Part shown: piece after piece, positions 1 to 33,263 of the stretch
Layout of the letters: every line of letters starts with the position of its first letter
How positions within the stretch are numbered: position 1 is the stretch's first letter
DNA from: Bacteroidota bacterium
GTDB lineage: Bacteria; Bacteroidota; Bacteroidia; 2-12-FULL-35-15
NCBI GenBank assembly: GCA_021323165.1
Contig: JAJTCJ010000028.1
Span: 1-33,263 of the forward strand
Length of the DNA: 33,263 bases
Direction of reading: 5' to 3'
Program-made: the position numbers and the translations under genes
The notes under the pieces: model-generated
The model's database searches: none
What the model was told of the DNA's origin: nothing
What the model saw: the letters and a program-made list of their open reading frames with translations, nothing else

Positions 1-152
1 AAACCCCAATAGAATCAAGGGTATCCAGCTTAAAACCGAGTAACCATATCAACATTGTGTAGAATTAATTACCATTAAACAGTAATTACCGCATGAAATG
101 GTATTTTATCATCAGGCATTGCTTTTGGAATATATAGTGTAATGATTAAAAA

Positions 153-992
153 ATGAAAGACTCTAACCCAATACATAAGGCAACAAATCTGGCAGCTGAA
201 GGCTCTATTCTTTTGAGTGAAAAAACTCTTAAGAAAGCTGAGGAAGCTAAGACTTTTTTTACGCGTACAGGTAATATGACGATCTTCATCCTGCAAACTA
301 TTCGTCATTCATTTTCATTCCCCTTTGAATTCAGAGAGTTTATAAAGCAATGCTATGAAATTGGGAACCGCTCATTACCTCTTGTTGCTATAACAGGAGC
401 TATTATGGGATTAGTCCTTACTATCCAGTCGCGTCCCATACTAAATGATTTCGGAGCAGAAAGCATGCTTCCGCAAATGGTAGCCATTTCTCTTATCCGG
501 GAGATCGGACCGGTTATTACAGCTTTAATATGTGCAGGTAAGATTGGGTCAGGGATCGGTGCCGAACTTGGCTCTATGAAAGTGACAGAACAGATCGATG
601 CAATGGAGGTTTCCGCAACCAATCCGATGAAATATCTGGTAGTTACAAGAGTAATAGCAGCAACAATGATGCTTCCTATACTGGTAATGTTTGCAGATTT
701 TATGGGCATGTTAGGTAGCTGGGCCGGAGTTAACATTAAAGATGACTTAAATATTGTTCTATTCTTTTCAAGAGCATTCAGTGTAGTTGATTTCATGGAT
801 TTTATTCCTGCCTTTATTAAATCTTTTCTTTTTGGAGCTGTGATAGGATTGGTTGGATGTTATAAAGGATATAATGCGGGAAGAGGAACTGAAAGTGTTG
901 GAATCGCGGCTAACTCAGCGGTGGTGCTTTCTTCCCTTCTGATAATTGTGGTTGATTTAATTGTTGTTCAGATAACTGATATTTTATTATGA
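153..992 (+). CDS. mlaE: MlaE-family ABC transporter permease
   Basis: This 279-residue protein is the inner-membrane permease of an MCE-type lipid transporter, which in the Mla family moves phospholipid between the inner-membrane complex and the periplasm. The MlaE hallmark region is present: hydrophobic segments from about residue 70, the stretch IREIGPVITALICAGKIGSG near the middle, then EQIDAMEVSATNP, which contacts the ATPase in this family. Three or four further hydrophobic segments follow to the C-terminus. The first 40 residues are polar and helical and longer than in E. coli MlaE, so the true start could be the Met at about residue 42; I keep the ATG at 153 because the frame is open and the codons look ordinary. 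The stop overlaps the mlaF start by four bases (ATGA), so the two are translationally coupled. No MlaB or MlaC gene is nearby, as is usual in Bacteroidota. Confidence 0.93.
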   Translation: MKDSNPIHKATNLAAEGSILLSEKTLKKAEEAKTFFTRTGNMTIFILQTIRHSFSFPFEFREFIKQCYEIGNRSLPLVAITGAIMGLVLTIQSRPILNDFGAESMLPQMVAISLIREIGPVITALICAGKIGSGIGAELGSMKVTEQIDAMEVSATNPMKYLVVTRVIAATMMLPILVMFADFMGMLGSWAGVNIKDDLNIVLFFSRAFSVVDFMDFIPAFIKSFLFGAVIGLVGCYKGYNAGRGTESVGIAANSAVVLSSLLIIVVDLIVVQITDILL

Positions 993-1738
993 GACCGGAA
1001 ACAAATAAAGAAAAAGTCATAGAGATCCGAAATCTCAAAAAATCATTCGGATCTCAGGACGTCCTCAAAAACATATCGTTGGATCTGTTAAAAGGTGAGA
1101 ATCTTATTGTATTGGGGAAATCAGGCTCGGGAAAATCAGTCCTCATTAAATGTATTGTGCAATTATTACAGGCTGATAGCGGCCAGATCAATGTACTTGG
1201 CAGTGAAGTTGAAACACTTAAACCGAAGGAACTGGCTGAACTCAGAAAGAAAATAGGCTTTCTTTTTCAAAGCGGTGCCCTCTATGATTCCATGACAGTA
1301 AAACAAAACCTGGAATTTCCATTGCGTAGGATCAAGAAAGGTATTTCTGAAAAAGAAATTAAGGAGAAGACAATGAATGCACTTGAAAATGTGGGTCTGG
1401 CAAGTGCACTGAATAAAATGCCATCACAGTTATCCGGAGGTATGCGAAAGCGGATCGCACTGGCCAGAACAATAATTCTCGATCCAGCAATTATCTTATA
1501 TGATGAACCCACAACAGGCCTCGATCCTATTACCTCACAGGAGATCAGTGCCCTGATTAATGAAATACGAAATAAATATCATACATCATCACTAATAATA
1601 ACCCATGACATGCCTTGTGCAAGAACTGTTGCCGACCGGGTTTTACTTCTAAAAGAAGGGGAAATTTATGCAGAAGGAACAATTGAAAGCATTAAAAAAT
1701 CCAGTGATCCCTGGATACAAGCATTTTTTAAAGATTAA
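989..1738 (+). CDS. mlaF: MlaF-family ABC transporter ATP-binding protein
   Basis: This 249-residue ATPase powers the MlaE permease encoded just upstream. All nucleotide-binding motifs are intact: Walker A GKSGSGKS at residues 43-50, the Q-loop glutamine at 94 (FQSGALYDSM), the signature LSGGM at 148-152, Walker B IILYDE ending at Glu173, and the switch histidine 206 (IITHDM). The FQSGALYDSM stretch is characteristic of MlaF rather than of general ABC ATPases. The gene overlaps mlaE by four bases and is followed by mlaD after six bases, so the three form one operon. The length is normal for the family. Confidence 0.95.
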   Translation: MRPETNKEKVIEIRNLKKSFGSQDVLKNISLDLLKGENLIVLGKSGSGKSVLIKCIVQLLQADSGQINVLGSEVETLKPKELAELRKKIGFLFQSGALYDSMTVKQNLEFPLRRIKKGISEKEIKEKTMNALENVGLASALNKMPSQLSGGMRKRIALARTIILDPAIILYDEPTTGLDPITSQEISALINEIRNKYHTSSLIITHDMPCARTVADRVLLLKEGEIYAEGTIESIKKSSDPWIQAFFKD

Positions 1739-1744
1739 CGAATT

Positions 1745-2536
1745 ATGGAACCGACATCAGGATTTAAAGCGAAATTAGGAATATTTGTAGCAGCAGGCTT
1801 AGTGCTATTTTTAGGAGCAATATTCTATATAGGAAGACAGAAACACCTGTTTAACCCTGTTTTTAGGGTAAACAGTATGTTCAAAAATATTAATGGGCTC
1901 GAGATAGGCAATAACGTCAGGTTCTCGGGAATCAATGTAGGAACAGTGGATAATATCCGAATCATCAATGATACGACAGTACAGGTAAGTCTGATCATCG
2001 ACAAAGACGTTCAAAAATTCGTGAAAACCGATTGTTATGTAACTATTGGCTCAGAAGGACTCATAGGAGATAAAATAATAAACATAACACAAGGCAGCGG
2101 AGATGATATAGTAGACGAAGGACAGTTCCTTCCGTCTAACGAACCAATCGAAACTGATGCGATTCTCGCGAGCCTAAAAGTAACAGGAGAAAATGCGGAG
2201 GTAGTTTCGGATCAATTGGCTCAAATCTTGTATAAGATCAACAGCGGTAAGGGTACTTTTGGAATGCTGATCAACGACAGCAGCATGGCCACAAATATTA
2301 ATACTACAATAAATAATCTCAAGAGAAGTACTAAAGGTCTTGATGAAAATATGGAAGCTGCCAAACATAATATTTTGCTAAGAGGTTACTTTAAAAACAA
2401 AAAGAAAAATCAGGAAAATAAATCGGATGATAAAAATACGAATGGCAACGATACAAATAAAAAAAATGATTCCGGTTTATTGAAAAAAATATTTGGCAAA
2501 GACAAAAAGGATAAGAAAAATGACACTGCAAAATAA
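1745..2536 (+). CDS. mlaD: MlaD-type MCE-domain substrate-binding protein
   Basis: This 263-residue protein has one N-terminal membrane anchor (about residues 9-28) and one MCE domain (about 37-115, with the pattern GLEIGNNVRFSGINVGTV), then a helical part and a charged tail. MCE proteins form hexameric rings in the periplasm that pass lipid to or from the MlaE/MlaF complex. Residues 210-263 are rich in Lys, Asn and Asp and look disordered, apart from GLLKKIFGK at 244-252. A near-identical short motif stands at the same distance from the end of the AsmA-like protein at 3634-4890. At 263 residues it is shorter than many Bacteroidota MCE proteins, mainly because the helical region between the MCE domain and the tail is brief. 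The next small ORF starts inside its last codons. Confidence 0.9.
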   Translation: MEPTSGFKAKLGIFVAAGLVLFLGAIFYIGRQKHLFNPVFRVNSMFKNINGLEIGNNVRFSGINVGTVDNIRIINDTTVQVSLIIDKDVQKFVKTDCYVTIGSEGLIGDKIINITQGSGDDIVDEGQFLPSNEPIETDAILASLKVTGENAEVVSDQLAQILYKINSGKGTFGMLINDSSMATNINTTINNLKRSTKGLDENMEAAKHNILLRGYFKNKKKNQENKSDDKNTNGNDTNKKNDSGLLKKIFGKDKKDKKNDTAK

Positions 2537-2723
2537 TAAAATCAAAAACAATATTTCAGGTTCCCCATCTCCAAATGATCCGGACAAATATATTCCGGTT
2601 AAAAAAGATGATGATAATGATCCTACCAAGCCTGAGCCTGGTGTGAAAGACCCTAAAAAAACTGACCCCACAAGAATAGAGGAGCCGCCAAAGGTAGATC
2701 CTACAAGACTTACAAAGCCTTAA
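2520..2723 (+). CDS. Small Pro/Asp-rich hypothetical protein
   Basis: This 67-residue ORF starts at the ATG at 2520, inside the last codons of mlaD (17-base overlap), with the purine-rich AAAGGATAAG before it. I do not recognise a domain. The second half is a loose repeat of DPT/DPK units with intervening Pro and charged residues (DPTKPEP, DPKKTDPTR, VDPTRLTKP). It has no signal peptide and no hydrophobic segment, so it should be a disordered cytoplasmic peptide. An in-frame start at 2493 would add nine basic residues but lies deeper inside mlaD. Small Pro/Asp-rich peptides of this kind are familiar from Bacteroidota genomes, but I know of no function. It could also be non-coding, since the reading frame is short. 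Confidence 0.45.
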   Translation: MTLQNNKIKNNISGSPSPNDPDKYIPVKKDDDNDPTKPEPGVKDPKKTDPTRIEEPPKVDPTRLTKP

Positions 2724-2773
2724 GACTAGTAAGATTAATGACAATTTAATCCAATAACGACAATAATATTTTC

Positions 2774-2781
2774 TATATTTG
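2774..2781 (+). promoter_or_regulatory. Bacteroidota -7 promoter box before the receiver gene
   Basis: TATATTTG matches the Bacteroidota -7 element TAnnTTTG exactly. I see no clear TTTG about 20 bases further upstream, so only half of the promoter is visible. Its position places transcription start near 2788, which is downstream of the most upstream ATG of the next gene (2784) and so favours the ATG at 2850 as the real start. Confidence 0.5.
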
Positions 2782-2849
2782 CCATGTATTATTTATATAA
2801 TATAAAAGATAAAAACGAGCAGGAATTGCTTAAAGAACACTTGGAAGAA

Positions 2850-3200
2850 ATGAACGCAAGAAGCATTTTGATAATTGATGATGAGAAGGAACTTTGCTTG
2901 TTACTTGAAAATTTTCTCGCTAAAAAAACACGTTCAATTGATTATTCAAACTCCCTGGAAACCGGTGTGGAAAAATTCAAGAAAATGAACCCTGATCTGC
3001 TTATTCTTGATCATAATCTTCCGGATGGAAATGGGATAGATAATATTTCTGTTTTTAAAAAACTCAATAAATCTCTCCGTATAATTATTATCAGCGCTAT
3101 GTCCAATTTAAGAAATGAAGCACTGGAAAAAGGAGCTGATTTTTTTATTGAAAAACCTATCAGTTTTAGTCAGTTAAAAAGCATTCTTGCTATTAAATAA
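2850..3200 (+). CDS. Stand-alone response-regulator receiver protein
   Basis: This is a 116-residue receiver domain with no output domain, so it should act by protein-protein contact or in a phosphorelay. The acidic pair Asp10-Asp11, phospho-acceptor Asp54 (LILDHNLPDG), Ser82 (IIISA) and Lys102 (EKP) are all in the expected places. The open frame begins at 2784 and would add 22 charged residues, but a -7 promoter box sits at 2774-2781 and receiver domains normally begin within a few residues of the first beta strand, so I choose 2850. Serine at the Thr/Ser position is a normal variant. It follows the mlaEFD operon by about 130 bases but has its own promoter element. No kinase is adjacent, so its partner is unknown. 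Confidence 0.85.
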   Translation: MNARSILIIDDEKELCLLLENFLAKKTRSIDYSNSLETGVEKFKKMNPDLLILDHNLPDGNGIDNISVFKKLNKSLRIIIISAMSNLRNEALEKGADFFIEKPISFSQLKSILAIK

Positions 3201-3217
3201 TTGACCATCCTCTTCTC

Positions 3218-3241
3218 AAATCCCCACTATGCGGATTTTAT
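3218..3241 (+). terminator. Weak terminator after the receiver gene
   Basis: AAATCC at 3218-3223 pairs with GGATTT at 3233-3238 across a nine-base loop, and the right arm runs into a short T tract (TTTTATT). It stands 18 bases after the receiver stop codon. The stem is only six pairs, so the call is tentative. Confidence 0.35.
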
Positions 3242-3531
3242 TCCCCATTTTATTAAAAAAAAGAATTATTAAAATTAAATTGAAATTATTAATTCAATAT
3301 TTTAGAATTTATCTAACCGACTTAAATAATTTAAAATCACCCTAAAAACCAATACAGTCAATGGTTTCACTTCTACCCCATTAAACTCAGACTGATTGTT
3401 TTTCGAATTGGCATAACAAAAAGAAAAAAAATTTCGCTTCGGCATGCTTTTTACAATAGATACAATGCCTACCTAAATGTTCTGTGTAAAAAAAAAATGA
3501 GGGTATCCAAAAGGTACTCGTCCCATCTCTC

Positions 3532-3571
3532 AGCGAAGCAAGGTCCAAAAGATCTTGCTTCGCTTCTTTTT
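3532..3571 (+). terminator. Strong intrinsic terminator with no adjacent upstream gene
   Basis: AGCGAAGCAAG (3532-3542) and CTTGCTTCGCT (3554-3564) are perfect inverted repeats of 11 bases with an 11-base loop, followed by TCTTTTTG. The T run is on the plus strand only, so this stops plus-strand transcripts. The nearest plus-strand gene ends at 3200, about 330 bases upstream, which is a long 3' tail and hints at an unlisted small RNA. Confidence 0.75.
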
Positions 3572-3590
3572 GCTCAAACTTATCAGTAAA

Positions 3591-3605
3591 TGGCACGCAA
3601 ATATA
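3591..3605 (+). promoter_or_regulatory. TGGCAT-type element upstream of the AsmA-like gene
   Basis: TGGCACGCAAATATA starts 43 bases before the ATG at 3634. It carries the WGGCA block and the TA at positions 14-15 shared by seven sites in this window. The sixth base is C instead of T. Confidence 0.45.
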
Positions 3606-3633
3606 TTCTTATTGCAAAAAGTCAATATAGTAT

Positions 3634-4890
3634 ATGAAACCGCAATCGAATAATAAGAAAGCAAGGAAACCTTTGATTAAAAGAAGAGGAATAAAAATAT
3701 TAATGGGTATTTTAATAGTATTAATTGCATTAAGAATAGCATTACCATATATTGTTCTTAAGTATGCAAATAAAACACTATCAACAATGCATGGGTATTA
3801 TGGCCATGTGAACGATGTTGATATAGCATTATACAGAGGGGCCTATAAAATAAAAAATGTTTACCTTAATAAGGTAGATACTCTCACCATGGAAGAAACC
3901 GAATTCTTTCAGGCCCGGATGATTGACCTTTCTGTTGAGTGGGAAGCTTTAATTGACGGAAAAATTGTTGGAGAACTTGAATTTCACGATCCCAGACTAA
4001 AATTCACTAAAGAAAAAACCAAGGCTGAGGAACTTGAAAAGGACACAACAGATTTCCGGAAACTCCTTAATGATTTTATGCCATTACAAGTAAACAGATT
4101 TGAAATTATTAACGGAGTGATACAATACCAGGATCCGACCTCTACTCCAAAGGTTGATATCCAATTGGATAATGCTCATATTCTGGCTGAAAATCTAAAA
4201 ACAGAGAAAAGCGAAAAATTACTGCCGGCTAAAGTAACGGCAGATGCTAATATATATAAAGGTCACCTTTCACTTGAACTTAATCTTGATCCATTTGCGA
4301 AAGCACCAACATTTGATATGAATGCCGAATTAAAAGACACCCACCTACCCGAGCTAAATGACTTTTTCAAGGCTTATGGAAAATTTGATGTCAATAGAGG
4401 AACCTTTGGTTTGTTTACTGAAGTCGCATCCAAAGAAGGAAACTTTGTGGGGTATGTTAAACCTGTAATCAAAGATCTTGATATATTAGGAATGGAGGAC
4501 CGAGAAGATAATATACTTCAAAAGGCATGGGAAGCGATTGTTGGTGGTGCGGGACAATTACTGCGAAATCAAAAACATGATCAGGTGGCCACAAAAGTGC
4601 CGCTTGAAGGAAATTTTAAAGACACTGAAGTAAATATATTATATGCGATAGTAGAGATTCTTAAAAATGCTTTTATACAGGCGCTCCAACCTACTATAGA
4701 TCAGCAGATCAATATTGGCACCACAAGCACTCAGGATCTTGAAAGCCAGATATCTGGGAAAGATAAAAATGGAAATATTAATTTAAAGAACAATGATTCC
4801 ACCGAAAACAAAAAAGAAAATAAAGGGATCTTAAAAAAGATATTCAATAAAAATGATAAGGATAAACAAAAGAGTGAAGAAAAGAAATAG
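3634..4890 (+). CDS. AsmA/DUF748-like membrane-anchored protein
   Basis: This 418-residue protein has a basic N-terminus, one membrane anchor at about residues 20-40, and a beta-rich periplasmic body of the AsmA/DUF748 type (VDIALYRGAYKIKNVYL, then repeated alternating-hydrophobic strands). Proteins of this group are thought to form lipid-conducting grooves between the two membranes. At 418 residues it is much shorter than TamB, so it would need partners to span the periplasm. The tail from about 360 is polar and contains GILKKIFNK at 398-406, which matches GLLKKIFGK near the C-terminus of MlaD almost residue for residue at the same distance from the end. The gene stands alone between a terminator (3532-3571) and a candidate small RNA, with a TGGCAC element 43 bases upstream. 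The fold assignment is solid; the substrate is unknown. Confidence 0.78.
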   Translation: MKPQSNNKKARKPLIKRRGIKILMGILIVLIALRIALPYIVLKYANKTLSTMHGYYGHVNDVDIALYRGAYKIKNVYLNKVDTLTMEETEFFQARMIDLSVEWEALIDGKIVGELEFHDPRLKFTKEKTKAEELEKDTTDFRKLLNDFMPLQVNRFEIINGVIQYQDPTSTPKVDIQLDNAHILAENLKTEKSEKLLPAKVTADANIYKGHLSLELNLDPFAKAPTFDMNAELKDTHLPELNDFFKAYGKFDVNRGTFGLFTEVASKEGNFVGYVKPVIKDLDILGMEDREDNILQKAWEAIVGGAGQLLRNQKHDQVATKVPLEGNFKDTEVNILYAIVEILKNAFIQALQPTIDQQINIGTTSTQDLESQISGKDKNGNINLKNNDSTENKKENKGILKKIFNKNDKDKQKSEEKK

Positions 4891-4918
4891 ATAACTGCAA
4901 AAGAAATAGATAACTGCA
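4881..4918 (+). repeat. 19-base perfect tandem duplication over a stop codon
   Basis: AAAGAAATAGATAACTGCA occurs twice, at 4881-4899 and 4900-4918, with no mismatch. The first copy contains the stop codon of the AsmA-like gene (4888-4890), so the second copy carries an untranslated duplicate of the last codon and stop. It looks like a recent slippage duplication. Confidence 0.9.
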
Positions 4919-4979
4919 TAAGATATTATATCTCTAAAAATCTTAGTTAAAAATTTCCCCATCGATAGTGAAATTCAGC

Positions 4980-4994
4980 TGGCATAAATACTTA
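4980..4994 (+). promoter_or_regulatory. TGGCAT-type element with no gene downstream
   Basis: TGGCATAAATACTTA carries the full WGGCAT block and the TA at positions 14-15. No open reading frame of note follows; instead two hairpins and a T run follow within 90 bases, so it is a candidate promoter for a small RNA. Confidence 0.45.
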
Positions 4995-5003
4995 GAAGAT
5001 CAT

Positions 5004-5083
5004 ATTACATACACTATATATATACAATAAAGCATTACACTGCTTTATTCCAAAAGCGCAGCAGAGTAATCTGCTGCGCTTTT
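5004..5083 (+). ncRNA. Candidate small RNA of about 80 nucleotides
   Basis: Between the TGGCAT element at 4980 and the terminator at 5052-5083 lies a short AT-rich segment with a perfect eight-pair hairpin (AATAAAGC at 5026-5033 with GCTTTATT at 5042-5049), immediately followed by the GC-rich terminator hairpin. A promoter-like motif, an internal stem and a terminator in about 100 bases is the layout of a bacterial small RNA. The 5' end is inferred from the motif position and is approximate. The alternative is that this is only the 3' tail of the AsmA-like gene, whose stop codon is 160 bases upstream of the terminator. Confidence 0.4.
5052..5083 (+). terminator. Strong intrinsic terminator
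   Basis: AAAAGCGCAGCAGA (5052-5065) and TCTGCTGCGCTTTT (5070-5083) form a perfect 14-pair stem with the four-base loop GTAA, followed by one more T. It stops plus-strand transcripts from the AsmA-like gene or the candidate small RNA; the A tract on the left gives it some activity on the other strand too. Confidence 0.9.
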
Positions 5084-5131
5084 TAGCATTGTAATATTTA
5101 TTAGAAGATCAAGGTCAAAATATAGACTAAT

Positions 5132-5163
5132 AAAAAAGGAGCGAAATTTCGCTCCTTTTTTTT
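5132..5163. terminator. Bidirectional terminator between convergent units
   Basis: GGAGCGAAATTTCGCTCC (5138-5155) is a perfect palindrome flanked by six As on the left and eight Ts on the right. It lies nine bases beyond the stop of the minus-strand gene ending at 5172 and backs up the plus-strand terminator at 5052-5083. Confidence 0.9.
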
Positions 5164-5171
5164 ATTAATTT

Positions 5172-6269
5172 TTACCATGGTCTCAGATCATCGTCATCTA
5201 AATTCAATCCTCTTCCTCCTCTGTTCTGATGAGTCCTGAAATCACTTTCATTATAATCAGCATTACTATTTCTGTTGCTGTTGCGTGAATTTCGGTTTTG
5301 TGGATATTCATTGTCATCGCCTCTACGTCTTGAACTGTTATATGATTCATTACGTCCTTCTTCTATATCATCCCATCTGTTTCGAGAATTTCTTCCGTTT
5401 TCTGAACGCCTGTTTTCATCTGAATAATTTCTTCCATTATATCCTGTTCCCTGACTACTATCATTTCTGAAATAATTATCATCTCCCCTGCTCTGATCAT
5501 ATCCGCTTCCATTCCTCTCAGTAAAATTATTCCTGTAAGAATCATGGCGCCCACGATCATTTCCAAAATCATTACGATACTGATCATTATCTGAGCGATC
5601 ATATCCTCTATTTCTGCTCATTCCCGAATCATGGCGTCTTTGAGAATAATCGCCTTCACTGTTATTACGGAATCTCTCATCTCTTTCATAATCGCGTCTG
5701 TCATTTCGATCATAATCTGAACTATAATTACCGTAATTATCATATCGCTGAGAATAATTTCCGTTGGAATCGCGGTTATTCATATTCGAGCCATTATAAT
5801 TTTCTCTTCGGTTCCCGTAGGATTCATTGTAGCCGGTATTATCATATTGACGTATCCTTTGGCTGTAATTCCTGTCGTTTTGCTGATTTGCATATTTTGA
5901 TGAACGCGGCTCATTGTAATGATCATTTCTCTGATCATCATCTCTACGCTGATGGCTATTAGCATATCTGGCATTACGTGCGCCATTGTAGCTGTCAGGA
6001 TCATCTGAATGTCCATCATCATTTGTAAATTCTGCGGAAGTATGTTTCCCCCGTGATCCTGATGCAGTTCTATTTGGTGTTTTACCCTTCTTTATTGTTG
6101 AAACAATTGAATCAGGCTTATCATTGATACCATCAGAATTTCCCTGCTCCTGAAAATGTTCTTCTCTGGAAGATTGGGTGGATGACTTTGGTGAACGGCT
6201 GCGTGAAGAATTGTTTGTAGAGTCTGAAGACAATTTCTTCTGACCTCCTTTTGATTTATTACTTTCCAT
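5172..6269 (-). CDS. Long disordered Asn/Arg/Asp/Ser/Tyr-rich protein
   Basis: I do not recognise this 365-residue protein. It has no signal peptide, no hydrophobic segment and almost no Leu, Val or Ile between about residues 85 and 340; that part is an irregular repeat of Tyr/Asn/Arg/Asp/Gly/Ser units such as YDRNDRRDYERDERF and GRHDSYRNN. The first 80 residues are Ser/Lys-rich and the end is NRGGRGLNLDDDDLRPW. The alternation of Tyr and Arg with Gly, Ser and Asn is typical of intrinsically disordered RNA-binding or condensate-forming proteins, but that is inference from composition. The start is the ATG at 6269; a TTG two codons upstream is less likely. A TGGCAT element lies 52 bases before the start and a strong terminator follows the stop. 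The composition and clean start and stop signals argue for a real gene rather than a chance repeat frame. Confidence 0.75.
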   Translation of the reverse strand: MESNKSKGGQKKLSSDSTNNSSRSRSPKSSTQSSREEHFQEQGNSDGINDKPDSIVSTIKKGKTPNRTASGSRGKHTSAEFTNDDGHSDDPDSYNGARNARYANSHQRRDDDQRNDHYNEPRSSKYANQQNDRNYSQRIRQYDNTGYNESYGNRRENYNGSNMNNRDSNGNYSQRYDNYGNYSSDYDRNDRRDYERDERFRNNSEGDYSQRRHDSGMSRNRGYDRSDNDQYRNDFGNDRGRHDSYRNNFTERNGSGYDQSRGDDNYFRNDSSQGTGYNGRNYSDENRRSENGRNSRNRWDDIEEGRNESYNSSRRRGDDNEYPQNRNSRNSNRNSNADYNESDFRTHQNRGGRGLNLDDDDLRPW

Positions 6270-6306
6270 ATGCAAATGTTTTAAATTAGTAGAATATGAT
6301 TATTTC

Positions 6307-6321
6307 TAAAACAATATGCCA
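6307..6321 (-). promoter_or_regulatory. TGGCAT-type element upstream of the disordered-protein gene
   Basis: Read on the minus strand, TGGCATATTGTTTTA begins at 6321, 52 bases before the ATG at 6269, and fills most of the gap behind the preceding gene (stop at 6322). It has the full WGGCAT block and TA at positions 14-15. Confidence 0.5.
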
Positions 6322-6690
6322 TTAGCCAGCGCTGTTCTTATGTTCTCTCTTACCTATATCTTCAACATCTTTTATGAATTTTGCAACATGCGGATCACTA
6401 TATGCTCCATAAGCATCAGTTAAAGTACCTTTTTCCCCACTTGTGGTCTCAATCGCATAAAGGATCGAACTATCCGAAGGATCTGAATCCCCTTCGAAAC
6501 GATAAAAGTTGGTTATTTTAACCTGGTCAGGTGTATATATTTTTTCTGTTGTTAAGGATTTTAAACCATGTTTCATTGCCTTGAACTGGGTTTCATACCC
6601 TTTTGCTAATAATGAATTGGTGCATGAAACCAACGTTTTCATGTGTTCCTTATCCATATCATTGTTCAGATCTAAATTCTGTGTGTCCAT
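6322..6690 (-). CDS. Small conserved protein of the family often labelled PRPP synthetase
   Basis: This 122-residue soluble protein contains the stretch FYRFEGDSDPSDSSILYAIE, then GTLTDAYGAY, which I recognise from a widespread family of roughly 100-residue Bacteroidota proteins that databases often call phosphoribosylpyrophosphate synthetase. It has none of the PRPP-binding or ribose-phosphate motifs of the real enzyme (about 310 residues), so that name should not be used to infer activity. A helical N-terminal half (about residues 10-55) precedes a small beta-rich domain. It sits between the Omp85-type gene (54 bases upstream) and the disordered-protein gene, with its own TGGCAT element 43 bases before the start, which suggests it can be transcribed apart from the genes before it. 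The function is unknown. Confidence 0.85.
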   Translation of the reverse strand: MDTQNLDLNNDMDKEHMKTLVSCTNSLLAKGYETQFKAMKHGLKSLTTEKIYTPDQVKITNFYRFEGDSDPSDSSILYAIETTSGEKGTLTDAYGAYSDPHVAKFIKDVEDIGKREHKNSAG

Positions 6691-6718
6691 AATATAATTT
6701 TTAGTTTATAACATCAGG

Positions 6719-6733
6719 TAAAAAACAATGCCA
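6719..6733 (-). promoter_or_regulatory. TGGCAT-type element upstream of the PRPP-synthetase-like gene
   Basis: Read on the minus strand, TGGCATTGTTTTTTA begins at 6733, 43 bases before the ATG at 6690, inside the 54-base gap to the preceding gene. It has the full WGGCAT block and TA at positions 14-15. Confidence 0.5.
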
Positions 6734-6744
6734 CAGAGTTCTGT

Positions 6745-8574
6745 TTATTGATAGCTTATGAGAGAGGGTTGTGAGATATCGAATCCCCTGAAGCCAAAGT
6801 CTGTAGTTTTGACCGGATTCATTTTAAATATATTATTTGCAACCCCGGGAATACTAGGATAAAAAGCAATGGAAATTTGAAATTGATTCATGATCAGATA
6901 ATCGTTTTTTATCAATAGGCCGATTCCATATGATGAATAAAGCGGACTTCGTGAAAAACCGGTATTCTCAGTTCCGAGCATTCCGAAAGAACAAACTAAA
7001 TAAGGGCCAAACCTAAAACCCAGTATGTTCCAGGGCGCGTAAGACTGCAGCTGAAAAGTAAGAGTGAAGCGTTGTGTACCCGCTAAACCGGTACTGTTAA
7101 ATCCTCGTATTCCTCCTTCATTATTTAAACTCAATTTTTCATGAGCTCTTCTATCGAAACCGACAGTATACTGCTGTTTAATAAATTGACGCAGCTTCCA
7201 TCTGCCAAGTCTGATGATATTACTGAAATAATTTATTCCTACTACATAACAACCCTGCTCCTTTTGTTTCTTCCGAAAAAATGTTCCATATTCCATATAA
7301 AGGTTAAAGTATCCCCAGTTATGATAATTTGCCATATAGATCCGTCCACCCGCATACCACCTCGGAACACTATCTCTCAATTGATAACCTGCTATAAGGG
7401 AATATGCTCTTCCTGTCGGAACATCTTCAGTGAAACCGTATCTGAAAATGTAGTTATCCTGTTTATATTGTCGTCTGGATAAACCAACACCCACTAGATA
7501 CAGATCTTCATCTGAATGAACTCCCAATGAATCAAATGATTCGGAAGCACGTTCCTGATAACGCATTCTCATATACCTTGCAGAAGATATAAAACTGGTA
7601 GAGCGCCTGTCTTCTGTTTTCCCTCTCACTAGCTGCCATGAGCGTCCAATCCAATAATCCTGGCTGGTAGATCTGTAACGTTGTTCAAATGCTGTTGAAT
7701 CAAATCCTAATAAAACTTCCCTTGTTAAACTTCTTTGCAGCGATATTCCACCTGCCCATGCCGTAAATATTGAATAAAAAGACCTGTTAAGAGAAATTCC
7801 ATGATAATAATTTCTGTTCTCGTCAGCATAATATCTTAGTGAAGAACTGATATAAGTGTTATGAATATTGGGAATAATATAGTTAGCCATGTAACTGTTA
7901 TTTCCTGTCACATAATTCTGAAAATAATTTCCCTCAAACTGATGACCCGTCCCCAAAAAATTTTTATCCTTTCCATTAATAGAAGAAGTTGTCGTGGTTG
8001 CTACACCTGTGACAATAATACTCCATACATCATAAACTCTTATAAACAGATCAACTGAATCTCCTTTAACTTCAATTGGTGTTATGAATACTTCTCTGAC
8101 ATAATTCTGACTGCGTATTAAACGCGCTGATTCTTTAACACGCAGGGAATCGAACGTATCATACTTTTTAACAATAAGAATATTTTTGATTTTAACCGGC
8201 CAGGTCTTGATATGAACGGCATTTCCTGCCTTAGGGACAAATCCTCTTGGATGCTGACTTGTATCCTTTGTACTGTATCCAAAGGGATCATACGTAATTA
8301 TCTTAATGTCTCTGATAACCTTCCCCTCGAAATCAGAAAGTTTAACAGGTTTTTCCTTAAGGATTGGTTGTTTATTTGAGCGAACCTGCGGAGTTGGTGT
8401 GATGGGCCTGAAGACAAGACTATAAAGAAGCTGTGTGAATTTCCGTTTATTGGAAAAATCCTCTATCCTTTTATAGATGTAGATAGAGTCCAGAAATTCT
8501 TTCCTTTCGCGCTGCCCATAAGCAACACTCCGGAACATAAAAATCGCAAGACATATGAGTACAACGCGAATCAT
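6745..8574 (-). CDS. Omp85-type outer-membrane barrel (BamA/TamA-like)
   Basis: This 609-residue protein begins with a clear signal peptide (residues 1-20, cleavage probably after AYG). Residues about 80-175 resemble one POTRA module (VIRDIKIITYD, then RLIRSQNYVREVFITPIEV). The remaining 430 residues alternate aromatic and polar strands and end in short hairpins, as in Omp85 surface-antigen barrels; GGIRGF at about two-thirds resembles the conserved strand-12 loop motif of the family. It is smaller than BamA and has fewer POTRA domains. It follows the AsmA-like gene by 16 bases on the same strand, so the two are probably one operon. That pairing mirrors TamB with TamA, and I infer a shared route across the periplasm. 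Its cargo, protein or lipid, cannot be told from the sequence. Confidence 0.82.
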   Translation of the reverse strand: MIRVVLICLAIFMFRSVAYGQRERKEFLDSIYIYKRIEDFSNKRKFTQLLYSLVFRPITPTPQVRSNKQPILKEKPVKLSDFEGKVIRDIKIITYDPFGYSTKDTSQHPRGFVPKAGNAVHIKTWPVKIKNILIVKKYDTFDSLRVKESARLIRSQNYVREVFITPIEVKGDSVDLFIRVYDVWSIIVTGVATTTTSSINGKDKNFLGTGHQFEGNYFQNYVTGNNSYMANYIIPNIHNTYISSSLRYYADENRNYYHGISLNRSFYSIFTAWAGGISLQRSLTREVLLGFDSTAFEQRYRSTSQDYWIGRSWQLVRGKTEDRRSTSFISSARYMRMRYQERASESFDSLGVHSDEDLYLVGVGLSRRQYKQDNYIFRYGFTEDVPTGRAYSLIAGYQLRDSVPRWYAGGRIYMANYHNWGYFNLYMEYGTFFRKKQKEQGCYVVGINYFSNIIRLGRWKLRQFIKQQYTVGFDRRAHEKLSLNNEGGIRGFNSTGLAGTQRFTLTFQLQSYAPWNILGFRFGPYLVCSFGMLGTENTGFSRSPLYSSYGIGLLIKNDYLIMNQFQISIAFYPSIPGVANNIFKMNPVKTTDFGFRGFDISQPSLISYQ

Positions 8575-8590
8575 TCTTTGTCATTTTAAA

Positions 8591-10195
8591 CTATTTTTTT
8601 TCCATGAAAAAATATGGAAAATAACGGTATTGGTTCTTTTGTACACCAATGCTAACTGTTCTTAATTTTCCATCTTTACCGGGATTATTCTCTTTAATTA
8701 TCAATTCATTCGCTACAAAATTCTTAAGTTTTGTTTTTAGATTCATTCCTTCCTTTCCCCCTAAAAGATTTACACTTAGATTATGATAAGCCATAGTCAT
8801 AGTTCCATCAGAGTATGTTCCGTTTGTATTCAAAACAAATTTCATTGAATCAATATTTCCACTTTTAATGGAGATACCTTTAGTTGATTCCAGTAAGGGA
8901 CTTAAAGCCATGATCGGCATTGAACTCATTATTCCGCTGCTAAAGCTAATTTCATCTCTGGTGTTTAACGGAAAATGAAAAGACGCGTCAAATCTTCCCT
9001 TATTCATAAAAATAGAATTCATAACGAGCCTGATCTCGCTTTTATCATTATATAGCGAACTATCACTTATGATTCCGGTAATAACTCCATTGATCTTATC
9101 AAATTTCATAATACCAGAAGCATTTGCACCTTCTGCCAGATCCTCATACTTTGCGGACGCATTAACCATTTCAATTGTATCAATTGAAAGGAATATCGGA
9201 ATATCCCTGATCATACTTTGCAACGAAGGCCGAACCACTTTAGCCAGAGGTATATTATTATCGCGGTAAACGTCAATAAGAAATCCTTTAAGAGTAAGCT
9301 TTCCGGCTACAAAAGAATTTTGTTCCAGGAATCTTTTCACATCGATATCTGTAAAATTTACTGTTGATGACACTATGGAAACACGACTTGTTTGTCTTCC
9401 CAGTTTCTTTCCAAACTCCTTCTTAGGATAATTAGGAACAAGCTGGAAAGAATCGATTGATATCACAGAATCAACATAAGAAGTATATAACCGTTTACCA
9501 AACACAGTATACATCCCATCAGGTAAATGATAAGAAAACCTGTTCATTATGATCTCAAATTTCTCAGCAGAAAACAAATGATCAGAATTGTTGTTGGTTG
9601 AGTCAACTGTAAACTTCCGGACGGATATACTATTCTCCTTAGCTGACAATAATGCCACTGTATCAACAGAACTCCTGTAAATATTGATCTTTGCGTCATC
9701 AATATCTATTTTATCAATTGATAATGAATTTAACTTAGCTGAGATCATCTCAAAAAAAGAAAAAGGTGGAATAACCGTATCCACTGCTTCTTCTATTGCC
9801 TTTCCCTGCTTTTGATAGATTGAGATCTCCGGTTTAGTGAACAGGATGCTGCTTATCTTGAGATCTTTATTTTTAAAGTATGATAGTAATGAAAATCCGA
9901 CTACCTTTAGCGAAGATGCTTTTATAACATAACCAACCTTTTTTGCTGTAATATTTTTTTCACTTGGAGCCACAATTAAGTTCTCTATAGTAACTGAACG
10001 GGCAAGGACACGTACAGAAAGATCATCCACAGCAATTGTATATTCTCCATGACTGCCCTCTTCAACCCTTTCCTTTAAGGAAGAAAGAACCCGCTGGCTA
10101 AGATATGAATTAAGGAAACCCGCTGACAGCAGTAGAACTGAAAGCATAACAACTACAATGAGTCCAAAGAGCCGAAGCTTACGTGTTTTTGGCAT
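8591..10195 (-). CDS. AsmA-like membrane-anchored periplasmic protein
   Basis: This 534-residue protein has a basic N-terminus and a single membrane anchor (about residues 8-28), then a long beta-rich periplasmic body with the alternating pattern of AsmA/DUF748 proteins (for example ITIEN-like strand turns and IDKIDIDDAKINIY at about 185). No enzymatic motif is visible. The frame is open to a GTG at 10231, but the ATG at 10195 puts MPKTRKLRL directly before the anchor, so I choose it. It is followed after 16 bases by the Omp85-type gene. In this fold family the body is a hydrophobic groove that can carry lipid between membranes; the pairing with a barrel fits that. A looser TGGCAT element lies 28 bases upstream. 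It is transcribed away from the BrkB-type gene at 10247. Confidence 0.72.
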   Translation of the reverse strand: MPKTRKLRLFGLIVVVMLSVLLLSAGFLNSYLSQRVLSSLKERVEEGSHGEYTIAVDDLSVRVLARSVTIENLIVAPSEKNITAKKVGYVIKASSLKVVGFSLLSYFKNKDLKISSILFTKPEISIYQKQGKAIEEAVDTVIPPFSFFEMISAKLNSLSIDKIDIDDAKINIYRSSVDTVALLSAKENSISVRKFTVDSTNNNSDHLFSAEKFEIIMNRFSYHLPDGMYTVFGKRLYTSYVDSVISIDSFQLVPNYPKKEFGKKLGRQTSRVSIVSSTVNFTDIDVKRFLEQNSFVAGKLTLKGFLIDVYRDNNIPLAKVVRPSLQSMIRDIPIFLSIDTIEMVNASAKYEDLAEGANASGIMKFDKINGVITGIISDSSLYNDKSEIRLVMNSIFMNKGRFDASFHFPLNTRDEISFSSGIMSSMPIMALSPLLESTKGISIKSGNIDSMKFVLNTNGTYSDGTMTMAYHNLSVNLLGGKEGMNLKTKLKNFVANELIIKENNPGKDGKLRTVSIGVQKNQYRYFPYFFMEKK

Positions 10196-10208
10196 GAAAC
10201 TGACTAAA

Positions 10209-10223
10209 CCTAAAAGGATGCCA
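10209..10223 (-). promoter_or_regulatory. Looser TGGCAT-type element
   Basis: Read on the minus strand, TGGCATCCTTTTAGG begins at 10223, 28 bases before the ATG at 10195. The WGGCAT block is perfect but the TTTA comes two bases too early compared with the other sites, so it is a weaker match. Confidence 0.3.
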
Positions 10224-10246
10224 ATGTACACTAATGATTTAGAATA

Positions 10247-11170
10247 ATGGACTTAAAAAAACTCTGGAACACAATTAAAGAAACTTTTAGTGAGTTTATT
10301 GATGATAATGCTATCAAGTTAAGTGCGTCTTTATCATATTACACCATATTCGCTCTTCCTCCTCTTATTATTGTAATTATTGCTTTATGTGGAGTATTTT
10401 TCGGTAAAGAGGCGATACGGGGGGAAATTTTTGGACAAATAAACGATTTTGTTGGAAATGACGCGGCTCTAGAGATTCAGACGATCATTAAAAATGTGAA
10501 GTTAAAGAACGATAATGTATTCGCTGCAACAATCGGTACAATGACATTATTAATAGGAGCTTCCGGAGTATTCGGTGAGATACAAAGTTCTATAAATTAT
10601 ATCTGGGGGCTTAAACCAAAACCCAAAAGAGGCTTCTTTAAATTCATAAAAAACCGTTTTACCTCATTTTCAATGATAGGAGTTCTGGGCTTTCTCCTAT
10701 TAGTTGGACTTATTATAAATTCACTTATGGATGTATTAAATCAACGCATAATGAACTATTTCCCTTACATTGCGGTATATGTCTTCTACATTTTGAATTT
10801 ACTCCTCGTTTTCATTATAACCACCTTCCTGTTCATTATCATTTTTAAGACACTACCTGATGGAAAAGTAATGTTTAAAGATGCTTTAGTGGGATCATCC
10901 ACAACAGCAGTTCTTTTTTTACTTGGAAAATTTGGAATCGGTTTGTATTTAAGCAATTCCTCCATTTCATCAACTTATGGCGCTGCAGGTTCTGTTATAA
11001 TTATTCTATTGTGGGTTTATTATTCAGCGATCATACTTTATCTGGGTGCTGAGTTTACAAAAGTATATGCTCGATCACATGGAACCAAGATAATTGCTAA
11101 TGATTATGCAGTAATGATCGATAAAGTAATACCCGAAATAGAACCGAAAGTGGTTTACAAAGGAGAATAA
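10247..11170 (+). CDS. YihY/BrkB-family integral membrane protein
   Basis: This 307-residue protein has six hydrophobic segments and the family hallmarks: DNAIKLSASLSYYTIFALPP at residues 19-38, GEIQSSINYIWGL at about 113-125, and GAAGSVIIILLWVYYSAIILYLGAEFTK near the end. The family was once annotated as ribonuclease BN, but that activity belongs to another gene; its members are now described as YihY/virulence factor BrkB, with an unsettled role in the membrane. The start at 10247 leaves 51 bases to the divergent AsmA-like gene, so their promoters must share that space. No clear -7 box is visible. The full family length is present and no residue looks odd. Confidence 0.92.
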   Translation: MDLKKLWNTIKETFSEFIDDNAIKLSASLSYYTIFALPPLIIVIIALCGVFFGKEAIRGEIFGQINDFVGNDAALEIQTIIKNVKLKNDNVFAATIGTMTLLIGASGVFGEIQSSINYIWGLKPKPKRGFFKFIKNRFTSFSMIGVLGFLLLVGLIINSLMDVLNQRIMNYFPYIAVYVFYILNLLLVFIITTFLFIIIFKTLPDGKVMFKDALVGSSTTAVLFLLGKFGIGLYLSNSSISSTYGAAGSVIIILLWVYYSAIILYLGAEFTKVYARSHGTKIIANDYAVMIDKVIPEIEPKVVYKGE

Positions 11171-11225
11171 CAACCTTTTTGGGGAAGTGAATACACAATA
11201 AAACCTTACAAACAAACGAAAATAG

Positions 11226-11240
11226 TGGCAGGATAATTTA
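11226..11240 (+). promoter_or_regulatory. TGGCA element upstream of the lmo0937-type gene
   Basis: TGGCAGGATAATTTA begins 45 bases before the ATG at 11271. It has WGGCA and TA at positions 14-15; the sixth base is G instead of T. Confidence 0.4.
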
Positions 11241-11270
11241 AATACAAAGTAAACAACTAAAAAAATTATT

Positions 11271-11423
11271 ATGGGAAATTTACTTTACATTATCGCAGTC
11301 ATCCTTGTAATAGCATGGCTAATCGGATTCGTAGGTTATCAGGCAACAGGACTCATTCACATCCTACTTGTGATCGCTGTAGTTGCAGTATTACTTCGCT
11401 TAATTCGCGGAGACAGAGTATAA
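11271..11423 (+). CDS. lmo0937-family small membrane protein
   Basis: This 50-residue peptide (starting MGNLLYIIAVILVIAWLIGF and ending RLIRGDRV) has two hydrophobic helices, about residues 4-22 and 28-44, separated by a short GYQATG turn. This is the lmo0937/DUF5670 family of tiny membrane proteins, common near stress genes in Bacteroidota and Firmicutes; its function is not known. The ATG at 11271 is the only sensible start. A TGGCA element lies 45 bases upstream, and a hairpin with a T run follows 22 bases after the stop, so it can form a transcript of its own. Confidence 0.88.
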   Translation: MGNLLYIIAVILVIAWLIGFVGYQATGLIHILLVIAVVAVLLRLIRGDRV

Positions 11424-11445
11424 CCAAATTACAAAAATAACAAGT

Positions 11446-11479
11446 GAATGTCCTGGTATTGATCGGGACATTCTTTTTT
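11446..11479 (+). terminator. Hairpin with T run directly before the tamB start
   Basis: GAATGTCC (11446-11453) pairs perfectly with GGACATTC (11466-11473), followed by six Ts. It fits an intrinsic terminator for the small membrane-protein gene. Its T run ends three bases before the tamB ATG at 11483, so it must also shape the tamB leader or limit read-through into tamB. Confidence 0.75.
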
Positions 11480-11482
11480 AAT

Positions 11483-14400
11483 ATGACTACAAAAACAGTT
11501 TTAAGAAAATCTTTTAAAATTCTTGGCTGGACTCTTCTTAGTCTGATTCTGCTGCTTATTACACTGGCATTATTAATTCAGGTACCAGCTGTTCAGACTA
11601 AACTTGTTTCTTATGTGACTTCATACATAAGTAAAAAAACACAGACAAATGTCCAGATAAGAAAGATCAACCTCCTATTTCCAAAATCTTTAGAGCTACA
11701 GGGTTTATTCTTAGACGATCTCCAAAAAGACACTTTGCTTTATGCAGAAAAACTGAGTGTAAACATTTCATTTCCCGAACTACTGCAAAACAAAATTCAT
11801 CTTAAAAAAATAAACATAGAAAATGTTACGATCAATCTTGGACGTAAGCAGGGAGATTCGTTGTTTAATTATAACTTCCTTATCACTGCATTCAGTGATC
11901 CCTCTAAAACTACATCTAAAGACACCTCCAAATCCAAATGGGCAATTGGCATTGATAAAATTGATCTTAAAAAAATCTCCTTCAAATACAATGACGAATA
12001 TGGAGGTTCTAGTGTTCAGACTTATCTTGGAGAATTAAAACTAACTATAAACGATCTTGATCTTGATAAACAAAAATTTGCTATCAACACTTTGATGATA
12101 CAAGATCTTATCGGCACCATCCTAATCAAGAAAGGCACCCCTTCGCAGTCTAAGAAAAACACGCAACCATTACCGCTTATTACAGCAAAAAAGATCACAA
12201 TAAATAATTCGAGACTAAACATGTCGGATTCTATTAATAAATTCTCCTTAAATGCAGTGATTAGTGATTTTATTACAAAAAAAATAAACGCAGATCTGGA
12301 ATCCCAAAACATTGCTATTGGCTCTTTTGATCTCCAAAAAAGTAGTTTCACTTACATTCAGACAGACAGTGTGATTTCTTCTTCAGTTCCGGTCACAGAG
12401 AAAAAAGCTAACTGGACTGTGAAAGCAGATGACATTTCTCTTGCCCAGAATGCTTTCTCTTATACAGTGTTATTTAAAAAAGAAAAATTGGATTATTTCG
12501 ATCCGCAACACATGAATTATGAGAATATAAAATTGGTAGCTAAAAATTTGTACTATTCAAACGAGAAAACAGCATTAACGCTAAAAGACTTTGCTGCAAT
12601 CGATAAAAACAATTTTGCCGTTAAAAGTTTGGAAACAAAATTCCTAATGACACCGCATTCTATAAATGCCGAAGACCTAAAGTTAAAAACATCCTATTCT
12701 GACATTGATGCAAATCTTCTTCTTACATACTCTTCATTAAGTTCCCTTAAAGATTCACTTCAATTTATGGGAGTCAACGCAGAATTTATAAAAATGAAAG
12801 TTAAAACATCTGAGATCTCATATTTTAATTCAGGACTAACAAAACAATCCTTTTTTCAGAATAAAGAAAATATCACGATTGTATCCGGAAAATTAACAGG
12901 AACGATAAATAATCTGAAAGGAGAAAATTTTTCAATAACAACCGGAAAACAGACTTCGATTAAAACCGACTTTATAATTGCTGGCCTTCCATTTCCCGAT
13001 GTTGCATATTTTAATTTTCCAGATCTGAAAGCTACAACAGGAAGAAATGATATTATAATGATCGCAGGCAAAGAAAATATCCCTTCTGATATCAGCCTTC
13101 CTAATATCATTAGCATGAAGATGAACTTTAAAGGAAAAATAAAATCATTTACTTCTACTATTGGCTTAAGCAGTGATTATGGCTCAGCTAATATATTTGC
13201 CATCCTAGATAAAAATGAAAATTTTACTGCTAATGCAGAAATAAACAAATTTGACCTGGGTCTGCTCTTAAAAAATAAGGAAACCTTTGGGCCGATCAGC
13301 CTTACCTTGAAAACTAAAGGCCATGGATTTGATAAAAATAAAATAACAGCTAAAATAAATGCAGCAGCTTCGGAACTGTATCTAAACAAGTACACATATA
13401 CTAATTTGCTGATTGATGGAAACATTACAGGTCAGAAATTCGAAGGGCAAATAACACTTAATGATCCAAATGCGGCCTTTGACTTTAACGGCTTTGTAAA
13501 TCTTAACAAAGATCAAGAGGAATATAAATTCAATTTCGACCTTAAAGGAGCTGATCTCCAAAAACTCCACTTTTCAGAAAAAGATATACGAATAGGTTTA
13601 CTTGCTGTATCGGACCTGAAAGGCAACTCAGCTTCAACTATAAATGGCAAAGCCGGAATAACAAGAATCGTAATAGCCCATAACGAAAAAAAATATCTGC
13701 TCGACTCCCTCCTATTTGCTTCTATCAATGAAAAAGGCAAAAGTGAATTAAATATAAGCAGCGCTGTTGTAGGAATAAAATATAACGGGACATTCTCACC
13801 CGCAGATCTAAATAAAGAACTTCAAAAATTCGTCAATCGATATTTTGCTATTCCAAACATTAAAGACACTTCAGGAACAGAACCACAAAACTTCAATTTT
13901 GAAGTTCAGCTAAAAAATCACCCGGTTCTCTCAGAGGTATTCTTTCCTGAATTAAAAGAATTTGAGCCGGGAGAAATAAAAGGCAGCTTTGACAGTGAGA
14001 AGTCAAGTCTTGAGATAAATGCTTCTTTAAAAAAAATTAATTATGGTGGAATCCAGGTTAAAAACTTTGATCTGAAAATAAACTCAGACCAAAAGTCAAT
14101 TAATTATGATCTAACATTTGATCGGCTCTCAAATTCACAATTTAAGATAGACAATCTGGAGCTGGCAGGTTCTGTAGCCAACAATACTATCAATAGTACT
14201 TTATCATCAGTAGACTCTTTAAAAGCTAAGAAGCTTCTTATTTCTTCATCATTAACAAACGAAAGGGAAACTTTTACAATTAAGGTCGTCCCGGAGAATC
14301 TATTTATAATGGATCAGAAATGGAATATAAGTCCTGACAATTTTATTTCATTCAATAAGTCAGGAGTATTAATACATAATATGTCATTTGAAAAAAAAGG

Positions 14401-16468
14401 AAGTAGTATCACAGTTAACTCTGTTCACAATAAATTCGCTGACGATATTGAAATAAAGATCAAAAATTTTCAATTAGAAGACCTTTCCCAGATCATAGAA
14501 AAGGATACAAGTTTTGCTGAGGGGCTCGTTTCAGGAAATATCCTTCTTAAAAAAGTTGATAGATCCTATGGATTAATTGCTGATGCTTCAATAACAGATC
14601 TGAAGATAACTGAAATTCCTGTTGGAAACTTGGTCGTAACGGCAGACAATCCCACAACCGAAAAATTCAGCCTGAAGGCCAAATTAACAGGACCGGAAAA
14701 TGATATAAGCGTTCAGGGATATTACCTCCCAAAGAGCAAAGAAAACGCTCTCGATCTTAAGGTTGATATTAATAAATTGTCATTACAGACGGCAAAAGCT
14801 CTTTCAATGGGGAAAATAACCTCTGCGTCCGGCACGGCCAATGGAAACTTTACTATTACCGGACAAGCTTCTGCTCCTGATATAATAGGTTCATTAACTT
14901 TTAATAATGCAATAATAAAACCTGCCGCATTAAATTCAAACCTATTCTTAAAGCAGGAAACAATTGAACTGAAGAAAGACGGCATTTACTTCAACTCCTT
15001 TACGATGTTAGATTCTTTAAATCATCCGGCAGTTATTAACGGCAATATTAAAATGGATCATTTTAAAAGTTTTCAATTTGCGTTGAATGTTACAACCGAT
15101 GAATTCCTCTTATTCAACACAACTTCAAAAAATCACCCTGTTTACTATGGCAAGATGATAATAGACAGCAGGATCAAAGTAACTGGAGATATGAATCTTC
15201 CTGTAGTGAATTCAAAAGTCAAACTCAGAAAAGGTTCCAACTTCACCTTTGCTGTTCCTGAAAAAAAATTAACTACTGATAAAGGTGAAGGGATTGTTGA
15301 CTTCACAGACTCTACAACATTTCATCCCATAATAACCAGAAATGATGACAAGAAAGAAGAAAAAACAGAACTAACAGGTTTAGATATTTCATCAATAATC
15401 GAAGTAGATAAAGAAGCAACTCTAAAACTCCTGATCGACCCATATTCAGGTGACTCACTAGTTGTTAGAGGAGACGCTGCATTAAGCTTTGCATTAGACC
15501 CGAGCGGAAAAATGAGCTTAACAGGTGCGTATGATCTAAATGACGGAAGCTATCTGGTATCGCTTGAATCGGTATTAAAAAGGAAATTCGATATTGCTGC
15601 GGGAAGCACAATTATCTGGAATGGTGATCCGCTTGACGCAACAGTAAATATAAATGCAATATATTCTGTTCGCGCTTCACCTATAGATCTTGTTGCTGAT
15701 CAGCTGGCAGGTTTAAGCGAAACGGAACAAAGCGGATTTAAACAAAGATATCCGTTTCTTATTTATTTAAAACTCAGAGGCGACATCCTTCATCCCGAGA
15801 TAAGTTTCGAGATCCAGTTACCACCTGAAGAAAAAGGAATTCTGGGTGGAGCTGTTAATGCAAAACTAAACATGTTAAATGAAGATCCCTCTGCTCTGAA
15901 TAAACAAGTATTTGCATTGCTGGTACTTGGAAGATTTGTCCAGGAAGATCCTTTACAGACTGAAACGAATGCTGTCTCTACTGTTGCAAGAACAACGGTC
16001 AGCAAGTTTCTTTCTGCCCAGTTAAATCAGTTAAGCTCGAAGGTTGTACCGGGAGTTGAACTCAATTTTGATGTTCAATCTTACGATGATTATGGGAATG
16101 GCAGCGGACAGGCAGAAGGCAGAACTGAAGTTGAAATTGGTGTAAAAAAACAGCTTTTTAATGAACGCTTAACCGTTCAGGTGGGCGGAAGCGTAGATGT
16201 TGAAGGGGAAAGAGCCAAACAAAATTCAGCAAGTGATATAACAAGTGATGTTTCATTGGAATACAAATTGTCGAAAGACGGTCGATATCGCTTGAAAGGA
16301 TTCAGACATAACCAATACGAAGGTGCGATAGAAGGCCAATTGGTGGAAACAGGTGCGGGAATATTATATATCAAGGATTTCGATAAGTGGAAAGAATTCT
16401 TCCGTCCTAACCGGAAAAAGAAAGAAGGCACAAAAAAAAATAAGAATGAAACGATTAGTAATAAATAG
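11483..16468 (+). CDS. tamB: TamB-like translocation and assembly module protein
   Basis: This 1661-residue protein has an N-terminal membrane anchor (about residues 15-36), a very long beta-rich periplasmic body, and a C-terminal TamB/DUF490 domain (about the last 380 residues, with DSTTFHPIITRND, the turn GAYDLNDGSYLVSLESV and PFLIYLKLRGDILHPEISFEI). TamB spans the periplasm as a hydrophobic groove and works with an Omp85 partner in outer-membrane assembly or lipid transport. The frame extends to a GTG at 11444, but those codons coincide with a terminator hairpin (11446-11479), so I start at 11483. The stop lies 23 bases inside tamL, so the two are translationally coupled. The C-terminus is strongly basic (RKKKEGTKK). 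The length is typical of Bacteroidota TamB. Confidence 0.93.
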   Translation: MTTKTVLRKSFKILGWTLLSLILLLITLALLIQVPAVQTKLVSYVTSYISKKTQTNVQIRKINLLFPKSLELQGLFLDDLQKDTLLYAEKLSVNISFPELLQNKIHLKKINIENVTINLGRKQGDSLFNYNFLITAFSDPSKTTSKDTSKSKWAIGIDKIDLKKISFKYNDEYGGSSVQTYLGELKLTINDLDLDKQKFAINTLMIQDLIGTILIKKGTPSQSKKNTQPLPLITAKKITINNSRLNMSDSINKFSLNAVISDFITKKINADLESQNIAIGSFDLQKSSFTYIQTDSVISSSVPVTEKKANWTVKADDISLAQNAFSYTVLFKKEKLDYFDPQHMNYENIKLVAKNLYYSNEKTALTLKDFAAIDKNNFAVKSLETKFLMTPHSINAEDLKLKTSYSDIDANLLLTYSSLSSLKDSLQFMGVNAEFIKMKVKTSEISYFNSGLTKQSFFQNKENITIVSGKLTGTINNLKGENFSITTGKQTSIKTDFIIAGLPFPDVAYFNFPDLKATTGRNDIIMIAGKENIPSDISLPNIISMKMNFKGKIKSFTSTIGLSSDYGSANIFAILDKNENFTANAEINKFDLGLLLKNKETFGPISLTLKTKGHGFDKNKITAKINAAASELYLNKYTYTNLLIDGNITGQKFEGQITLNDPNAAFDFNGFVNLNKDQEEYKFNFDLKGADLQKLHFSEKDIRIGLLAVSDLKGNSASTINGKAGITRIVIAHNEKKYLLDSLLFASINEKGKSELNISSAVVGIKYNGTFSPADLNKELQKFVNRYFAIPNIKDTSGTEPQNFNFEVQLKNHPVLSEVFFPELKEFEPGEIKGSFDSEKSSLEINASLKKINYGGIQVKNFDLKINSDQKSINYDLTFDRLSNSQFKIDNLELAGSVANNTINSTLSSVDSLKAKKLLISSSLTNERETFTIKVVPENLFIMDQKWNISPDNFISFNKSGVLIHNMSFEKKGSSITVNSVHNKFADDIEIKIKNFQLEDLSQIIEKDTSFAEGLVSGNILLKKVDRSYGLIADASITDLKITEIPVGNLVVTADNPTTEKFSLKAKLTGPENDISVQGYYLPKSKENALDLKVDINKLSLQTAKALSMGKITSASGTANGNFTITGQASAPDIIGSLTFNNAIIKPAALNSNLFLKQETIELKKDGIYFNSFTMLDSLNHPAVINGNIKMDHFKSFQFALNVTTDEFLLFNTTSKNHPVYYGKMIIDSRIKVTGDMNLPVVNSKVKLRKGSNFTFAVPEKKLTTDKGEGIVDFTDSTTFHPIITRNDDKKEEKTELTGLDISSIIEVDKEATLKLLIDPYSGDSLVVRGDAALSFALDPSGKMSLTGAYDLNDGSYLVSLESVLKRKFDIAAGSTIIWNGDPLDATVNINAIYSVRASPIDLVADQLAGLSETEQSGFKQRYPFLIYLKLRGDILHPEISFEIQLPPEEKGILGGAVNAKLNMLNEDPSALNKQVFALLVLGRFVQEDPLQTETNAVSTVARTTVSKFLSAQLNQLSSKVVPGVELNFDVQSYDDYGNGSGQAEGRTEVEIGVKKQLFNERLTVQVGGSVDVEGERAKQNSASDITSDVSLEYKLSKDGRYRLKGFRHNQYEGAIEGQLVETGAGILYIKDFDKWKEFFRPNRKKKEGTKKNKNETISNK

Positions 16469-18749
16469 TATTTGCCTAATTATCATTTTTTATCTGGCAT
16501 CCTGCAGCGGGACTAAAAATCTTCCTGAAGGTGAAAAATTATATGTTGGTTCTGATATTAAGTTTGAGCACAAAGGAAAAATAAAAAATAAACGTGCTTT
16601 AAAAGCAGCAGCCGAAAGTGCAATTCGACCGCGTCCGAACAAAGGCTTTCTTGGAATAAGACCAAAACTCTGGATGTATATGAAAGCCGGTAGTGATCCT
16701 AAAAGTAAATTCAAAAAATGGCTTAAAAAACACGGAGAAGCACCTGTTCTTATAAGTGATGTTAAACCTGCAACCACAAGCCAGTTTATCGATGCCAAAC
16801 TATTTAACAATGGTGTTTTCAAAAGTTTTACTCTCTACAAAATAAAAGAAAAACGAAAGACTGCTAAAGTTATATACACCTCGGTTATTCACAAACCATA
16901 CACAATTAAGGGAATTCAATTTCCTGAAGCGGATAATGACATTAACAGATTAATTTTTCTATCTGCAGAAAAGACTTTGATAAAACCTGGGAGTGATTAT
17001 AACCTTGATCTTTTAAAGAATGAAAGAATAAGGATTGATGGTATTCTTAAAGACAACGGCTATTTTTATTTTAACCCGGATTACCTTTTATTCAATGCAG
17101 ATACATCTGAAACAGAAAAAAATGTCAGTCTGAAGCTTACAGTAAAAAAAGATATTCCTGAAAAAGCAAGACATACATATCGTATCAACAATGTTTATAT
17201 CGATCCTCAATATTCTTTGGATGAAGATGCGGAAAACACCCTTAAAGACACGATGCACTTTGAGAACAATATATTCATAGGAAAGGCTGATGACATGAAG
17301 ATCAGGCCGAGAGTACTTCTTCGCTCAATCTATTTGAAAAGATTCGAAGTTTACTCCAGGAAGAATCATAATATAAGCCTGAACCGATTAATGTCGATGG
17401 GGAATTTCAAATTTGTCAGGATCAATCTTGTAGAAAGTGATACTATTGCTCCTGATTTCCTTGATGTAAGAATTATGCTTACACCAATGCCCAAGAGAAC
17501 ATTCCGCAGTGAATTAGATCTTGTTACAAAGTCAAATGACTTCAGCGGTCCGCGACAGAATCTAACTTATCTTAACAGAAATACATTCAACGGAGCTGAA
17601 TTATTAAACGTAAATATAGCCGGCTCATTTGAAACACAAATCAATTCGAAAGAACACATCTATTCATATTCTATTAATCCAAGAGTGGAAGTGTACTTTC
17701 CTAACTTTTTAGTACCATTTAAGATCAGAAAAACTAATGGAATGTATATTCCGAAAACAAAAATTTCCTTAGGATATAACTATCTGAAAAGAATGACATA
17801 CTTCGATATGCGTACACTTCAATTTATTTTCGGTTATAAATGGAAAGAAGACATACGAAAAGAGCATGAATTAAATCCATTCACAATCAATTACACTTCC
17901 GTAAAAAACAAATCACAGGAATTTATCGCCTTGCTTGAGCAAAATCCATTTTTGAAAAAGAGTTATGAAGAACAATTCATAGCAGGAGGAAGTTATACTT
18001 TTAGTTATAATGAACAGATGCTCACAGCTAAAAAAGTCCAATACTTTTTTCATGGAATAGCCGAAATCGCGGGGAATACATTTACTTTAGCAAAAGCCAT
18101 TGCAGGCCAGCCTGTTTCTGCAGAAAATCCAGGAAAGATCGCTGGTTCAGTTTATTCCCAATTTGGAAGAATCAGTCTTGATGGCAGAAGCTATATTAAT
18201 ACCGGAAAAAGAAATAAACTGGTGCTCAGATTATTTGCCGGAATGGGGAAGCCATATGGTAATTCTTCCACATTACCATACGTGAAACAGTTCTTCAGCG
18301 GTGGCCCAAACAGTATTCGGGCATTTAAGATTAATTCTTTAGGACCTGGCTCTTATCAGCAAAGCTCCGATAAAAAAAATGCATTTCTTCAAATGGGAGG
18401 AGATATTAAACTTGAATCCAATGCTGAATTCAGGATTGACATAATACGTTTTTTAAAAGCAGCAATATTTGTAGATGCCGGGAACATATGGCTAACAAAG
18501 GCAAATCCAGCTAATACAGTACCGGCATTTTCATTTTCAGAATTCCATAAAGAGATCGCTGTAGGAGCTGGTGTGGGTTTGAGAGCAGACTTATCTTTCT
18601 TTGTTCTTCGATTTGATCTCGCAGCACCACTCAGAAAACCATGGCTTCCGGAAGGAGACCGATGGGTAATTGATAAAATAAGTTTCGGAAATTCCGGATG
18701 GAGAAGTGAGAACTTAATACTAAATGTGGCAATTGGTTACCCTTTTTAA
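16446..18749 (+). CDS. tamL: TamL, lipidated TamA-type Omp85 barrel
   Basis: This 767-residue outer-membrane protein starts with a lipoprotein signal peptide (residues 1-19, lipobox LASC with Cys20) instead of the plain signal peptide of proteobacterial TamA. That is the mark of TamL, the Bacteroidota form. POTRA-like modules occupy about residues 30-340 (for example FIDAKLFNNGVFKSF). The rest is an Omp85 barrel with the conserved motifs FSGGPNSIRAFKINSLGPGS near residue 620 and GAGVGLRADLSFFVLRFDLA near the end. The frame runs back to 16353, but the ATG at 16446 gives the signal peptide. It overlaps the end of tamB by 23 bases, so the two partners are made together. Confidence 0.92.
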   Translation: MKRLVINSICLIIIFYLASCSGTKNLPEGEKLYVGSDIKFEHKGKIKNKRALKAAAESAIRPRPNKGFLGIRPKLWMYMKAGSDPKSKFKKWLKKHGEAPVLISDVKPATTSQFIDAKLFNNGVFKSFTLYKIKEKRKTAKVIYTSVIHKPYTIKGIQFPEADNDINRLIFLSAEKTLIKPGSDYNLDLLKNERIRIDGILKDNGYFYFNPDYLLFNADTSETEKNVSLKLTVKKDIPEKARHTYRINNVYIDPQYSLDEDAENTLKDTMHFENNIFIGKADDMKIRPRVLLRSIYLKRFEVYSRKNHNISLNRLMSMGNFKFVRINLVESDTIAPDFLDVRIMLTPMPKRTFRSELDLVTKSNDFSGPRQNLTYLNRNTFNGAELLNVNIAGSFETQINSKEHIYSYSINPRVEVYFPNFLVPFKIRKTNGMYIPKTKISLGYNYLKRMTYFDMRTLQFIFGYKWKEDIRKEHELNPFTINYTSVKNKSQEFIALLEQNPFLKKSYEEQFIAGGSYTFSYNEQMLTAKKVQYFFHGIAEIAGNTFTLAKAIAGQPVSAENPGKIAGSVYSQFGRISLDGRSYINTGKRNKLVLRLFAGMGKPYGNSSTLPYVKQFFSGGPNSIRAFKINSLGPGSYQQSSDKKNAFLQMGGDIKLESNAEFRIDIIRFLKAAIFVDAGNIWLTKANPANTVPAFSFSEFHKEIAVGAGVGLRADLSFFVLRFDLAAPLRKPWLPEGDRWVIDKISFGNSGWRSENLILNVAIGYPF

Positions 18750-18750
18750 C

Positions 18751-18765
18751 TGGCATAAATTTATA
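18751..18765 (+). promoter_or_regulatory. TGGCAT-type element upstream of the DUF4142 gene
   Basis: TGGCATAAATTTATA begins two bases after the tamL stop and 46 bases before the ATG at 18797. It has the full WGGCAT block and TA at positions 14-15. Confidence 0.5.
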
Positions 18766-18796
18766 ATATTTAAGGCAATAAAAATATCTGAATATC

Positions 18797-19423
18797 ATGA
18801 AAACAACCTTTACCAAAACTACTATCAAAATTACCGGTTTGGCACTTTCATTATTATCGATAGTTGCTTGTGATAATACTAAAAACAGGAACAGTAATGA
18901 TTCGAAAGATGTAGCTGAAGAGCACAATGATGCAAAATTCAATAAGGACAAAGAAAAGGAAGCAGACTTCTTTGTTGAAATTACAGACATGACAATTCAG
19001 GAAATTAAACTATCCGAATTAGCCGAAAAACAAGCACAAGCTGACGATATTAAAGAATTAGGTAAAATATTAAGAGAAGATCATTCAAAGTCATTAAAAG
19101 AAATTGAAGAAATGGCAAGAAAAAAGATGATCACACTTCCGGTTGATATTAGCAAAGATGGAAAGGATAATTATGAAGACATTTCCAAAAAACAAGGCCA
19201 GGAATTCGATCATGCTTATGCTGATGAAATGGTCGATCTGCATACACTTCAGATCAGCAAATTCGAAAAAATGGCAACTGATGCTGAAGATTACGAACTA
19301 AGAAAATGGACAGAAACAAAATTAAAGGAACTAAGAACGCACCTTGACAGATCGATGACCTGCAGGGATAAATATAAAGAGGATAAGAAAGACAAAACTC
19401 CTCTAAGTAAAATTAAACACTAG
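18797..19423 (+). CDS. DUF4142 lipoprotein
   Basis: This 208-residue protein has a lipoprotein signal peptide (Cys25 after SIVA) and, after a charged linker, an all-helical DUF4142 domain (about residues 55-195), a ferritin-like four-helix fold. The start of the domain, KEADFFVEITDMTIQEIKLSELA, is typical. DUF4142 proteins are periplasmic or surface helical bundles of unknown activity, often next to other stress genes. I see no metal-ligand pattern that would make it a ferritin. The gene begins 47 bases after tamL, preceded by a TGGCAT element, so I read it as separately promoted. It is followed by the PA2169-type gene with 64 bases between. Confidence 0.87.
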   Translation: MKTTFTKTTIKITGLALSLLSIVACDNTKNRNSNDSKDVAEEHNDAKFNKDKEKEADFFVEITDMTIQEIKLSELAEKQAQADDIKELGKILREDHSKSLKEIEEMARKKMITLPVDISKDGKDNYEDISKKQGQEFDHAYADEMVDLHTLQISKFEKMATDAEDYELRKWTETKLKELRTHLDRSMTCRDKYKEDKKDKTPLSKIKH

Positions 19424-19437
19424 TACTTTAGTTCGAA

Positions 19438-19453
19438 TGGCATAAACATTTTA
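19438..19453 (+). promoter_or_regulatory. TGGCAT-type element upstream of the PA2169-type gene
   Basis: TGGCATAAACATTTTA begins 50 bases before the ATG at 19488. The WGGCAT block is perfect; the TA falls at positions 15-16, one base later than in the main group. Confidence 0.4.
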
Positions 19454-19487
19454 ATCAACAATTATATATACCCTTAAAACATAAAAA

Positions 19488-19940
19488 ATGGAAGCAACAA
19501 GCAAAGAAACAGTAGCATTGATAAATGAACTTATCGTAATCAACCATGACCGCATCGAAGGTTATGAAAGAGCTGCAAAGGAAACTGAAGATCCTCAGCT
19601 AAAATCATTATTCACAAGCATGGCAGATGAAAGCCGACAATTCAAAAACGAACTTGTTCGCGAAGTAGTTAATCAAGGCGGAAGTCCTGCTGAAGGAACT
19701 ACCACTTCCGGAAAAGTATACCGTGCCTGGATGGATATCAAAGCGGCACTAACAGGCAAAGATCGTCATGCAATTATCGCATCATGTGAATTTGGTGAAG
19801 ATGCTGCACTAGAAACCTATGAGGATGTCTTAAAGTCTGACAGCCTTGTAACTGAATGCAGAAATATGATCACTCGTCAGAAGAGCAGTTTACAAAAATC
19901 TCATGATAAAATAAAATTATTAAGAGATTCAACTAAATAA
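19488..19940 (+). CDS. PA2169-family four-helix-bundle protein
   Basis: This 150-residue cytoplasmic protein is a DUF2383/PA2169-type helical bundle. The opening ETVALINELIVINHDRIEGY and the following YERAAKETEDPQLKSLF, together with CEFGEDAALETYEDVL at about 105-120, are the family pattern. The fold is related to ferritin, and members are usually found with stress-response genes; no enzymatic role is established. It carries no signal peptide, unlike the DUF4142 gene before it. A bidirectional terminator overlaps its last codon. Confidence 0.9.
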   Translation: MEATSKETVALINELIVINHDRIEGYERAAKETEDPQLKSLFTSMADESRQFKNELVREVVNQGGSPAEGTTTSGKVYRAWMDIKAALTGKDRHAIIASCEFGEDAALETYEDVLKSDSLVTECRNMITRQKSSLQKSHDKIKLLRDSTK

Positions 19941-19966
19941 AAAAGGCCCCAAACGGGGCCTTTTTT
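19939..19966. terminator. Bidirectional terminator between convergent genes
   Basis: GGCCCC (19945-19950) and GGGGCC (19955-19960) pair across AAAC, with six As before and six Ts after. It serves the plus-strand PA2169-type gene and the minus-strand small secreted protein gene ending at 19965. Confidence 0.93.
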
Positions 19967-20210
19967 ATTCCTTCTTTCCTGAAGGAGATATTATTGGTTC
20001 GAGATCTTTCCTTTCCTTATCATCACGCTGCTCTTCAGGTAGAACCGGCTTGATCGGTGTCTTATGATGAATAGAATCCATTGGCATCTTTTTGATCTTT
20101 TCAAGATGCGTGCTGTCCACTTGCACTGTATCCTTTCTGTTGATCTTCTCTTGCGCCCCCATTGATAAACCCAAGAAAATAAAACTGATACTAATCGCTG
20201 CTTTTTTCAT
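19965..20210 (-). CDS. Small secreted hypothetical protein
   Basis: This 81-residue protein has a signal peptide (about residues 1-19, MKKAAISISFIFLGLSMGAQ) and a short polar mature part rich in Lys, Asp, Glu and Pro with no hydrophobic core. I do not recognise a family. The mature chain is probably a disordered periplasmic peptide. It is flanked by a terminator on its 3' side and is separated from the acidic-protein gene by a second terminator, so it is its own unit. No promoter box is visible in the 80 bases upstream. Confidence 0.65.
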   Translation of the reverse strand: MKKAAISISFIFLGLSMGAQEKINRKDTVQVDSTHLEKIKKMPMDSIHHKTPIKPVLPEEQRDDKERKDLEPIISPSGKKE

Positions 20211-20289
20211 ACTAATAGTTATTGATCTTACTATTTATGTTAAAAAAATGTACCCGATAATCTTCTTCAACATCAGTTTAAAGCATAAA

Positions 20290-20319
20290 AAAAACAGGAG
20301 TCTTAAACTCCTGTTTTTA
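20290..20319. terminator. Terminator after the acidic-protein gene
   Basis: ACAGGAGT (20294-20301) pairs with ACTCCTGT (20307-20314), with A and T tracts on both sides. On the minus strand the stem is followed by eight Ts, so it ends transcripts from the gene at 20336-20587. Confidence 0.88.
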
Positions 20320-20335
20320 AACGATAACATTTACT

Positions 20336-20587
20336 TTATAAAGATGTACTCATATAATCATAAAACTCCGCAATCGCAGGTTTTGATGTTTTATCATTCA
20401 GTTCAAACTCATCTTCATCATCTGATTCAAAGTTCTCAAAATCTTCTTCTTCTTCGCTAAACAATGGATCATCATCTTCATCGGGTTCTTCCCTTTCTTT
20501 TGTTTTAGTCTGACGACCTGGATTCGATGGGTTCGGCTTAGGATACGCTGTATCTTCCACCTCTTTGCTATATATTTTCATAATCAT
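20336..20587 (-). CDS. Small acidic hypothetical protein
   Basis: This 83-residue protein is dominated by Asp and Glu from about residue 33 (EEPDEDDDPLFSEEEEDF, then ESDDEDEFEL) with a Pro/Asn-rich stretch before. There is no signal peptide or membrane segment. Two ATGs two codons apart (20587 and 20581) are equally possible starts. It begins 49 bases after the Ku stop and ends at a strong terminator, so it may be the last gene of the Ku transcript. Its acidic, DNA-mimic-like composition next to Ku is notable but proves nothing. I do not recognise a family. Confidence 0.62.
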   Translation of the reverse strand: MIMKIYSKEVEDTAYPKPNPSNPGRQTKTKEREEPDEDDDPLFSEEEEDFENFESDDEDEFELNDKTSKPAIAEFYDYMSTSL

Positions 20588-20636
20588 CTATTTAAATTAA
20601 TATACATTTATCAGGTTAATTTTTAATACTTACAAA

Positions 20637-21413
20637 TCAGGATGCTTTCTTTTTACCATGAAGACTAGCCTTTAGCATGTCCATAAGATCATCAGACTTT
20701 GTATGTACAACTTTCATACGATGCACTTTTTTTGTGTTCTTACCTTTAGCTTTATCCTTTATTGTTTTAAGCAACTTTTCAGTATAGGTATTCTTATACA
20801 TCTCAATATTGAACTTTTCTGTAAGTTGATCTATTAGCTTTGTAGCCATAGCTTTTTCTTTCGGATTAATTTTTGCAGAGGACGGAATATCAAGATCCTT
20901 CGTACTCCTGATCTCTTCTTCAAATCGAAGCCTGTTAAGCATTATCACATTCTTATATGGTTTTAAGATCGCAAGAGCCTCTTTGTTTCTAAGAACAAAT
21001 GTTGTTACTCCTACTTTACCGGAAGCCTCCAAAGCATCTCTTAAGAGTGAATAAGCCTTTTGACCGCTTTTCTGAGGTTCGAGATAATAAGGCTGCTCAT
21101 AATATATACTATCGATCTCTGTTTCTTTCACAAAATTCATAATCTCGATAGTTTTCGTTTTAACTGCATCAGCAGCTTCAAAGTCTTCTTTTTCGAGAAC
21201 TACATATTGATCTTCGATGAGATATCCTTTAACTATATTCTCGTAAGGGACTTCCTTACCCGTCTTTTCATTCACACGCTTAAAGCGGATATTAGAATGA
21301 TCGCGGCTATCAAGCATATCAAGATCCAGAGAACTGCTTTCCACAGCAGAGAATAATCTCACCGGAATATTGATCAGTCCGAAACTGATAGCTCCTGTCC
21401 ACATTGCTCTCAT
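20637..21413 (-). CDS. ku: Ku protein for non-homologous end joining
   Basis: This 258-residue protein is a bacterial Ku homodimer subunit, which rings DNA double-strand ends and recruits the ligase LigD. The N-terminal [20 protein letters not shown] is diagnostic, and the core Ku beta-barrel continues through about residue 240 ([33 protein letters not shown]). The C-terminus is basic and short ([10 protein letters not shown], then GKKKAS), as in minimal bacterial Ku. No ligD is present in the window, so its partner must be elsewhere. It follows the unknown gene at 21440 after 26 bases, most of which are a TTTA repeat. The start is the ATG at 21413. Confidence 0.96.
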
Positions 21414-21422
21414 ATCCGCAGG

Positions 21423-21450
21423 TTTATTTATTTATTTATTTATTTATTTA
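21423..21450. repeat. TTTA microsatellite, seven perfect units
   Basis: Seven perfect TTTA units (TAAA read on the minus strand). The run covers the last codon and stop of the gene ending at 21440 and the spacer before ku. Because every frame through TAAA repeats meets TAA, copy-number change would not lengthen the upstream protein much but would change its spacing to ku in four-base steps. Confidence 0.95.
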
Positions 21451-21826
21451 TTACTTCCATGTCCTCTAACGGAAAATTACCGGTGCTGAGGGTAAAATTA
21501 AATTCGGAAATAAATGAAAGAAGCTCAGACATTCCGAATGTAGTAGACTTGAATTTTTTAACCGGAATTTTATTGATATTATAATTACTTCCTTCCTGGC
21601 GAACTTTATCCAAAGCATAAAGAGTTACAACAATTTCTTTTCCGTAAAAAACTCTTATTGCAACTGCTTCAAATTGATCGCTGTTGTAATTATCGAAATG
21701 ACGTTCGCAAAATTCATCCAGGGTCTTACCCGGACTTAGCGTTAGTGTAAGTTTTCCGCTTAATTCATTCTGAACCTGGGCACTTGAACTAGTCTCCATG
21801 CCATATAATTTTCTAATGTTAACCAT
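21440..21826 (-). CDS. Hypothetical protein between dehydrogenase and Ku
   Basis: I do not recognise this 128-residue soluble protein. It shows mixed alpha/beta character, with strands such as LTLTLSP and VAIRVFYGKEIVVTLYAL, and no signal peptide or membrane segment. The start ATG at 21826 lies inside the stop of the dehydrogenase gene (eight-base overlap ATGGTTAA), so its translation is coupled to that gene; a second ATG at 21799 is possible but would lose the overlap. The stop lies inside the TTTA repeat. Co-transcription with a stress dehydrogenase and Ku suggests a role in the same response. Confidence 0.72.
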   Translation of the reverse strand: MVNIRKLYGMETSSSAQVQNELSGKLTLTLSPGKTLDEFCERHFDNYNSDQFEAVAIRVFYGKEIVVTLYALDKVRQEGSNYNINKIPVKKFKSTTFGMSELLSFISEFNFTLSTGNFPLEDMEVINK

Positions 21827-22685
21827 TTACTATTTCCCCTCCGTTTGGATGTAAAAATTGACCTGTTATATATGATGAATCTTCGGAAGCGAGAAAAACA
21901 TACGATGGTGCTACTTCCACCGGTTGCCCGGGACGCTTCATCGGAGTTTCTGTTCCAAAAGATTTTACTTTTTTATCTTCAAAGCTTGAAGTAATTAATG
22001 GAGTCCAGATCGGACCCGGAGCAACACCATTTACGCGAATGCCTTTATCGGCAAGATTAGCAGACAAGCTTCTGGTGAGAGATACGATCGCACCTTTCGT
22101 TGCACTGTAATCCAACAAACCGCCACTTCCGCGGTATGCAGTAACTGAAGCTGTATTAATAATACTTCCGCCTTTTTTGAAATGCGTTATAAGAGCTTTG
22201 GTAAGCCAGAAGATCGCGAAAACATTTACTGAAAATGTTTTTAGCAGGTTTTCCGTTGTGACCTCATTTATACTTTCTACCGGATAATGAACACCTGCAT
22301 TGTTTACAAGAACATCAATGTTTTTAAATTTATTAATTATTTTTTTAGCTGCATTTTTACATTGAGCTTCTTTCGAAAGGTCAGCAGGGATCAACAAACA
22401 CTGACGATTATATTTTTTCATGATTATTTCAGCGGTATCTTCAGCATCCTGATCTTCCTTTAGATAAACGATCGCTACATCCGCTCCTTCTTTAGCGAAT
22501 GCAATTGCCACTGCACGTCCGATACCACTGTCACCACCGGTTATAACACACTTTTTATTCAGAAGTTTATTGCTTCCGGGTTTTAAGGAATCATACTCAG
22601 GCTCTGGAGCCATTTTGTATTCCAAGCCCGGCCTGTTTTGAGGCTGGGGTGGAAATATATTCTTTTTGGGATTTGATTTTTGCAT
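21819..22685 (-). CDS. GSP39-like short-chain dehydrogenase
   Basis: This 288-residue oxidoreductase has the nucleotide-binding motif TGGDSGIG at residues 49-56, NNAG at about 128-131, and the catalytic Tyr193-x3-Lys197 (YSATK). The N-terminal extension of about 40 residues with PPQPQNRPG and the whole length match the subgroup of Bacillus general stress protein 39 and E. coli YghA, NAD(P)-dependent enzymes of uncertain natural substrate. The active-site set is complete, so it should be active. It heads a minus-strand transcript running through the unknown gene, ku and probably the acidic gene. An AGGCAT-type element starts 41 bases before the ATG and an inverted repeat lies between the two. 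Confidence 0.92.
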   Translation of the reverse strand: MQKSNPKKNIFPPQPQNRPGLEYKMAPEPEYDSLKPGSNKLLNKKCVITGGDSGIGRAVAIAFAKEGADVAIVYLKEDQDAEDTAEIIMKKYNRQCLLIPADLSKEAQCKNAAKKIINKFKNIDVLVNNAGVHYPVESINEVTTENLLKTFSVNVFAIFWLTKALITHFKKGGSIINTASVTAYRGSGGLLDYSATKGAIVSLTRSLSANLADKGIRVNGVAPGPIWTPLITSSFEDKKVKSFGTETPMKRPGQPVEVAPSYVFLASEDSSYITGQFLHPNGGEIVNG

Positions 22686-22692
22686 AGCAATC

Positions 22693-22714
22693 TTAATGTT
22701 ATTGAAAACATTAA
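22693..22714. promoter_or_regulatory. Inverted repeat in the dehydrogenase leader
   Basis: TTAATGTT (22693-22700) and AACATTAA (22707-22714) are perfect inverted repeats around a six-base spacer. They overlap the downstream half of the AGGCAT-type element and so could be an operator or a leader hairpin. Confidence 0.35.
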
Positions 22715-22726
22715 AATTGCATGCCT
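22712..22726 (-). promoter_or_regulatory. AGGCAT-type element upstream of the dehydrogenase gene
   Basis: Read on the minus strand, AGGCATGCAATTTTA begins at 22726, 41 bases before the ATG at 22685. The first base is A instead of T; GGCAT and TA at positions 14-15 are conserved. Confidence 0.42.
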
Positions 22727-22749
22727 GTAAAATAATGGGGAATATTATA

Positions 22750-24204
22750 TCAATTTGCCAAAAGCTGGTTCAGCTCGATATGAAAAACAGTGCCTTTACC
22801 AACCTGGGTCTGTACATCTATCTTACCATTGTGCATATTGATAATACTTCTTGTGGTGGCTAAGCCAAGACCAACGCCAGTTGACTTGCCTGTAAAATAC
22901 GGATCGAAAATTTTCGTAAGATACTCTTCCTGAATTCCACAGCCGTTATCTCCAATAGAGATCAAACACTTTTTATCAGCGCATTTATATGCAATGCGAA
23001 TTTCACCAGCATTTGCCTCAACGGCTTCAATTGCATTCATGATAATATTCAACAACGCGATTTTGAGTTTAGATTCGTCAGCATCAATTTCAATTTCCTG
23101 ATTTTCAAATTCAGTGATGATCTTAATGTTTTTAAGCTCGGCCCTATCTCTTGCAAGTTCAATTGTACTCTGAAGAATTGACTGAAGAGTTAGCTTACTT
23201 GCTTTAAGTTCAGTAGGTTTTGAATTTTCTATCAGCTCCGTTACAAGATCATTGATTCGTTTACTATTACGTTTTATGATGTTGAAATAAGGCTGATATT
23301 CTTCTTCTGACTTAAGATCCTCTTCAAGTTGTTCTACAGATAAATTAATATTTGTAAGAGGATTGCGAACCTCATGAGCAAGGATACGGGCTATTTTTCC
23401 TGTAATAGCAAGTTTCTCAGCGATCATCAGATCATTCTCCGCTTTTTTCCTTTGAGTCATATCATGAATGATCCCCTGATAATAAATATTATCATCATCA
23501 TCTCTTCGCTGCGTGCTTGCCGTAATGGTACAGAATTTTTTATTCCCGTCTTTGTCTTTTAAAGTAACCTCAAAATTGGAACAAATACCTGTTTCATTGA
23601 TGGTTTCAACGAATTTTAAGCGTTCTTCTTTATTTTCATAAAGATCAGCAGTATTCATTTTCAATAATTCATCGTGCGTATATCCGAATAGATTTTCTGC
23701 AGATTTATTTATGTCGAGCAGATTACCTTCACTGTCCGAAACATAAATTATATCATGAGAATTTTCAAATATACTTCTGAACTTTGTTTCACTTGCCTTC
23801 AGCTTTTTCAGCATCTGGCTCTGACCGATTGAGTAACGTATGGTCCTTTCCAGTTTTTCGGGATCAATCTCATCTTTAACAAGATAATCCGAAACACCAA
23901 GTTCCATTGCCTTCAGATCGGCTTCCTGATTTCCAAGCCCTGTAAGAATTATGATAGGAACATCAATGATATCTGAAAAACATTCCTGAACAAGATCAAG
24001 ACCTGTTTTTGCCCCAAGCAGATAATCAAAAAAATAGATATCATGACCTCTCTGCTGAACCAGCTCTACGCCTTGTTCATAAGAATTGGCCCATGTTAAA
24101 GAGTAAGAATAATTCTTAATATCACTCAGATACTCTTTGAATAGAAAATGATCTCCTGCATCATCTTCAACTAATAATATTTTTATGACTTCGGATGATC
24201 TCAT
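22750..24204 (-). CDS. REC-PAS histidine kinase
   Basis: This 484-residue cytoplasmic protein runs receiver (residues 1-125, phospho-acceptor Asp60), PAS with PAC (about 137-262), dimerisation domain with the phospho-histidine His277 (LAHEVRNPLTN), and ATPase domain (about 370-482, with NAIEAVEANAG, GDNGCGI and GVGLGLATTRSI). There is no membrane segment, so it senses an internal signal or is driven by another kinase through its receiver. Its start overlaps the stop of the NtrC-type gene by four bases, so the pair is coupled and this kinase is the likely partner of that activator. A receiver at the N-terminus means two phosphorylation inputs meet here. Confidence 0.95.
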   Translation of the reverse strand: MRSSEVIKILLVEDDAGDHFLFKEYLSDIKNYSYSLTWANSYEQGVELVQQRGHDIYFFDYLLGAKTGLDLVQECFSDIIDVPIIILTGLGNQEADLKAMELGVSDYLVKDEIDPEKLERTIRYSIGQSQMLKKLKASETKFRSIFENSHDIIYVSDSEGNLLDINKSAENLFGYTHDELLKMNTADLYENKEERLKFVETINETGICSNFEVTLKDKDGNKKFCTITASTQRRDDDDNIYYQGIIHDMTQRKKAENDLMIAEKLAITGKIARILAHEVRNPLTNINLSVEQLEEDLKSEEEYQPYFNIIKRNSKRINDLVTELIENSKPTELKASKLTLQSILQSTIELARDRAELKNIKIITEFENQEIEIDADESKLKIALLNIIMNAIEAVEANAGEIRIAYKCADKKCLISIGDNGCGIQEEYLTKIFDPYFTGKSTGVGLGLATTRSIINMHNGKIDVQTQVGKGTVFHIELNQLLAN

Positions 24205-25673
24205 TCGCTGAATTTCTCCTCCATATTATAAGCTTTCATCTTATTATAGAGTGTCTTTCTGTCAATGTTTAGTATTTGTGCAGCCTTGCTTTTATTGAAA
24301 TTTACATCTTTCAGAACTTTTATGATCAGATCATATTCTGCTCCAAGTGCCGCAGATTTAAGATCTGGCTTTTCATCCTTAATTTCGTCTGAAGATTGCT
24401 GACTTCCTCCTGAATCTGCTCTGTCATCAAGTATTCCCATCGTGGTCCTGGTGAAATTAGAGATCTCAAACGGAAGCGATTTTGCTTCCACAACCGGACC
24501 TTCAGTAAGAAGAACAGCTCTTCTGATGACATTTTTCATTTCACGGAGATTACCGTACCAAGGATATTTTACGAATAACTCTTCAACTTCCGGTGAATAG
24601 CTTTCAACATTTTTCTCCAATTCCTGGTTTGCGATGTTAAGAAAGAAATTCGCATACATTAAAATATCGTCCTTACGCTCACGTAATGGAGCAACAGTCA
24701 AATGGAATTCATTAAATCTGTGGTAAAGATCTTCTCTGAATCTTCCTTTTTTATAAGCATCACTCAAATTCTCATTACTTGCAACAATGATACGCACATC
24801 GATAGGAATCTCTTTGGTTCCACCGATACGTTTCACTTTTCTTTCCTGAACAACACGTAATAAGGATGATTGAACATCATAAGGTAAGTTCGCGATCTCA
24901 TCAAGGAATATAGTACCTCCGTTAGCAAGTTCGAAATGACCTATCTTCGTTCCAAGTGCCCCTGTAAAAGATCCTTTTTCATGACCAAATAATTCACTTC
25001 CCGCAAGCTCTTTTGACATTGCACCACAATCCATTGCAATGAAAGGCTGTTTTGCACGTTTACTTTTCTTATGAATAGTTTGTGCGATAACTTCTTTACC
25101 GGCTCCGCTCTCTCCATAAATGATAACACTGTAATTAGTTGGTGCAACTAACTCGATCTGTCTGATCAATTCTTTAGATTGGTGACTCTTACCAAAAACG
25201 TAATTGTTTTTCCCTGCGTAGTTGCGTGAAGCTGCAGCAGCCTGACTGTATTCAGGAGAAGACTCCGAAACAACAGAAGGAGACTTATCATCAACAATAT
25301 TAGCAAGCGGTTGTTGAGAATTAAGCGCTCTCTTGATAAGCTGTAATGTTTCGTCCGGAAGAAGTGGTTTTGCAAGATAGTCGAATGCACCCATCTTCAT
25401 AACATTTACTGCCGTACGGATATCAGAATATCCTGTCATAATAATAAATGGAACTCCGGGCTCAACATCCTTAACCTTTTTTAATACTTCAACTCCATCC
25501 ATATCGCCTAAACGATAATCGCAGAGAACAAGATCTGCAGGATTAGCTGTGAATGCAGCTATTCCTTTTGCCCCGTTTATTGCCAGGTCAACTTCATAGC
25601 CATTTTTGGTCAGGAAACGTTTGAGCAACTGGCTCATGTCCATATCGTCTTCGATGATAAGTAATTTTTTCAT
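24201..25673 (-). CDS. NtrC-family sigma-54-dependent response regulator
   Basis: This 490-residue activator has a receiver (phospho-acceptor Asp52, Thr80, Lys102), an AAA+ domain (about 160-400) with Walker A GESGAGKE at 187-194, the sigma-54 contact loop GSFTGA at 234-239, Walker B Asp258-Glu259 and the arginine-finger region RFREDLYHRF, then a Fis-type helix-turn-helix ending in NKSKAAQILNIDRKTLYNKM. All parts needed to activate sigma-54 RNA polymerase are there; GSFTGA is a common variant of GAFTGA. It heads the operon with the REC-PAS kinase, and a -7 box (25704-25711) sits 31 bases upstream. Its target genes are not evident. Confidence 0.96.
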   Translation of the reverse strand: MKKLLIIEDDMDMSQLLKRFLTKNGYEVDLAINGAKGIAAFTANPADLVLCDYRLGDMDGVEVLKKVKDVEPGVPFIIMTGYSDIRTAVNVMKMGAFDYLAKPLLPDETLQLIKRALNSQQPLANIVDDKSPSVVSESSPEYSQAAAASRNYAGKNNYVFGKSHQSKELIRQIELVAPTNYSVIIYGESGAGKEVIAQTIHKKSKRAKQPFIAMDCGAMSKELAGSELFGHEKGSFTGALGTKIGHFELANGGTIFLDEIANLPYDVQSSLLRVVQERKVKRIGGTKEIPIDVRIIVASNENLSDAYKKGRFREDLYHRFNEFHLTVAPLRERKDDILMYANFFLNIANQELEKNVESYSPEVEELFVKYPWYGNLREMKNVIRRAVLLTEGPVVEAKSLPFEISNFTRTTMGILDDRADSGGSQQSSDEIKDEKPDLKSAALGAEYDLIIKVLKDVNFNKSKAAQILNIDRKTLYNKMKAYNMEEKFSE

Positions 25674-25703
25674 ATGCGTTTTGTTTGTCTGCCTTGCCTA
25701 TGG

Positions 25704-25711
25704 CAAATTTA
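25704..25711 (-). promoter_or_regulatory. Bacteroidota -7 promoter box for the NtrC-type operon
   Basis: Read on the minus strand this is TAAATTTG, an exact TAnnTTTG, 31 bases before the ATG at 25673. No clear -33 TTTG is visible. Confidence 0.45.
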
Positions 25712-26079
25712 CAACCAATCGTTTTTTGAGTAAAAAAATCCCCAAAAAGAAGCAGGAATAAAAATTTTTATATTAATTTATCTATCAGAACAGCATATCC
25801 CAAATGCCCTAAAAGCCCATTTATAATTAAATATACGTAATTTTTTATTCAAGTGGGAATTTGAAAAACAATTTCAAAAACCAACTATTTAAATCTATAA
25901 AAATTGAAAATTGAAAAAAATAAGGTGCAAAATAATCGAAATCAATTGAAAATCAACTAGTAATAAGATAAATTTTTCAAACCTCTACGTTTGAAATTAA
26001 TTTATCAACCCCAAATTGAGTATCAAATTCCCCAACATTTCAAATTATGTAATTAAAACTCACCTGAGTAAATTAGTGC
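25712..26079. promoter_or_regulatory. Divergent intergenic region with repeated TTGAAA
   Basis: This gene-free, very AT-rich stretch separates the NtrC-type operon from the PAS kinase. TTGAAA occurs at 25861, 25904, 25911, 25946 and 25991, and its complement forms inverted pairs with it at 25860-25878 (TTTGAAA, five-base spacer, TTTCAAA) and 25975-25996 (TTTCAAAC, six-base spacer, GTTTGAAA). Four of the copies are spaced 42-45 bases apart, close to four helical turns. It may be an operator array, but such words are easily met by chance in AT-rich DNA. Confidence 0.3.
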
Positions 26080-26087
26080 TATTTTTG
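26080..26087 (+). promoter_or_regulatory. Bacteroidota -7 promoter box for the PAS kinase
   Basis: TATTTTTG is an exact TAnnTTTG, 29 bases before the ATG at 26109. It lies downstream of the alternative TTG start at 26016 and so supports 26109 as the true start. Confidence 0.5.
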
Positions 26088-26108
26088 ACGGCAGAATCCA
26101 GTTTAACC

Positions 26109-28130
26109 ATGAAAGAGAATCTTCTTCATTTTAAATATTTTCCAGAATACGCTGACTTTTTATTGAAGAATAAGCTCAAGGACTTTACACTTGAACAAAT
26201 TAAGATAATGAAAGAACTGCATGTTCCTGTCTTAAAATACTTTTCGCATTTAAATGAAGAACAACTGCTTGAAGAAGGACAAAAGAACACCCAGATCTTT
26301 CTCGAAGCCTTTAAAACGAATTCGGTTTCTGATTACATTCAAATTTCAATTAATAATTGGATCTCTAATCAATATGCATTTTTCACCCGCGAGAATATAA
26401 GTGTTGAGGACATCACACTTTTAAGTTTCACGCGCAGAAAACTATTCCGTCACTTTCTTTCTGATTATACTCAGGACAGTTCCCTGTCTTTAAAGATCAT
26501 GGAAGAATTTGATGCATTTACTGTGGAAATTGATACGAGAAGTTTCAATCACATGTTTGATATGCAGCATAGGTTATACGAGCAGGTTGAAGTAATTGCG
26601 CATATCGGAAGCTGGTCGTGGGATCTGCGGAACAATCACATGATCTGGTCGAGGGAAATGTTCAGGATCTATGAACTTGAACCTGTTGAAAATGCAAACA
26701 TCTACGATAGAAGAAAATTAATACATCCGGAAGATCTGGAAAAAAGTGAACGTGAGTTGGAGAAATCAATTAAATCAAATATTCCATACAGTTTTACTTA
26801 CAGGCTTGTTCTTAAGAGTGGGGTAAAACATCTTTTGGCAAAAGGACAGCCGGAAGTAGATGCAGTAAATAAAGTAATAAAAGTATTCGGCACTTTACAG
26901 GACATCACTGAACAAAAGCGCATTCAGGATGAGCTGAAACGAAACGAAGAATTGGTTCATGGCATGGTCAATGAAATTCAGGACTATGCAATCATTTTAT
27001 TGGATACGAAAGGAACTATACTTAACTGGAATAAAGGTGCTGAAAAAATCAAGGGATACAGCTCACAGGAAATAGTAGGTAAAAATTTCAGAATATTCTA
27101 CACTGAAAAAGATCTGGAAGAAGGGCTGCCTGAAAAGCTATTAAATAAAACAATACAAGAAGGAAGAGCCACGCATGAAGGGTGGCGGAAACGTAAAAAT
27201 GGAAGTATATTCTGGGGCAGCATTGTAATAACAGCTCTTCATGATAAAGAAGGAAATGTGATAGGTTTTTCTAAAATTACGAGGGAACTAACAGAACGTA
27301 AATTAGCGGAAGATCAGTTAATGATGTATTCTGAAAAAATAGAAATGAAGAATAAAAAATTGGAGCAGGCCAATAAAGAGCTTGAATCCTTCAGTTATAT
27401 TGCGAGTCACGATCTCCAGGAACCTTTAAGAAAGATCCAGGCATTCACCAGCAGATTACTTCAAAAAGAGAATGATAATCTTTCTGAATGGGGTAAGGAT
27501 GTCTTTTCAAAAGTACAGACATCTGCCAACAGAATGCAGAAATTGATTGAAGCTCTCCTAAGCTTCTCCCGGCTTGACAAAGCTCAGGATGCTTACGAAC
27601 CTGTTGATATAAATCACCTGCTTGAAGAAGTAAAAGTAAATCTTCATGAAATTATAATTGCGAAAAAAGCGATTATAGAATCAGAGCCGCTTCCTGTTAT
27701 TCAGGTTATCCCTATACAATTTCAACAGCTGCTAACAAACCTTATTTCAAATGCACTGAAGTATAGCAAACCAGATGTACCACCTGCTATAAAGATAACA
27801 TACGGAATGAAAGAAGGGAAACTAATCCCGGGTAATTCGATTCATGATAAAAACAAATATCATCATCTTACTTTTTCTGATAACGGAATCGGATTTGACC
27901 CTCAGTACTCCGAAAAAATATTTGAATTATTCCAGCGCCTTCATGGAAAATCTGAATACGAAGGAACAGGGATAGGACTGGCTATCTGTAAAAAAATTGT
28001 TGACAATCATCATGGATTTATAAACGCAACTGCAGAATCAAATAATGGAGCTGAATTTAACGTCTATATCCCCTCAGAAAGAAATGCAGAAATTGTGACT
28101 GACCCAAATTCTTATACATTAAATGAATAA
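26109..28130 (+). CDS. Multi-PAS histidine kinase with helical N-terminal domain
   Basis: This 673-residue cytoplasmic kinase has an all-helical N-terminal region (about residues 1-155) that I do not firmly recognise, though it resembles the globin-like sensor domains of RsbR-type proteins. Two PAS domains follow (about 160-280, with WSWDLRNNHMIWS, and 290-405), then a coiled linker, the dimerisation domain with His434 (SHDLQEPL) and the ATPase domain ending near residue 655 (FSDNGIGFD, GTGIGLAICKKIV). The HisKA type is the SHDLQEPLR group also found in phytochrome-like kinases. The frame extends to a TTG at 26016, but a -7 box at 26080 makes the ATG at 26109 the better start. No response regulator is adjacent; its gene overlaps the P-loop gene by eight bases. 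Confidence 0.9.
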   Translation: MKENLLHFKYFPEYADFLLKNKLKDFTLEQIKIMKELHVPVLKYFSHLNEEQLLEEGQKNTQIFLEAFKTNSVSDYIQISINNWISNQYAFFTRENISVEDITLLSFTRRKLFRHFLSDYTQDSSLSLKIMEEFDAFTVEIDTRSFNHMFDMQHRLYEQVEVIAHIGSWSWDLRNNHMIWSREMFRIYELEPVENANIYDRRKLIHPEDLEKSERELEKSIKSNIPYSFTYRLVLKSGVKHLLAKGQPEVDAVNKVIKVFGTLQDITEQKRIQDELKRNEELVHGMVNEIQDYAIILLDTKGTILNWNKGAEKIKGYSSQEIVGKNFRIFYTEKDLEEGLPEKLLNKTIQEGRATHEGWRKRKNGSIFWGSIVITALHDKEGNVIGFSKITRELTERKLAEDQLMMYSEKIEMKNKKLEQANKELESFSYIASHDLQEPLRKIQAFTSRLLQKENDNLSEWGKDVFSKVQTSANRMQKLIEALLSFSRLDKAQDAYEPVDINHLLEEVKVNLHEIIIAKKAIIESEPLPVIQVIPIQFQQLLTNLISNALKYSKPDVPPAIKITYGMKEGKLIPGNSIHDKNKYHHLTFSDNGIGFDPQYSEKIFELFQRLHGKSEYEGTGIGLAICKKIVDNHHGFINATAESNNGAEFNVYIPSERNAEIVTDPNSYTLNE

Positions 28131-28548
28131 GAATGCACTTATCCTTCTCAGAGGCCTTCCGGGAAGCGGAAAATCGACACTTGCAAAATTCTTGAGTGAA
28201 GATGGTAAATACCCTGTTTTGTCAATTGACAGTTATTTTACCGACCCTGTAACCGGGATATATAAGTTTGATCCTTATTCAAATCACATTGCTTACAAAC
28301 AATGTGAGGATCAAACAAAGAGCAAAATGACAAATGGACATTCAAAGATTTTTGTTGATAATACCTTTACACTTGAATGGGAAATGGAACCTTATTTTAA
28401 GCTTGCTGCAGAAATGAATTACCTGCTTTTTGTTCTTACAGTTGAGAATAGACATGGCAATGGGAATGTTCATGAGATCCCAAACCATCAGCTGAGAAAA
28501 ATGGCAGAAAAATATAAAGTTCAGCTCATGCCTGATCACCATTTATAA
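28123..28548 (+). CDS. P-loop kinase-like protein
   Basis: This 141-residue protein opens with a Walker A motif, GLPGSGKST at residues 11-19, preceded by the strand ALILLR, and has ID in IDSYF at about 35-39 and FVDNTF at about 75-80 as Walker-B-like elements. This is the pattern of the small P-loop kinase group that includes N4BP2-like and polynucleotide-kinase-like proteins; the real substrate is unknown. It is a little short for the group but not obviously truncated. The ATG lies inside the kinase stop (ATGAATAA), so the two are made together, an unusual partnership. Its 3' end overlaps the convergent gene at 28536 by 13 bases. Confidence 0.8.
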   Translation: MNKNALILLRGLPGSGKSTLAKFLSEDGKYPVLSIDSYFTDPVTGIYKFDPYSNHIAYKQCEDQTKSKMTNGHSKIFVDNTFTLEWEMEPYFKLAAEMNYLLFVLTVENRHGNGNVHEIPNHQLRKMAEKYKVQLMPDHHL

Positions 28549-28877
28549 CAAACAGAATAATCTGTACGAACATTCTTTTTAGGTAATTTTCTCCTCTTAT
28601 GACCGAATTTTACATTCATGATCTTTTTACTTTTTTTGTATAACGACTTACGTTTTCCCTTAAATATTCTTTTAACTCTTTCATCCTTATTTCTTTCAGT
28701 TGTTCTTGAGATTTTAATTCCTCTTGAATACTGATCCTCTGCCAGCTTCTGCAATTTGTGGCAAGGACATAAAGGATTACGTGGATCATTTAAGCTATAC
28801 TTAATATTATTCTGAGCAATAATTGAAGAAGTCCAAAGAAAGCTTAAAAAAAACAATATATACTTTAGTGTTTCCAT
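28536..28877 (-). CDS. Small secreted basic hypothetical protein
   Basis: This 113-residue protein has a signal peptide (residues 1-21, ending SIIAQ) and a very basic mature part (many Lys and Arg, for example FKGKRKSLYKKSKK). The opening of the mature part contains DPRNPLCPCHKLQKLA with two cysteines two residues apart, and there is one more Cys near the end. I do not recognise a family. A basic secreted chain could bind nucleic acid or anionic polymer at the cell surface. Its last 13 bases overlap the convergent P-loop gene. It follows the macroglobulin gene on the same strand, past a hairpin. Confidence 0.65.
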   Translation of the reverse strand: METLKYILFFLSFLWTSSIIAQNNIKYSLNDPRNPLCPCHKLQKLAEDQYSRGIKISRTTERNKDERVKRIFKGKRKSLYKKSKKIMNVKFGHKRRKLPKKNVRTDYSVCYKW

Positions 28878-28891
28878 TTTATCATTTATTA

Positions 28892-28925
28892 AATCGGGAA
28901 AATTCTTTTCAGAATTTTCCCGATT
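28892..28925. terminator. Hairpin between the macroglobulin gene and the small secreted gene
   Basis: AATCGGGAAAATTC (28892-28905) and GAATTTTCCCGATT (28912-28925) are perfect 14-base inverted repeats with a six-base loop, seven bases after the macroglobulin stop. The T tract after it on the minus strand is poor (TTTAAT), so it may pause or stabilise the 3' end rather than stop transcription fully. Confidence 0.6.
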
Positions 28926-28931
28926 AATTAA

Positions 28932-31900
28932 TTAACTATTTTTCTTTATTGTTACTTTTTCCACCGCACTCCAGGTCTTAAATTCATTCATATAATATAA
29001 GTAGGCAGAAGACGCAGGTGCATCATAAATTCCAGGCATTTCCGCTTTTAGATCCAGGTTGATCTCTTTAACTGCCGAAGGCCCCATTCCGCGATAATAG
29101 ATCGCGATATTATTACCTTTCATTTCGTAATAGTCAAATACTTTTTTATCCTGAAGCTCTTTCAACTGCCATGGCTGAACCGTGAATCCTGCCGGAATTC
29201 CAATGATTGCCATAGTGCTCGGAACCTCTGTATTCTTTTTATTGGTGATAATTGTTGAAAGCCTCACTGTCTGACCAACATTTGCTGTTGTAGCTGAAAG
29301 ATTGGTTTTAAGATCAATGTCACATTCTTTATTACTGTTTGGTAAGGAAGTGTTCCAGTTAACCGCAACCGAATATGGCAAAGGAGTCTTAACACCGAGG
29401 AATTTTACTTTAATGTCGTGCTTTCCGCTGTTAGAAAGATACTGCTCAAGTCCTGATATTTCAATACCGCCTTTATCTCCGGCTTTGTAAGATCTCTCAG
29501 CTCTTTTTTTACCATCAACATAAATCTCAATTGTTCCATCTTCCGAAGTTTTCTTACTGAACTTAGCGTACTCAGTAAGAGCTTTTAAAGCAAGTATAGT
29601 TCCTTGTGTTGAACTGAATACTCCTGAACCGCTGCGTGTGCCGACTAAAAACTGAACTGCATTTGTTAAAGTCCCGGAATATTTTCCATGAGATTTAAGT
29701 ATGGCCATAATCGCAAGAGAAGTTGTTTCAATTTTTAAAGAATTACCCTGTGAATAAGTAATGGAGTGAATGATTCCGGTAAACCCGCCATCTTTACCTT
29801 GCTTATCAGCCAACGATGCAAGAGCTGCATCTGCCTTACTATTTTCTTTCAGACTATAGGCAGCATTAGACATCATTGCCAGCATATATGGATCTTTCGA
29901 ATCGATCGCTTTTTTATATGAAGCTTCAAACTCATTTTTAATATCCGTATAACCGGCTTCAGCAAGAGCGTAAACAATATAAGCATTAAGGATATCATCA
30001 CTGATCCTTCCGAAATCATGATAAGCATGCTTTTCACGACTAAAACCACCTTTACCATCTTTATGTTTCATCAACCAACCTGCGGTTCTATCAAGCATCT
30101 TCATATCGATATCTGCACCCGCTTTTTTCATGTCAACAAATTCCATAATTCCATAGGCTGTCAAACCTTCGTGACCCGGATTTGCTCCGAACCATTCATA
30201 ACCTTTCTCACTGGATTCAAATGTTGTTAAACGTTTATAACCGCGGCTCAAAAGATCAGAAGCACGCGCTAGTGTCTTATTATCCTTACTATCTGTAGAT
30301 TTCAAATAGTCTAGCACCATTGCATTAGGATAAGCAGTACATGATGTTTGCTCAAAACAACCGTAAGGTTCCTGTAATATTCCTTCAACGCCTTTCATCA
30401 GATCGCTTACAACATTAGGAAACGCAGTGAAAGAAGCTTTAACGGATCCGTTAACCAGATCATTCATTTCAAAAGTGTAAGCCTTCTCAACATCCTGACC
30501 TGAAAATGAAGCTTCAACAGGAAAGCCTTTAGAAGCAATTTTTATTTTTTGAGTAAATGCATCACCCAACCCGCATGATTTAAAGGAAAGAGTAAAATCA
30601 CCATAACCGATCTTATCAAGAACTTTATAATCCAGGTAAATGGTTTTTGAAGCCCCGGGCATGATAGTCTGAACTGTAGGTATTGCTGTAATGGCTTTTA
30701 ATCCATCCGGTGCCATTACAGTAAGGGATCCGCCCAAAGGTTTATCACTATTATTCTTTAATGTCAGAGGAATTGATACAACATCTTCTGTTGCAACTTC
30801 TACAGGAATTTTTGTACTCATTGCAAAAGGCAGCTGCGTATAAATATTTTTCTCTATCCGGCCGATTGAACCATCTGAAGCGACTCCTTCAATGGTTGTT
30901 TTAAATGATGTTATATCATCCGATGTATAAAATTCCACCGTTTTTTTTCCGCTGCGATCTATTTCGATATCAGGATTCCAATATATAGTGTTCCTAAAAT
31001 CATTTCTTACCTCTACGTTTTCCTGTTTATCGTAAATAGGAGCCGCAAACTCTTTAGCGCGATAGTAAACTTGTGTTTGAACTACGGAAGAAATATTATT
31101 AGCTTCCAACTCCATATCATCAACTCTAAAAAAACCTGATCTTATATCAGCTTGTTTCAAAAGTGCGCCTTGAGCCGGAGCTTTCGCGTCAATGACCTTT
31201 TCTTCCATTTTAATTTTATCTAATGGAGCCTTTTTATTTTTTTGCTGAGCAAATTTCATTGCTTCTCCTTTTCCACCTTCATCATTTTTCCTGGATGCTT
31301 TAACAGCAACTTCATTCCGTATACCTGCACCATCTTTTTCCATTACCGGCATAAAGTCTTCTTCCAAAGCTCTGCTGGCAGAACTCGGAACATTATCATA
31401 ATACGTTTGATAATACTTATTATCATATAAATACATTGTCAGATTCTGATTATAATCCTGCACATAATATGATTGCTGAGTATATCCCTGAGCTGAATAA
31501 ACCAATGTTACAGGAGAAATCAGATCCAGTTTGTTGAAAATAAATTTTCCATTTTCATCAGTCTGATATTCTGCTCCATTGTTTATTTTAATTGTTGAAT
31601 TACTGATCACTTTTCCCGTTCTTGCATCCAAGACTGTTCCTGCAACAATCGCTTTTTCACCACGATATACAATTTGGGGCAATTCATTTTGAATAAGCTT
31701 TTCCCAGGTGAAATGCCTCCAACCGGCAGTTAATAATAAGTAATCAAGGGCTGCATCCGCTTTCGGTTCCTTATCATTAAAATAAAAGGCAGGCTCTTCA
31801 ACTTTATCCTTTATATCTTGTTGTAATAATAATTGAGAAAGAATGTTTCCTGATTTGTCATCCGCAAATGAAAGAAACTGATCATTAACAACAGCCATTG

Positions 31901-33263
31901 AAAGGTTAGCCGGCATTGGCATACCTCTTTCATCTTTTACGGTTACAACCATTTTGACTTTTTCACGCGGCAGGTATTTTTCTTTTTCAGTTGCAACAGA
32001 TATATTCAACTGTTTACCCTTATTAACAAAAGCAAGTCGTTCAGCGCGTTCAACTCCCTTGCTGTCAAATAATGTTATTTGTGTTACACCGATAGGAAAA
32101 TTAGAAGTTGGAAAAATAATCTTATTGCTACCTTTTTTTGCATCGATCACAGTGGAATAATATACTTTGTTTCTTACCTGCGCGATCAATGATAACTCTT
32201 CAGTTTCAGTGCTATTTATATCAACTGAAATCTCAGCCTTAGAAGGATTCACTTTCATAACGTAACCACGTTCAAGTGCTTGGGGAAGAGAGAAATGTTC
32301 TTTTATATTTTCAGGTTTAATAATCTTAACAAAGTATTCATCACCTGCTTTAGGGGTAAATTTAAAAGAGCCCATTCCCTGGTGAAAACTACTGAATGAA
32401 GCAACTACTGCACCTTGTTTGTTCAGAACTTCACCTTCAACATCTGCAGGCTTTCCGAATTCATTTAAGGCACGAAAAGCAACCTGACTTTCCAGATTTT
32501 CAACGAGATCACCTCCTTCAGGGAAAAGCTGAAGCTTAATATTGTTTAACACGATAGGAATGGATCTGGAAATACTTTCCGTGCTGCCGTTATAATCAAT
32601 CATAACGTTTAATAAACCGTCATTGGTTTTAAGATCCTTAGGAAGAGTGAATTTTATATACTGCAAGCCATTTTCATCTGTTATATCAGCCTTCGCTAAT
32701 ATCTGCTGACCGTTGAGATTAGCAACGAAACGAATCTTATGATCAGACAACGGTTTGTTTTCATTTGTATTTAACTCAAGCTTGGCTATTACTTCGTCAC
32801 CCGGACCAAAAGCTTTTCTTTCAAAGTCAAGTTTCATTTTTAAATTTGGGAGCACAACATCCTGAACCTGTATTTCTTTTTCAAACTTATTCGATTCCCC
32901 CTCATTCTTCATCCAATTAGTGTAAGCCCTAATTTTATAAATTCCACCAAGTGCTTCCTGATCAAGAGAAAAGTCACCTTTTGCAATTCCATTTTTAGCT
33001 ATGATATTAATACTCTTTTCAATAGTGCCCTTTGGGTTTAAAAATTCAATATGGAGAATATCGCTTTTTGATGATGCTTTCATTGTAGCTGCATCTCTTA
33101 TAAAAGCAGAAAACCAGATATTATCTCCGGGCTCATACATTGGTTTGTCGAATTGAAGATATATCCGGTCTTCGGGAATTTTCTCGTTGTATTCTGAAAG
33201 TTTTTTCTTTAGAGAACGAGTCAGTTCATTGTCTGTCATTAGCTGATAATAATTATCAGGGCC
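28932..33263 (-). CDS. Alpha-2-macroglobulin-like protein, 5' end outside the window
   Basis: At least 1443 residues are encoded; the frame stays open through the right edge, so the ATG at 33239 is probably internal and the signal peptide is missing. Counting from that ATG, an MG2-type domain comes first (YLQFDKPMYEPGDNIWF), a carboxypeptidase-regulatory-like domain at about 528-600 (VAGTVLDARTGKVISNS), a Lys/Ala/Glu-rich linker resembling a bait region at about 620-720, an A2M domain at about 750 (YWNPDIEIDRSGKKTVEFY), and a helical thioester domain from about 930 with Cys961-Phe-Glu-Gln964 (PYGCFEQ). Cys and Gln of the thioester are both kept. Such proteins are thought to trap foreign proteases in the envelope. 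No penicillin-binding-protein gene, the usual partner in Proteobacteria, is adjacent. Confidence 0.92.
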   Translation of the reverse strand, partial: GPDNYYQLMTDNELTRSLKKKLSEYNEKIPEDRIYLQFDKPMYEPGDNIWFSAFIRDAATMKASSKSDILHIEFLNPKGTIEKSINIIAKNGIAKGDFSLDQEALGGIYKIRAYTNWMKNEGESNKFEKEIQVQDVVLPNLKMKLDFERKAFGPGDEVIAKLELNTNENKPLSDHKIRFVANLNGQQILAKADITDENGLQYIKFTLPKDLKTNDGLLNVMIDYNGSTESISRSIPIVLNNIKLQLFPEGGDLVENLESQVAFRALNEFGKPADVEGEVLNKQGAVVASFSSFHQGMGSFKFTPKAGDEYFVKIIKPENIKEHFSLPQALERGYVMKVNPSKAEISVDINSTETEELSLIAQVRNKVYYSTVIDAKKGSNKIIFPTSNFPIGVTQITLFDSKGVERAERLAFVNKGKQLNISVATEKEKYLPREKVKMVVTVKDERGMPMPANLSMAVVNDQFLSFADDKSGNILSQLLLQQDIKDKVEEPAFYFNDKEPKADAALDYLLLTAGWRHFTWEKLIQNELPQIVYRGEKAIVAGTVLDARTGKVISNSTIKINNGAEYQTDENGKFIFNKLDLISPVTLVYSAQGYTQQSYYVQDYNQNLTMYLYDNKYYQTYYDNVPSSASRALEEDFMPVMEKDGAGIRNEVAVKASRKNDEGGKGEAMKFAQQKNKKAPLDKIKMEEKVIDAKAPAQGALLKQADIRSGFFRVDDMELEANNISSVVQTQVYYRAKEFAAPIYDKQENVEVRNDFRNTIYWNPDIEIDRSGKKTVEFYTSDDITSFKTTIEGVASDGSIGRIEKNIYTQLPFAMSTKIPVEVATEDVVSIPLTLKNNSDKPLGGSLTVMAPDGLKAITAIPTVQTIMPGASKTIYLDYKVLDKIGYGDFTLSFKSCGLGDAFTQKIKIASKGFPVEASFSGQDVEKAYTFEMNDLVNGSVKASFTAFPNVVSDLMKGVEGILQEPYGCFEQTSCTAYPNAMVLDYLKSTDSKDNKTLARASDLLSRGYKRLTTFESSEKGYEWFGANPGHEGLTAYGIMEFVDMKKAGADIDMKMLDRTAGWLMKHKDGKGGFSREKHAYHDFGRISDDILNAYIVYALAEAGYTDIKNEFEASYKKAIDSKDPYMLAMMSNAAYSLKENSKADAALASLADKQGKDGGFTGIIHSITYSQGNSLKIETTSLAIMAILKSHGKYSGTLTNAVQFLVGTRSGSGVFSSTQGTILALKALTEYAKFSKKTSEDGTIEIYVDGKKRAERSYKAGDKGGIEISGLEQYLSNSGKHDIKVKFLGVKTPLPYSVAVNWNTSLPNSNKECDIDLKTNLSATTANVGQTVRLSTIITNKKNTEVPSTMAIIGIPAGFTVQPWQLKELQDKKVFDYYEMKGNNIAIYYRGMGPSAVKEINLDLKAEMPGIYDAPASSAYLYYMNEFKTWSAVEKVTIKKNS

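Follow-up and report, generated by a model that had tools for sequence, protein, structure and literature searches.

What reads a short element that recurs in the intergenic DNA of this locus? The window, by which we mean the whole stretch of 33,263 nucleotides analyzed here, comes from an uncultured Bacteroidota genome, in which the first-pass annotation had described seven copies of WGGCA(T) with TA at positions 14-15 and had offered three readings: a divergent sigma-54 promoter, the promoter of another sigma factor, or an activator site. This genome carries two sigma-54 genes, whose products we call RpoN1 (the ordinary factor) and RpoN2, and the window is syntenic with rpoN2 islands.

A conserved element in noncoding DNA

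We counted WGGCA-N8-TA on both strands of the window and found 14 matches, compared with a mean of 8.15 (sd 2.63) in 100 shuffles, one of which reached at least 14. All seven sites described previously are among these matches, exactly where they had been placed, and six of them do stand 41-52 bases before an ATG (Table 1). The same seven are the wholly noncoding matches, so that the claimed intergenic excess holds: half of the matches fall in the 7.35% of the window that is noncoding (binomial P 2.5e-5, computed on a motif picked after looking). The gene table behind these counts is our own, made with a simple greedy ORF caller whose start choices can err, as in G010c. We confirm that the reported element is real and that its matches are concentrated in noncoding DNA.

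Table 1. Elements, target genes and regulators in the window; distances run from the first base of the element.
Feature	Position	Strand	Remarks
Element TGGCACGCAAATATA	3591..3605	+	43 b before ATG 3634, AsmA/DUF748-like gene
AsmA-like protein (DUF748), target	3634..4890	+	Pfam PF05359, E 2.2e-26
Element TGGCATAAATACTTA, putative small RNA promoter	4980..4994	+	element and spacing shared with G009, G010, G019
Predicted small RNA, ~80 nt	5006..5084	+	fold, covariance, terminator
Low-complexity Arg/Asn/Ser-rich protein, target	5172..6269	-	no Pfam match
Element TGGCATATTGTTTTA	6307..6321	-	52 b before ATG 6269, disordered protein gene
122-aa protein, family unassigned, target	6322..6690	-	no Pfam match
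Element TGGCATTGTTTTTTA	6719..6733	-	43 b before ATG 6690, 122-aa gene
Element TGGCAGGATAATTTA	11226..11240	+	45 b before ATG 11271, lmo0937-like peptide
50-aa lmo0937-like membrane peptide, target	11271..11423	+	translation
Element TGGCATAAATTTATA	18751..18765	+	46 b before ATG 18797, DUF4142
DUF4142 protein, target	18797..19423	+	Pfam PF13628, E 2e-28
Looser copy TGGCATAAACATTTTA	19438..19453	+	50 b before DUF2383
Ku protein	20637..21413	-	Pfam PF02735, E 4.8e-50
Short-chain dehydrogenase (SDR), target	21819..22685	-	Pfam PF13561, E 5e-61
Element AGGCATGCAATTTTA	22712..22726	-	41 b before ATG 22685, SDR gene heading the SDR-21826-Ku run
REC-PAS-histidine kinase, adjoins activator	22750..24204	-	domain search
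NtrC-type activator, candidate driver	24201..25673	-	Pfam PF00158, E 7.7e-66

The genes downstream of the six gene-proximal sites resemble envelope and stress genes. These include a 50-aa membrane peptide, which we take to be lmo0937-like and whose gene is followed by a TamB-like gene, and an SDR gene, in whose gene run the Ku gene probably lies.

Most targets keep the element in close kin. A TGGCAY copy stands upstream of five of the six AsmA-like orthologs listed (L173 was not flagged), the site before the lmo0937-like peptide is kept in 4/4 orthologs, one of which ends TTTC, and that before DUF4142 is present in the four closest orthologs (L128, L131, L133, L137). The SDR gene is preceded by AGGCATRCAATTTTAATGTT in G009, G010 and G019, and lacks the element in G020. 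For the disordered protein, the element is kept in L084, missing in L083 and matched by a similar copy in L085; that of the 122-aa gene was flagged in L083, L084 and L085 and unflagged in the five other orthologs listed. Two looser copies had also been proposed. The copy before 19488 exists both in the window and in L137, although L128, L131 and L133 lack it, while the one before 10195 fails, as its orthologs keep an inverted TGGCAT/ATGCCA arrangement instead.

Independent stretches of DNA changed the description of the motif. In sampled stretches of RpoN2-bearing genomes, TA occupies positions 14-15 after 52 of 212 noncoding TGGCA (47 of 204 with the window left out), compared with 7-24 at other offsets from 6 to 30, two exceptions being offset 6 (TGGCATA), with 47, and offset 27, with 34; three genomes without RpoN2 give 4/54, a difference whose Fisher P of 0.0047 is too good, since many island sites are orthologous. 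Four genomes held out until then contain 29 noncoding TGGCA, of which 17, 20 and 19 have T[AT] at offsets 11, 12 and 13, respectively, while seven have TA at 13-14 and six have it at 14-15. Therefore, the element is better described as TGGCAY-N4-TTT(T) followed by A or T; the TA at 14-15 stands for the seven window sites and is too narrow as a general rule.

Noncoding TGGCAYN4TTT occurs 37 times in the RpoN2-bearing stretches, in which islands are over-sampled, versus 2 in reversed sequence, and 3 versus 1 times in the three genomes without RpoN2; G050, also without RpoN2, has 0 versus 1 in 36,476 noncoding bases. Outside the islands, the counts are 6 versus 0 in G000, 5 versus 1 in G009 and 0 versus 0 in G010. 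Upstream of DUF4142, the element is found in 8/17 cases by strict criteria (11/17 by eye) with RpoN2 and in 0/6 without it. Thus, in noncoding DNA the element is common within RpoN2 islands and less marked in the remainder of RpoN2 genomes, and the sampled genomes that lack RpoN2 show background levels. The genome-wide enrichment that the first-pass annotation had proposed to look for was not seen with exact patterns, because the coding background swamps the counts: the exact pattern occurs 116 times versus 108 for its reverse; RpoN2 genomes (182 versus 95 reversed) and same-genus genomes without RpoN2 (300 versus 171) do not separate; and the canonical TGGCAYN5TTGC does not discriminate either. 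These whole-genome counts, together with the one shuffle in 100 that reached 14 matches, would be expected if the element reflected chance and selection by the earlier reader. We consider this the least probable of the explanations, as the ortholog footprints already disfavor it and the held-out genomes and a conserved small RNA also argue against it.

A predicted small RNA downstream of the site at 4980

The site at 4980 had been reported as gene-free. We found a predicted small RNA downstream of it, conserved and unannotated, with covarying pairs and a terminator. Its parts would be an unpaired leader of 20 nt that begins UACAUACAC, a single hairpin and an intrinsic terminator (~5056-5084). 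The fold has a z of -7.9, and 8 of 19 pairs changed on both sides over five sequences. A covariance model finds a fifth copy, L137 (G032), which was left out of model building, with an E of 6.5e-12; an Rfam scan of the window at gathering scores returned zero families. The predicted 5′ end (5006) lies ~27 b downstream of the first T of the element, where a sigma-54 start is expected, a coincidence that makes a strong argument for the element being a promoter.

RpoN2 and its relation to the -24 and -12 positions

The second sigma-54 is present in 10 of 36 same-genus genomes, the window's own included, and in 0/23 more distant genomes; DUF4142 lies within ~25 kb of rpoN2 on the same contig in five genomes. 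In this assembly, rpoN2 of the window's genome is split over two frames. By its domains, RpoN2 classifies as a sigma-54 protein: PF00309, PF04963 and PF04552 are found in most of the 120 homologs listed, with the PF00309 call missing in some, and it matches sigma-54 chains in the PDB (E 1.8e-66). The family is very divergent, with a tree branch sum of ~3.3 changes per column.

Excerpts of work on sigma-54 structures place the RpoN box on -24 and the HTH/ELH on -12, where S379 and R383 of the HTH read the GC according to an excerpt of PMC9770992. Among the 120 RpoN2 family members listed, the RpoN-box arginine pair that reads -24 is kept in 117 (the other 3 are gapped there), and S379 and R383 are each kept in 119. 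By contrast, the ELH tryptophan (W328, Klebsiella numbering) is S, V, T or L in 104/120 and W in at most 12, whereas it is found in 30/30 single or first sigma-54s and in 18 of 19 further ones with a readable frame. Judging from these alignments, RpoN2 keeps the -24-reading arginines but departs from ordinary sigma-54 around the helix next to the -12 fork. The tryptophan itself is no strict defining feature, as the single sigma-54s of G050 (S) and G053 (G) also lack it. We rejected the idea that its loss explains the altered -12 half: noncoding TGGCAYN4TTT is absent from G050, so loss of the tryptophan is insufficient by itself.

It could be argued that these sites are degenerate promoters read by RpoN1, with RpoN2 being incidental. 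Every RpoN2-bearing genome examined also has RpoN1; in G040, where only one sigma-54 was found, a loose copy lies 42 b upstream of the SDR gene; and Flavobacterium psychrophilum, also with a single sigma-54, has a typical -24/-12 motif (SM4), according to an excerpt of PMC9723704. However, noncoding TGGCAYN4TTT stays near background where RpoN1 is the only sigma-54, and both co-occurrence and island position track RpoN2, which makes this alternative improbable. Canonical RpoN1 sites in this genus were not clearly seen and are too few to serve as an internal contrast.

The element as a candidate RpoN2 promoter

We propose, with a probability of roughly three in four, that RpoN2 uses the element as its core promoter. 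Several results weigh against this: the whole-genome counts that fail to separate RpoN2 genomes, the weaker signal outside the islands, the loose copy in G040, the retention of S379 and R383 in RpoN2, the absence of the ELH tryptophan from two single sigma-54s as well, the split frame of the window genome's rpoN2, the fruitless search for activator sites, and the lack of clear canonical RpoN1 sites in this genus. The sigma-54 reading rests on a -24 half, with its GG present at all seven sites, and a start distance that are those of sigma-54 promoters. The GC expected at -12 is missing, as noted previously (GC at 14-15 in 0/8 noncoding TGGCA in the window and in 5/212 in RpoN2-bearing stretches), and this absence is matched by a divergent second sigma-54 gene in the same island; therefore, the first of the three original readings fits best. 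RpoN2 holoenzyme would bind TGGCAY through the RpoN box, as ordinary sigma-54 does, and would use TTTTA or TTTTT at -12 in place of TTGCA. Transcription would start ~27 bases after the first T, leaving leaders of ~15-26 nt before genes. The regulon would be centered on a stress and envelope island (the AsmA-like protein, the lmo0937 peptide, DUF4142, SDR and Ku), with a small RNA arm, and may have a role in stress.

Another sigma factor, either ECF or the Bacteroidota sigma-A, might be invoked, given that Bacteroidota promoters are unusual and that sigma-A uses TAnnTTTG at -7 (excerpt of PMC9723704). The GG-to-TA spacing of ~10 b is nevertheless unlike that of -35/-10 promoters, TGGCAY is the sigma-54 -24 half, and the signal goes with the presence of a second sigma-54 gene, so that we regard such a factor as highly unlikely.

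Read as an RpoN2 promoter, the element shares with canonical sigma-54 promoters the TGGCAY at -24, the T run before -12, the spacing, the start distance and nearby activator genes, and differs in that the -12 GC is TA or TT in most copies. Two sigma-54s per cell with a shifted promoter preference are also known from Rhodobacter sphaeroides (RpoN1/RpoN2) and Bradyrhizobium japonicum, whose promoter sets differ near -12/-11 in the excerpted account of PMC3162934. Those Proteobacterial paralogues involve a single-base change at -11 or -12, whereas here both GC bases change and the RpoN2 family is far more divergent. The sigma-54 regulon of F. psychrophilum likewise belongs to Bacteroidota and has stress and surface genes among its targets, with mapped sigma-54 promoters; it differs in its single sigma-54 and its typical -24/-12 motif.

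More tentatively, the RpoN2 lineage may have given up the -12 GC and rebuilt the gate at the -12 fork (region I, ELH). An easily melted T/A fork would then open with the help of a dedicated activator, or even with a reduced need for one, and RpoN2 may control a mobile regulon of stress and envelope genes with its own small RNA. Since it is at the -12 GC that sigma-54 grips the fork and opens it, a natural GC-free factor would offer a direct test of this gate. The GG-N10-GC signature is used for predicting sigma-54 regulons, and a family reading GG-N10-T(A/T) would escape such searches. RpoN2 control would, in addition, provide a regulon, small RNA included, for uncultured Bacteroidota, whose regulation has been little described.

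Candidate activators

The NtrC-type activator pointed out by the first-pass annotation is indeed present, with REC, sigma-54 AAA+ and Fis-type HTH domains; copies in rpoN2 islands are 77-92% identical. Promoter opening would most simply be driven by this protein. Since the element is concentrated in islands that also hold the activator, it might instead be a binding site for such an island regulator rather than a core promoter. NtrC-type activators usually bind further upstream, and the element is non-palindromic, has a single orientation and keeps a fixed distance to starts, with the small RNA predicted to begin ~27 b downstream and to end in its own terminator. We therefore judge a regulator site to be even less probable than RpoN1 recognition, and retain the RpoN2 promoter as the preferred reading. 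The activator loop, GSFTGA, was considered as an altered partner for RpoN2 and discarded, as it is found elsewhere too. Searches for activator sites upstream of the elements gave no convincing palindrome or common word; the word GGGGAA is somewhat frequent there.

The element in the window

Scanning the window for WGGCA-N8-TA yields 14 matches, and those lying entirely in noncoding DNA are exactly the seven sites reported by the first-pass annotation, all at the coordinates it gave; its statement that six of them lie 41-52 bases upstream of an ATG is also borne out. The excess over shuffled sequence is modest (mean 8.15; 14 or more in 1 of 100 window shuffles), and the genome-wide scan proposed there showed no enrichment in exact counts, the 116 matches in the whole genome being equal to the 108 in a reversed control. 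The signal is carried by the position of the element and not by its number.

A second sigma-54 and its gene neighborhood

The window's genome (assembly of 4.02 Mb in 171 contigs) has two sigma-54 genes, an ordinary one (RpoN1, L031) and a very divergent one, RpoN2 (contig C128; L032, L082). In this assembly RpoN2 is broken between two frames, one coding for 131 aa and the other open for 307 codons. The split may be an assembly error or decay; nine relatives carry an intact RpoN2 of 481-487 aa. Of 36 same-genus genomes, 10 have a second sigma-54, the window's own included; none of 23 more distant genomes has one. Absences are provisional because the genomes are incomplete. Searches of GTDB genomes with narrow word patterns gave 13 RpoN2 loci, each of them in a MAG whose title reads Bacteroidetes, Bacteroidota or Bacteroidia bacterium. 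The best 120 of at least 7,965 protein homologs above threshold are 48-100% identical, and their named sources are Bacteroidota/Bacteroidia MAGs or soil metagenome. In a quick tree, 39 RpoN2 and 28 RpoN1 sequences are separated by a single branch, which is fully supported by SH-aLRT and has a summed length of ~3.3.

Genes of the window are syntenic with the rpoN2 regions (islands) of G009, G010 and G019, and less closely with that of G032. Since the window contig begins with mlaE and C128 ends with rpoN2, genes that in G010 are divergent with ~1.3 kb between them, the two contigs are probably neighbors. DUF4142 lies within ~25 kb of rpoN2 on the same contig in G009, G010, G013, G019 and G032. 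Apart from the window's genome, nine genomes bear RpoN2, and DUF4142 homologs were found in eight of them; others are in G005, G033 (weak), G041, G053 and G055, where no second sigma-54 was found.

Conservation of the element

In stretches sampled from RpoN2 genomes, 52 of 212 noncoding TGGCA have TA at positions 14-15; in those from genomes without RpoN2, 4 of 54 do. Position counts before genes read T1 G2 G3 C4 A5 T/C6 A7, with T favored at 11-14 and A/T at 15. Noncoding TGGCAYN4TTT occurs 37 times versus 2 in reversed sequence in RpoN2 genomes, a sample that over-represents islands, and 3 versus 1 in genomes without RpoN2; G050, one of the latter, has 0 versus 1 in 36,476 noncoding bases. 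Outside islands, the counts are 6 versus 0 in the window's genome (one of the six being canonical TTTGCA), 5 versus 1 in G009 and 0 versus 0 in G010. The pattern recurs in four held-out RpoN2 genomes, with TA at 13-14 or 14-15. Whole-genome exact-pattern sums with RpoN2 (182 versus 95) are not distinct from those without (300 versus 171).

Conservation in orthologous upstream regions, whose absence the first-pass annotation had named as refuting, held for most targets; the looser copy before DUF2383 was present in 1 of 4 orthologs (table). Among DUF4142 copies in RpoN2 genomes, some far from the island, the element precedes 8 of 17 by strict match and 11 of 17 by eye. Without RpoN2, it precedes 0 of 6 DUF4142 copies, 0 of 5 SDR genes by strict match (one loose copy, in G040) and 0 of 1 AsmA-like genes. 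We judge the element to represent a genuine class of conserved promoters.

Upstream motifs and their coordinates
Feature	Motif	Occurrence	Coordinates
SDR	AGGCATRCAATTTTAATGTT	window plus three relatives, not G020	
lmo0937 peptide	TGGCAGG-N2-AATTTA or TTTC	4/4	
DUF4142	element	all four closest orthologs	
AsmA-like	element	5/6 orthologs	
122-aa gene	element	3/8	
Disordered gene	element	1/2; like copy in third genome	
DUF2383	looser copy	1/4	
Between divergent BrkB and 10231 genes	inverted TGGCAT...ATGCCA	window and orthologs	window 10195-10247
Before mlaE (153)	RGGCAYTGCTTTTGRA	window and most orthologs shown; orthologs in L083, L084, L085, L086, L169, L172, L173	window 26-110
Second motif	GGGGAA, ~5-6 bases, TnCACA		window 11181, L084:4129, L127:18324, L133:3594, L141:3722, L173:5553
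Gene-free copies in G032	element, then terminator-like hairpin		L086 minus strand 2798, L138 minus strand 3646

Other conserved motifs were seen alongside. The distinct stretch before mlaE has GGCAY in common with the element but carries TTTTGRA. The second motif recurs before lmo0937/TamB and near the genes for the activator and the kinase. Noncoding island DNA has 54 copies of GGGGAA/TTCCCC in 58,752 bases, against 36 in 59,241 from elsewhere in RpoN2 genomes and 12 in 39,187 without RpoN2.

RpoN2 as candidate reader

Published work reports that ~5% of organisms have several rpoN genes (PMC12316311), that the promoters of paralogues differ at position -11 (R. sphaeroides) or -12 (B. japonicum) (PMC3162934), and that the F. 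psychrophilum motif is a typical -24/-12 one (PMC9723704). Searches of the open-access literature turned up no description of a second sigma-54, or of a -12 element without GC, in Bacteroidota. In sigma-54 structures, as described in PMC9770992, PMC5505868 and PMC7057263, the -24 region is read by R455/R456 of the RpoN box and the GC by H377, S379 and R383; the -12 fork is held by the ELH together with region I. Both the RpoN-box arginines and S379/R383 are retained in RpoN2, which differs at ELH positions 328, 335 and 337, at HTH positions 384-387 and, compared by eye, in region I. All 30 RpoN1 compared have an ELH tryptophan where 104 of 120 RpoN2 have S, V, T or L. Loss of this tryptophan was rejected as the full cause of the -12 change: the single sigma-54s of G050 (L253, Ser) and G053 (L322, Gly) also lack it, and the element is not seen in G050, so the change is not traced to any one residue. 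We consider RpoN2 the most likely reader of the element, at a probability of about 0.75, lowered from 0.78 after the G050/G053 comparison.

A predicted small RNA at the gene-free site

The site at 4980, first described as gene-free, is followed by a conserved, predicted RNA ending in a terminator. In the window, G009, G010 and G019 alike, the element is followed by a spacer of 11 bases, UACAUACAC at the predicted start, a hairpin of varying sequence and the terminator (fold z-scores -7.9, -5.1, -6.1 and -8.4). A covariance model built from these four copies found a fifth in G032 (E 6.5e-12). When all five copies are aligned, pairing holds in 94.7% of cells, and 8 of the 19 pairs show changes on both sides; neither value was reached in any of 500 shuffles. 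The alignment had been fitted to the model. Because the element fixes the start and end of this predicted RNA, the RNA argues for a promoter role. The exact promoter-plus-leader pattern occurs in 4 of 60 genomes; matches in nine others, found only at 3 mismatches, are likely chance. Two further gene-free copies of the element in G032 precede terminator-like hairpins and are possible additional small RNAs.
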